Part shown: one piece after another, positions 1 to 60,000 of the stretch | Layout: the number at the start of each line of letters is the position of its first letter | How positions within the stretch are numbered: position 1 is the first letter of the stretch | From: Strigamia acuminata | Taxonomy: Eukaryota > Arthropoda > Chilopoda > Geophilomorpha > Linotaeniidae | DNA: 60,000 nt | Direction of reading: 5' to 3' | Assembly: GCA_949358305.1 (NCBI GenBank) | Contig: OX442320.1 | Location: 2,050,501-2,110,500, forward strand | Position numbers and translations under genes: made by a program | Notes under the pieces: model-generated | Told to the model about the DNA's origin: nothing | Database searches by the model: none | What the model saw: the letters and a program-made list of their open reading frames with translations, nothing else

Positions 1-1450
1 CAGAGCGACGGAATCGCGAGATTTAAGTCGCTTCAACATAGACAACAAATACGGCCGCACCGCGTTGGAGATGGTGATGAAATCTGTGATGCAAATTGAT
101 TTACCTCTAGTGCCTTGTCCCTCCGACTACAAGGGCGACTTCTTTGGCGACGTGCGCACAGCTCTGGTCGGCGTCGGCCTCCTCGTCCAAGACGAACGCT
201 TTCCTGGCAACCAAAACCTAGACAAAGGTAGGAGCGAATTGAATTTGATTTGAATTGAATTGAATTGAATTGAATTGTTCGCGTAGATCATAACAACATA
301 AGCAAGTTTCTCAACCGCATCCTGGGCATGGAAGTCGATCTGCAAAATCGACTGTTCAAATATTTTTCCGACACGTTGACGGCGATCATCGCGCAGGCGA
401 AGAAAGCCGGGCGCTTCGACATGGGCATTTTGGACCTGGGGACCACGGGCGACCAAATGAAGCAGACGACGAGGCAGGTGTTTTGCTTCAAACACGCGAC
501 GGGCACGACGCAAGTGTCTTTGAACACCGTAAGTGGAATATTTGAAATTTTGAAATGAATTGTTTGATTGGATTCTTCTTCTTCTTTCAGGTGACGATGG
601 AGCGAGGGATGAGTTGGGATCAAGCGGTGAGCGTGTGGTGCGAGCTGACGGGCAAGGAGGAGGGCTTTTATTTGGCGCAGCAGGTGAAGAACGGGAAGCA
701 GCCGGCCATCTTGGCCGTCGAGTTTACGGCCGGGAGTGCGAGGAAGAGGGATAGACGCGATCGGAACGAGAAGGTGTTTAGCGTTTACAGGCCTAACACG
801 GGATTGCAATTTCGGCAGGAGACGTTGACTGAGATTCTCAAGAAGTATTCCAAGGTATGTACATCGACTAATTCGTGTCATTTGATTGGGGAAAATAATT
901 GATAATTGCTAATGAATTAATTGGTAATGAATTGCAGGCGTCCACTGATCTAGCACAACCTCATTGGCAGGAACAGTACGACTCGGCCACAGACGTTTGC
1001 AGCCACGCGTATTGGTAGGAAATGAATGCCAACTCTACTAATAAATTAATAAATACATTTTTTCTTTTTTTTCTTTCTTTAGGCGAGGAAGCTGTAGGCG
1101 GGTCATGATGGGACTGCCGTGCGATGTCGGTTTACGTCGCCGCACCTACCACGTGCTCGACGGCTCCGTGCTCAGCGTGTGGAGCAAAGTCGAGAACGTT
1201 CTGGCAGCCATGCCTGGTAGTCACAACACCAAAATGCAAGTCATAAGGCTCCGATTGCAGGACGGACAAAGGATAGTTGGTACGAGAAACAATTCAATTC
1301 AATTATTTAACAATTTGAAATGTGTAATTCTAATGGAGAAATGTGATAAATTTTCAATTTTCAGGTATTTTAGTTCCGACGAATTGCATTGCGCCTTTAA
1401 CTACCGTGCTCACACAAGATTCCACTAAAGTCCATACAGAGACGTTTTGA
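1..1450 (+). CDS. sno: Strawberry notch homologue (SBNO), C-terminal part
   Basis: This is the 3' end of a Strawberry notch gene, a conserved nuclear DExD/H-like helicase-related regulator. The exons I can join are 1-227, 287-528, 591-854, 938-1014, 1083-1279 and 1365-1450 (stop TGA at 1448-1450), all with GT-AG borders and consistent phases. They give about 363 residues. Recognisable SBNO C-terminal motifs are [58 protein letters not shown] and [11 protein letters not shown], in the family's order. The N-terminal helicase part lies upstream of the window. Introns are very short (59-85 nt); the first carries five TGAAT repeats (about 251-276). A poly(A) signal candidate lies near 1610. The identification rests on remembered family motifs. 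Confidence 0.93.
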
Positions 1451-2828
1451 ATGAAAGCGGCTTTGAGTTGTTGTTGATTTATTTTATTTTATTTTATTTT
1501 ATTTTTATTTTATTTTTATTTTGATTTCTACTTTTACTTTTTTGTTTTTGTCGCTAGGGATGATGATTTCAATGTAAAGCTCGATAACACTCGATTTATT
1601 CTAGTGTGCAATAAATATACTTAAAAAACGGAAATATAAACACGAGATAATGTGTTTTTTTTGTTTTTTGTTTTTGTTTTTTGATTTGTTTCGGTAAATT
1701 CCATGCACTTAGGTGAGAAAAGTGTACTTTTTTTGTTTGTTTAGGCTTAAATTTGCACGATCATAGTATTTTGTCCTGTTTGTGATGAAAACGATTTGGT
1801 ACTCCCAATTTTCTTTCTTTCTTTTGTTGTTGTTTAATGGGGGAAATAAATATTTTGCACAGATTTAGATTTTTTTGTAATTTTTGTTTTGTTTTAGGTG
1901 TTGCATAAATAAAGTCTTTGATATTTATTCCATGCTTTTTTCTTGTTTGAATAAAAATGGTTGTGAAATCTGCCGCAGCGAGCGCATAGTCGAACATCGT
2001 ACATACAGTACTGCGCCGAGTTAGCACCTATCACGTGACAATGCTAGTTTGGCGGGCTTGTTGCAACTAGGTAACGTTGGATAAATTTGTAACTTTTACC
2101 TGCAAAAAAAATTCTTCACATTTTTATTGCCTGTTATTGAATTAACAAAAACATTATCCTTGTGGAAAATTAGGATTTCAAACTGATGACCGTGTGCAAC
2201 TGCAACGAGTAAACGACAACGAATCAATTTGGGAACCGAGGCTATTTCCCAGCAGAGTGAGAAAAACACTGTACTCGTAGACGTAACGTTTGTTTATTGC
2301 AGGTATTTTATGAAACAAGAATTTCCTTTTCAATTTTGAAGGGGTGGGGTCACCGTTCATTGTTTCGTAATGTAAATTAAAAGATGGAAACCATTGTTTA
2401 GTTTATAGGCATGCGGTTTTGACTTTTGTTGAAATTGTCAATGGCTTTAGCCCTTTAGCAGAGTCAGAGCTAGGATTTGTGATACCGTTCCGTTCCGTAC
2501 TTGGTGAGATATATAATCGCTATTTCCGACCAGATGCCATTTTGTCAGAAGGGCGATGAATGATTCGTATTAATTTAACGATAACATTACATTTTTTCAA
2601 GAAAACATATTATTTGTTGAGTTGAGTTGAGTTTTTAGCGAGGTTTTTAGTTCGTTCAATCGAAAATTCACTTTAAGGGATTTAATAAGCAGAAGGGAAT
2701 TCAGGATTGACTAGCAGCTAGTAAAAAAAGTAATGTAGAGGCGATACAATGGATGAAAACACACGGACTAAATTGAACTAAATCTGGACAACTAAGTCTC
2801 GTCTTATAGAAGTATAATTGTTAGAAAG
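1451..2828. other. SBNO 3' flank, no gene seen
   Basis: This holds the SBNO 3' UTR, including an ATTTT-rich run at about 1475-1522 and an AATAAA near 1610, followed by AT-rich sequence. I found no ORF with exon-like borders or recognisable protein. Confidence 0.5.
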
Positions 2829-2833
2829 ATGGA

Positions 2834-3081
2834 TGATAATGTTCACCATACTAGGTGAGAATTAAATGCACTCCTGTGCAAGGAAAAACACCACCTAACA
2901 CATATTAACACAGGTGAATGAATGACTTTATTCATAAGTGAAAAACATATGAAAACAAGATACAGAACAAATCTATACACAAACCTTAAAACAGAATAAA
3001 TCTCTATTGATAATAAGAACAGAACAAATCCTTATATAACTAATAGGATTAGGAAATAACAAATAGTACCAAATAATAACA
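2834..3081 (-). repeat. 3' LTR of copia copy 1
   Basis: This is one of two direct 248-bp repeats, starting TGATAATG and ending AATAACA. Just inside it, the minus strand reads as a purine-rich tract (3082-3101) that is the likely polypurine tract. Confidence 0.94.
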
Positions 3082-3114
3082 GTTTCGGCCCCCTGGTACT
3101 ATTACTGCAAAAAC

Positions 3115-5298
3115 TTAATTTCCAAACAAAAACTTATTAAAGACTATCATCTTAGCTTTAGTGATAGCCTTAGTGAAACTATCAGCCAAGTTTAGTTTAG
3201 TACCAATATGCTTAACAACAATTTCACCTTTGGAGACCAATTCTCTTATGAAGTGATATCTAACATCTATATGTTTAGTTTTTCGCCTTTCAATAGCTGA
3301 TCTAGAAAAATCTATTGCAGCAGTGTTATCACAGTATATCACTCCGGTATAATCAAAATTAAGTACATCACTTATTTCATGAATTACTCTTTTAAGAAAA
3401 AGAAAATCTTTAGCTGTTTCACTTAAAGCGATATATTCAGCTTCCATAGATGAAACTGCGACACAGCGTTGTTTAAAGGTACGCCACACAATAGGGGTTG
3501 AATTAAACATAATTAGAGTACCCCCCAAAGATATTCTATCATCTCTATTATTTGCATAATCGGAATCAGAATATCCTAACAAAGACATTTCATTTCCTCT
3601 TGACAAATTAAGACAATAGTTTTTGGTTCCTCGTACATACTCCAATAATTTGATCAAAACATTCCAATGTTTTATCTCCGGATTCTGTTGAAACTGACTA
3701 AGGATATTAATTGCATATTGTATATCGGGTCGTGTATGTAATGAGAGAAATGACAGACAACCCAATAGACTTCTATATGGAATTTGTTCCATATATGACA
3801 ATTCTCTTGCATTTACTGGACAATCCCCTTTTGTCAAAATAACTCCTTGAGCTATTGGGAGAAAAGAAAAAGATTTACAGAACTTTCCAAACTTCTCAAG
3901 AATCTTATTGATGTAGGACATCTGATGGATATATAGAACTCCGTTAACCTTTTCGAATTCAATACCTAGTAACTTCTTTGTTTCTTCCAACTCAACTAAA
4001 TTAAATACATGTGCAATTTTTCTTGCCGCTCGTTTGATGTTATCAATAGTATTTCCAAAAATAACAATATCGTCAACGTATACTATTAAGACGACACTTT
4101 TTCCGAGAAAATAAACACAATTACACCACTTTAATGGTATAAAACCAATTAATTTCAGACAGCGATCCAATTCGGTATTCCATTCTCGCCCACTCTGATG
4201 TAATCCGTAAATTGCCTTGCGTAGTAAACAAACAAAATCTTCTTTTCCCTTTTCCTCGAATCCTTTTGGTTGACGAATATATACTGTATTGTGTAAATCA
4301 GCATATAAATATGCACATTTGACGTCATATTGTCGATGACACCAACCCAATATGCAAACCAAAAGTACAAAAATTAGACGGATCATACCAAAGTCTACTA
4401 CTGGTGAGAAAACATCATCGTAAGATTCGCCCAACACCTGGTTAAATCCCTGGGCTACAAATCGTCCTTTAAACCGCACAATTTCTCCTTTCTCATTGTG
4501 CTTTAATGCATAAACCCATTTAGAGCCCAGAACCTTGGTTTGTGGAGTCGGTTTCACTAATTCCCAGACCTTTCTTTCATGCATTGTCTCAATTTCATCG
4601 CTCATAGCTTTCTGCCATTGGTCTTTATTCGGTGATGACATAGTTTCATTATAATTCTTCGGTACAGAAATTTTAACATGGTAGAATTCTTGAGTCTCTG
4701 ACAAATCCGGTACATAAACATTACCCTCATAAGTATTCTTCGTAGAAAAGTCGAATGAGGTGAGATCAAATAAAAAATTGTTGTCATCACAGAACTTCTT
4801 AACATCATTTATAGATCTAAGTCGTACCGTCCTATTCCGAATTCCATAATATATATCAAAACGAGACTTATCAGATCTCTCAATTGCCTTTCGATACCAT
4901 TGAATTTCAACATTGGCAGTCTCTTCCAATTGTTCTTGGATTGGTGGAATAGTTTCCTCCAATGATGGAGTTGGTTCCTCCAATGATGGAATTGGTGGCA
5001 GAATTCCAGCTATTGTCGATAGAATTTCCTTAGTCTCTAATGCTTCGCCTATGTCTTCGTCATGTTTGATTTTTAATTTAGGTGTTTCATCATCTGAGTC
5101 TTCACTATCAGAATTAAAAGTAATGATCTTTTGACTATTGGGACCCAGGACGCATTCCACTCCAATTTTTGATTCATCAAACGATACATCCATAGATTCA
5201 TGCACCTTTCCATCTTCATGAACCCAAACACGATAACCGCGTGTACGTTGTGCATATCCTAGGAGTATTCCTAACTTGGCTTTATTGTCTAATTTTCC
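3115..5298 (-). CDS. Copia copy 1 reverse transcriptase-RNase H part
   Basis: This is the same reading frame as the upstream ORF, continued after the TGA at 5299-5301 to a TAA at 3115-3117. It contains the copia RT entry segment (SKWVYALKHNEKGEIVRFK), the catalytic YVDDIVIFG and an RNase H with SDSDYANNRDD and SSMEAEYIALSE. No further stops or frameshifts are visible. A free-standing start is unlikely to be used, since the segment begins in the integrase tail. Expression of RT from this copy would need suppression of the stop or help from another copy. Confidence 0.9.
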   Translation of the reverse strand, partial: GKLDNKAKLGILLGYAQRTRGYRVWVHEDGKVHESMDVSFDESKIGVECVLGPNSQKIITFNSDSEDSDDETPKLKIKHDEDIGEALETKEILSTIAGILPPIPSLEEPTPSLEETIPPIQEQLEETANVEIQWYRKAIERSDKSRFDIYYGIRNRTVRLRSINDVKKFCDDNNFLFDLTSFDFSTKNTYEGNVYVPDLSETQEFYHVKISVPKNYNETMSSPNKDQWQKAMSDEIETMHERKVWELVKPTPQTKVLGSKWVYALKHNEKGEIVRFKGRFVAQGFNQVLGESYDDVFSPVVDFGMIRLIFVLLVCILGWCHRQYDVKCAYLYADLHNTVYIRQPKGFEEKGKEDFVCLLRKAIYGLHQSGREWNTELDRCLKLIGFIPLKWCNCVYFLGKSVVLIVYVDDIVIFGNTIDNIKRAARKIAHVFNLVELEETKKLLGIEFEKVNGVLYIHQMSYINKILEKFGKFCKSFSFLPIAQGVILTKGDCPVNARELSYMEQIPYRSLLGCLSFLSLHTRPDIQYAINILSQFQQNPEIKHWNVLIKLLEYVRGTKNYCLNLSRGNEMSLLGYSDSDYANNRDDRISLGGTLIMFNSTPIVWRTFKQRCVAVSSMEAEYIALSETAKDFLFLKRVIHEISDVLNFDYTGVIYCDNTAAIDFSRSAIERRKTKHIDVRYHFIRELVSKGEIVVKHIGTKLNLADSFTKAITKAKMIVFNKFLFGN

Positions 5299-7509
5299 TC
5301 ACTTTTCCTTAGGTGTTTTCAGAAAACAAAGACATCCAAAAATTCTCAAATGTTGAACAGAAGGCTTCACACCATAGAACAATTCCAACGGAGTTTTAAC
5401 ATTCTTCTTCTTCAAAGTTCTATTGCGAACATAATTGAATGTATATGCCGCTTCTGCCCAAAATCTATGTCCCAATTTAGCTGAATGAAGTAAAGCTCTC
5501 ACACCGTCCATTAGGGTTTGATTATAGCGCTCAGAAACGCCATTTTGTTTTGGGGTGTAAACATTAGTCTTTTCGTGTTTAATGCCATTATTCTGCAAAT
5601 GACGACCAAATTCGAGATGACAGAATTCAAGACCATTATCTGTCCGAATGTTGTGGATTTTGTTGCCTGTCACTCTTTCCATCCTGACTTGATAATTCTT
5701 AAAATGTTCAAAGACTTCGCTTTTCTTTTCCAATAAATAAATGTTAGTCAAACGAGAATAGTCATCAATGATAGACAAAACGTATCTTTTCCCCGATAGA
5801 GATGGCGTGCTAAGAGGTCCACAGACATCCATATGGACTAATTCCAATGTCTTGTTTGATCTTGGTCCCGGTATCGGTTTATGTGTAATAGCTTTCTTCT
5901 TTGCCAAAACACATGTCGCACACGTATCTATCTTTCCTTCTAATAAAGGTAAATTCTTGACTGCACGTTCTTGTGATGTTATTTTGATATTATCAGTATG
6001 AATATGACAAAATCTCTTATGCCATAACAATAAATCATCTAATCCCTTTGATTTCTCTTGAACTGATGTAACGCATGCTTCATCTTGCTTTGAAGAACAA
6101 TTCTGAACATTCGCAGGTGGATTCGGTGTTATAAAATATAAATCTCCTCTTCTTTCCGCAGAGAATATCTTATTTTTCCAATCTGGTGTGTAAACGGTTG
6201 CTTTTCCATCGCCCATTATTGTCTTAATACCAGCATCATCCATCTTAGGTGCTGATAACAAATTTCTTCGCATAGTTGGTGCATAGAAAACATTTTTAAA
6301 AGTAATAAATCTTTTTTGTCCATCTTCCGTAATAAAAGTTTGAGTTATGTTTCCAATTCCCTTGATAGGCGTTGAAGTCTTTTCCACAGCTAAATGCACC
6401 GACCCATTTTGAATTTCTCTAAAAGTATTGAACAATTCTCTTTGCTTGCAAATATGACTTGTTGCAGCCGAATCAAATACCCAGACATTGTCACATATGT
6501 TCGATACTCCTCTAGTTAAATTAACCTCAGTCAAAAATCCGAGTTCAATGAACTCCTCATCTTGTACATTAGAATCTTGAATCTTGGTATTTGCTTCTTC
6601 ATTACCCATCACAACAATTTGAGCTGTACAATTCCTCGCAATATGGCCTCTTCTATTACATCTAAAGCACGGCCCCCCACTTTGAGCTCCTCCATCAAAT
6701 CTAGATATATATTGTCTCTGTTGTGTATTATTTCCATAATTTCCACGAAAATTTTGACCTCTATGCTGTTGTCCTCGGTTTTGATTGAAATTCCCTCTTT
6801 GAAAATTATAAGAACCCTTTTGCTCATTGCTTCTATTAAATACTTGGGTGTTATTTGCACTTCCAGTCGCCTGAAAAGCTTCTTTTATCAAAAACTGTCC
6901 CGAATCTCTTTTAATTTGTTCAAGGCGTCCCTCTTCTGCCAAAAGTTCCTTTTCAACCTTATCTAAGGTAAACTTATCATCCTCCCATCGGTAAATGCTT
7001 TGTACTATGGATTGAAACTCAACTGGCAAAAATCTTATTAATTGGAAAGCTTTATACAATTCCTCAAGCTTGTGCCCTGTGTCTACTAATTTCTGCGCTG
7101 CTCTTCTGATCTTTGCTGCATAAATCCCAATACTTTCACCAACTGACATCTTCAAACTGAAAAACTCATCCAGTAAATGCACTATTCGTGCACGTGAAAC
7201 AGGCTCAAAATTCTTTTCTAAAATTGACCATGCCTCTTTTCCACATTTAGTCCCACCAATTAATTGTCTATATTCCTTTTCAATTGCATAATAAATTGTA
7301 GTATATGCCCTTGTTTTTCTTAAATTAAAGCTGGATTTCTCACGCCAATCTGCGGTTGCAGGTAAAACCGGTGCTACTTTATCACCTATAAAATCCCAAC
7401 AACCTCTATCCATCAATAACACTTGGATTTCATCCTTCCAACTCGAATAATTTGTCTTATCCAGTAATGTCACTTGTCTAGCAGATTTTTCATCCTCCAT
7501 GATGCACAA
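5299..7509 (-). CDS. Copia copy 1 Gag-protease-integrase ORF
   Basis: This is the 736-codon first half of the copia polyprotein. The Gag region runs to about residue 300 and contains a CCHC zinc knuckle (C281, C284, H289, C294). The protease motif is FDSAATSH (about 345-352), with Ala where DSG is usual. The integrase follows with an H-H-C-C zinc region around HKRFCHIH...CATCVLAKK and catalytic segments MDVCGPL and RTDNGLEF. The ORF ends at a TGA inside the integrase C-terminal region, and the same frame continues after it without another stop. The first Met followed by a good Gag start may be residue 4. The in-frame stop could be a mutation in this copy or a rare read-through site; mutation is more likely because copia elements normally have no stop here. 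Confidence 0.9.
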   Translation of the reverse strand: MCIMEDEKSARQVTLLDKTNYSSWKDEIQVLLMDRGCWDFIGDKVAPVLPATADWREKSSFNLRKTRAYTTIYYAIEKEYRQLIGGTKCGKEAWSILEKNFEPVSRARIVHLLDEFFSLKMSVGESIGIYAAKIRRAAQKLVDTGHKLEELYKAFQLIRFLPVEFQSIVQSIYRWEDDKFTLDKVEKELLAEEGRLEQIKRDSGQFLIKEAFQATGSANNTQVFNRSNEQKGSYNFQRGNFNQNRGQQHRGQNFRGNYGNNTQQRQYISRFDGGAQSGGPCFRCNRRGHIARNCTAQIVVMGNEEANTKIQDSNVQDEEFIELGFLTEVNLTRGVSNICDNVWVFDSAATSHICKQRELFNTFREIQNGSVHLAVEKTSTPIKGIGNITQTFITEDGQKRFITFKNVFYAPTMRRNLLSAPKMDDAGIKTIMGDGKATVYTPDWKNKIFSAERRGDLYFITPNPPANVQNCSSKQDEACVTSVQEKSKGLDDLLLWHKRFCHIHTDNIKITSQERAVKNLPLLEGKIDTCATCVLAKKKAITHKPIPGPRSNKTLELVHMDVCGPLSTPSLSGKRYVLSIIDDYSRLTNIYLLEKKSEVFEHFKNYQVRMERVTGNKIHNIRTDNGLEFCHLEFGRHLQNNGIKHEKTNVYTPKQNGVSERYNQTLMDGVRALLHSAKLGHRFWAEAAYTFNYVRNRTLKKKNVKTPLELFYGVKPSVQHLRIFGCLCFLKTPKEK

Positions 7510-8609
7510 TAATCACTCAGAAAACCCCCACAATTCACTCAAATAAATATGGATTATGCTTATAAATGTGACTAGGTGCAGTGTCACATTGGTTAGTAAA
7601 ACTTTTAAGATTAAGTTAGTACTTATTCTACTGACAATAAATTCACGAAAAATAATAATCAAATTCAAATAAAGTTCAAATCTTCTCTTCAATGTTGTCT
7701 TCAAGTTGAAAACTGCACTGTGATGCCCCAATTCACTGCAACTCAGTTCCCCTGAGTGTCCTTGAAAAATGTGGTTTATTGGCACAAAATGCACACTAAA
7801 ATTTAGTAGGTGCAACCACTGAACCATTAAAGGTGCTCCCTCGTTGAAAACACTGGTTAAATCCTCCAAAGTCACTGTAGAAATGATGAAAACTCACTGG
7901 CTAACTCAAATACTGGGGGCAGCCATCTTGGATTATTGCTTATATTGTCACTCTGGCCTTGAAATATTTTCTGCTCACAAATATAACCTCCAAACTCAAA
8001 ATTATAGGTGAAATTAGGTCTCATGTATTTGAAATATCACTGGAAATTGTCTCAGACCTGTATTAACCTTCCCATAGCCAAGCCTAGTTTCCACCATTGC
8101 TAGCTAAGGTCGGTCAAATCGGCCTTCTTTTAAAATGCTTCTGCGCATGTGCAGAATCACATTTTTCCTGGTGCAATCGCATTTTTCCTGGTAAAAGCAC
8201 ATGTTTTAGGACTAATTTTAATACGCCACCTAGTGCAAACAGGTGGCAAAGCAGTGTACGGCGCTCCCATTAAGGGTGTTTTATGTTATAAATATTAAAT
8301 TATCTTAATAATAATTGAAAAACTATTTGTATTTAGACATTATAAAATAAGAAAAAAAAGTTTTTGAGGAATACAAGTTAACCTCATTAATTAATTATCA
8401 GAAAAAAAAGAATTACATTGATTTTTCCACTTCTGTAATTTTTTTGACCTACCATGGCTATGGGAAGGTTAATGTCCCTGAAGTCCAAAATGATGTTTTC
8501 CTATCTGCTTGTAGATTATCCTCTCCTGGTTTTCTTCACAACAACTCCATTTGGCACAAAATCTTCAAAATAACCTTGTTTTCCTGTGTGTCTCAGGCCC
8601 ATAACCAAT
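7510..8609 (-). other. Long untranslated leader of copia copy 1
   Basis: About 1.1 kb lies between the 5' LTR and the Gag ORF. It contains a minus-strand ORF of 120 codons (7513-7875) that I do not recognise, and the primer-binding site at its right edge. Copia leaders are usually much shorter. It may hold packaging or regulatory signals, but nothing specific is visible. Confidence 0.55.
8594..8607 (-). other. Primer-binding site, tRNA-iMet anticodon arm (copia copy 1)
   Basis: The plus strand carries GGCCCATAACC, the anticodon-loop sequence of eukaryotic initiator Met tRNA, 2 nt from the LTR edge. The minus-strand transcript would therefore pair with an internal tRNA region rather than the 3' CCA end. 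Drosophila copia is known to prime from a cleaved half tRNA-iMet in this way. Confidence 0.8.
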
Positions 8610-8857
8610 TGATAATGTTCACCATACTAGGTGAGAATTAAATGCACTCCTGTGCAAGGAAAAACACCACCTAACACATATTAACACAGGTGAATGAATG
8701 ACTTTATTCATAAGTGAAAAACATATGAAAACAAGATACAGAACAAATCTATACACAAACCTTAAAACAGAATAAATCTCTATTGATAATAAGAACAGAA
8801 CAAATCCTTATATAACTAATAGGATTAGGAAATAACAAATAGTACCAAATAATAACA
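8610..8857 (-). repeat. 5' LTR of copia copy 1
   Basis: This partner of the 2834-3081 repeat shows no difference by eye. In minus orientation it is the 5' LTR and should hold the element promoter. Confidence 0.94.
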
Positions 8858-8862
8858 ATGGA

Positions 8863-10099
8863 AATAGCACATTGCTGTATTGTGATTTGTGCCCCACCAA
8901 AAATCAGATCGCGACCCATCTGTTTGAGAAACACTTGACTAAAAATAGTGTACAAATAGCTTACTGACTACTACAAGTACGATAAATTATCACTACTGTG
9001 TTCAGTCAGTTTTACAATGCTGAAGCATCTAACAAAAATGAGGGATTGCCAATCGCAGGGTGCGACTCAAAGTTGGGTTAAAGTTTAAGGGTTGCAAACG
9101 ATGGATGGATTTTTATGAATCGCGATAGATCACAAAAAAATTGTTGTCGAACAAAGGATTTGGGTTGAGTTTCTGCTGGAGCTTCAGGGGAGATCTCTGT
9201 ATAAGCATGATTGCTACAAGACTCACTTCTCTTTATCTCTGTGATCTGCAGGAAGAAAACTAGGGTTTGATGAGGTGAGTTACTTAGCAATCTGTCGTCA
9301 CCCTAGTGGTCTTGATCTGAAACATTGGCGCAAATCGATTCAAATCGATTCAAATCGATTCAAATCGATTCAAATCGATTCAAATGGAGTGTGTGGACTG
9401 TGGAGTGCAGCACCGCCGGGTGTGCTTTCGTTGCACAGCGTGTTGCAGTCAAGTTTTTGTGGGTTTTTCCTGGAACTACAATTGTGAACTAGCCACTAGA
9501 AAAATGCTCTTTTTGAAAATTTGGGTTAACAGGGAAATGTGTTTGGAAATTTTGGATGGCAAGCAATAAAAGTCGGAGCAATAGAAATGTTTGTTTGCAT
9601 GAAAGTAACAAAAGTGGTTCAAATGTGAACTTTTATTATTTAATATTTAATATTTAATACCAATTTTGTAAAATGTAATAAGTAAATGACGGTGGAAATT
9701 GTAAATTCTTCCGACATGAAAAATTCATCCCATTTGAATTATCAGTCATTTAATTTACAAAATAATGATCTATCCTTGAGGAAAATTAGGATTTCCAAGA
9801 TTATTCTGAATCTGCAACAGAATAAAAAATACACAAATGTACAATCGAAATGAAAACACAACACTGGTGCATTGAAGTGAGAATAACTAGCTATATAGAA
9901 GTTATTTGTTTGTTTGTACTAACTTATTCAGGGATGAAAGTAGAAAAAGTGCCTTGCCAGAAAATCATAATTATGTTGTATGGGTGCTGTAAAGATGTGC
10001 AGAGTGAAATAATAATAATAATTAACAGTAAGGAGTCGGTGTGTGAGAGAGAAATTGAGGAGTCGGTGTGTGAGAGAGAAATTGAATGCCCCGCATGTT
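8863..10099. other. Intergenic, with a 10-bp tandem repeat
   Basis: No gene was found. The one clear structure is five perfect tandem copies of CAAATCGATT at 9331-9380. A short duplication of GGAGTCGGTGTGTGAGAGAG lies at about 10030-10080. Confidence 0.5.
9331..9380. repeat. Tandem CAAATCGATT x5
   Basis: There are five consecutive perfect copies of a 10-bp unit, each carrying the palindrome ATCGAT. Confidence 0.95.
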
Positions 10100-10824
10100 C
10101 TATAAGTCAGAATAAGTAATAATTACAGCAGCAACTAAGAGCACACCACTGAAGGAGTTTAAGGCATCGTCCGAATCATCATTTTCCCGAATATCTCCAG
10201 ACTTAACCTGTAAATAGATATGCTTGAATGAAATCAATTGGTAATGGTAAACGTACGGTACCAAACCAACCAGTAAATATGCAGACTGTCCTAAACTGAG
10301 CACGGAGAAAGTAGTCGCACTCGTTTGAATTCCATTTCGGGATTCTATTGTTGCTAATACTTGATCATCTTTTCTTATTTGTGCCACAGTTGTAGCGTTT
10401 TCAGAACCAGCTACCGTGGCTGTAAACATGTATAATCCTGGAGTTCTCGCTCTCATTGCACCGAGTGACTTGAAAGTCGCTACGTTAACATTGAGTGTCT
10501 GAAATGATTTGGGATTTACTTGTAGAATAATTATCTGGGGCAGAATATTATCTAGCACTGAGGACGAATGAACTCATCATTGTCTCGTTGATTTGTACAT
10601 ACCTCATTTCTGAATGCGAGGAAACTGCCGTTTGTATTTTTATACCCTTGAGTCATGGCAAAAGCCGGAGTGTCTACACTTCGACCGTTCATTTGATTTT
10701 GAATTTGCAAGTGAAATTCTTCCGCTTGAGTTAACGGTCTTTCTGACGGCAATACAAATTGACTCCAACACAGCTTCAATATTACAGTGGTTAAGATTGC
10801 GCAGAAAATGAATTTGAAATTCAT
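10100..10824 (-). CDS. Secreted C1q-domain protein
   Basis: I assemble three exons: 10824-10603 (74 codons), 10534-10262 (91) and 10207-10100 (35 plus stop), total 200 residues. Introns are 68 and 54 nt, both phase 0 (donors GTATGT and GTACCG, acceptors CCCCAG and TTACAG). The protein starts with a hydrophobic signal peptide (MNFKFIFCAILTTVILKLCW). A C1q/TNF-like jelly-roll follows: TPGLYMFTATVAG matches the C1q core strand and the C-terminus has the typical FSGVLLVA. No collagen repeat precedes the domain. C1q-domain proteins are usually secreted trimeric recognition proteins; the ligand here is unknown. An ATG at 10839 would add five residues. Because the second intron is 54 nt and open, reading through it keeps the frame. 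Confidence 0.8.
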
Positions 10825-11620
10825 GTTTGACAAGTACATACAATACTTTGTGCTCTTGATATGAGTCTTTCAAATGAAATGCTGGGAAAATGAATCGATT
10901 CGTTTATTTATTTATTTATATATTTATTTACTATTTATTAAGTTAATAGGTCTCCCGGTTTCCTGTTGACGCTTGTCAGTTGACATAGTTAAGTTATGCA
11001 AACAATCAATGTAGGAGGATTTGAGCCGTTTCGTAATCGAAGCAAATATCTCAACCGGAAATTGACGTTGTGATACAGAAAATGGACAAGAAATATGATG
11101 TCCTGATCCGGTTCGGGCATTTATCCTTTCTAAAACAACTAGATTTATTTAACAAAAACTTCCCTTCAGGTTAGCTGTTTTCAGTTTATCCATCATTATT
11201 TGCGAGGTCTATCTTTTAATACTGTTGCTAGGGCAAGACGAGAGAGAGAGAGACCGGGTCAAGATTGATATCATTGAATCTCAATGGATTTTTATAATAC
11301 CACCTGGTAGAAAAATTAAAAGAGCTAAACTGAAGGAAAGTTATTTTTGTCCACTTATTTCAAGAAAAACCAAATCGTGTGTGAGATTATTTTGTTTTTG
11401 TGTTATCCATGTTTAGTTTTGGGTTTTACAAGTTAAAGGCGATTTAAATTCCTCTATTTTCACCAGTTGTTTCACTTTGCCACCAAAGGTCTGAAACCAT
11501 CACTTTGTGAGTAATTAACGAGTCATTTTATTTTTATTTACAATTACATCATCATTATTATTCCACCAGTATGAGTTATATATATCGAGGTTAGGGAATT
11601 GCAAACTGTTTCTTTCTAAA

Positions 11621-12544
11621 TTAAAGGCCATTCTTGTATCTTTCGGTACACTTGAGATAAGCTGCTTGACCACCAGGGCCATTAGGAGAGCCGCATGGAT
11701 TGTATGAATTTCCTGTTTGTTGATAGTATTGGGCTTGAGTCTGTGCTGGAGGTGCTTGATTGAATTGTTGTGGCGGGACTCCTTGTTGTTGGGGATATCC
11801 CTGTTGTGGAGGAACACCTTGTTGTTGAGGGGCACCTTGTTGGGGATATCCTTGTTGCGGAGGGACTCCTTGCTGTTGAGGGTATCCCTGTTGTTGAGGG
11901 TATCCTTGTTGTGGAGGAACTCCTTGTTGCTGTGGATATTGTTGCCCTTGTTGTGGAGGGACTCCTTGTTGCTGTGGAAATTGTTGCCCTTGTTGCTGTG
12001 GATATTGTTGCCCTTGTTGCTGTGGATATTGTTGTCCTTGTTGCTGTGGATATTGTTGACCTTGTTGCTGTGGACGCCCTTGTTGCTGCGGGTTTCCTTG
12101 TTGGTTCTGCAAAATAAAATTTGTCTAAAATGTAGTAGACAGTGTGCTTACACCCAATTCTCTTTTTAACACACCGTTTATTTTGATTTAATATGTTTTT
12201 TTTTTATAAAGATTGTTTAAACAATACTGCACAACAACTGCATGCAAAAGTCGTGTTTTTGATGTTTATGTGTTTGTTTTTGTGTCTTTTACCATCGCAA
12301 AATAAAAATAAAACACAAATACCTACAGCAATCATAACACACAACATTGGAATGCTTTTTGTTTCTGGAACGTATTTACGATGTAAAAACAGAATTGAGT
12401 TTACTTGATTTGTAAGCGAAAAAGGTAAATACTCTGTAAAAAATGCGCTGTACTTGTACTTACTTGTGGAGGAGGATAATTAAATTGCGGTACCGCTTGA
12501 TCGTAAAGAGTTATGAAGAAAAGCAAGTTTAGAAGCAGATACAT
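11621..12544 (-). CDS. Secreted Pro/Gln-rich repeat protein
   Basis: There are two exons. 12544-12464 encodes 27 residues starting with a signal peptide ([20 protein letters not shown]). 12106-11621 encodes 161 residues plus stop. The intron is phase 0 with GTAAGT and TTTTGCAG borders. The mature protein is dominated by imperfect repeats of [14 protein letters not shown] and GYPQQQG over about 100 residues. It then ends in a non-repetitive tail with only two cysteines ([20 protein letters not shown]). Low-complexity secreted Q/P-rich proteins occur in shells, cuticles, glues and silks, but the sequence alone does not say which. The gene lies head-to-tail with the C1q-like gene. No family was recognised. 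Confidence 0.78.
11765..12106. repeat. Coding minisatellite of the Pro/Gln protein
   Basis: An imperfect 15- to 24-bp repeat family built on TGTTGCTGTGGATATTG (plus strand) underlies the PQQQG motifs. It is expected to vary in length between alleles. Confidence 0.85.
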
Positions 12545-13884
12545 GTTGCTGCTGAGAAATTTTGTGCCTCGTATACTCTGCAGAGAAATTTAGTGAGATG
12601 AAAATAATCTAATATTCCATTTTTATATAAAGAGAGAGAGAGAGAAGATGAAGTGATAAAGCAACGATGCGGGGATAATCATACAAACCTTGAGATTAAT
12701 AAGTAATATTTTTTGAATAACTACAAAATATTTTAAGGTTGTTTTGTGAGAATAGCAATTCACTTTTTGCCGATTGATATCTGTATAATAATTGTGATAA
12801 CCTTTAAGAAGTTATGCAATGGAAGCATACATTACAAATTATGGCCAAAACTTTGAAGTTTCATCAGTCTTAAAAGAAAATAGTAATACAATTTGAATTA
12901 ACTAACAGCTAAGTTATCTAATCAGAGAAGACAATGACGAGTCAAGGATGAAGAATAGACAGACCTTGTTTTGTTTGTAGGTTGCCTAAATTGAAAAACA
13001 TTTCTTAATAGTTATCAATGGGGTCTCTGAAAAAGGCAGAACCGGATGTGATTTCACAATAGACACACTTTTTATGAAGCGTGGAAAGCGAAAGGAGCAC
13101 TCGTTTGCTCACTCGACCAAAAATCCTTTGGCAATAAAGATACACATCACTACAGATAAGCTATGACAGTTTTAATGTGTATTACACAATTGTTTCGATT
13201 GAGATTGATGCAATTTAGACTTTTTTTTTTTTAAATCTACGTCTGAAATATTATTTGTGATAATTTTAATTGATCAAAAACAAAATTTTCAACAACCCAC
13301 TTTTCAACAAATTCATTAGTGAAAAAAAAGTAATTGCTCGCTTGATTTGTCGTGAAAATTCTTCAGCGATGGAAACAAGTTTTTAGTCTTTTTTTTTCTG
13401 ATAAAAAAATTCTAGAACTATTGGGGCCTAAACTCACTATTTTCTGGATTCACCTTCCTGACTCGACAAACTCTCGAGTTCTTTTTGTGTCAATAATTTT
13501 CTGTACAGGCTTTCAACATGAATACATGAAAAAATTTTATTTTTAATAAATTCCACTAGGAACCCAATAATGTTTGGGCAAGATGAATGACTGAATGGTA
13601 CGGATAATGTGTACATTCTTTTTTATTTGTAGGCATATTTTAAAATCTAGAAGGTTGCGATGAAAATGAGAAAGATCCATTGGGCTCCATTGGATTCTGA
13701 AATATAAGATGTTTGTACCATGTTTATGCCACTTTATGTCCTTTATGAAATGTGTCTCTGTTTACAATTTTTCTAGCAAATGTAAAATATGTATCTATAG
13801 CACAGTTTTAGCAAATAATTAAATGGGATAGTTGTCAATTTTAATATACTTTTTGCTACAATGCACTGGGTATTGATATTTGAG
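12545..13884. other. Intergenic, no gene seen
   Basis: AT-rich sequence with a GA run at about 12631-12646. No convincing exon or repeat was found. Confidence 0.45.
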
Positions 13885-15389
13885 TTACATAAAATCCGCC
13901 ATTGGTTTCTTGAACTCTTCCATCTTGTCTTTCACTTCGGGGCAAATCTGCAAATAAAGGTCAAATGTATAATAATCCCTGATAACTTTATATTCAATTA
14001 AATGCACATTTTCAATATTAATTAATCGTGCTAAACAAAAGGTGTGCAACAGATAAATCCAAAGATGAACTGCCTAGAGAAATGCATAGAGAAAAGTTGT
14101 CTCATAGTTTCGCCATCTTGCAAGGAGAGCTTTTAATGACTAATAATAAGTTCAGAAAGAATAAATATAATACCTTTACTAAGCCGTTGAAGTAACAAGA
14201 AAAAAATTCTTTTTTGTTTTCCTTAAAGCAGTTGTCAATTAATGCATTAATTTCTTTTCCTTTCTGTTGGATAAGAGTTGTGTGTAAGTGATTATAATTT
14301 TGTTTTCTGAACAAAAGTGAATGCACTCACAGCTTCGTCGGCGATGTACTCTTTAACCTGAGCTTGCATTGCACCTGCAGTCATCATGTCCGTTGCCTGT
14401 AACATAGTTTTGCGACATTATTTCACATTTCAAGGCATCAGTTCACAAATTTCACCTTCTCCTTCATGCAGTCTTTGACATCCGACTATATGTAAACAAT
14501 AATGTTTGATAAATTTCAAATGTATAAAGATGGAAACACAAACAATCAAGCGGGTAAATGTCAAAAGATTGCGAATTAAGGAGAAGTGGCAAAACCTCGC
14601 CTAATTGAGCAAAAAAAATGAAGCAACCATTAAAATGTTGCTTTTAATCGTGATAGATATTGCATTCACACTGACGAGCGAGTTTGAATTTAGCAGCTTG
14701 AAGCCTTTTGAGTTTCACCCGTGTCCTTCCTTGTGTTTTCATTTCATGGGCAATACATTACCGCTTTTTCGCACAGGTTTTTCACCATTGTTTTGAAGTG
14801 CTCAGTCATTCCTTCATGAGCTTTTTCCTGTAAATATGATAAGAATTGGTTATAGCCCAAGCAGATTGTTAATTTTCTAATTTGTAAATTACAGTATTTC
14901 GAGAAAGCACACAAATTGACGAGGGAACAGAGGAGGGAGGGAGGGAGGGAGGGAGGGCGAGGTGGGTTTTACCTAAAACAACTGATACACCTGGCTTTTG
15001 GTATGGGGAATATGGGGAATGAATGGGTCAACAACCATCAGAGTGCGGGCAAAGTCCAAGACGCTTGTCTTGTGGGTGTCCTTGTTTGACTCTGTTTCTT
15101 GCAACTGATTGGTCCCCTAAGTACTTTCGGTACTGACGAATCACCCTGGACCGTTCCGTTAGTTGAAGCAAAAGTTGAAGTGGTTTTTTGGATTGTCTCG
15201 TATTGACTTACATTTTTGGCATATTTTTCCATATCAAAGCAATTCTATAAATAAAATATCAGTATGACTAAAATTTGGTTGAAATTGTTTTGTTTCGTTA
15301 TGCTATTAAGAACTTACACATTTCACTTGAGATGCAAAACAAGTAAAGAAAATGAAGCAAACTGCTCCTGTGAATATTGCGCGATTCAT
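13885..15389 (-). CDS. Six-cysteine small-exon secreted protein, paralogue 1
   Basis: I assemble seven exons: 15389-15318, 15244-15212, 14827-14762, 14485-14456, 14396-14331, 14263-14174 and 13947-13885. Their lengths are 72, 33, 66, 30, 66, 90 and 63 nt. Every one is a multiple of three, and every intron is phase 0 with GT-AG borders. The product is 139 residues: a signal peptide (MNRAIFTGAVCFIFFTCFA) followed by Lys/Glu-rich, probably helical segments. Counting from NCF, cysteine spacing is C-27-C-8-C-37-C-10-C-8-C, ending in ICPEVK. Insect odorant-binding proteins have C-(about 25-30)-C-3-C-(about 36-42)-C-(8-14)-C-8-C, so all spacings but the second agree. One extra Cys (KC) precedes the first. 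No family was recognised by sequence; an OBP-like fold is inference. Paralogues lie at 22517-24660 and 39657-42723. Confidence 0.8.
14932..14957. repeat. GAGG simple repeat
   Basis: About six tandem GAGG/GGGA units within the intron between exons 2 and 3 of paralogue 1. Confidence 0.9.
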
Positions 15390-15390
15390 C

Positions 15391-15392
15391 TC

Positions 15393-15427
<35 letters not shown>
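15391..15427. repeat. GA simple repeat
   Basis: An almost perfect (GA)n run immediately upstream of the start codon of paralogue 1, in its 5' UTR or promoter. Confidence 0.9.
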
Positions 15428-15431
<4 letters not shown>

Positions 15432-16290
15432 TTGTTTCACGATGCTGGCAAAGTCTGGAAATGATGCTGCACTGTAACGTGGGAACTGTATATGAACTCT
15501 GTATTGAATTGTCTATACATGAGTATGTATTGTTTACAATGCTTTTTATTTGTACACCTCCGAGCGATCCTTTCAGATAGACACGCAATTTGAGGAAATG
15601 TGTTGTTAGAAAATGTTTGAAAATGGGTGGCTTCTTCCTGCTGTGCCTATAATTTATCTTCAAAGTGCGTTTTATTACTATAGGAAACGGTCTTTTTCAT
15701 TGACATTTCTTGACCAATTTAGCCTTCTACCGAATTTTCAGACTGTAAAGTACTTGTACTGTACAAGTACTGTATCATTTATCCATAAAGCCAACTAGGC
15801 ACAGTGTCTAGGGGCTTATGAAGGTCTTAAAATGGCCCTGATTTATAAGGACTAGAATGGAATGACAAGTCACCCGTGTTTAATTTGCTGTTGATGTTTG
15901 GGCAGACAGGAAGTGCTGTATGCAATGGCAGCAAATTCCAAAATTCCAAATTCCAAAACGTAGGATGTTGTGGAAAAGTTAAAGGTGAAAAGTGCTATGA
16001 TGAAATGATGAAATGAAAGCAAATTGAGTAAACTACATTAACTTTATTACTAAATGGTTGAACAAATTTAATTTCAAAACAACTATTCATTATTTCAATT
16101 CCTGTTTTCTGGTAATAATTGAAGTAAAAAAAATGTAAGAAATTTAAAAATGAAGTTTAATTTTTATCTTATTATAATAATTTTCCAAAAAATTCTATAG
16201 GTGTTTTTAGACCGTGGGAAAAAATTGGATGCAAGTTTCAAGTTTCACACGATTGCCACTCCAGGTTAGGAAGGACACAAAAGGATTTGT
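15428..16290. other. Upstream of paralogue 1, no gene seen
   Basis: AT-rich sequence with no supported exon. Confidence 0.45.
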
Positions 16291-16683
16291 ACCCCTTTCG
16301 CCGAATCCCCTTTCACCGAATTCCGTTTCGCCGAATTTCGTTTTTCATTTTCGGCGAAATGGGAATTCCCGTTTCGCTGGAACGGAACGGAACGGAACGA
16401 ACGAAACGAATGGCATGAACAGATTGAATTGCCAGAGAATGGACTTGGTTTGTATACTAGTAAATCCGTGAACGTTTTAAAAATATTTCGTTTATTCATT
16501 GTAAATTGTGCTAAATGGTTGAATAGTGTAAAAAAAAGTGCCTAAAGTGATTTACTCGTGCCAAAAGAGGTGAAAATAGGTGCAAATTAGAGCAAATTGC
16601 TGGAAAAGATTGCGCAGGAAAGATTAAAAAATGCAGCTTTTCTTTAAATTTCTTTAAATTGGTGTAAAAATGGTGACAATTTG

Positions 16684-16875
16684 TGGAAATTGGTCAGAAA
16701 ATGTGTGGAAATTGTTAGAAAATGTGTGGAAATTGTTAGAAAATGTGTGGAAATTGGTTAGAAAATGTGTGGAAATTGGTCAGAAAATGTGTGGAAATTG
16801 TTAGAAAATGTGTGGAAATTGGTCAGAAAATGTGTGGAAATTGGTTAGAAAATGTGTGGAATTTTGTTAGAAAAT
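16684..16875. repeat. 21- to 22-bp tandem array
   Basis: About nine imperfect copies of a unit reading AAATGTGTGGAAATTGTTAG or a close variant. Part of it is open in one frame but has no protein character. Confidence 0.85.
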
Positions 16876-16972
16876 GTGCAAAAATTGATAAACCGAAAGT
16901 TCGAAAAAATGGAACTTTTTTTTATAATCGATCGATTACTCTCTTTTTTCGTTTTCGGTGAAACAGAAATTC

Positions 16973-17096
16973 TGAAGAGTCAGATATGCAATGGAGCTTT
17001 CATATATTCATACATTCATCTTGAATTTTTAATAACACACGTTTCATACATAGTTACCAAAATACATTGTTGATTTTATAAAGTATTGTTCCAACA
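16973..17096 (-). repeat. 3' LTR of copia copy 2
   Basis: A 124-bp direct repeat starting TGAAGAGTCAG and ending TTGTTCCAACA. A purine-rich tract (minus strand of 17097-17112) lies just inside it. Confidence 0.96.
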
Positions 17097-17106
17097 TTCT
17101 CGCCCT

Positions 17107-20100
17107 TCATCGTAACGGTGAATCACATAGTCGCAAATTAATAAAATCCTTTGTGGTGATCAATTTCAAACCACCTGTTGCCTTAGTCATAATATCTGCA
17201 GGCATCTCTTCTGTAGACATATAGTTGATATCATAAGTTCCATCTTGAACATCCTCACGTAAAAATAACACTCTCCTGTGAAAGTGTTTTGTGCGCCCAT
17301 GGTACTGGGGGTTTTTAGTGAGGGCGATGGCGGCTTGATTATCAGAAAAGATTTGAATCGGTCTTTGAATTAATTTGGTCATCTCAAGCTGTTCCAGCAA
17401 TGATGTTATCCATTTCAGTTCTTTCGCTAACTCTACCATTGCTACAAATTCCGATTCACATGTTGATAAGGCAATTAGCTTTTGCTTCTTTGATTGCCAA
17501 GTGATGGTTGAATTTCCCAGCATGGTGATAAATCCTGCATAGCTCTTTGCATCAACCGAGGCACTGTTCCAAGATGCATCGGCATATCCTCGCAATAATC
17601 CAAATCCCTGAGAATAAATTAATGACAAATCAGCCGTTCCTTTTAAATAGCGAAGGATCTTCTTTGCTGCTGTCCAGTGAGCGTCATGCGGATTCTGCAA
17701 CCACTGCGATAGATAGGATACCGCATAAGCGATATCTGGTCGAGTAGCTTGAGCCAAGTAGGATAAAGAGCCAATTAATTCTCGATAGGGCTCGTTAATT
17801 AATGGTGATCCGAGCGGATAATTAGGGTCTTCCAGTTTCTGGGATGGGTCCATGGGTGCTCTACTTGTCTTTGCATTCATCATGTTGAATTTAAGCAAGA
17901 CCTCAAATATATACTTGGATTGGTCCAACAAAAGTGCATACGGGTGGGTCTGTCGCCTAATCCTGATGCCCAAAATCTCTGTGACTTCTCCAAGGTCGAT
18001 CAGATTAACTTGCTTCATCACTTTCCCCATTATCTGATCGAGCATCTGTGTGGCGTTAGTTGCCGGCATCAAATCGTCGACATAAGTGCCCATTATTATA
18101 ATGTCGGTACCATTTTTCCACAGATGAACGCATGGATCAACTACCAACTTCTTAAATCCCGCTTGTGCAAGTACCTTGTTCAGGGCTTCATGCCAAGCGC
18201 GGCCTGCCTGAGGTAAACCATAAACTGCCTTATTTAGGAGCCAAACATCGTTTTCTCGCCCAGGTTGAATAAAGCCTTGAGGTTGCTCCATGTAGACTAC
18301 CTCCTTCAATTTCGCATGGAGGTATGCTGATTTGACATCGTAGTGCTTGACTATAAAGCCAAACATTGCAGCAATGGCTAAGATAATTCTGATGGTAGCC
18401 AATCGAGCCACAGGGGAAAAAGACTCTGAATAGTCAATGCCCTTGTGGACATTGTAGCCTTGAACAACTAGACGGGCTTTATATTTCTTCTTAAACTTGT
18501 ATACCCAGCGAGAGCCAATTACTTTTGCATCCTGTGGTCTTGGAACCAAAGTCCAAGTATTTTGTTGGGTGTGGGAGGCTATTTCCTCTTCCATAGCCTT
18601 TACCCATTGGCTCGCCTGGTCAGATGTCACTGCCTCAGCAAATGTCTTTGGTTCATGTATCGGTACTTCAACCTGTGGGTTGGTGTTCACCACATGTGCT
18701 CGTTGGTTCTCCCAACGTTGTGTGCGATGCTGTCGCCAATCAATTGCCTGATAAGGCTGGACCTGACGTCGTATCCTTGAAGGATATCTCCGTTCTGGAC
18801 CCGGTGTCGGTCTGGTGGGTTGTTGAAAAACAACTGGGGGTTGGGAGCTTACATCTCCCTCAGGTATGTACACCATTTCTGGTTCATGATCAGGTTTTAC
18901 ATTCTGTCCTGATAATAATTCCATTCCCAATCTGGACTCATTGAACTTAACATCTCGTGCCACAATGATATTATTAGTATCTTGGTCATAAAACTTCCAG
19001 CCCGGCTTCAACAAGGGATAGCCCATGAAAATGACCGGTTTAGCACGAGAATCCAACTTATTCCTATGTTGCTTTGGAACCCATGCGTAAGCAATAGTGC
19101 CAAAAATCCTCATATTAGATATATTTGGTTTTCTTCCAGTAAGTCTTTCATAGGGTGTCTCGCCCGGAAACCTACGTGTTGGTGAGCGATTCATTGCATA
19201 TGCGGCACATGCCGCAGCTTCAGCCCAAAACTTGTGTGGCAACTTGGAATCATTCAATAGTGTCCTTGTCTTGTCAAGGAGGGATCTATTTGCCCTTTCA
19301 GAGACTCCATTTTGGGATGGACTATAGATGACGGTAGTTTGATGTTGAATTCCCCTTGTGTCCAAAATTGCCCTAAAGTGTTGATTTAAAAATTCAGTCC
19401 CGTTGTCTGAGCGGACCATCTTGACTTTGGCTTCAAACTTATTTTGATGTGTGTCTATAAATTGTTCAAAAACACGCGAAGTCTCAGCCTTTGAGACCAA
19501 AAAACGAGGAAACAAACACCTTGAATAGTCATCTACAATCATGAAGATATACTCTGATCTTCCAATTGAAGGGTGTGGCATGGGACCACACAGGTCTACA
19601 TGCAGCATCTGTAGCGGCCCACTGGCTCTAATTGATGGTGCAGGCAAAAACGGGCTTCTGGTGTGCTTTGCTGTCACACATTCCTCACACAATGTCCATT
19701 TGTGAACTTTATCAATTGTCATCCCTGTCACCATATTTTTCTTTACTAAATCCTTTAAGGCACGATTGTTTATGTGTGCCAACCTGCGGTGCCACAACTC
19801 TGATCCCGTCAATGGAGGTTGTGATTGAATAGCCATCACTACTGCTTTGTCTTCCATTGTGGGTGCATTGGGGCTTCTTGCTTGTAATCTGAACAATCCC
19901 CGATGGGATGAAGCTTGGAACACTTGTACATTGTCAATTGTAGAAACTGTACAGCCACGGGCTGTAAATGCCACTTTATAGCCCAAATTAGTCATTCTGC
20001 TTATTGATAACAGGTTACCACTCAATTCAGGCACATAATAGGTGTCTTCCAACTTGAGTACTCTGGCTTGGTCACCAAACCAAATATTTAGCATGATTAC

Positions 20101-21243
20101 ACCAGTTCCTGATGCTTTAATCTCTCTGCCATCAGCCAATGAAACCATCTTGGCAAATGAGTCATCTAATGTTGTGAATAAACTCCTGTCTCTACTCATA
20201 TGTGAAGTTGCACCCGAATCCAGGTACCATATGTAAGGGTCAAATTGTTCTTGGTCTATCAAAAGTTCGTTCTCCCTGTCCACATGAGCAGGGTCACTGT
20301 CCGTTGCAACAAGAGCGAACTGTGGTGTTTGATCTTCCACATCTGTCACTCGCTTGGATGTGGACGGTCCAGATGATCCTCGTCCTCGGGGAACCCAAGG
20401 TCTTGACCGGGGAGGAAAACCACGATTGACAGATGTAGATGGCTGAGTGTCTTGGTTCTGCTGGGGTGGGCGGCGACAATCCACTTGTCTATGGCCTGGA
20501 ATCCCACAATTCCAACATTTGAGTTGGGTTCGACCTCTGGCTGGTCTGCCACCTCTGCCCCGTTGATAGGAGGTTGCACCTCGTACCCAATTGGCACTCT
20601 CCAGCTTTGGAGTTGTCTGTTGTGGCTTTCTTGCTTCCTCAGCCAATAAGGCACGTTGCAAAACTTGAATTGTCATTGCTGCCACTCCCAGTACATCACA
20701 GCTGTGTACAACATTAATATAATCAGCAGTTAATCCTTTCAAGATGTGTGAGCAAAGTTCTGGTTCTTCAGTCACTATTCCCAATGATTGGAGTTCCTGA
20801 GCTACTGCTGTGGCACGCCCAATGTATTCCAGAATTGTCTCTCTAGGTTTCATCTGAATTCTTCCCAAGTCAGTTTTTAATTGAACTTTTAATTCTGCTA
20901 AGACACCTTGGTTCTGGACTTGCAATTTCTCCCATGCTTCTGCTGCAGTAACAACATTCATCACATATTTCATTTGAGTAGCATCTATTGTGGATAAAAT
21001 TGTATTCAGCACTTCCACATCTTTAACCTGCCATTCATCCAATCTGGTATTGAAAGTTTTCTCATCTTCAGTTATCAATTTAATAGGCATCACAGGTGCT
21101 GCAGTTGGATCCCACTTGTGTTTGGATCTCAGTAGAATTGCCACTCTAAATTTCCATGCACCATAGTTTCTGCCATTCAACTTCTCAACTGGAATTACAA
21201 ATTGATCTGCCATCATTTCCTCAGAAATAGCACTTAAAATCAA
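17107..21243 (-). CDS. Copia copy 2 Gag-Pol polyprotein, intact
   Basis: A single 1378-codon ORF. In order: Gag with a CCHC knuckle (C243, C246, H251, C256) after an Arg/Gly-rich stretch; protease motif LDSGATSH (about 341-348); integrase with LWHRRLAHINN...CEECVTAK zinc region, DLCGPMPHPSIGR and SDNGTEFLNQ; RT with IGSRWVYKFKKKYKARLV and catalytic YVDDLMPA; RNase H with YADASWNS and STCESEFVAM. No stops, frameshifts or lost catalytic motifs are visible. A better Gag start may be the Met pair at residues 10-11. Together with identical LTRs, this copy looks capable of encoding every product. Confidence 0.97.
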   Translation of the reverse strand: MILSAISEEMMADQFVIPVEKLNGRNYGAWKFRVAILLRSKHKWDPTAAPVMPIKLITEDEKTFNTRLDEWQVKDVEVLNTILSTIDATQMKYVMNVVTAAEAWEKLQVQNQGVLAELKVQLKTDLGRIQMKPRETILEYIGRATAVAQELQSLGIVTEEPELCSHILKGLTADYINVVHSCDVLGVAAMTIQVLQRALLAEEARKPQQTTPKLESANWVRGATSYQRGRGGRPARGRTQLKCWNCGIPGHRQVDCRRPPQQNQDTQPSTSVNRGFPPRSRPWVPRGRGSSGPSTSKRVTDVEDQTPQFALVATDSDPAHVDRENELLIDQEQFDPYIWYLDSGATSHMSRDRSLFTTLDDSFAKMVSLADGREIKASGTGVIMLNIWFGDQARVLKLEDTYYVPELSGNLLSISRMTNLGYKVAFTARGCTVSTIDNVQVFQASSHRGLFRLQARSPNAPTMEDKAVVMAIQSQPPLTGSELWHRRLAHINNRALKDLVKKNMVTGMTIDKVHKWTLCEECVTAKHTRSPFLPAPSIRASGPLQMLHVDLCGPMPHPSIGRSEYIFMIVDDYSRCLFPRFLVSKAETSRVFEQFIDTHQNKFEAKVKMVRSDNGTEFLNQHFRAILDTRGIQHQTTVIYSPSQNGVSERANRSLLDKTRTLLNDSKLPHKFWAEAAACAAYAMNRSPTRRFPGETPYERLTGRKPNISNMRIFGTIAYAWVPKQHRNKLDSRAKPVIFMGYPLLKPGWKFYDQDTNNIIVARDVKFNESRLGMELLSGQNVKPDHEPEMVYIPEGDVSSQPPVVFQQPTRPTPGPERRYPSRIRRQVQPYQAIDWRQHRTQRWENQRAHVVNTNPQVEVPIHEPKTFAEAVTSDQASQWVKAMEEEIASHTQQNTWTLVPRPQDAKVIGSRWVYKFKKKYKARLVVQGYNVHKGIDYSESFSPVARLATIRIILAIAAMFGFIVKHYDVKSAYLHAKLKEVVYMEQPQGFIQPGRENDVWLLNKAVYGLPQAGRAWHEALNKVLAQAGFKKLVVDPCVHLWKNGTDIIIMGTYVDDLMPATNATQMLDQIMGKVMKQVNLIDLGEVTEILGIRIRRQTHPYALLLDQSKYIFEVLLKFNMMNAKTSRAPMDPSQKLEDPNYPLGSPLINEPYRELIGSLSYLAQATRPDIAYAVSYLSQWLQNPHDAHWTAAKKILRYLKGTADLSLIYSQGFGLLRGYADASWNSASVDAKSYAGFITMLGNSTITWQSKKQKLIALSTCESEFVAMVELAKELKWITSLLEQLEMTKLIQRPIQIFSDNQAAIALTKNPQYHGRTKHFHRRVLFLREDVQDGTYDINYMSTEEMPADIMTKATGGLKLITTKDFINLRLCDSPLR

Positions 21244-21413
21244 CTAATCAGTCCAGGGCTTAATGTTGCACAGGCTTATCACTCAGGCAATTCTGGGCCT
21301 AATTCTCATGGAACATTTAAAACTGCATTAAAACTTCAGATTTCCAACCTTTCTTCACAATATGCAATTGTTCAGCCAAAAAACAGTCCATATTTCACAT
21401 AATAAATTTGTGT

Positions 21414-21429
21414 CTGGGCTCATAACCCA
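21414..21429 (-). other. Primer-binding site, tRNA-Met anticodon arm (copia copy 2)
   Basis: The plus strand reads CTGGGCTCATAACCCA, directly abutting the LTR. It matches the initiator Met anticodon stem-loop (CTGGGCCCATAACCCA) with one mismatch next to the anticodon. This implies priming from an internal tRNA fragment, as in Drosophila copia. Confidence 0.85.
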
Positions 21430-21553
21430 TGAAGAGTCAGATATGCAATGGAGCTTTCATATATTCATACATTCATCTTGAATTTTTAATAACACACGTT
21501 TCATACATAGTTACCAAAATACATTGTTGATTTTATAAAGTATTGTTCCAACA
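21430..21553 (-). repeat. 5' LTR of copia copy 2
   Basis: A copy of the 16973-17096 repeat with no difference seen by eye; it is the promoter side for the minus-strand element. Confidence 0.96.
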
Positions 21554-21846
21554 AATTCCCATTTCGCTGAAGATGAAAAACAAAATTCGGCGAAACTGAT
21601 TCGGCGAAACGGGTAAGCATGCACAAGAGGGCCAACCACAAGCGAGGTGAGAACTGAGAAGATAAAGTGCTATCTTCAATCATTACAACTACTTGTAGAT
21701 GCATTAAGATACACACCCACTTCATGAACTAACGAACAAGCACATTTTCTCAAACGGTGGATATTGAAAAACTATTTGTTTTGTTTTTGTTCGATTTTAT
21801 CACCTGATTCATATACAATGTAGGTGCCGGGGCCCGTTTAAACGCC

Positions 21847-21863
21847 GGGGGGGGGGGGGGGGG
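21847..21863. repeat. Poly-G tract
   Basis: An uninterrupted G run of about 17 nt, followed by AT-rich repeats (tandem CAGCGATTTTTCTATTTGTA at about 21960-22020). Confidence 0.9.
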
Positions 21864-22167
21864 TGATCACCAGCCACAGAGGCAATAAGCCGGGAATCTC
21901 AAATTTTTTCCAAAAATTGGAGATTTTTATATAGATATTACTGTTATTGTTTTAAAAACCAGCGATTTTTCCATTTGTACAAATCAGCGATTTTTCTATT
22001 TGTACAAATCAGCGATTTTAACAATGCCAATTTATTAGTAAAAATCGATGATTTTTTTTAAAAATCCACCACCAGCAAAACTCAACCTTCAAGCGATATT
22101 TATTTTAGGTTTTCTATCAGGGTGCCAAAAAAGTTTGATATTATTTGTGTTTGTACTTCGTGTCAAA

Positions 22168-22397
22168 GGGGCCGTCCATAAATTACGTAACGCAAAATTC
22201 TGTAACATGGTCGTAACAAATTCCCAAACCCCCCACCCCCTAATTACGTAACTAAACTTAAATCCCCCCCTCAAATTTTTCCAAAATCATAAAAAAATGC
22301 ATATATTTTCGTTATTAAAAATTAAATTTTTTTTTTTTACACGGAAAGTAACAAAATTTGAAACCCCTTGGTGCGTTACGTAATTTATGGACGGCCC
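22168..22397. mobile_element. MITE with GGGGCCGTCCATAAATTACG ends, copy A
   Basis: About 230 bp bounded by inverted repeats: left GGGGCCGTCCATAAATTACG, right its complement lacking one terminal base. There is no coding capacity. The same ends bound the element at 50349-50741. No clean target duplication is visible here. Confidence 0.85.
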
Positions 22398-22516
22398 TAA
22401 TGTGTTTTTTTTTAAATCATGATATTTGGAGTGTAGAATAAAAAAAATTGACACAGCATTTACACGAGTCGATCAAATAGTTTATTTAGAATTCAGAATG
22501 TCATCTCATTTGTTTT

Positions 22517-24660
22517 TCATATGTCGTAACCCAGTTTTCTCACTTCTGCACGGTAGAAACCTTTCACTTCTGGACAGGCCTATTAATTTGAATAATTAAT
22601 TGAAAAATAAATGTAGAAAAGACAAACAATTAAATGAAGCGACTTACTTCTTCTAACTTCTCCGTGATACAAGGAAAAAATTTCTAGAAATAGAAAAGGT
22701 TGTTTTCTAAGGGTACGGTATTTGTCATGATTTATAATTTTTAGACAAGAGTAAAAAAATAAGTAAAATTGAATGGTTTGTTGATTGATTGTAAAAAAGA
22801 ATAAATTTCACGTGATGTGGAACAGTGAGGATGTTAAAAATAAGCATGGCTTACCTTGGAATCATTTTTACATGCGTCAACCATGTCGAAAAGTTTTTCT
22901 TTGACCTGATGAAAATTCAAAATAAAAGCATTGAGTTTTGATTTTTAATTTTAATTTATGTCTGGCAATTGACAGACAAATTTACAGACAAATGCAATTT
23001 TCGGCTTGAGCAAATCCAAATCAAACCAAATGTCTTTGGTTTGATTCGTTAATGAGATGAACACTGTACTCACCTCATCGTTCAGTATATATTTGGCCAG
23101 CATCTTCTTATAACCGTCAATGTCCATAAAACTTTCTATCTGTAGAAAAATTAATTACTGTGTCGCGGTCATGCATTTTGGCATTTCTTTCTTTTTAATC
23201 TATTCATGCGCTGGATTTGCGCGTACATTATTTCTACTTTATCTTATATCTAACTTTTCATTTGTTTTTAAGTTTTGTTTTAATGACTCATTCTACTTTC
23301 CCCCTCCTTTCCAAATTAATTATTCACACAATACAGTAGTTTAGTTGCTCTGATTTTGTGACAATTGTATTTTGTAATATATTAGAGTGCGTTCAATTTC
23401 TATAAAAGAAAAGTCAAATATTGATGTGACCGAATAGGACGTCAGAGTAGGTTGTCAGTCGTGGCTTACAAGTTAGATTTTCACTTTAAAGCTCATCTTT
23501 ATGATATTGTAATTTTATTCCTGGAACTGTTTTACCATGGTGCAATTGTTAATTCTGGTTGTTATTTACAGAATTAAGAAATTCAGAAATTAAAATTAAG
23601 CAGTTTGATGGGTCGTTTATTGGCCACCACAATCTTCAGACCTCACACCTCATGATTTCTTCCGATGGGGTTACATTAACAGTAAGTCGATAGTGTAAAA
23701 CACATCATCCACTACAGTACTACAGAAGATCTCTAGCAACGAATTTCAGTTGCTTGCAGTGAAACTTTTAGTTGTTGGTTATCAGTGTTGTTTCAACACC
23801 TTTTTCTAGTACACATGTTTAGACTAATTCTGGGCAAAAATTGGAAGTTTTTTTTTAGATTTTTTTTAGATTTTGGTTAGATGTTGTTAGACTGCATTCC
23901 ATATTGTACTCTATATTGTGCCACTTAGCAAGGTCTGTGTGGGGACTGGGGATTGGCACCCAATGGTGCTTAACGGTACTGTAACTGCTGTGTTCTAATA
24001 GGAACAGGTGATCAGCAAGGTACACTCTTCCTATCTCTGATGTTTATCTCCAGAGTTAGTAATTGAAATGCCAAGAAGATGACCTTTAAAATGACAAATA
24101 AAGAAAATAAACCGGATAGCCTATCGTTGATTCGCTTAAAATTAATGTAGCCTATGTATTCTGTCCTCTCAGCTCACATGTATTTCAATAAAATGAATAA
24201 GTATTCTGTGGTAATAAAATCAGCGTCCTCATTCATTAAAGGGAAGCAAGACGGGAGACTTTTTCTGATGCGTGAGAAAACTATTATACAGTAGCAGTTA
24301 CTTACGATGATTTTTTGAACATACCGTTTTTCTCATACATGCAGAAGATTTTTCCTAGAAAAAGAAAAATTGTAATAACTAAACAAGCACAAATAATTGG
24401 TCACTATAGTTTAGTTTCTTTTACTTTATCATTTGGATTGTCCTTATGACAAGACTTGTTCAAAGCTTCCACCATATCTTTTTCAGTAGAAGGTTTACTC
24501 GCCTAAATAATAACATTTTATTAAAATTGTAGTAAAACAAACCATCATTATTACTTACATCTTCTTTCCACTTCGATAGATTAAAACATTTTGCTTCTTC
24601 TGCAGTCAATGTTGCACAAAGATAAAGTGCAGTAAGAGTGAGAAAAATGAGAATTTTCAT
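22517..24660 (-). CDS. Six-cysteine small-exon secreted protein, paralogue 2
   Basis: I assemble seven exons: 24660-24559, 24502-24425, 24354-24325, 23139-23074, 22905-22855, 22683-22648 and 22579-22517. Their lengths are 102, 78, 30, 66, 51, 36 and 63 nt, all multiples of three, with every intron phase 0. The protein has 141 residues: signal peptide (MKILIFLTLTALYLCATLTA), then KCF and Lys-rich helical segments ending in ACPEVK plus a short tail. Cysteine spacing is C-26-C-13-C-37-C-9-C-8-C. Exons of 30, 66 and 63 nt have same-size counterparts in paralogue 1. Paralogue 1's 90-nt exon corresponds to two exons here (51 and 36 nt). Helices and conserved Cys order suggest a small disulfide-bonded carrier-like protein; function unknown. 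Confidence 0.8.
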
Positions 24661-26375
24661 GGTTAGCGGATCTTATTCAGCTGTGCTGAAATATGTGTTT
24701 TGATTTTCAAATTACGAAGTGTTCATTTATAAGCAACATCAAGAATACATTAGCAGCAGGAAGTGTATTGTTATGTTTAATTTGCATAGCCGGACGTACA
24801 ATTACTATCAGTACTATTTCATGATGAAATAAGCTTACTAGAAACAAGAGTTAATCAGAAGTGGGAAAGTTTGCATGAGCAGCACACTTTGATAGAACGG
24901 CTACGGCTTCCCCATTTGAAAGACAACTTAAGTAAGGACAAGTTGTAAGTTTTACAAAATAGTCGTTTCCAACCTCCCAGGATGTCTGTCACCTTAGAAT
25001 TTATTCAATGGGTTACAGTGAACTTTCCCACGATGCTACTTGAAAGTGAATGCAAGTATTAGCACGCAAACAACAGGAAACGTGGACGCGAGATGGGAAT
25101 TTTGTTTTTGCTCTTCTTGGAGGGTTTCACTCACTCACATTTCACCTTTTATCTATTCCAGTTTGCATTGTTATTATTTGTGACGCTGACCTTTGTTTAC
25201 CCACTACTTTTGAATTCAATCTCAATTATTTCTATCGGTTCTATCAACAAATACCGAATTGGTTAAATTTCTTCATAAACATAGAATAGTTAATGAACAG
25301 AATCATTTTCATACATTTTTGGAAAAAATATTTTGGCTTGGAGTCAAAAATGACCCGGATTTGGTCATTTTAGGGACAGTTCACTTTAGCATTCGGGACA
25401 TTATAGCGATTTAGGCGACGCTAAAATGACCCGATCGCTAACATGTAGTCGCTAAGTGGGTGCAGCTTGTAATGATATTGATGGAAAAAAGACATTTTTT
25501 ATTCGTGAGCTAAGGGAGATTGTACAAGTACTGTAGCATAAAAATCTGAGTGCGCTTTGCGCTGCCCTTCTTAAAACTTTGCTGCAGTTCACAATGCACA
25601 TGCAGCAAGTGTTGGAAATTTGTGAGATGTTCGAATATTTATCCACTGCCAAATATTGTTTAACTGGTCTAATACACTAATATTGTTGTGTGCATGTGTA
25701 TATGTATGGTATCATAACAGATACTTCACAGATATACTAATTGTGTATACATATATAATAATATAATAATAATAATATAATAATAATCTGGTGGTATGGG
25801 TCAAATTATCTGCCCTGACTTGATGAGTTGTTTGTTTACTTCAAACATAATTGTTATATACGGTATATGGTAATTTATTTTATTGGCAACCGCAAACTCA
25901 CTATTATCTACTTGTACAGTATAATTAGCAGCTTATCATTTGTTATGTTCAATGTCACTTACTGTATATTTGGTTATTAGCTTGTCAAAGGATAAATCTC
26001 CTTATCTGTCAATCAATGTAATTATGATTTGTCCTGTATAATCTAATGTAGAGAGTATTAACTCTCCAACACTTTTCATTCTGTTCTCTTCTCACCACCA
26101 CCAGCCAAACTTACTAAATGGATTGCTGTTATTTGGACTCACCTTTGACCTATATTTTCCAAAACAGCAAGCAACCACTAGGACTTTTCTCTGCGTTTCA
26201 CAACAAACAACTGCATATCACACCACAAAGACCAAATCTTGACGTGAAAATATATTATTTCTCCTTTTTGTCTTTTATCAAAATTACTTCAATTTCAAGC
26301 CGTTTGCGCAAGTAATTTGATCCTTGCACTGAAGACCCCAAGAACCTTGAAGTCGCACTAATCGTAGGTCAAAAC
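24661..26375. other. Intergenic, no gene seen
   Basis: AT-rich, with an AAT-type microsatellite at about 25757-25790. No supported exon. This segment joins directly to 39539 if the gypsy insertion is removed. Confidence 0.45.
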
Positions 26376-26379
26376 AAGC

Positions 26380-28029
26380 TGTGACGGTGACGACCACAAC
26401 TCCTATCGCATGATAGTACCGGGTATAAGTCGCGTGAATAAGTGATTAAAATACGAGATAATAAAGACAACAGAGTTTCTCAAAACGTGACATTTATTGT
26501 TACTAAACAATATAATCAATCCTAAAAGTTATACAAATTCTAATGCCGACATTTGGCAAGTTAAATACAAGTTAAACTATACATGAAATTGGCTGTAAAA
26601 CAGCCCTAAAATAATATGATTACGGTCATTGGTGATCCGGGGTTCGGGAACGGCAAAACGCCCGCTCGACCGAGTATAGATGTCATCAGATAGCCGGGCT
26701 GGCTGTGTCCTCGCGGCTTCCGTCGGCGCTTCGTAATCGTGGAACTGGTTCCTTCACGTTCCTGGTTCGCATCGTGTAATGGTCCGTGTAATGCTTCTTG
26801 GTTCGATCCGAGAGGTGCGGTTGACTCATGTGCACCGCCACAACTAGGGTTGGAAATTGGTAATGAATAAATGAAGTCATGTATTCGCCAAGGTTCCGCT
26901 TGCGAATTATATTTAATTCGCGATGTTGTGAGTTTAATAAATTAACTCAATAAATTGTATTCAATTTATTGTTACGAATTTGATTCGTCATACAGTGAAA
27001 TAAGTCTCGTGACTTACTTCGGTTGTTAACTTGTTGCCAAGTTTAAACAATTAAGGTTTTTTATCAACTACAAAATATAATAAAGATTAAACATCGCAAC
27101 ACACAATTGCCGTCAAAGTTTGCCTTGCTGAGCAGAACAGTATCGCGCGTGCCCTAAATAACAGTGCGGTGAGAGACGACACTGGTATTCAGGGGGATAT
27201 AGCCCGCAGTTCTGCACAACAGAATTAATCACCTGAGATACTACTCATAAGTAGACTGCTTTGGCACCATCACCGAAGAGATATAACTTTCCCAAACACA
27301 TAGTGCTACTGGCGGTAACTGCATGTTTTGCATGCAGACTGCTTTGGCACCATCAAGTGATGGAGTCAATCTCTTTCAGTAACAGTGCTACTAACGGTTA
27401 CTAAATACTTTGGTATCACACGTGATTCTATTGTCCGACCACGAGGATACTTATGCGGGAGGCTTTCTCCTCGGCAAGACCGTTTGACGGAAACATTAAC
27501 AGTCCGAACTTCGCCTTCAGTTGACGGGGGTTGCATGGCTCAGCAGAGCCATGCTATGCATGGACCGGTAGGCCCATGCCCTGAGTAAGAAACAGTTATT
27601 TGACATGCGGAACATACCAAATAACCAGAAATCAAGAACTAACTAACTTCCTGTTGTCAGGGAGTTTTATACTCGGTGGGATTAAGTTCCACCAATCTCG
27701 TATCGCAGGAAGTGGATACGGAGATGCAAATGGGGATTATGCTAATCTTTTAGCGCAAACCGGAACTGGATACCGGGGACAGGAAATGGATACACAGAAC
27801 GGAAATACATTCGAAACCGTGTTTCTCGTCATGTATCGGTGATAAAGCAGTAACGCCTATTTTATCTTCTTAAATATTGATAATATATCTTTATATTATC
27901 GATGTGCATCACATTTAGTCGTTATCAAACATAATAATATGTTTGTGAACTATTTATATGTAAAATAGTAAGCTCGAGGTTGAATTTGCCGCTAGTACTA
28001 GTGGCGCCATCTATTGCTAATTTGTCACA
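26380..28029 (-). repeat. 3' LTR of the gypsy element
   Basis: A 1650-bp direct repeat, long for this group. It contains short ORFs that recur identically in the other LTR and have no protein character. Confidence 0.96.
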
Positions 28030-28041
28030 CATCCCCCTTAA
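28030..28041 (-). other. Polypurine tract of the gypsy element
   Basis: The minus strand reads TTAAGGGGGATG directly before the 3' LTR, the expected plus-strand primer position. Confidence 0.75.
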
Positions 28042-28404
28042 TAACTAAACATATATCTTTATATTTTATGTTATTCTTTAGGAATATCATTCGTGCCAAA
28101 TTCATCCATATTATTAAATATTTTACTATTTAATTTCATAAAATTCATGAGTGTTTTTAATAAACATGTTCTTATCATTAGGATGCTCAAAAATTGTTTT
28201 TATTTTCTCTTTTACAGAGACGGTTATAAAAATAATTTGGTTATATTAAAAAAATAAACGTGAAGTCATTCTCTTATATCGAGAAAGTACTTCTTACAAA
28301 AATCTCGATTAAAGTAATTTTTCGGTTACATATTATATTCTTTTTATCACAGATTCAAACAAATAAACTGCTATTTTTTTTTTTTAAAAAATTCGACACA
28401 CAGC

Positions 28405-30015
28405 TTAATCTTGACCTTTTTCGGTCTCCGTGGCGGGCTTTTGCCTATCCTTTGAAGAGGACTTTTTGCCACGTTTCTTGGTGGGAAGGGGTTCTTCCGG
28501 TTGCCGATCTATGAAAAATGCAGCGGTCGCAACAACTTCCGTGGCGATGGGCGTTTCGGGTGCTTTATCCCCTGCTTCAGGCTGATCAGTCGATCCGTCT
28601 TCTTCATTGATCATCTTTTTGAGATCTTCGTAGATGTCAATCACCGGGGGCAAAACCAAAATCCAGCCTTCACATATTTGATTCTTCATCTCATCCGCGA
28701 TTTTTCCCATGAGCAGATTCCAAAGGTGTTCCAAAATGTTGAAGCCCTCAACGCGACGTGGATTCAAGATCATTTGCATAATCCTGGTCACGTATCCTAC
28801 CGTTATCTGATCGGGAAGACCCGTAATTAATTGACGAGAAATGATAATTGCAAGTCGAGCCACGATGGGGTAGTAGTATTCAACCTCCCAAACAAATAAC
28901 TGTCCTATCTTGGTGTTTGGAGGAACTTGGTAAGGTTCAATTAAGAACTCGTTCGAAATTCCGTGTTCCACAACGTTTGGCATGGGGACTAATGCGGCTT
29001 CGTCCGTTTGGGTCGCATTATCTACGCAGACAATACTTGGCATTTTTTCCAAACCCATTTGAAGGCCAAGGGGCGTTCTTCGTGAATTCATAAATTCAGG
29101 ATCCTCGTATACAGCTTTGCCATCATTAGACAATAAAGCTTTGCAGAGGTGGCAGGTTGCCCATTTTCGGGGTTGTGGATCGAACAACCCTTTAACCACG
29201 AATGAAACAAACTTGGGGTTCCAGGGTTGGATTTTTAATCGTCGTTTCGATCCGAGACAATTACCGCACGATGCCAAATGGCATCCGGTCCCGGAGCCGG
29301 ACATCCAGCCGACCCCGAAACAAAAGGGGCACGGTATTTCGCCCTTCGCGAGCTCCAAATTGTCGTGTGGAATTCCCAATTCCAGGTCGCGATCGCAGGC
29401 GGCCTTTCGACGTAGTGCCTTTTCTTGCTTACTAGCTGCTCTTTGTTGAGCAGTCATCGGCTGCAGTTTGGGGGCTCTGGTGGACACAAACGTACGTTTC
29501 CCTCTAGCCGTATTGTATCTAGGAGTATACACTACTTCGCGCGAAGTCGTGGGTGGCGGCGAGTCGTAATGAACGTATTCTCGCTGTTTACGTTTGTTGT
29601 CTTGATGGCGATTTCCTTCGGGATTTCGATTCGCCTCTAATTGGACAATCTCGTCCAGACTTCTCTCATGAGAGGTCGACGAATCGTTCATTCGACTCGT
29701 ACTTGGTTTATGGATCGGCTGTAAAGGATGACTTTTGGAGAAACTGTCCTTTTTTGGTATAATGAAGGTTTCTTGGGTAACCTCCATCGCCGTTTTGGGT
29801 ACAGCCGTTTTTGGGCGAATTTCCTTTGGGAGAGCATCTGGGTTGTTTCGGGCCCAGGTTAATATGTCCCATCCTTTTTGGTCGAGCACAATAGGAGTAT
29901 TTGGCGCTCCCGGGACCGTTACGATGGTCGGGTTGACTGTTGGCGTGTCTTCTTCCTCCGAAGAACTCGACTGAATCACAATTCGCCGCTTTTTAATCGG
30001 TATCTTCTTGACCAT
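28405..30015 (-). CDS. Third ORF of the gypsy element, unknown Cys-rich basic protein
   Basis: A 536-codon ORF in the position where some gypsy elements carry env. I recognise no family. It starts with a basic cluster and a phosphoserine-like acidic run (KKIPIKKRR, SSSSEEED). A central Cys cluster (C229, C232, C245, C250, C253, then C288, C291) looks like one or two zinc-binding sites: CPFC-x12-C-x4-C-x2-C and CHLC. It ends in a second Lys-rich segment (KKRGKKSSSK). There is no signal peptide, no convincing membrane anchor and no fusion peptide, so it is not an ordinary envelope protein. A splice acceptor (TTTCTATATTTGTAG on the minus strand) ends 5 nt before the ATG, suggesting expression from a spliced subgenomic RNA. 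Confidence 0.85.
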   Translation of the reverse strand: MVKKIPIKKRRIVIQSSSSEEEDTPTVNPTIVTVPGAPNTPIVLDQKGWDILTWARNNPDALPKEIRPKTAVPKTAMEVTQETFIIPKKDSFSKSHPLQPIHKPSTSRMNDSSTSHERSLDEIVQLEANRNPEGNRHQDNKRKQREYVHYDSPPPTTSREVVYTPRYNTARGKRTFVSTRAPKLQPMTAQQRAASKQEKALRRKAACDRDLELGIPHDNLELAKGEIPCPFCFGVGWMSGSGTGCHLASCGNCLGSKRRLKIQPWNPKFVSFVVKGLFDPQPRKWATCHLCKALLSNDGKAVYEDPEFMNSRRTPLGLQMGLEKMPSIVCVDNATQTDEAALVPMPNVVEHGISNEFLIEPYQVPPNTKIGQLFVWEVEYYYPIVARLAIIISRQLITGLPDQITVGYVTRIMQMILNPRRVEGFNILEHLWNLLMGKIADEMKNQICEGWILVLPPVIDIYEDLKKMINEEDGSTDQPEAGDKAPETPIATEVVATAAFFIDRQPEEPLPTKKRGKKSSSKDRQKPATETEKGQD

Positions 30016-30607
30016 AATTCTACAAATATAGAAAACGTTTTAGTTTTATTTGCAATACTTTTATAAGCGCGCGCCCTCTATTGAGAAAACGCGTAACTGA
30101 ATTTACGAATTTTATAATTATGATTCGTTACAATTTTATATTTTCGTGTATTGATAATTTTATCGAACTTACGAAAATGTCCTGCTTCCTTTAGAAGCGT
30201 ATGTCGTGGAATTATGAGTGTAGTCGCCTCGACGACAACTTGGAGTTTAGAGCACGTGGCTTTCAAATCTTCCGCCGCTAATAAACGAATTCCGCTGGTT
30301 CGTATTTCTTCGAATATTCAAAGAAATTTCATGATATATATATATAACTTTATATGCATAATCATAATACCTGTATTCGTTGATTGATAGTTAACAATGT
30401 CAACGCGTTTGACCGTGATTTTTGTTGAACTTGACGAAGTTCTTCTTCTCTCACGTGTGTGTTAGAAGACTGAGTATAGAACGAATCTTTTACTCTCCAC
30501 CCGGGGTCATAATTTATCCGGTGACTTCGCGAATTTCGATTTGAATATTCAATAACTGATTTAAATCAATATCTTTTTAGAATATTCTTTTTATATTTAG
30601 AATCTTT
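30016..30607 (-). other. Pol-ORF3 spacer of the gypsy element
   Basis: 592 nt between the pol stop and the third ORF. The last 50 nt contain a branch-point-like ACTAAAAC, a pyrimidine stretch and the acceptor AG at 30020-30021. No other coding signal. Confidence 0.55.
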
Positions 30608-33600
30608 TTAACGACGTTCTTGAATCATCTGTACAAAATCCGTAGTATATTTCGGATTTGGCCTCGAAGTTCTTTTCGGTCTCGAGATTATTTCCGGAAG
30701 GTCAGCTGTTCGCTTCCGTTTATTCGAGTTATTACTTCGTGGATCGATAATCTCTTTTCCATTTTCATTTGAGGTAGGAATTATTCTTTCTTCTTGTTCA
30801 AGACTTTCTTGAGGAAGTTCTTCCGTATCTTTTTCAAGATTTTCACGAGTGGTTTCTTCCATATCTTGATTATCTAATTCTTGTGAATTAGATTTGTTAA
30901 ATTCGGAATTTGCCGACATCCAATCAGGGTTTGGATGATCTTCCAATTTTCCTTTTTTCTGACCCAGAGTCCATGTCTCAATTGGGTATGAAGGGATATA
31001 CGGGGTGAGATCATCCGTATTTATTGATGGTTCAATTGAATCATCTAATAATTTTCGTAAGGCGTATGCACCTCCTGTTAATACGGCCGTGATTTCCCAC
31101 GGTCCGTCTCGTTTCTCAGCAAATCCTTTAGTAATGCCTTTGTCTTGATTGGAAAGAATATGTGTATTTTTCCAGACTAAATCACCTACTTCATATTTGC
31201 AAATATGAAATTTATTACGGTGAATTCTGTCGTGTTTTTCGTAATTTAGTTGGATCCTACGGTGCATTTCTTGGTGTGCTCTTCGTAAAATCCCGAGTAA
31301 ATTAAACACGAATTCCTCAGGGTTATTTTTATCGAATTTATTCGCGTGTTGAATAATTCGCGGGTCGAAAGGTAGTGTTACTATTCTTCCTGTATTTAAT
31401 AAAAATGGCGTCGATCCGGTTGCTTCGGATTTTGCCGTCCTGGATGCAAATGCAAATTCATTCAGAAAACGTGGCCAGTGAGAGTGCACATCAGAATAAA
31501 TTGCAAGCATTATTTTGATATCCCTGTTTGCTCGTTCTGTGGGGTTGGCCTGAGCATGATAAGGACTTATATGAGTCATTTTAATGTTGTGCCTTTTACA
31601 GAAACCCTCATAGATGGTGGATGCGAACTGTTTTCCATTATCGCTGATAATTTTCCTGGGGTAACCCCATCTATGTACGATATCACCTAATTTTGTTATA
31701 ATTGCTTCACTTGAAGCTTTGCTTAATGGGGCTAATTCTACCCATTTAGTACATTGATCGATTCCTACTAAAATATATTTATGTTGGTATTGCCCAGCGG
31801 GTTTGGGACCCATGAAGTCTAAACAAAGAACTTCCCATGGCTGTGCCATATTGTGAGGAGTATAACTCGCTCTGTGTTTGCGGTGTTGACTAGGTTTGTA
31901 TTGTTGGCAATGAACACAACTACGGACATAATTACACGTGTCTTTACTCATTTTAGGCCAATAATAGATGAGTTTCGCTCGTTCGAGCGTTTTACTCATC
32001 CCCGCGTGTCCACTTAACGGATGTCCGTGGCATGCGAACAACACTCGTCGTACTAAAGACGGTGGAATCACCGCTTTAAATCCGTTGCCGGAATCATTTA
32101 ATTCTTCTTCAAATGTTGGTTTGAAGAAGATTAACATTTCAGAATCATTACTATTCTCATCTTCATTATCATGATTTTCTTTGAAATCTAGTTGGTAGCC
32201 TTTGATGTCTTTCATCCAGCGCTTAGTTTTCTTATTTTTCTTTTGCTCAACTTCATCTAACTTTAGATGAGTTATTATTTTTCTACATTCATAATCTTTG
32301 AGCTGAGCTTCTATGATTTCTGCTCTGGTAGGAGGAACTATACTTAGTACTTCGGTTAAAGCACTAAATAAAGTTTCTGGTTCTACATGACCTTTCTCCC
32401 CCTTTTCCAAAGAATTATTTAATTTTTTGGAATAATCGAACTTTACTGACACGTTTGTTAAGAACTGACAGGGTTTTGGTTCTTCTCTACGAGTAACTTC
32501 TTTATTTCCGTCCCACTCGGGCCAGAATTGAGTTATTTCTGTGGGTTCGATATAATCATCCTTCGGAATGTCTTCAATACTCAAAGGAGCTCTTGAAAAT
32601 GCGTCTGCGACTTGATTTTGAGTACCACGACGATACTTAATTTTAAAGGCGCCGCATTGCAGTTTAATTGCCCATCGGCCAAAACGACCAGAAGGTTCTG
32701 GCGTCCCCATTAGCCATTTTAAGGCTTCTGCATCTGACTCCAGGGTGAAAGACGTGTATTCTATGTAAGGGCGGAAACGTTCTACAGCCCATACTACCGC
32801 TAGACACTCTAGTTCGGGAGTAGTGTAACGTTGCTCGGCTCCTCGAAGTACGCGACTAGCGTAAGCTACGGGTCTTGGAGTTTTAATCCATTTGTCCTTG
32901 TTTTTGTCAAGAAAGTCCACATCTTGGCATAACACCGCTCCTAATCCTGAATGTGAAGCGTCTGTTAGAATCACAAAGGGTTCGAGCATGTTAGGCATTA
33001 ACAAAACTTGAGTTTCGTCGCATAAGATGTCTTTAATTCTTTCGAAAGCGTCCATTTGCTCTTGTCCCCAGACAAAAGTTGCTTTCTCATGCATTATGCT
33101 AGTCAGTGGAGTAGCAATTTTACCGTGGTTAGGAATAAACTTCCTAAAGAAATTTGCCAACCCGTGAAACCTTTGAACATCTTTCGATGTTTTTGGGGTT
33201 GGAAATTTTCGTACTGACGCGATTTTGTCAGGATCCGGGGCCAATCCATTTGGAGTGATTAAGTGTCCCAGAAATTTTAGCGTAGTTCTGCCGAACTTAG
33301 ACTTTTCTTTATTTACGGACAAGTTGGCTTTGTCTAGTCGTTCTAAGACATCTTTAATGTGACCGAGATGTTGGTCCCAGGTCTGAGAAAAGATAATTAC
33401 ATCGTCTAAATAGACTAATGCATGTTTATATAACGCGTCACCCATAACTTGTTCCATTAGAGCTTGAAATGTACAAGGCGCGTTACATAACCCAAATGGC
33501 ATACGTACAAATTGATAGTTGCCTTTTGGAGTATAGAAAGCAGTTTTCTGCTTGTCTTCGTCTTCCATCTCTACCTGATAATATCCTTTTGTAAGGTCAA

Positions 33601-34774
33601 GTGAGGTGAAGTATTTTGCCTGATTTGTATTGTGCATGAGCAAATCAATACTGGGCATTTGGATTGCATTGATTTCGGTGATCGCATTTAGCCATCGGTA
33701 ATCAATACATAACCTATATGTGCCATTTGGTTTGGCAACTATTACGGGATGACTTATATAAGGTCCCGTAGATTTCTCAATGAGATTCTCTGCTTCTAGC
33801 TCTTCAACTAGTTTGGTCATAATCGCAATTTTAGCTGGATTGTACATGCGAAATGGTTGTTTTTTCCATTTCGCGTCCTTTTTAAACGTAATCTTATGTT
33901 TAGCAAGGTTCGTGCAACCAACTTTGTCCCGAAAGACGTGCTTGATTCCGGAAATTACTTCTAGTAATTTGGTCTTTTCCTCGTCGGAGCAATCACAATC
34001 TTTCACCAACAATTCTTCCCAATTATCGGGTGTATGAGTGACTGTTCCGTCGGCTTTTATTGTGCGTAACCTCGCTAGACTGTCATTAAGTTCGTTATCT
34101 ACGTAAGGCGCAGTCCAACCAGGTTTGTTGTCACAATCAAATTCAGCTCGTGCTGGATTTAAATTGATTGTGGTACGACGCATAAAATTGTGGCCTAAAA
34201 TTAGGCCACACACATTTCTGTCTAAAATGATGAAATTCATTGGAGTGAATTCTACTCCATCCGCCCATTGAACACAAAGGGTTATTTGTCCTAGCGGGAT
34301 ATGAGTTATGCCGACGGCACAAACTTTCATATTTCGGGGGCAATCTTGAATGAAGTCAGGGGAGGCACAAGTACTGTCAAGTAATTGTAATCCAATAAAA
34401 CATTGGGTGGCTCCTGAATCCATTAAAGCATTATAGGTGAGTCCACCTATTGTTACTTTCATTCGGGGGTCGTCGATACTGTTTCCCAAACGTTTGATGC
34501 GTTCAACTACTTCAGCTCTCTTGAGCTGATGTTCTTTGACATATTTACGAAGTCTATGATGTCTAGATAATTTCGAGGAGATATCTAAATTTTCCATCAT
34601 TGCCTCCAAACTTTCGCATACTCCTCCACTAGAACTAGTGGTTTCCTCTCGAACAGGAGGATTTATAGCGCTTTCAATTATTGCATTCAAGGACTCTCGC
34701 CAAGATTCGTCCCCCTTATCCGCAGGAAAGAGGTCGTCATCGAATGATGTAAATGGATTTTCAGTCTCTTCCAT
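30608..34774 (-). CDS. Gypsy element Pol polyprotein
   Basis: A 1388-codon ORF from its first Met; the frame is open upstream to the gag stop, so translation probably enters by -1 frameshifting. Domains: retroviral-type aspartic protease MDSGATQ (about 118-124); RT with YLDD at 455-458; RNase H with LTDAS at about 603-607; integrase with an HHCC zinc region (H918-H923, C953-C956) and catalytic D986, D1045, E1080; then a GPY/F-like segment (DGPWEITAV). RT before integrase is the gypsy order. No chromodomain was seen. The C-terminal tail is acidic then basic and extends to a TAA at 30608. Confidence 0.96.
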   Translation of the reverse strand: MEETENPFTSFDDDLFPADKGDESWRESLNAIIESAINPPVREETTSSSGGVCESLEAMMENLDISSKLSRHHRLRKYVKEHQLKRAEVVERIKRLGNSIDDPRMKVTIGGLTYNALMDSGATQCFIGLQLLDSTCASPDFIQDCPRNMKVCAVGITHIPLGQITLCVQWADGVEFTPMNFIILDRNVCGLILGHNFMRRTTINLNPARAEFDCDNKPGWTAPYVDNELNDSLARLRTIKADGTVTHTPDNWEELLVKDCDCSDEEKTKLLEVISGIKHVFRDKVGCTNLAKHKITFKKDAKWKKQPFRMYNPAKIAIMTKLVEELEAENLIEKSTGPYISHPVIVAKPNGTYRLCIDYRWLNAITEINAIQMPSIDLLMHNTNQAKYFTSLDLTKGYYQVEMEDEDKQKTAFYTPKGNYQFVRMPFGLCNAPCTFQALMEQVMGDALYKHALVYLDDVIIFSQTWDQHLGHIKDVLERLDKANLSVNKEKSKFGRTTLKFLGHLITPNGLAPDPDKIASVRKFPTPKTSKDVQRFHGLANFFRKFIPNHGKIATPLTSIMHEKATFVWGQEQMDAFERIKDILCDETQVLLMPNMLEPFVILTDASHSGLGAVLCQDVDFLDKNKDKWIKTPRPVAYASRVLRGAEQRYTTPELECLAVVWAVERFRPYIEYTSFTLESDAEALKWLMGTPEPSGRFGRWAIKLQCGAFKIKYRRGTQNQVADAFSRAPLSIEDIPKDDYIEPTEITQFWPEWDGNKEVTRREEPKPCQFLTNVSVKFDYSKKLNNSLEKGEKGHVEPETLFSALTEVLSIVPPTRAEIIEAQLKDYECRKIITHLKLDEVEQKKNKKTKRWMKDIKGYQLDFKENHDNEDENSNDSEMLIFFKPTFEEELNDSGNGFKAVIPPSLVRRVLFACHGHPLSGHAGMSKTLERAKLIYYWPKMSKDTCNYVRSCVHCQQYKPSQHRKHRASYTPHNMAQPWEVLCLDFMGPKPAGQYQHKYILVGIDQCTKWVELAPLSKASSEAIITKLGDIVHRWGYPRKIISDNGKQFASTIYEGFCKRHNIKMTHISPYHAQANPTERANRDIKIMLAIYSDVHSHWPRFLNEFAFASRTAKSEATGSTPFLLNTGRIVTLPFDPRIIQHANKFDKNNPEEFVFNLLGILRRAHQEMHRRIQLNYEKHDRIHRNKFHICKYEVGDLVWKNTHILSNQDKGITKGFAEKRDGPWEITAVLTGGAYALRKLLDDSIEPSINTDDLTPYIPSYPIETWTLGQKKGKLEDHPNPDWMSANSEFNKSNSQELDNQDMEETTRENLEKDTEELPQESLEQEERIIPTSNENGKEIIDPRSNNSNKRKRTADLPEIISRPKRTSRPNPKYTTDFVQMIQERR

Positions 34775-34965
34775 CGAAAAAGGAGTGTTGGGATAAGGTT
34801 CCTTAAATACATACTTTGGATTCCTTTTCCTAGTTTTACGATTAGGTCGTTTAATTTCCTCATCTTGAATTACTAATTTGTTCAGAGTTTCGTTTAGAAC
34901 ATTTTCTATTTCTGAGGATAATGTACTACTCTGGTTTTTTAGGGGGTTTTCGGTAACCCCCTCTA

Positions 34966-37119
34966 CTAGTTTTTTGGAGCCGGTGGACCTTCAATCGCCA
35001 AAGGCGGAGTGGTCGCATTTTTTGGATCCAAAAATTTAGTGAATAAGTCCGACATGGATTTTGTCATACTAGTTTGCATAGTAGTTTTGAAGTCTTCAAG
35101 CTTTTGGTCCAAAGATTCAGCGGTCACCCAATTTTGTCTCTGTCGTTTAAAAAGATCAGAGGCGGGATTGGTATTGGTATTATTACCAGTACCTTGGGGC
35201 TTGTCCTGAACAAATTTTCTTTTTTGTAACAAAGGACATTCCCTCTTAAAGTGTCCTGGTTGATTACAATGGAAACATTTTCCAGTTGCTTTCTCCGATA
35301 GGGCACATACCATGTTGTTGAATCCAACATCGTCTTCAAGATTGTCTGTCTCGTCAGATTCCATAGGTACAACTTCTGGTTCGGCGTTCAACGTCTGAGT
35401 AGATCGTATGAGTGGGCGCGAACTCCTGGCGTCTTTACCTCTTTGAGTATTTGACGGGACAGTTTCGTCCTCTTTATTGACAATAGTGTCCACACTAGCA
35501 TTTTGGGCTTCGAAAAGAGCCCTATTCTGCCGGACAAATTGAAATATGTCATTAAATGATTCTTCATAAAGACCTCTATCGATTATTCGATTGTAACTAA
35601 CTAAGTTCAAATTCTCGAGAAGAGTGGGGGCTTCATCTCTTTTTGAATAAGATCCTTGAGCTTGTTTAAATCTCAAAAGAAATGTATAAAGTGGCTCTTC
35701 TGGGCCCTGGATTAAATTTCGAAGCTTTCGGGCTCGAGTGACAGGGATCATGTCAAACTCCGCCAAAAACATCTTTTCGAAAGTTTTCCAGTCAACAAAT
35801 TTGTCGAGGTTATCGGTATGCCATTCGTGGGCTATACCAGATAAATAAGTTGGTACTCCGCGTTTTACCATCTCATCCAGGGTTAAACCTTTAGCGACAG
35901 CGACTGTTTTGGCTGTAGCTAAAAATTTAGCCACGTCCTTCTGTTTTCCATCGAAAACAGGCATATCCTGACCTTTGAAAAAGGTTTTGCTCGAATTGTT
36001 TGCATTATTATTTTGTTGTGCATTATTCTGCATAAATTGTTGTACTTGCTGTGCACAATCAGTTTGAATATTTCGCACATGGGTAAGGATGGCTCCCAAG
36101 TCGTCGGTGGAAAATCTCGCTTGAGATGAACTACCAGCGGAGGATGCCGAACCAGAATTATGTTCAAAATTGGGCAGATTTCCCTTAGGGACCTGATTGT
36201 CCTGGGGGATTTCTTTCCTTGGAGGAACATAATTCTCATACTGTTTATGATTGCCAGATGGTACATGTTGTCCATGTGGAACACTATTTTCATTTTGTAC
36301 TCGTTCTGGGGGTGTCTGATTTGAACGAGTCTTTCCCACCGGTAAATTTTGAATAACGGGGGATGGTGAGATCGGATCGGATCTCCTTGGAGTTCGATTT
36401 GACACTCTTTTTGACTGCGTTGGGGGGGCAAACTGTCCTTTCCCCGGTGTCGGAGGGGCATAATGTCTATTTCCAGATGTTGGAGTAACATACTGTCTGT
36501 GTCCCGAGTTTTGGGAGATATTTTGTCTATTCCCTGAAGTTTGGGGGATAAAACCCGAATTACTATGGTTAATCGTTCGATTAACACTAGTTGATCTAGA
36601 CCTTGGTTTGGCCAGATTTAAAGGACTATTAGAACTGGGTGTTCTTTGTCCAGAACTTTGTTGACTACGAGATCGGCTAAACGATGGTTCGCGTACCATT
36701 CTATCGTTTAGCTGTGGAGTCGACACTATCCGGGCTTGATATCCCAACCTCTTTTTAGGAGAGGGAAAGTCCAGCTTACGATTCGTGGGAATCGTTTTCC
36801 GTGGAGTTCGGTGTGAAGTCCGCGAATGCCGACTTTCGTTCTCCGAATCTTCATCTTCATCGGGTCTAATTCTCTGATTTCTTTTCTCAAGTACGCGTAC
36901 ATGATTAACCGCTTCGGTTATTGTTTTGAAATCAACCCGATTCAGATTATAGAGTTGACAATACTCTGTTAAATCGTCCGGAATTAAATCCGTTTGGTCT
37001 TCGAGTCGGACGTAACTATTTTCCAAGTTTCTGTCATCGACTTCTCGTTCATTCATATGAATGTTTTCGTCAGACATAATAAAAGTTTTAAATTCTTTAT
37101 TACTAAAGAACGATAACAC
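34966..37119 (-). CDS. Gypsy element Gag
   Basis: A 717-codon ORF. The N-terminal 300 residues are Ser/Arg/Asn/Pro-rich and include short repeats of the type SGNRQ. A capsid-like helical region follows (FFKGQDMPVFDGKQKDVAKF onward). A CCHC zinc knuckle (CFHCNQPGHFKREC) lies near residue 620. A second Met (MSDENIHM, 37077) is a likely start. The final codons Lys-Asn-stop form the slippery site described at 34969-34975. Gag packages element RNA into cytoplasmic particles. The length is large for a gypsy Gag. Confidence 0.9.
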   Translation of the reverse strand: MLSFFSNKEFKTFIMSDENIHMNEREVDDRNLENSYVRLEDQTDLIPDDLTEYCQLYNLNRVDFKTITEAVNHVRVLEKRNQRIRPDEDEDSENESRHSRTSHRTPRKTIPTNRKLDFPSPKKRLGYQARIVSTPQLNDRMVREPSFSRSRSQQSSGQRTPSSNSPLNLAKPRSRSTSVNRTINHSNSGFIPQTSGNRQNISQNSGHRQYVTPTSGNRHYAPPTPGKGQFAPPTQSKRVSNRTPRRSDPISPSPVIQNLPVGKTRSNQTPPERVQNENSVPHGQHVPSGNHKQYENYVPPRKEIPQDNQVPKGNLPNFEHNSGSASSAGSSSQARFSTDDLGAILTHVRNIQTDCAQQVQQFMQNNAQQNNNANNSSKTFFKGQDMPVFDGKQKDVAKFLATAKTVAVAKGLTLDEMVKRGVPTYLSGIAHEWHTDNLDKFVDWKTFEKMFLAEFDMIPVTRARKLRNLIQGPEEPLYTFLLRFKQAQGSYSKRDEAPTLLENLNLVSYNRIIDRGLYEESFNDIFQFVRQNRALFEAQNASVDTIVNKEDETVPSNTQRGKDARSSRPLIRSTQTLNAEPEVVPMESDETDNLEDDVGFNNMVCALSEKATGKCFHCNQPGHFKRECPLLQKRKFVQDKPQGTGNNTNTNPASDLFKRQRQNWVTAESLDQKLEDFKTTMQTSMTKSMSDLFTKFLDPKNATTPPLAIEGPPAPKN
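34969..34975 (-). promoter_or_regulatory. Predicted -1 ribosomal frameshift site, A AAA AAC
   Basis: On the minus strand the heptamer A AAA AAC is in the gag frame immediately before its TAG stop. The -1 frame is then open without a stop through the 190-nt gap into pol. A AAA AAC is a classical -1 slippery heptamer. I did not establish a downstream pseudoknot. Confidence 0.82.
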
Positions 37120-37864
37120 ACTTTATAAAAATACACTTCAAAATAACAATACACTTCGATAAGGTTAAGTTTAAACTCCACGTGCTGGTTAAACGTGTTA
37201 AACTATCGACAAACTTTAAACAATCAAATGAATCCTACTACAAGTAAACTAGCGTCGGGTGAGAATGCGCTTTAAACTATTTGTTAAAATAATAGATGAA
37301 ATACACTTAACTTTTGCTGGTTTATGGCGTGGAAAAATTCGAATCGGGACTGAACGGGACGGCGTGGTCAAGATGGCTACTGGAACACGTGTCTGCAGGT
37401 CTGGTCTGGATACGAATGGTCGTCTGTAGTCTGGATCCGCGTGGCATCGAGGATCGATAATCCTTTAATCCCTCGACACTTTATTGGTGGAAAGTTATTT
37501 TATCCAATGATAAAAATGGAAACTAATCCTTTATTTTAGTAGTTTTCTACTACGTCCGCACTTTGGCCTGGTCAATCTCGTTATTGATTGGATATTTTCT
37601 TTCGAAAATATTCAACCAACATTGAAACTGTTTTACAGACCTTCCGTGAAAATTTAGAAAATAAATTTTTCAATTATTGGAGGGTTTTATAACACAACAT
37701 AACATTCCCTTTAAGGTTAGATTTCTTACGAATTCCAACATTTTTAAAGACATTTTCCTACTTCGCAAAAGTAGAAATATATAATTCGTTTCAAAATGTT
37801 ATACTCTTTATTTATCTCAATTTTCGCTTTCTATTAAATTCGGTAAATTTAAACTTTGCAACCT
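37120..37864 (-). other. Leader of the gypsy element
   Basis: About 745 nt between primer-binding site and gag. Non-coding; it would hold packaging signals and any splice donor used for the third ORF. Confidence 0.5.
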
Positions 37865-37882
37865 ATCTCGGTGGGACCTCCA
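37865..37882 (-). other. Primer-binding site, tRNA-Gln 3' end (gypsy)
   Basis: The plus strand reads ATCTCGGTGGGACCTCCA, which is the 3' end of metazoan tRNA-Gln including CCA, 2 nt inside the 5' LTR. Eighteen consecutive matches to the remembered tRNA make the primer assignment strong. Confidence 0.88.
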
Positions 37883-37884
37883 CG

Positions 37885-39534
37885 TGTGACGGTGACGACC
37901 ACAACTCCTATCGCATGATAGTACCGGGTATAAGTCGCGTGAATAAGTGATTAAAATACGAGATAATAAAGACAACAGAGTTTCTCAAAACGTGACATTT
38001 ATTGTTACTAAACAATATAATCAATCCTAAAAGTTATACAAATTCTAATGCCGACATTTGGCAAGTTAAATACAAGTTAAACTATACATGAAATTGGCTG
38101 TAAAACAGCCCTAAAATAATATGATTACGGTCATTGGTGATCCGGGGTTCGGGAACGGCAAAACGCCCGCTCGACCGAGTATAGATGTCATCAGATAGCC
38201 GGGCTGGCTGTGTCCTCGCGGCTTCCGTCGGCGCTTCGTAATCGTGGAACTGGTTCCTTCACGTTCCTGGTTCGCATCGTGTAATGGTCCGTGTAATGCT
38301 TCTTGGTTCGATCCGAGAGGTGCGGTTGACTCATGTGCACCGCCACAACTAGGGTTGGAAATTGGTAATGAATAAATGAAGTCATGTATTCGCCAAGGTT
38401 CCGCTTGCGAATTATATTTAATTCGCGATGTTGTGAGTTTAATAAATTAACTCAATAAATTGTATTCAATTTATTGTTACGAATTTGATTCGTCATACAG
38501 TGAAATAAGTCTCGTGACTTACTTCGGTTGTTAACTTGTTGCCAAGTTTAAACAATTAAGGTTTTTTATCAACTACAAAATATAATAAAGATTAAACATC
38601 GCAACACACAATTGCCGTCAAAGTTCGCCTTGCTGAGCAGAACAGTATCGCGCGTGCCCTAAATAACAGTGCGGTGAGAGACGACACTGGTATTCAGGGG
38701 GATATAGCCCGCAGTTCTGCACAACAGAATTAATCACCTGAGATACTACTCATAAGTAGACTGCTTTGGCACCATCACCGAAGAGATATAACTTTCCCAA
38801 ACACATAGTGCTACTGGCGGTAACTGCATGTTTTGCATGCAGACTGCTTTGGCACCATCAAGTGATGGAGTCAATCTCTTTCAGTAACAGTGCTACTAAC
38901 GGTTACTAAATACTTTGGTATCACACGTGATTCTATTGTCCGACCACGAGGATACTTATGCGGGAGGCTTTCTCCTCGGCAAGACCGTTTGACGGAAACA
39001 TTAACAGTCCGAACTTCGCCTTCAGTTGACGGGGGTTGCATGGCTCAGCAGAGCCATGCTATGCATGGACCGGTAGGCCCATGCCCTGAGTAAGAAACAG
39101 TTATTTGACATGCGGAACATACCAAATAACCAGAAATCAAGAACTAACTAACTTCCTGTTGTCAGGGAGTTTTATACTCGGTGGGATTAAGTTCCACCAA
39201 TCTCGTATCGCAGGAAGTGGATACGGAGATGCAAATGGGGATTATGCTAATCTTTTAGCGCAAACCGGAACTGGATACCGGGGACAGGAAATGGATACAC
39301 AGAACGGAAATACATTCGAAACCGTGTTTCTCGTCATGTATCGGTGATAAAGCAGTAACGCCTATTTTATCTTCTTAAATATTGATAATATATCTTTATA
39401 TTATCGATGTGCATCACATTTAGTCGTTATCAAACATAATAATATGTTTGTGAACTATTTATATGTAAAATAGTAAGCTCGAGGTTGAATTTGCCGCTAG
39501 TACTAGTGGCGCCATCTATTGCTAATTTGTCACA
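37885..39534 (-). repeat. 5' LTR of the gypsy element
   Basis: A 1650-bp partner of 26380-28029. It starts TGTGACGG and ends TGTCACA, a short terminal inverted repeat (TGTGAC/GTCACA). Confidence 0.96.
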
Positions 39535-39656
39535 AAGCCAATTCAGTTTGCTATCATCTGCTTTGTGTTGTATATTTATTAAAGGTTTTTTTTTAATTGA
39601 GCAATTACATTCCTTTATTACTACCAAATATGGCAATTACAATTTTTTTCTTTTCC

Positions 39657-42600
39657 TTATGCTTTCTTTGATTCTGATTTCTTGTCACTCCATTTCTTTT
39701 TCCACGATATGATCTTGTCGGCAAATTTTTTGACTTCAGGACATGGCTAGAAAAGAAAACATTTTTAAAACGATAGAACTTGAAAATCATATTTTAAATT
39801 ATACTCCATTAGATATTTCTTCCAAGCAGCACAACCAGTACTCACGCCCGTCCTGAAAATTGAGATGAATAATAATATAATGAATTGATTATATAAATTT
39901 CATTAATCGTTTTTACCTTATCTTTGCATTTTGCAATTGCGGTGTTCACGGCCGCTTTTTTCTAAAAGAAAAAAATATAAACATACCTAGAATTGACATT
40001 CTTGCAATTCTACGCAGTTACCTACACACTTGTAAAAATTAAAAACAAGAGTACAAATATCGTCAAGTTATTGCAGTTATTTTTAATTTTATAATTGATT
40101 GGTAGGTAATGGGACATGCCAAATCCTTGTAGCGTTGTTGCAACATTGTTTTTCAATAAGTTGTAACTTTTCAGCCATCAAGATGTCAAGATGTCAATTG
40201 TAAAGTTGCAATGACATTTGATTTGATCATGGCCTACAACTTATTATGCTGTACATTATCCTGACATTGAACATGAAATTTGGGATCAGCATTGGATTGC
40301 ACCCACACCCATCTTTCTTTTTACTCACAGCAGCAAATTACTGTAGTGACATTTATTTCTATTCATGCCGGGAAAAGGATTATTCTCCCACCTTGTATAA
40401 TCGTACAAACCGCTAATGCTTGTAAACTTGAGTGAAATGTCACAGAGGTGCTAACGGATTAGAAAACAAATAATATATTATTTGTTTTGCTAATAATTAC
40501 TCACACTGTCATTTATAAGATTAGCGATGATTTTCTCCTTTATTTCTTCTTTGGTTAGGTTTTTTTGCGCTGTTTTTTCCTGTCGTGTTTAGAGAAGTGT
40601 ACTTAGAATTTGACTAATAATATTCAAAAAGGTTTACTTACAAGGTGAAGTTTTTCTTGCATGCATTGCTTACGGCCACCCTGTAATTGAGATTTTAAAA
40701 GTGCCTTAATCCTCCAATTCTAGACATTGTAGATGTTTGCCCACACTGACATTTATTTTGATAAGACATAACTACATTTCTACCCCCAAATTTGTCACAT
40801 TATTTCGACGCTGCATAATTCCCTGTACATTGTGCAATACACACCGCGAAACCTACAAGTATTCTAAATTCACATTTGAATTGTCATGTGTACTTGTCAC
40901 GATCCGGCATTAAGCGCTCCTTATTTCCTTAATTGTTTAACGCGTATTCCCATTATTTGCTCCTGTTATTACAATTTCCTAATGTTAATAAACCTACCTT
41001 AATATCCCATTTGTTTGTGTTGTTTTTTTAGTTTGTTTATCCCTTGGCCTGTTCTAGTGTGATTTCTTTGATCACATCAGACCAGTCTAAGTCTTGTAAT
41101 ATTCACTGTTTCCTCTCCTTACTCATCCTTATTTTTCCTAGCTAATTTGCATTTCTAATCTCGCGTGAGTGAATCATCTTATTAGACATTCACAATGCGC
41201 GCTGATTGGTTTCTGAGCTGGCCACTGATTGGCTGTGCGCTTTCTGTTTTGGCTCTGGCCCAAGTTTGCCTTAGAGCGCTTGACAAGGCTGGACTCAGGC
41301 AGAAGGTTCATGCCATTAGACCTAATAAGAGCTTTAATTAGCCGATGGTCAGATTGGTTACCTTTCTCCCATTCTTGCCTCCATGCGGTTTCTGATGCCC
41401 ATGGTGAGCACTCATATTGTCACCTCGCGCTTTTAGCTTGGAAACCTACTCCTTTTTGCTGTTCTTTTGCTTTGTTTGATGCCATTGATGCGTGCCTGCG
41501 GACTGGAATTGAATCAATCTGCAGTTTTTTTTGTGTCTTCGTGCGCGTATTTAATGCGCAATTGCTTAGCTTGACCGTCTCGCCATTAGGGACCCCAACC
41601 AAGTTTGGTGTGTGGACGCTATCTGCTACCACCTAGTTGTTGACGACAGTCCGAAATGGCACGTAACCTCAACTAGACTGTGGATATGCGCTCTACTATT
41701 CTAATTAATTCTTTTTACAAATTCTAAGATACCCGTGCAAAATTCGTGATTTGATCGAGCGAGGGGATAATTTGCCGCCACCCTTCTGGCATATCGTCAA
41801 CAAACAGGCTCTTGCTTAAGGCCAAGCTCCCTTCAATCGTAACCGGCGCGTATGTCAAAACGTGTTTACCCCATCGTATGAAGCCGGTTCATTACATACT
41901 TTTAATCGAATAAAATAGAATAGGCAAAAACTGAAAGAAATTTGTTAGAAAATATTGATTTTGATTTTCACTTCGACTCACACAGGGAAACATGCACCGA
42001 AAATCTCTTTCTTTCCCATTTTGATTCAAATTTAAAGCTCTTTAACTGTGAGATAATAAAACAGTCTGGTTGTTTCAACTTACCTTAACTGATTTACAGC
42101 CATCCCATGCGTCTTTCATCTTGAATAACATATATTTCACAATTATTTTCCATTTACCAAAGATTATTATCACAGCATGAAGTATTGGATTTAATGGTTT
42201 GTAAATGACATAAAACATGATATTGTTACAAATGACAAAATCAAATAATTCATGCCGTGTGTAGGTGTTTAGTTCTCACTTTCTTCTTGCAACATTTTTT
42301 GATTTCCCCATCATCCTGAATGACATAAAAGAGTAAGATGATGTTTTAGTCAAGATTTAACACAGTTTGAAACGCATACTTACAGCCTTTGCATTTTCAG
42401 ATTTGCATGCATCAATGACCGGTTTGTATTTTTTTTCAATTCTCTCTTTTATTTTCTAGAATATTATTTTTTTAAAAAGTAACTTTTCAGTTTTATTTTT
42501 GATTATTTCTATTTTTAGTGTATACATTACCGCTTTCCAGCCGGACTTGACATCTTTAAAACATTTCTAAATTTTATAAAATATAAAGTGAACACGTTGA

Positions 42601-42723
42601 AAAATTAGAATTAGGTTTAAATTATCGTAATAATATGAATATACTACACAGTACCTCTTCTTTTGATTCTGCAACATAAGCCACGCAAACCAAAGTTACT
42701 GCGATAACAAGCAAAAGTTTCAT
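39657..42723 (-). CDS. Six-cysteine small-exon secreted protein, paralogue 3
   Basis: I assemble ten exons: 42723-42655, 42566-42531, 42455-42384, 42315-42280, 42119-42084, 40680-40642, 40579-40505, 39961-39917, 39852-39805 and 39746-39657. Lengths are 69, 36, 72, 36, 36, 39, 75, 45, 48 and 90 nt, all multiples of three and all introns phase 0. The product is 181 residues with signal peptide MKLLLVIAVTLVCVAYVA. It shares with its paralogues the opening KCF, the C-26-C first spacing, the 8-residue last spacing and PCPEVK. Two extra 36-nt exons (DDGEIKKCCKKK and MKDAWDGCKSVK) add four cysteines, lengthening the C2-C3 region, and a Lys-rich C-terminal tail is added. The ninth exon's donor (GTATAA) is the weakest. 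A poly(A) signal lies at 39575-39580, just before the gypsy LTR. Confidence 0.77.
40681..42083. other. Large intron of paralogue 3 with a more GC-rich insert
   Basis: Intron 5 is 1.4 kb, much longer than its neighbours. About 40900-41880 has a different base composition and a 135-codon open frame (41229-41636) with no recognisable protein. It may be an unrecognised insertion; no terminal repeats were identified. Confidence 0.4.
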
Positions 42724-44988
42724 TCTAAATAGTTGTTTAATTTTTCACTTCAGGTGCATCAAGGATGAAATCAAACTGCAGGTGGCTTTTTATAAGTTAC
42801 AGTAAGCATGATATCAACAGGAAATAGAGGAAGGTGAGTTTCTGGAAGGATGTAACCTGAAATCTTTTGAAAAACTTAATTTTACTTATTTATATTCTTT
42901 TGCCTTTGCTTGATGCCATGCCACACAATATAACTTATAATTTAAATTTTCATGGGAGATGTGATTTCGTGCAATGAAAAGAGGATATTGTGAAATTTGA
43001 CTTTATTGAAGTTGCACAAAAAATTCAGGTAAAATAAAGTGGTTGCGTGTTTTGCTGAAAGAAAAATAAAAGAATTCAACACTCTCGTATCATGTACACA
43101 GTAAAATAAAATGTTGCTAACTTAATTTCATAGGATCCCACGTATATTGTGTGAGTGCGAGTGCGGACGAGCACCACGTAACAAAGACACGAGATACACT
43201 GCATTAGTTGCCAGTGTTAACTGACTGTAAGACAGAATTTTAGTATTTGCAGTTTGGCTAGAATGACAAGTAAATTTTAAAACAAATGGTGTCCAAGTTA
43301 AAATTCTCAACACATTATTACTTTAGAAGTTGTTCAGAAATAAAAAATACGCTAGCGCTCCCCCTGGGGGTCTTTATCTGTATCTTGGGATTTGTTATCT
43401 TAATAATGGTTTTGCTTGCATAAATCAGTCTGGCTACAACAATCATGAATTTAATGTTTGTTTGTGTGTTTCAACTGTTGAAAAAGGATGTGGATTTAAT
43501 GTCCGTTCATATTTAGCTTGACCATGCGTCCAGCCTGTCCAGCCTGACCCGAAAGGAAGTGACGAAACAGCAGTCGTATCCCCCAAGGCTAGAAAAACTC
43601 GCCATTTGGCGGTCAAGTGCACCAACAGGCCCATAACATGCATAACATCTAGATATTTGATCTCTAGGCGACACATACCGATGATTGAAACAATACAACA
43701 TTAACTTCCGGTTTTTGTAATTGGGAAAAAACCAATGAAAAAGGTAATTATAAGATTGGAATGTAGACTTTTCTGGTGCAGTTTTTGGTCTACTTTTTAA
43801 TAAATACGATAAAATTGAAATTAAAAGTAGTTAAAAGGAAGAAAATGCTGATTTACGGCGAAATGTAAGCAAACCGGAGCGCCACCTGGCGGAACCCGTG
43901 TCCTTTAATGGATGCCAAAATGTTCACCTCAAAACTTTTTTGATGTTTCAGTATCAAAAACGATTCGTTAAATTCTGAAACCAGGCTAAACCTGATTGAA
44001 ATGAAATTTTCCTATCTGCCCATATTTTTGTTTTTTAATATTGTTGAGAACAAGTTCTTTTTTTTAAATGTCTTTTGGCACGGTCACAGCAATCACAAAA
44101 CAATCTGCAGTAGTAGCGCACTCTGGCGGCGATTTGAAGCACCCACATGAAATCATTTTTTCAAAAACTTTGTTTTTAGACTTCTAAACTATATGTTTAG
44201 AAAGTCTAATAAAACGGTTCTGTCCCTCTGTCCGTCCATCTGTCCGCATCAATTCCTCCAAAACGAAAGCAGCTAGAGCCAAACGGGCAACTGCAAGGAA
44301 CTCAGCATACCTTCAATAGGTTCCCAAGGTATTTTCGTATTTCTCCGACCTCCGGTTTAATAAAAAAAACTGGTTTTATTAGACTTTTAGCCTTCTATTA
44401 CAAACTGCTACCGGAAATGACGTATTATATTTTTTAGACTTGCCGCTGACAGTCGCTGATGGCTGTTGTTGGGCTATCTTACAGATTTTGATCATTTTTA
44501 ATCGAATTTTGGTGGGATTTTGTTTGTTGTTGCTTTATTTTGGCCAAAAATGTTATTTTTTATTACTTTATTTTCTTTTATTTTGGTGTTTTATTTAGGG
44601 ACAGACGGACAGATGTATTTCTATACAGAAAAGTGTAGAAGGGGTTTAGAAGTCTAAGATGTAATGCTTCCATGCATTACAGATATTTACTTGTTTATAT
44701 TTACTTGTTATTGTATTAGTATCATCATGTGGAATAGCCATTATCAATGCAAATTTATTTCTTTTTTTTAAAAAAAAATAGCAAATAAAACTTTCTTATA
44801 TTTTTATTTATACATTTCATAAAACTTCTTTAATATAATTTAGTCTTTAGCTTGATTCGCACCGAATATTCCCTTCCCTGCATGGAATGACACAACATTA
44901 ATTGATTGCAGATTTATAACATTTGTTTTATTTGTCAAATTTCCTATTATGTAGAATACATTAGGTAATTTTTATTAATTCAACATTT
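42724..44988. other. Intergenic, no gene seen
   Basis: Contains TCTGTCCGTCCATCTGTCCG-type repeats at about 44220-44250 with an inverted counterpart (GGACAGACGGACAGATG) near 44600. Inverted copies of TTCTAAAC also occur near 44180 and 44650. This could be a degenerate foldback element. No exon is supported. Confidence 0.4.
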
Positions 44989-47142
44989 TCAAGACAAACT
45001 TGGGCACTGAAGTAATAGCTTACTATCAGATTGACATAAAAGAGATTTTAATTGAAACAGTAAATCACCATTGAGAAAAATCTCTCTTTTCTTCAGCATA
45101 CAATTGGAAAGAGATTTTAAAAAGCGACTTCCAGTACTAGCTTGGTTATACACATTAACATCTGCGATGTCAACAATGTTGAGATCTATCAGTGTCCAAT
45201 CCCCTGAAGAGTTTTGAGGGGTTTGGAAAGATAAATCAACGACAATGTTAGCAGCACTGTATTCCAAAGTACTTTGAAAAGTGGAGTCCCCAATTAGTGC
45301 AAAGGCGTTTTCAAGTGCACATTTTAAAACAGCATCTTTACTAGCAATTAATTTTGCCAGACCTAATGGATTCTTCTGTGTGCAGATGTCTTTGTTTTCT
45401 TGTGGTTTCACGTGCTCAAAAGCTTCTGCTGAAACATCACGAATAATGCTGATTGAAGAATGAAAAAATATTCAAACATTAGTGTATAACTATGTAGGAA
45501 TTAATTTTAAAAAGAACTGTAAAACTATTAACGTATGGTGGAATTAATATCTAACTACACTAACAGTTGATGCAGTTTGCCCATTGTATTTTATTTTAGA
45601 TATCAATTCGTGTTGCCAAAATGCAAAATTTAATTCTATTTGGGGAAAAAACGCAACGAGTTACTCATGTTAAAATAAAATGTATTTTAAATAAATTGTA
45701 AGTCTTTGCGCATTCAAATGATAAGAAACAAATTATATTTTGCTATACTGACCCAAGTAGCAAATCAATCATGTTTAGATGACAGTGCAATTTCAAGTTG
45801 TCATATTCCAATCTTATGTTGACAATACTTGTATCATCGTCGTGACAAACAGGACGTACAAGAGAGACGTTGAAATTTTCAAGGGCGACGAAATTACATT
45901 TGTATCCAGGCCTGGTTACAATACCAATAGACATGCTGAAAAGAATGTAAATTTATACAAATTAATTGAAGTCTTATGCTAATAAGTATGTAGTGTACAA
46001 GCAAGGACGGATAACAAGAAATGGGTGAAAACTGTTTCGTTTGACATGAGAGTTGATCTGTTTGCTTTTGTTAGTGGCTTGCTTGGTGATTTATTTTTTG
46101 GTTTAGCTTTAGCTTAAGCATATTTCTTTAGCGTATTTCTTCGATTCTAAGACGCACATTTTTACCCATATAAACATCTCTAAAATCGGTGTTTTAGAAT
46201 CGAAGAAATACGGTCAGTTTAACTTGTTCCGTGTTGAGGGCAAATGCACTACTCAATTCTCATCAATCCAAATTTGATATCGCTTTTTAACATTTAGATA
46301 AATGAAGGAGGAATATCAAGCTGGGTTTTTTGTAGAAAACAGCCCATTAATTGTATTGAAAAATGTCGGGCCTATTGAGAAATTTGCCTCGAAAAATATT
46401 TGGCATGTTTTTGCCAAACCTAAAAAACTAGGAATTTCTAAGTTACTTACGGATTTTTGCTTATTATAGTCTGAACGTATGCACTCTCATTCGTAGCGAT
46501 GTAGTTTGTACAAGCAGAGCTTTCGTCGCACGATACAGGTGCAGCTAAAATATTGAAAGAAGTTAGTTTTAAATGCTTTTGTTGTTGTTTAAAATTTAGT
46601 TTCTATTTCGTACACGTAGTTGGTGTAGTGGGCAGTGTGATCACTGGAGTTGTGACGGCTGGAGTTGTTATGGCTGGAGTTGTTATGGCTGGAGTTGTGA
46701 CCGCTGGAGTTGTGACGGCTGGAGTTGTGACCGCTGGAGTTGTGACGGCTGGAGTTGTTACGGCTGGAGTTGTGATCGCTGGAGTTGTGATCGCTGGAGT
46801 TGTGACCGCTGGAGTTGTGACCGCTGGAGTTGTGATCGCTGGAGTTGTTATGACTGGAGTTGTGATCGCTGGAGTTGTTATGACTGGAGTTGTGATCGCC
46901 GGAGTAATTGTTGTTGGGATTGTTATGGTGGGAGTCGTGATGTGTGTTGTGGTAGGTGTTACGGTTGGGGTAGTGGTGTGTGTTGTGGTGGGTGTTGTGG
47001 TGGGTGTTGTGGTTGGTGGAAACAACAGACCCCCCCCAATCAGGCCGCCATCCAACAGACCCTCCAGCAAATATGCAGAATTGAGATTGAAGGTAGTAGC
47101 TATTATGAGAAATTGAGCTATTGCTGTGAAGAGCATTTTCAT
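44989..47142 (-). CDS. Secreted mucin-like protein
   Basis: Four exons: 47142-46614, 46544-46451, 45935-45753 and 45448-44989. Phases are 1, 2 and 2 at the three introns and join cleanly to 421 residues. The first exon encodes a signal peptide (MKMLFTAIAQFLIIATTFN), a short Gly/Leu segment and then about 120 residues of Thr/Pro repeats (TTPAV and TTPAI, 5 residues or 15 bp each), a typical dense O-glycosylation region. The remaining three exons encode a non-repetitive domain of about 245 residues with about a dozen cysteines, such as APVSCDESSACTNY and TRPGYKCNF. I do not recognise this domain. The first donor is the less usual GTACGA. Extracellular, probably a secreted mucin; further role unknown. 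Confidence 0.78.
46130..46214. repeat. Short hairpin repeat in a mucin-gene intron
   Basis: CGTATTTCTTCGATTCTAA is followed about 40 bp later by its near-exact inverted copy TTAGAATCGAAGAAATACG. This looks like the fused ends of a small DNA transposon or MITE. Confidence 0.75.
46624..46900. repeat. 15-bp coding minisatellite of the mucin
   Basis: About 18 near-perfect copies of GGAGTTGTGACGGCT and variants (plus strand), encoding the TTPA(V/I) repeats on the minus strand. Confidence 0.93.
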
Positions 47143-49149
47143 TTTGCAGGTTGTTGAAAAAGATCTATGATATGAAGAGTTTCTCTGCTTGCTCTGCCTT
47201 TTTATATGTTCAGAAAGACATTTGGTGGATCTGGTGATATTAACAAACAGATGATTGTAAAAATATTTCAACAAGACTCATTATGCTTTGTTGTACCATA
47301 CTCCAATTATTTTAGCAGCCTCGCCTACTCCCGTTTCCGCGTTATGTTTAAGCCGGCTTAAAATTTTAGGCGAAATGGAAACTTCCGTTTTGCCTAAAAT
47401 AAAAAAATCGAAATATCGAATAACCGATTATTTCGATTTTTTAATTTTAGCAGTTATTGACATCTTTTAAACTAAATTTTAAACCATTTTAATTGTTTGT
47501 TTAGTAAAAGAACACGCTTTTACTGCTCCATCCTTTAAAATATAAAATGACAGAGTAATGATGACGCAAAACGTGACCTTTTCTTTCTAAAACTTTAATA
47601 ATATAAATAAATATGTTTCCCAGTCCTCCACTCACTGCACAATAAAAACTTTTGAAATTGTGATATCAAAGTTATGTTGAAAAGCCCACACAAGTAGAAG
47701 AATACCAAGTAATGTTTCGCACACAGCAAATCTGAATAAATCAGTTCTTATTTCCAAATCATCTTGCATGCCACATTCGTTCTTTTAGCAACATAACTAG
47801 AAATAAATTATCAGATATTGGCTCGAGCAAAAACACCAAAATCACATTTGGATAAACCAAGGATTGCACATTTGCCAGACGTATACAAAATTTATTGTAC
47901 CTGTTATTACTTTTAGTACGGTACAGAAATAATAAACTTGTGATGAATTCTATTATTACTACGACTTAAAAATATTTTGGGGAAGAATATTTATTTAAAT
48001 TTGGAAAGTTTTAACACACAAAAAGAGGTTTTGCGTCGTTTTCTCCTCATTACTTCATTAATGTTGTGTAATCTCAAAATTCTGTCATTTATTTTAAAGG
48101 TTGGAACATTAAACGCGTGTCTTTTTTCTTTCTAAAAAAGGATTCGAAGTTGAGTTTTATGAGTACCGTGAAAGGAATGCCAGGTGGAGTTCGACGTGCA
48201 AAATGTGGAATTTTTTTTTAAAAATGTTTTCAATTTTTGCCACCCACACTTTCTGTGGTGCCCCTCGAAACAAAAAGAGACTTAAATTTAATCATTTTCC
48301 TCAGGTGCGAACTAGTCTTTCTATCGTGACTGACCCTAGTCATTGACTCAGCCAGGAAAAGTAGGAGGCTGAGAGTTGAGACATGTGCCCTGATAAAAAT
48401 CAGTTTCAATGACATGATAATCTGAAGCAGTGCTTCTCAAAAGTGTGGTCCGCAGATAAGTTTGGTACAAATAAGTCGGTGCATTAATTAATTATGTACT
48501 TGAAGAACCCCATGTAATATCATGCAGTCTGAATTGGGTTTGTTATACCTACTAAGAAATTGATAAATTACATTTCTCAATGCACGAAAGCTAAAATCGG
48601 TCATTTTCTGTTTGCAACTTTACAGCTATTATAGTCAGTGAATTTGGGGATTAGATTTGGAGTCACGTGCGATTGCAAAGCATATAAATTACATAACACA
48701 ACGAGCATTTATTACCATAATTAACTGTAGTTATAATCACTTGTCAGTGTAAACGAAAACAGTGAGACTAACAACTTACTAGATTAATTGTAATACTGAT
48801 AAATTGCGGAGGCACTCAGAATTGATACAAGTAGATATGCTAAATAGACTTTTCTTTCGTTTTTACTTTGTACAAAAAAGAATCAAATTTCACTTTTACA
48901 AGCACGACAATTGAAAAGAAGAGAAAACAATAGATAAGGTAGATAGTCTTGTTTAGTCAGCTGAAAATAAAATTACACATTTTTGTAATTTTTATTATTA
49001 TTCACCTGGCAATCTTACATTTCATTCACATGAAGTTAACTCTTACAACAAACATATTTGTACAGCTATAATTTGAGAAAACAAATTTCTGCAACATGAT
49101 CACGTGACTAGATAAACAGTATGCTACAATTTATTCTGGCCTTCTTTAT
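47143..49149. other. Intergenic, no gene seen
   Basis: Upstream region of the mucin gene and downstream region of the thioredoxin reductase. AT-rich; no supported exon. Confidence 0.45.
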
Positions 49150-49222
49150 TGAAACGAGAAAATATCGACCAAGTTTTACCCTATTATGGATTTTAAAACG
49201 TGGAGTCATAATTAAAGAAGGC
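49150..49222 (-). promoter_or_regulatory. SECIS element candidate, type 2
   Basis: In the reductase 3' UTR the minus strand shows ATGA (49209-49206), 11 nt, then AAAA in the apical part, and GA (49166-49165). The helix between pairs CCA-GTTTTA with TAAAAC-TGG around one mismatch. Above the AAA lies a mini-stem TCC-ATAATA-GGG, as in type 2 SECIS. The quartet is about 119 nt from the Sec codon. A poly(A) signal AATAAA follows at 49146-49151. The lower helix is weak, so I rate this probable rather than certain. Confidence 0.75.
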
Positions 49223-49266
49223 AAACTGCATGTTTAAATAAGTACAATTTAATCGATCAGGTTACA

Positions 49267-49319
49267 CCTGGGATTTAATCAACAATACTTTAGCAGACAT
49301 GTTGCAATAAAATCCCAGG
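49267..49319 (-). promoter_or_regulatory. Perfect-stem hairpin 8 nt after the Sec codon
   Basis: Arms CCTGGGATTT (49310-49319) and AAATCCCAGG (49267-49276) on the minus strand form 10 perfect pairs, with an inner CAAC/GTTG pairing. It lacks SECIS core bases. Its position just after the UGA resembles the Sec redefinition element of selenoprotein N. Confidence 0.7.
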
Positions 49320-49321
49320 CA

Positions 49322-52975
<3,654 letters not shown>

Positions 52976-53196
52976 TGTGAATAAACGACGCCAACGCCAA
53001 GAAATTCAAAACGGCGAATTAAGTAAACGTGATTAGCCGATAATCGGTTAAAAAACATCGATATCTAGAATCGATTATTAAAATTTCGCAACTTTTTCAG
53101 TGTATCGTAATAAATATCGAGTGCGTTTGACTGTATCGATAAATGGCGTGCAGCAGCGCTGAAATATTGTAGCGGCGAAATTTGGAAATTGACAAA
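52976..53196. promoter_or_regulatory. Shared divergent promoter region
   Basis: Only 221 bp separate the start codons of the thioredoxin reductase (-) and CD2BP2 (+), so the 5' UTRs and promoters must share this segment. It is richer in CG dinucleotides than the flanks and shows no obvious TATA box. Confidence 0.6.
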
Positions 53197-54852
53197 ATGC
53201 CGAAGCGAAGGGATAACGACGGCGAAGTATTTGAATACAAAATAATACCGAAAAAAAAGCATACTTTGGATAGCGACGAAGAGGACGAAGACACTAAGAA
53301 GTACGAAGTGCTCGGTTATGAGGATATTAAAGGTAAAGTATGGTGAATTGAGTGATATTTTTCGATTGGCGCAAAATGGCCGCCATTTTTGTTTAATCGC
53401 TGAATTTTTGCAGATCAGGAAGAAGCGACCGTTGAATTTGATGGAGACATTAAAATTACACCGTTCAACATGAAAGAAGAATTAGAAGAAGGTCATTTCG
53501 ATACCGACGGCAATTATTACTTAAATAAAGAAGATAATGTTCGAGACGAGTGGCTAGATAACATTGATTGGGTTAAAGTGAGAATTTTCCCCAAAAATGT
53601 ATTTTATTTATGAATGCATTTGAACGAATTTAAAGCACTGAACCGGTTGGAATTTGATTATGTAATGATTGCAAGCAAGATTTTGTTATCAAACACCTAT
53701 TTCTGAAAGGAAATGGAGCCACAAATGTAGTTTTGGTCCATTTTTTTTTACGAATAAGTCGTTCGATTGGTTAGTTTTGTGTCAGAATTAGTAAAATCGA
53801 ATTAAATAAATGCAATCGGTGCTTTATTTCAAGTTAAAATGTAAATTTAGCTTGATTTTAGTGGTGTTTTGGGTCAAATAATTGATTTTTACATTATTGA
53901 CTATTTTTTTAAATTAATTAATTAAATTAATTAATTAGTTTAATTAATTTATGACCACAAATTTGTAATTAGTAATTATTATTTTTTAAATTGATAAATA
54001 TACTCAAAAAATTCAAATGTCTGACCAAAAATTCTAAAAAATTCAAATATTTCGCCAAAAATTTAAAAAAGTATGGAAACAAATTAATTGATCATTTTCA
54101 AATGTGCAGGTGAAATCGCAGCCATTACCGAAGTGTTCGGGCGAGGACGTGGACGAAGACAGCAACGACATGCAATCCAATTTAAACAGAAAAGAAGTGT
54201 ACCACCAAATGCTGGAGCTTATGAAACCCACAGAAACCGTCACCAGGGCGTTAAAACGGTTAGGCGGAACGAGCAGCAGCACGTCCGCGAGTAAGAAATG
54301 GCTGCGCAAATCCGTCAAAGCAAAATCCGACAAAGCCGAAAACAATACGACGGGCGACGAATCGGATCGCGAGAAATTTCTACGCCTTACAGAACTGGCC
54401 GACAGTCTAGTTCAGGCCGGGGACGTCGAAATCTACGGCGATACGTTCGAAAAACTGCAATTTTCGTCCAGTGATAAAAAATCGGAATCGCCCGTACTCG
54501 ACATGTTTTCCGACAACTTCGACAACGACGTGCAGCAGCGGATAGACAAGAAAACGATGGAAGAGACGCCAGAAAGCGAGAAAGGTGAGAGAGAGAGAAA
54601 AGAAATTGTTTGTTTGTATTTATTGGTTTGTGTTGTTTGATTTTTGCAGGGGCGACTGTAGATGACGTCATGTGGGAATTCAAATGGTCGAACGACGAGT
54701 CGGCGGAGATTCACGGTCCACATTCGAGCGTGGAGATGCAGCATTGGGTGAACGAGGGTTATTTTAACGAGGGCGTTTGGGTGAGGAAGACCAAGTCGGA
54801 CGACAGCCAGTTTTACACTTCGAAAAGAATCGATTTTGACCTGTACATTTAA
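53197..54852 (+). CDS. CD2BP2: CD2BP2 homologue (U5 snRNP 52K, GYF domain)
   Basis: Exons 53197-53332, 53414-53577, 54110-54584 and 54650-54852 give 325 residues, with GT-AG borders and matching phases. The N-terminus is acidic/basic ([16 protein letters not shown]). The family motif [22 protein letters not shown] and WLDNIDWVK follow. The C-terminal GYF domain has [26 protein letters not shown] and GVWVRK. CD2BP2 is a nuclear component of the U5 snRNP, binding proline-rich partners through GYF and being released before spliceosome activation. The start ATG was chosen because it opens the conserved N-terminus. The 532-nt second intron is AT-rich and empty. Confidence 0.94.
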
Positions 54853-55331
54853 ATTTAAAATATATTTCATTTGTTTTTCTCGTTATTACATCATGACTGA
54901 ATGCAGTATATGCAATAATATGTAAGTTACCTATTTGTTTAAAGAAAAAATGAAGTAAAATTACTCGAAAAAGAAATAAAATCACTTCCTTAGTCTCGTT
55001 TCAAAAATGGCGGCGCATAAGCCGACTTCGAGCACCGTGCAGCGTGCAAGGCTCGCCGTTTTATTACTTTTATTACACACACGGTCAAAAAATATTGATA
55101 TAACTGTCACATTTTAATGAAAATGTTTCTAATATTGCGTAGAATTTTAGGAAAAATCGATAATATTTAATTTATTAAGAATGAAAGCGATCAATACCCT
55201 GGCGGTGAAAATATCAACTTTGATAAATCAATCTGGTTGACTGTGCAAGGCAGCTCCGATGCCAGTGTTCAGTGTTCAGTGGCGGTTGTGGCGGTGGGAC
55301 GTGTCTCGCTACAAATTCCACTTTTCCCAAC
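54853..55331. other. CD2BP2 3' flank, no gene seen
   Basis: Contains a probable poly(A) region (AATAAA at about 54975) and no further exon. Confidence 0.45.
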
Positions 55332-55392
55332 ATGCAGTCGACTCATCTCTTCGTCATTCTTCTCATAACTACAAGCGCCTTTTGTGATTTCG
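55332..55392 (+). CDS. Signal-peptide first exon of an unidentified secreted protein
   Basis: The ATG at 55332 opens MQSTHLFVILLITTSAFCDF, a clear signal peptide, and is followed by a strong donor GTAAGT at 55393. The exon ends in phase 1. I could not find the next exon, so the gene may have a long intron filled by the MITE at 55447-55905 or continue past the window. Product unknown; partial. Confidence 0.55.
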
Positions 55393-55446
55393 GTAAGTGA
55401 AATAATTCTGATCATTTTAGCGTTTTGATTGCATACTTTGTGTATG

Positions 55447-55905
55447 CAGGGCCGGTTAAGGCTTCGGGGAGCTCGTAGAACCTATGACAGGGGGGCCCGT
55501 GACTCGGCAGCAGGTTCCTATGTTCTCGTATTTTTTTCAATTACGACCCTAAATAAGGGCTGAAAGAAGGGCCCCCGACCAGAATGTTCAGAAATGACAC
55601 ATTCGAAACATTTCCAAGAAAAAAAAATGCATTTCTATGGGAAATAAATTCATTTTATGCTGAAAAAATTGCGTTTTCACACGGAACAATGCATTTTTCG
55701 GTGAATTAATGCATATTCTTTTGAAGAAAATGCATTTTCAAACAAAAAATTCATTTTTTCGACAAAAACGTACATTTATGGACAAAACATGCATTTTTGG
55801 ACAAAAACATTTAATTTTATCAGAAAAAATGCATTTGCACGTGTAGCAGGGGCCCATTAGAATTGGGGGCATTTGCCCCCTTGGGTCCCTGTTAATCCGG
55901 CCCTG
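55447..55905. mobile_element. MITE with CAGGGCCGG ends
   Basis: 459 bp bounded by CAGGGCCGGTTAA and TTAATCCGGCCCTG, a near-perfect inverted repeat of the kind seen on hAT-like non-autonomous elements. The interior has tandem AAAATGCATTTT-like units (about 55620-55850). No matching 8-bp duplication was found at the edges. Confidence 0.75.
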
Positions 55906-56949
55906 CGTTCATGGTTGAATAATGATTGACTTTGACCACAACGTTAGCTCGGTGAGGAGCAGAGTGCATGCACTTATTGATGTATAAGTTGAGCACTTCC
56001 TCGAGGCTGTGAAACAGTTTTATTAGAAAAAATAGAATTATGATTAATAAAAGTGTCAAGTGTAATTCTAGTAATTCAATTTCCTGATTAAATGTCCAAA
56101 AACGGGCATTTTTCGAAAGGCTAACTTGTAAGATTAACTCACCAGCTTATCACGTGACTTGAAATGCAAATGTTGAGTAGTCGGTGAGAAAGCAGCCATA
56201 GGGACCCTTTGGTTTTGCTGTAAGCCCATCATTCCTTTTGGAAATGATTTTTCTTTGGTTTTGTGTAAACTTTGTATCACAATTTATCACATTTAATCAG
56301 CTATCAAAGTTTAGTTGAGGCCGTAATGACCTTAAACATTCACTATATTAGTTGTGTGATAAGATAAAAATTTATAAATGTGCAATTTGTCTTGCATCTC
56401 AAGTAGCCAAGTGTCTCGTGCTTTCGTATGCGTAAATTTAAAGGTGCATTTGCATGCAAGTGGTCCGAAAGCAGACACAGTCAACGACAAAAAACCATTC
56501 AACTTTGAATCGACAAATTGTGCTCGATTTACTGGATTTGCAGTTGATTTGCAGTACATTTGTATACTGGACTAACCACTTCCGAGGCCCCAAGCAGGAG
56601 CCCCTTCCATTTAAAAAAAAAATCAACTTATATAATTGAAATGAATAAGCTTATGTACACTTAATGTCTTTTTTTTTATATACTATTTTCTTTTGAAAAT
56701 TTCCGACAATTAAAAGTGAATTTATTTTCATCCGAAATTTAGAATTTTGAGAGACCAAAATTATACAGGGTGTCCACAAAGTCTTTAGACAATTTAAATT
56801 TTTTTTTTTTACATGCTAACATGGTAACAAAATAATTATTTTTGCTTAGTAATAAGTTATTATTAAGGGTTTTGTACGTGTGTGTTTTTTATTTCGGAGA
56901 TTAATTAAGAGAAAAAAATAATCAAAAAAGGAAAAGTGTACAAAGTGTA
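55906..56949. other. No gene seen
   Basis: AT-rich, no supported exon. Confidence 0.4.
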
Positions 56950-57133
56950 CAGTCGAAACTCTTTATAACGAATCGCGATATAACGAATTATCGATATAAG
57001 GAATACCTAAAAATGGATGGTTTGGTTGGCTGACCACAGAACACCAAGTTAAAAAATTTCGATGTAACGAATTCTCGTTATAACGAATCGATATTTCGGT
57101 TCCCTTGCGATTCGTTATAAAGAGTTTTGACTG
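56950..57133. mobile_element. Tc1/pogo-type MITE, short copy
   Basis: 184 bp with TA on both sides and inverted ends CAGTCGAAACTCTTTATAAC and TTATAAAGAGTTTTGACTG. It is the same family as 49907-50852, with interior TAACGAAT motifs. Confidence 0.88.
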
Positions 57134-58095
57134 TATTAAGACCATCGATGAAGCTTTGTTAAAGAGTACACGGACAAATTTAAAATCGGTTAGATTTGGC
57201 CCGTGCGACGAAATAAGAGGACCATACAGAAATTTATTGTTTGCAAAAAAAATTACGATATACTTTTTGTGTTATGTACAAGTTTTAAAATTATCTCATA
57301 TTTTTTTGTTATTTTAATAAGTTTTTCAAATGATTATTCAAAAAAATTACTTTTTGAGGCTGTGTAGAACTGGCAGTGGGAAAAAAGAGATGAAAAACGT
57401 TTTGATTTCTAACTCTGATTTTCGGAGTTGTTCCGCTAGTCTGTGATAAGTTGATGCCGGCAATATTGGGAAAAATCAATTTTGGTCGTGATTGATCGCA
57501 ATTGTTGAGTTTGGCTTTTTTATTGCTGAGCGTGGCAATCGCTCGAGATAATCGCATGTGCAGTTCCATCCAACAGATGCAAAGCTGCGACCAAACGCTA
57601 TTTTTTGCTAACTCGGGTGTCTTCAACTTGTCACAGACGCTTCGGAGAAAATTCGTTGCTTTTTGATGTCGCTTAACGTCTAATGTTTAAGCTCAACACA
57701 TCGACGTGTCATTTCTGATTGATGGTGGATGCGATCTCGCGCAACCAACCGCCCAAGTACAAAACAAAAATTGTTGATAATTTTTTTAGTAGGAGGGTTA
57801 ATTAGAAAGATACAGCTAAGAAAAAAAATTATCGGCGCTTCCCCATTGGTCGAAAACCGACGAGTTGTGTTATCAGGATAATTTTTCATCCGAGCTAGCC
57901 GATTGGCCGTTTGAGCGCTTCCCATTCGTCGAGAACAGTCTAGGGACATTATGTGTGTTATCACATGTTATTACATGATCAACTGGTGTTTTAGTGAGCA
58001 TTGCAAAAAGAAGTCGTGGAAATGTCTGGTCAGAACGATCGTGTTTGTGTTCTTCCGTGGTTAAAGGTTAACCCGCTGCTGCTGCTGGCAGATTG
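57134..58095. other. No gene seen
   Basis: No supported exon or repeat. Confidence 0.4.
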
Positions 58096-58524
58096 CACTT
58101 GTGTTCACACTAGATGCAACGCAACGCAAGGAAAAATTAGTCAAACGCATAGCAGAGTGTGTTCACACTGTAGGGCACGTGTGAACAGAGCTGAAACAAT
58201 TGATGTTGCGTCTGGCCAATCAGATGGTTTCAATGAAACCTGGAATTGGATCTAGTTCTAGAACTAGTTCCAGAATCCGAAAATGGCGGCCTGTTAGCAT
58301 GTGGCAAAGTGTTGCCAACTAGACGTGAATCGACGAGAGTTGGAGTCGATCGTGATTGGTTGGCCGCAAGATCTTTCCTTGCGTTGCGTCGCTTACTTCA
58401 ACTTTGCGTTGAAGCAGGAATTGGCGTCAACATCAAGAATTTTTGGACGCAAGCAGCTTGCGTTGTATTCGTTTTCTTGCGTTGCATCAGTTTTCTTGCG
58501 TTGCGTCTAGTGTGAACACAAGTG
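58096..58524. mobile_element. MITE-like element with CACTTGTGTTCACACTAGA ends
   Basis: About 430 bp with perfect 19-bp inverted ends, plus sub-terminal GCAACGCAA/TTGCGTTGC motifs in inverted order. No coding capacity. No target duplication recognised. Confidence 0.8.
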
Positions 58525-59802
58525 TGAACCTAGCTTTAGAAAAGCCAAAATATTTGGAAATTGCCGAATAACTGGCTGTTGGGTGATACCAATGAAAATG
58601 GTCGGTTTAATTACATTTCCAAGCTCTAGCGGAGGTTTACAGGTAGGTATTGATCAACAGCAGTCAATCCATTTAACTGCTGTTCAACTGGAGAATTTCA
58701 GTTCTTGTTCTAGTTTTTATTTATTGCATGTAAACAGTTGGGCCTCACTACAGTTGATTTGTTGTAACGTATCGATCGTAACCCATATACAGTACATTTG
58801 ACACGTGCTCAGCCTTCTCACGCAGATTCCACTGCCATCACTTCCTTCCATCGTTGAATGTAAACTTTTATTCTGAAAGCAGGGGCGTCTTAAGCGGAGG
58901 TGCAAGGGTAGAGTAGGGCCGTGGTTACACAACTATGGTAGTGCAGCTGGGTTATCCATGCCTAAACCCGCCACTAAGAACCTTTGAATACCGTAAGAAT
59001 TCAAATTGTTTTTACTTCGAGAGAAAGAAAAGACTAGTGAGTGAAGAATTTATGCCTGAATTACAAGTTAGGAATTGCCTTATACCATGTGCCTTATACC
59101 ATTGGTGCGCATTATTCGATAATAAAATAGCATTCCATTGTTTGGTTTGATTGAATCACATTTTGGTGTGAACACAACTCCATCCAAGTGAATATTGGAA
59201 CTCTGTTCAGTTGGATCTGATCGGGTGGATCCAAGAATTATATGAATTTTTGTTGTTTCTGTTGCACGGTGCTTTAGCAAATAGTAATAGCAATAATAGT
59301 TTTATCATTATGTCAAATAATAGAGCAAATAATGACAAGTAATTTGAGAGTTGTTGGTGAGTCGTTTTTGGCAAAATGCAATTGTAATTCAGAAATTGAA
59401 GAAAAAAACTTCGACTCGGAATGTAGCTAACTTGTAAGCAGGAAACATTTCAAAACATGTTTCTTCCATATCTCTTGTGTCGTGTCTAAACGACTACAAT
59501 TTTATCACGTCAGTTCCATCCCCACGGTCGTTTTCTGCAACCGGTGTCAAGTAAAACTGAAAAGCCATTCGATTCGTGTTTTAGACGTGACGAGAGTCGA
59601 GACTCGAGACTCGAGACTCGTGACTCGTGCGCCATTCTAGCTCGTGCTTATCGGTTGAACCGATTAAAATGTTACTAGCTAACCGACCGATTCAAAATGG
59701 CCTACCACTGCAATCGAGCCAAAACTTGATCTAACAGCGACGCCATTCGTGAATGAAACTAAATACGTCATAGGCTTGTCGTTTTAATAGTTTGAGCTCG
59801 AA
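58525..59802. other. No gene seen
   Basis: Contains a short GAGACTC tandem run at about 59590-59625. No supported exon. Confidence 0.4.
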
Positions 59803-59911
59803 ATGAATCAATCCAATCTTCTGAGAATATTACGGGTTGGTTCTTTCGTACATATTAAGGAGGAGGAAGATGAAATCACGAGCAAATTTACCGATTCAAA
59901 TATTTATCCAG
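59803..59911 (+). CDS. Candidate first exon of an unknown gene leaving the window
   Basis: An ATG opens MNQSNLLRILRVGSFVHIKE and an acidic stretch for 36 codons, then meets a donor GTAATT at 59912. Coding is plausible from composition only. The remainder lies beyond the window. Confidence 0.4.
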
Positions 59912-60000
59912 GTAATTAAACCCGGGAAAGATAATAGTGAATTAAATTTCCATCGAATCATTTTACTAAGCAAATATAAATATTGGCAAATGTAAATTCA

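What the first reader, a model, noticed from the sequence alone, without database searches (positions are those of the whole stretch)
13885..42723. A modular secreted protein family made only of phase-0 small exons
Three same-strand paralogues (13885-15389, 22517-24660, 39657-42723) can be assembled into 7, 7 and 10 exons. All 24 exons are multiples of three (30-102 nt) and every intron is phase 0, so any exon can be skipped or duplicated without breaking the frame. Paralogue 3 has gained two 36-nt modules, each Cys-containing, and one exon of paralogue 1 corresponds to two in paralogue 2. This is the logic known from schistosome micro-exon genes, but the sequences are unlike anything I recognise. 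It suggests combinatorial diversification of a small secreted helical protein.
Basis: partly seen in the sequence, partly recalled or inferred. Interest (0 to 1): 0.9.

Follow-up and report, generated by a model that had tools for sequence, protein, structure and literature searches.

The report
Centipede odorant-binding-like tandem gene family
Three neighbouring centipede genes, and at least eleven relatives elsewhere in the same genome, build a small secreted helical protein from seven to ten tiny exons that never break the reading frame, and the protein's second half resembles the odorant-binding carriers of insects, which the first centipede genome paper reported missing.

Summary
The genome matches the centipede Strigamia acuminata. 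Eleven further complete ten-exon models lie in clusters on C3 and C11, and S. maritima protein T1IM12 is 64% identical to paralogue 3 across both '36-nt modules', so these belong to the family, not to paralogue 3 alone.

The C-terminal half (exons 6-10) is odorant-binding-protein-like: cysteine gaps 37-43, 8-12, 8-9 in 15 of 15 proteins. As a profile it ranks pheromone-binding proteins and THP12 first among 177,635 PDB sequences; a reversed control finds none. No match is individually significant and Pfam's cut-off is not reached.

Combinatorial splicing has no support: every mature exon but one carries a conserved cysteine, and no RNA was available. Variety here comes from gene copies, with amino-acid change concentrated in exons 6, 7 and 9 of some C11 copies while introns stay alike. 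Best reading: a divergent OBP-like carrier family; tissue and ligand unknown.

The parts
15318..15389 (-). paralogue 1 exon 1, signal peptide (72 nt)
15212..15244 (-). paralogue 1 exon 2, first core Cys (33 nt)
14762..14827 (-). paralogue 1 exon 3, second core Cys (66 nt)
14456..14485 (-). paralogue 1 exon 4, third core Cys (30 nt); by Cys spacing the counterpart of ten-exon exon 6
14331..14396 (-). paralogue 1 exon 5, Cys-free (66 nt)
14174..14263 (-). paralogue 1 exon 6, fourth and fifth core Cys; two exons elsewhere (90 nt)
13885..13947 (-). paralogue 1 exon 7, ICPEVK to stop (63 nt)
24559..24660 (-). paralogue 2 exon 1, signal peptide plus first core Cys (102 nt)
24425..24502 (-). paralogue 2 exon 2, second core Cys (78 nt)
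24325..24354 (-). paralogue 2 exon 3, third core Cys (30 nt)
23074..23139 (-). paralogue 2 exon 4, Cys-free (66 nt)
22855..22905 (-). paralogue 2 exon 5, fourth core Cys (51 nt)
22648..22683 (-). paralogue 2 exon 6, fifth core Cys (36 nt)
22517..22579 (-). paralogue 2 exon 7, ACPEVK to stop (63 nt)
42655..42723 (-). paralogue 3 exon 1, signal peptide (69 nt)
42531..42566 (-). paralogue 3 exon 2, first core Cys (36 nt)
42384..42455 (-). paralogue 3 exon 3, second core Cys (72 nt)
42280..42315 (-). paralogue 3 exon 4, CC (36 nt); no counterpart in paralogues 1 and 2, present in the other clusters and in T1IM12
42084..42119 (-). paralogue 3 exon 5, Cys (36 nt); no counterpart in paralogues 1 and 2
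40642..40680 (-). paralogue 3 exon 6, Cys (39 nt); start of the OBP-like half
40505..40579 (-). paralogue 3 exon 7, Cys-free (75 nt)
39917..39961 (-). paralogue 3 exon 8, Cys (45 nt)
39805..39852 (-). paralogue 3 exon 9, CC (48 nt)
39657..39746 (-). paralogue 3 exon 10, PCPEVK to stop (90 nt)

Best explanation
A birth-and-death family of small secreted all-helical disulfide proteins in Strigamia centipedes, distantly related to arthropod odorant-binding proteins (OBPs), that most likely carry or bind small hydrophobic ligands outside cells (in sensory lymph, haemolymph or a gland secretion). The gene is cut, always between codons, into about one helix and one cysteine per exon: signal peptide; Cys; helix with Cys; Cys; Cys; Cys; Cys-free helix; Cys; Cys; CPxxK end. 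Shown: exon structure and phase, the clusters, the S. maritima orthologue, conserved cysteines, more amino-acid change in late exons than intron change in some copies. Inferred: secretion, helices, OBP-type fold of exons 6-10, disulfide pairing, ligand carriage. The exon layout matters over evolution (exons fused or split, a two-exon module gained or lost, a copy without exons 5-9); a role in splicing is not shown. Novelty comes from gene duplication plus fast change in exons 6, 7 and 9.
For: Genes; orthologue. OBP-likeness of the C-terminal half: Cys gaps 37-43 / 8-12 / 8-9 in 15 of 15. A mite study used the OBP-like pattern C1-X16-C2-X18-C3-X37-C4-X15-C5-X9-C6 (PMC7578799, passages). Profile A4 against the PDB: top three of 11 hits are two pheromone-binding proteins (E 0.025, 0.026) and THP12 (0.09); two more of the 11 are D7 proteins (OBP kin, recalled); a five-OBP profile finds 51 sequences at E <= 0.001 among 177,635; the reversed profile gives 0 hits. 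Profile-profile score against five insect OBPs 22.5, reached by 0 of 300 shuffles that keep Cys columns; reversed 9.1. C11g2 tail matches Pfam PBP_GOBP colinearly, positions 44-111 of 113, E 0.0067. Exons 6+7+9 against introns, C11g1/g3: odds ratio 5.7, p 1.7e-10; exons 1-5: 0.47, p 0.10.
Against: No match is individually significant: best PDB E 0.025; Pfam 17.0 bits against a cut-off of 22, and only 2 of 15 tails match PBP_GOBP at all. Single sequences do not find OBPs, and the genome search with PF01395 found one match, in what reads as a kinase gene. The insect C2-x3-C3 spacing is absent, and no relative was found for the N-terminal half. Full-length profiles are weaker: 3 of 300 Cys-keeping shuffles reach the score. 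The single-sequence AlphaFold model of T1IM12 is poor (pLDDT 54) and finds no OBP. Exons 6, 7 and 9 were picked after looking; over all exons p is 0.004, 0.045 and 0.76 for three non-independent pairs. C3g2/C3g3 shows no acceleration.
Confidence: 0.62

Rival explanations
1. A lineage-specific gland (venom or sternal-gland) protein family whose likeness to OBPs is convergent; helix-and-cysteine exons evolve fast because the proteins act on prey or predators.
For: Late exons diverge faster than introns in C11g1-g3. Tandem copies and broken copies. Three of 15 tails give a sub-threshold 15-16-residue match to Pfam Ectatomin (best 22.9 bits, cut-off 25). Centipede venoms hold uncharacterized families (PMC6878950, passages); as the passage reads, GOBPs are among the components of a Lithobius defensive secretion (PMC11170834, passages).
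Against: Paralogue 3 has a single, 64% identical counterpart in S. maritima. No expression data. Being OBP-like and being secreted from a gland do not exclude each other.
Confidence: 0.25
2. One reading: a micro-exon-gene-like system in which phase-0 exons are skipped or combined to give many isoforms per gene.
For: All exons symmetrical, 30-102 nt, so skipping keeps the frame; the copy C11g1b lacks exons 5-9 and what is left still joins in frame.
Against: Every mature exon but one carries a conserved Cys, so a single skip would usually leave an unpaired cysteine; many donors are the plain gtaagt; diversity is visible between genes instead. No RNA evidence either way.
Confidence: 0.08
3. The exon chains are artefacts of free choice of AG and GT sites in A+T-rich DNA.
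For: Short exons and sites picked by eye; in the window alone the symmetric-exon excess is weak (16 against 8 and 7).
Against: Same order, sizes and cysteines in 11 more complete models; the S. maritima protein follows paralogue 3 across its exon joints; 62 against 17 and 18 in the C11 cluster.
Confidence: 0.02

Closest known systems
Insect odorant-binding proteins (PBP/GOBP, Pfam PF01395), THP12 and D7 salivary proteins
   Same: Small secreted helical Cys proteins; spacing of the last four Cys; weak profile matches in the same register
   Different: No C2-x3-C3; two or more extra cysteines and two extra exons in the ten-exon form; N-terminal half without a found relative; below the Pfam cut-off
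Chelicerate OBP-like proteins (Varroa, Dermanyssus; PMC8222343, PMC7578799)
   Same: Non-insect, six Cys with a wide C2-C3 gap and C3-x37-C4 as in paralogues 1 and 2; the Varroa pairing C1-C6, C2-C3, C4-C5 would suit one hairpin per exon pair
   Different: Other gaps differ (C1-C2 26-27 against 16; C4-C5 9-10 against 15); their sequences were not compared here
Schistosome micro-exon genes (PMC4350168, passages)
   Same: Secreted proteins coded mostly by very small symmetrical exons, multicopy
   Different: Described as restricted to platyhelminths; there alternative splicing makes variants, here, so far as DNA shows, gene copies do
Aphid bicycle genes (PMC9168663, passages)
   Same: Many small same-phase exons in fast-evolving secreted proteins
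   Different: Almost all bicycle internal exons are phase 2, about 17 exons per gene; here phase 0 and 7-10

Membership tests
Insect OBP family (PBP/GOBP) | Pfam PF01395 gathering score (22 bits) | tested here: not met
   Best 17.0 bits, C11g2 tail; 2 of 15 tails match at all
Insect OBP family (PBP/GOBP) | C2-x3-C3 (recalled; seen in the typed OBPs) | tested here: not met
   8 (p1) and 13 (p2) residues between second and third core Cys (counted on the proteins)
Insect OBP family (PBP/GOBP) | Last four Cys with the OBP-type spacing (long, about 10, 8) | tested here: met
   15 of 15: 37-43, 8-12, 8-9; Bombyx PBP in A6 has C54, C97, C108, C117 = 42, 10, 8
OBP superfamily in the wide sense | Profile similarity beyond Cys spacing | tested here: inconclusive
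   C-terminal half: 0 of 300 Cys-keeping shuffles reach the score, top PDB ranks, but E 0.025 at best; full-length profile 3 of 300
OBP superfamily in the wide sense | Five or six helices around a cavity | tested here: inconclusive
   AlphaFold single-sequence model of T1IM12, pLDDT 54, all helix, no usable fold match
OBP superfamily in the wide sense | Binds small hydrophobic ligands | not testable with these tools
   needs protein
Chelicerate OBP-like | C1-X16-C2-X18-C3-X37-C4-X15-C5-X9-C6 | tested here: not met
   p1 27-8-37-10-8, p2 26-13-37-9-8; only X37 agrees exactly
Micro-exon genes | Most coding sequence in very small symmetrical exons | tested here: met
   24 of 24 exons 3n, 30-102 nt
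Micro-exon genes | Isoforms by exon skipping | not testable with these tools
   no RNA held
Bicycle genes | Internal exons phase 2 | tested here: not met
   phase 0 in the window genes; bicycle phase
Named centipede venom families (GEOTX, CHLTX and others) | Sequence similarity | not tested
   their sequences were not fetched

The most novel reading that the evidence does not exclude
Centipedes do have an OBP-type carrier repertoire that homology searches missed because it is split into exons of about a dozen to two dozen codons: an eight-cysteine OBP-like family in which nearly each exon is one helix with one cysteine, with exons 6, 7 and 9 under positive selection as a changing ligand or target surface, and evolution adding or removing disulfide-bearing exon pairs.
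Probability: 0.4. Interest if true: 0.8.

Novelty: new variant of a known kind. Interest (0 to 1): 0.62.

Why it matters
The S. maritima genome paper found no OBP in that centipede and inferred that centipedes smell on land with GR and IR receptors (PMC4244043, passages). A hidden OBP-like family would change that picture, and would show that exon-by-exon fragmentation can hide whole families from protein searches. The gene layout is also an unusually clean case of about one helix, one cysteine, one exon, which lets one test whether symmetric exons help a disulfide protein gain or lose parts without losing its frame.

Tried and rejected
Pfam with the three window proteins, PDB and the 5.8-billion-protein search with paralogue 2 alone: nothing significant; the genome search with paralogue 2 found only its own exons. 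The 9-protein alignment found only T1IM12; T1IM12 found only itself and in the own genome only paralogue 3. Rfam at gathering threshold: nothing in the window. The PF01395 hit at C9:5939200 (E 0.136) reads by eye as part of a kinase gene: rejected. AlphaFold on T1IM12 alone gave a poor model; Foldseek and VIA-align on it gave no usable match; OBPs are absent there, which shows nothing. The two 36-nt exons as a private gain of paralogue 3: rejected. Whether the module was gained once or lost in paralogues 1 and 2 stays open; the tree joins paralogues 1 and 2 as two long branches, support 78/77. Exon swapping between C11 copies as the cause of fast exons 6/7: no clear donor among the copies read. 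A chemosensory-protein control in profile-profile comparison scored lower than OBPs (p 0.084 against 0.017). A few full-length shuffles gave implausibly high scores (up to 132.8); not looked into, counted against me. Paper searches: T1IM12 0 papers; OBP-like + Strigamia maritima 1, a mite paper. Ectatomin match: below cut-off, three close copies only, not followed. Flanks of the window (20 kb each side) showed no further copy in the profile scan.
Full report
WHAT IS THERE. The three genes exist as described. One search found each exon once on the minus strand, with GT-AG borders, phase-0 introns and lengths divisible by three. Paralogue 1 has exons of 72, 33, 66, 30, 66, 90, 63 nt; paralogue 2 has 102, 78, 30, 66, 51, 36, 63; paralogue 3 has 69, 36, 72, 36, 36, 39, 75, 45, 48, 90. 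All 14 complete models (3 window genes plus the 11 below) have an AATAAA or ATTAAA within 150 nt after the stop, and 10 of 14 have a TATAWA within 150 nt before the ATG (no control positions were counted).

ORGANISM. The own genome is 237,517,015 bases in 157 contigs. Its contigs C1 and C11 are 66,985,994 and 9,836,499 bases, exactly the longest scaffold and the N90 printed for Strigamia acuminata qcStrAcum1.1 (PMC10556566, first of three parts of the text). The paper's total (237,534,282 in 158 scaffolds) and N50 scaffold (19,347,077 against C4's 19,343,292) differ slightly from what is held. The window is therefore taken as DNA of this centipede.

A FAMILY. A pattern for the last exon gave 18 genome hits, 3 for the control; 10 lie in clusters on C9, C3 and C11. 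One search assembled two complete ten-exon genes on C3 and four on C11. A profile scan of the fetched stretches and searches added five more on C11 (g2b, g5, g6, g7, g9). That makes 11 further complete models, 110 exons. Not counted as complete: C3g1 (remnant), C11g1b (exons 1-4 and 10 only, with 34 nt between exons 4 and 10), C11g8 (exon 1 not found), C11g10 (exons 1 and 4 not intact). Exon sizes follow one scheme in the 11 models: 57-66, 30-39, 72, 36, 36-42, 45-48, 54-72, 48-60, 36-39, 48-117 nt. Pattern and protein searches point to further C11 copies outside what was read, near 8.467, 8.471, 8.525 and, weakly, 8.643 Mb. My exon lister only offered lengths of 3n; one search is the count that did not assume it.

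THE RELATIVE IN S. MARITIMA. The 9-protein alignment found one protein among 5.77 billion: T1IM12, 179 aa, E 7.7e-35. It is 64% identical to paralogue 3 over 153 columns with 3 gap positions, across the exon 4 and 5 modules. In the own genome its 4 matches all fall in paralogue 3. The search reaches only relatives that share short words and are annotated, so absence of other S. maritima members shows little.

WHAT IT RESEMBLES. Six core cysteines are shared by all models; ten-exon genes have eight core cysteines (8-10 in all after residue 19). From exon 6 on, the gaps between the last four core cysteines are 37-43, 8-12 and 8-9 in 15 of 15 proteins (where CC or CxC occurs either choice stays in these ranges). 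This is the OBP spacing of the C-terminal part. The PDB search with that half (A4, 15 sequences) gave 11 hits up to E 10: pheromone-binding proteins 4inw and 2kph (0.025, 0.026; near-identical alignments), THP12 (0.09), an aldolase (0.1), D7 6v4c (0.22), MJ1187 (0.75), Nup205 (1.3), three gasdermin-B entries, D7 3dxl (8.7). Five of 11 are OBP kin (D7 by recall). OBPs are rare in the library: 51 of 177,635 at E <= 0.001 by a five-OBP profile, THP12 among them, D7 not. The reversed half (A5, 13 of the 15 rows) gave none. Full-length profiles were weaker: D7 at 0.63 (second of 4 hits), moth PBP1 at 1.1 (second of 2 hits). With all 15 rows the score is 22.1; the reversed 13 rows give 9.5. Full-length: 21.0, reached by 5 and 3 of 300. 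Pfam PBP_GOBP matches C11g2 (E 0.0067) and C11g3 (0.15) of 15 tails, below the cut-off. I therefore call it OBP-like, by works-like and probable distant kinship, and do not file it as a member of the insect family.

HOW IT CHANGES. Between C11g1 and C11g3 introns differ at 38 of 606 sites and exons 1-5 at about 6 of 196 nonsynonymous sites, but exons 6, 7 and 9 at about 34 of 123; Fisher p 1.7e-10 against introns. C11g2/g3 p 3e-7; C11g1/g2 (exons 6-9) 0.002; C11g4/g5 (exons 7-10) 4e-5; C11g5/g6 (exons 8-10) 0.012. The exons were chosen after seeing the table and the pairs share history; over all exons p is 0.004 (g1/g3), 0.045 (g2/g3), 0.76 (g1/g2). C3g2/g3 does not show it (67.5 of 406 nonsynonymous against 88 of 433 intron sites, p 0.21). 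Whole-gene dN/dS is 0.55-1.47 over eight pairs. This is change by copies; splicing could not be tested.

WHY NOT SPLICING. Nine of ten exons serve the mature protein and all but exon 7 carry a conserved cysteine. Skipping one would usually leave an unpaired cysteine. What evolution did do keeps the frame: exons fused or split in paralogues 1 and 2, absence of two neighbouring Cys exons there, and the loss of exons 5-9 in C11g1b. Absence of exons 4 and 5 takes two core cysteines, which would keep disulfides paired; the pairing itself is inferred. Which state is older is open: six-cysteine OBPs outside would favour gain, the spread of the ten-exon form over three clusters favours loss.

CONTEXT. 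Chipman et al. found two CSPs and no OBP in S. maritima (PMC4244043, passages); a survey of the same year found none in Myriapoda (PMC4145409, passages). OBP-like proteins in Myriapoda are mentioned in PMC8222343 (first of six parts and passages); one of the papers it cites for this was looked for and is not held, so I cannot say whether this family was among them. As the passage reads, GOBPs are among the components of a defensive secretion of the centipede Lithobius (PMC11170834, passages), which keeps a gland role open.

Noticed in passing
window 16973-21553: A copia-like element (ORF 17107-21243, minus strand; type recalled from its motifs) between 124-nt direct repeats that are 100% identical (16973-17096, 21430-21553): looks like a recent insertion between paralogues 1 and 2.
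   Followed up: no
window 26380-38184: A gypsy-like element (ORFs 28405-37119, minus strand; type recalled) between 300-nt direct repeats that are 100% identical (26380-26679, 37885-38184), looks like a recent insertion between paralogues 2 and 3. The tandem array is stretched by these two insertions.
   Followed up: no
window 10100-10558: Minus-strand ORF with a C1q domain just at Pfam's cut-off, 23.7 bits.
   Followed up: partly
window 46603-47274: Minus-strand ORF with a hydrophobic start and a long Thr-Pro repeat (TTPAVTTP), mucin-like by eye; Pfam gives only a sub-threshold Extensin match.
   Followed up: partly
window 16644-16912: A minisatellite of about 21-22 bp units.
   Followed up: no
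window 54104-54640: ORF that looks CD2BP2-like to me (recalled); Pfam gave nothing at E <= 0.01.
   Followed up: partly
C11:8488095-8488643 (C11g1b): Copy with exons 1-4 and 10 only; 34 nt lie between exon 4 and exon 10 and the joined frame stays open.
   Followed up: partly
C11g1-g3 last exon: Three close copies give a sub-threshold 15-16-residue match to Pfam Ectatomin.
   Followed up: no
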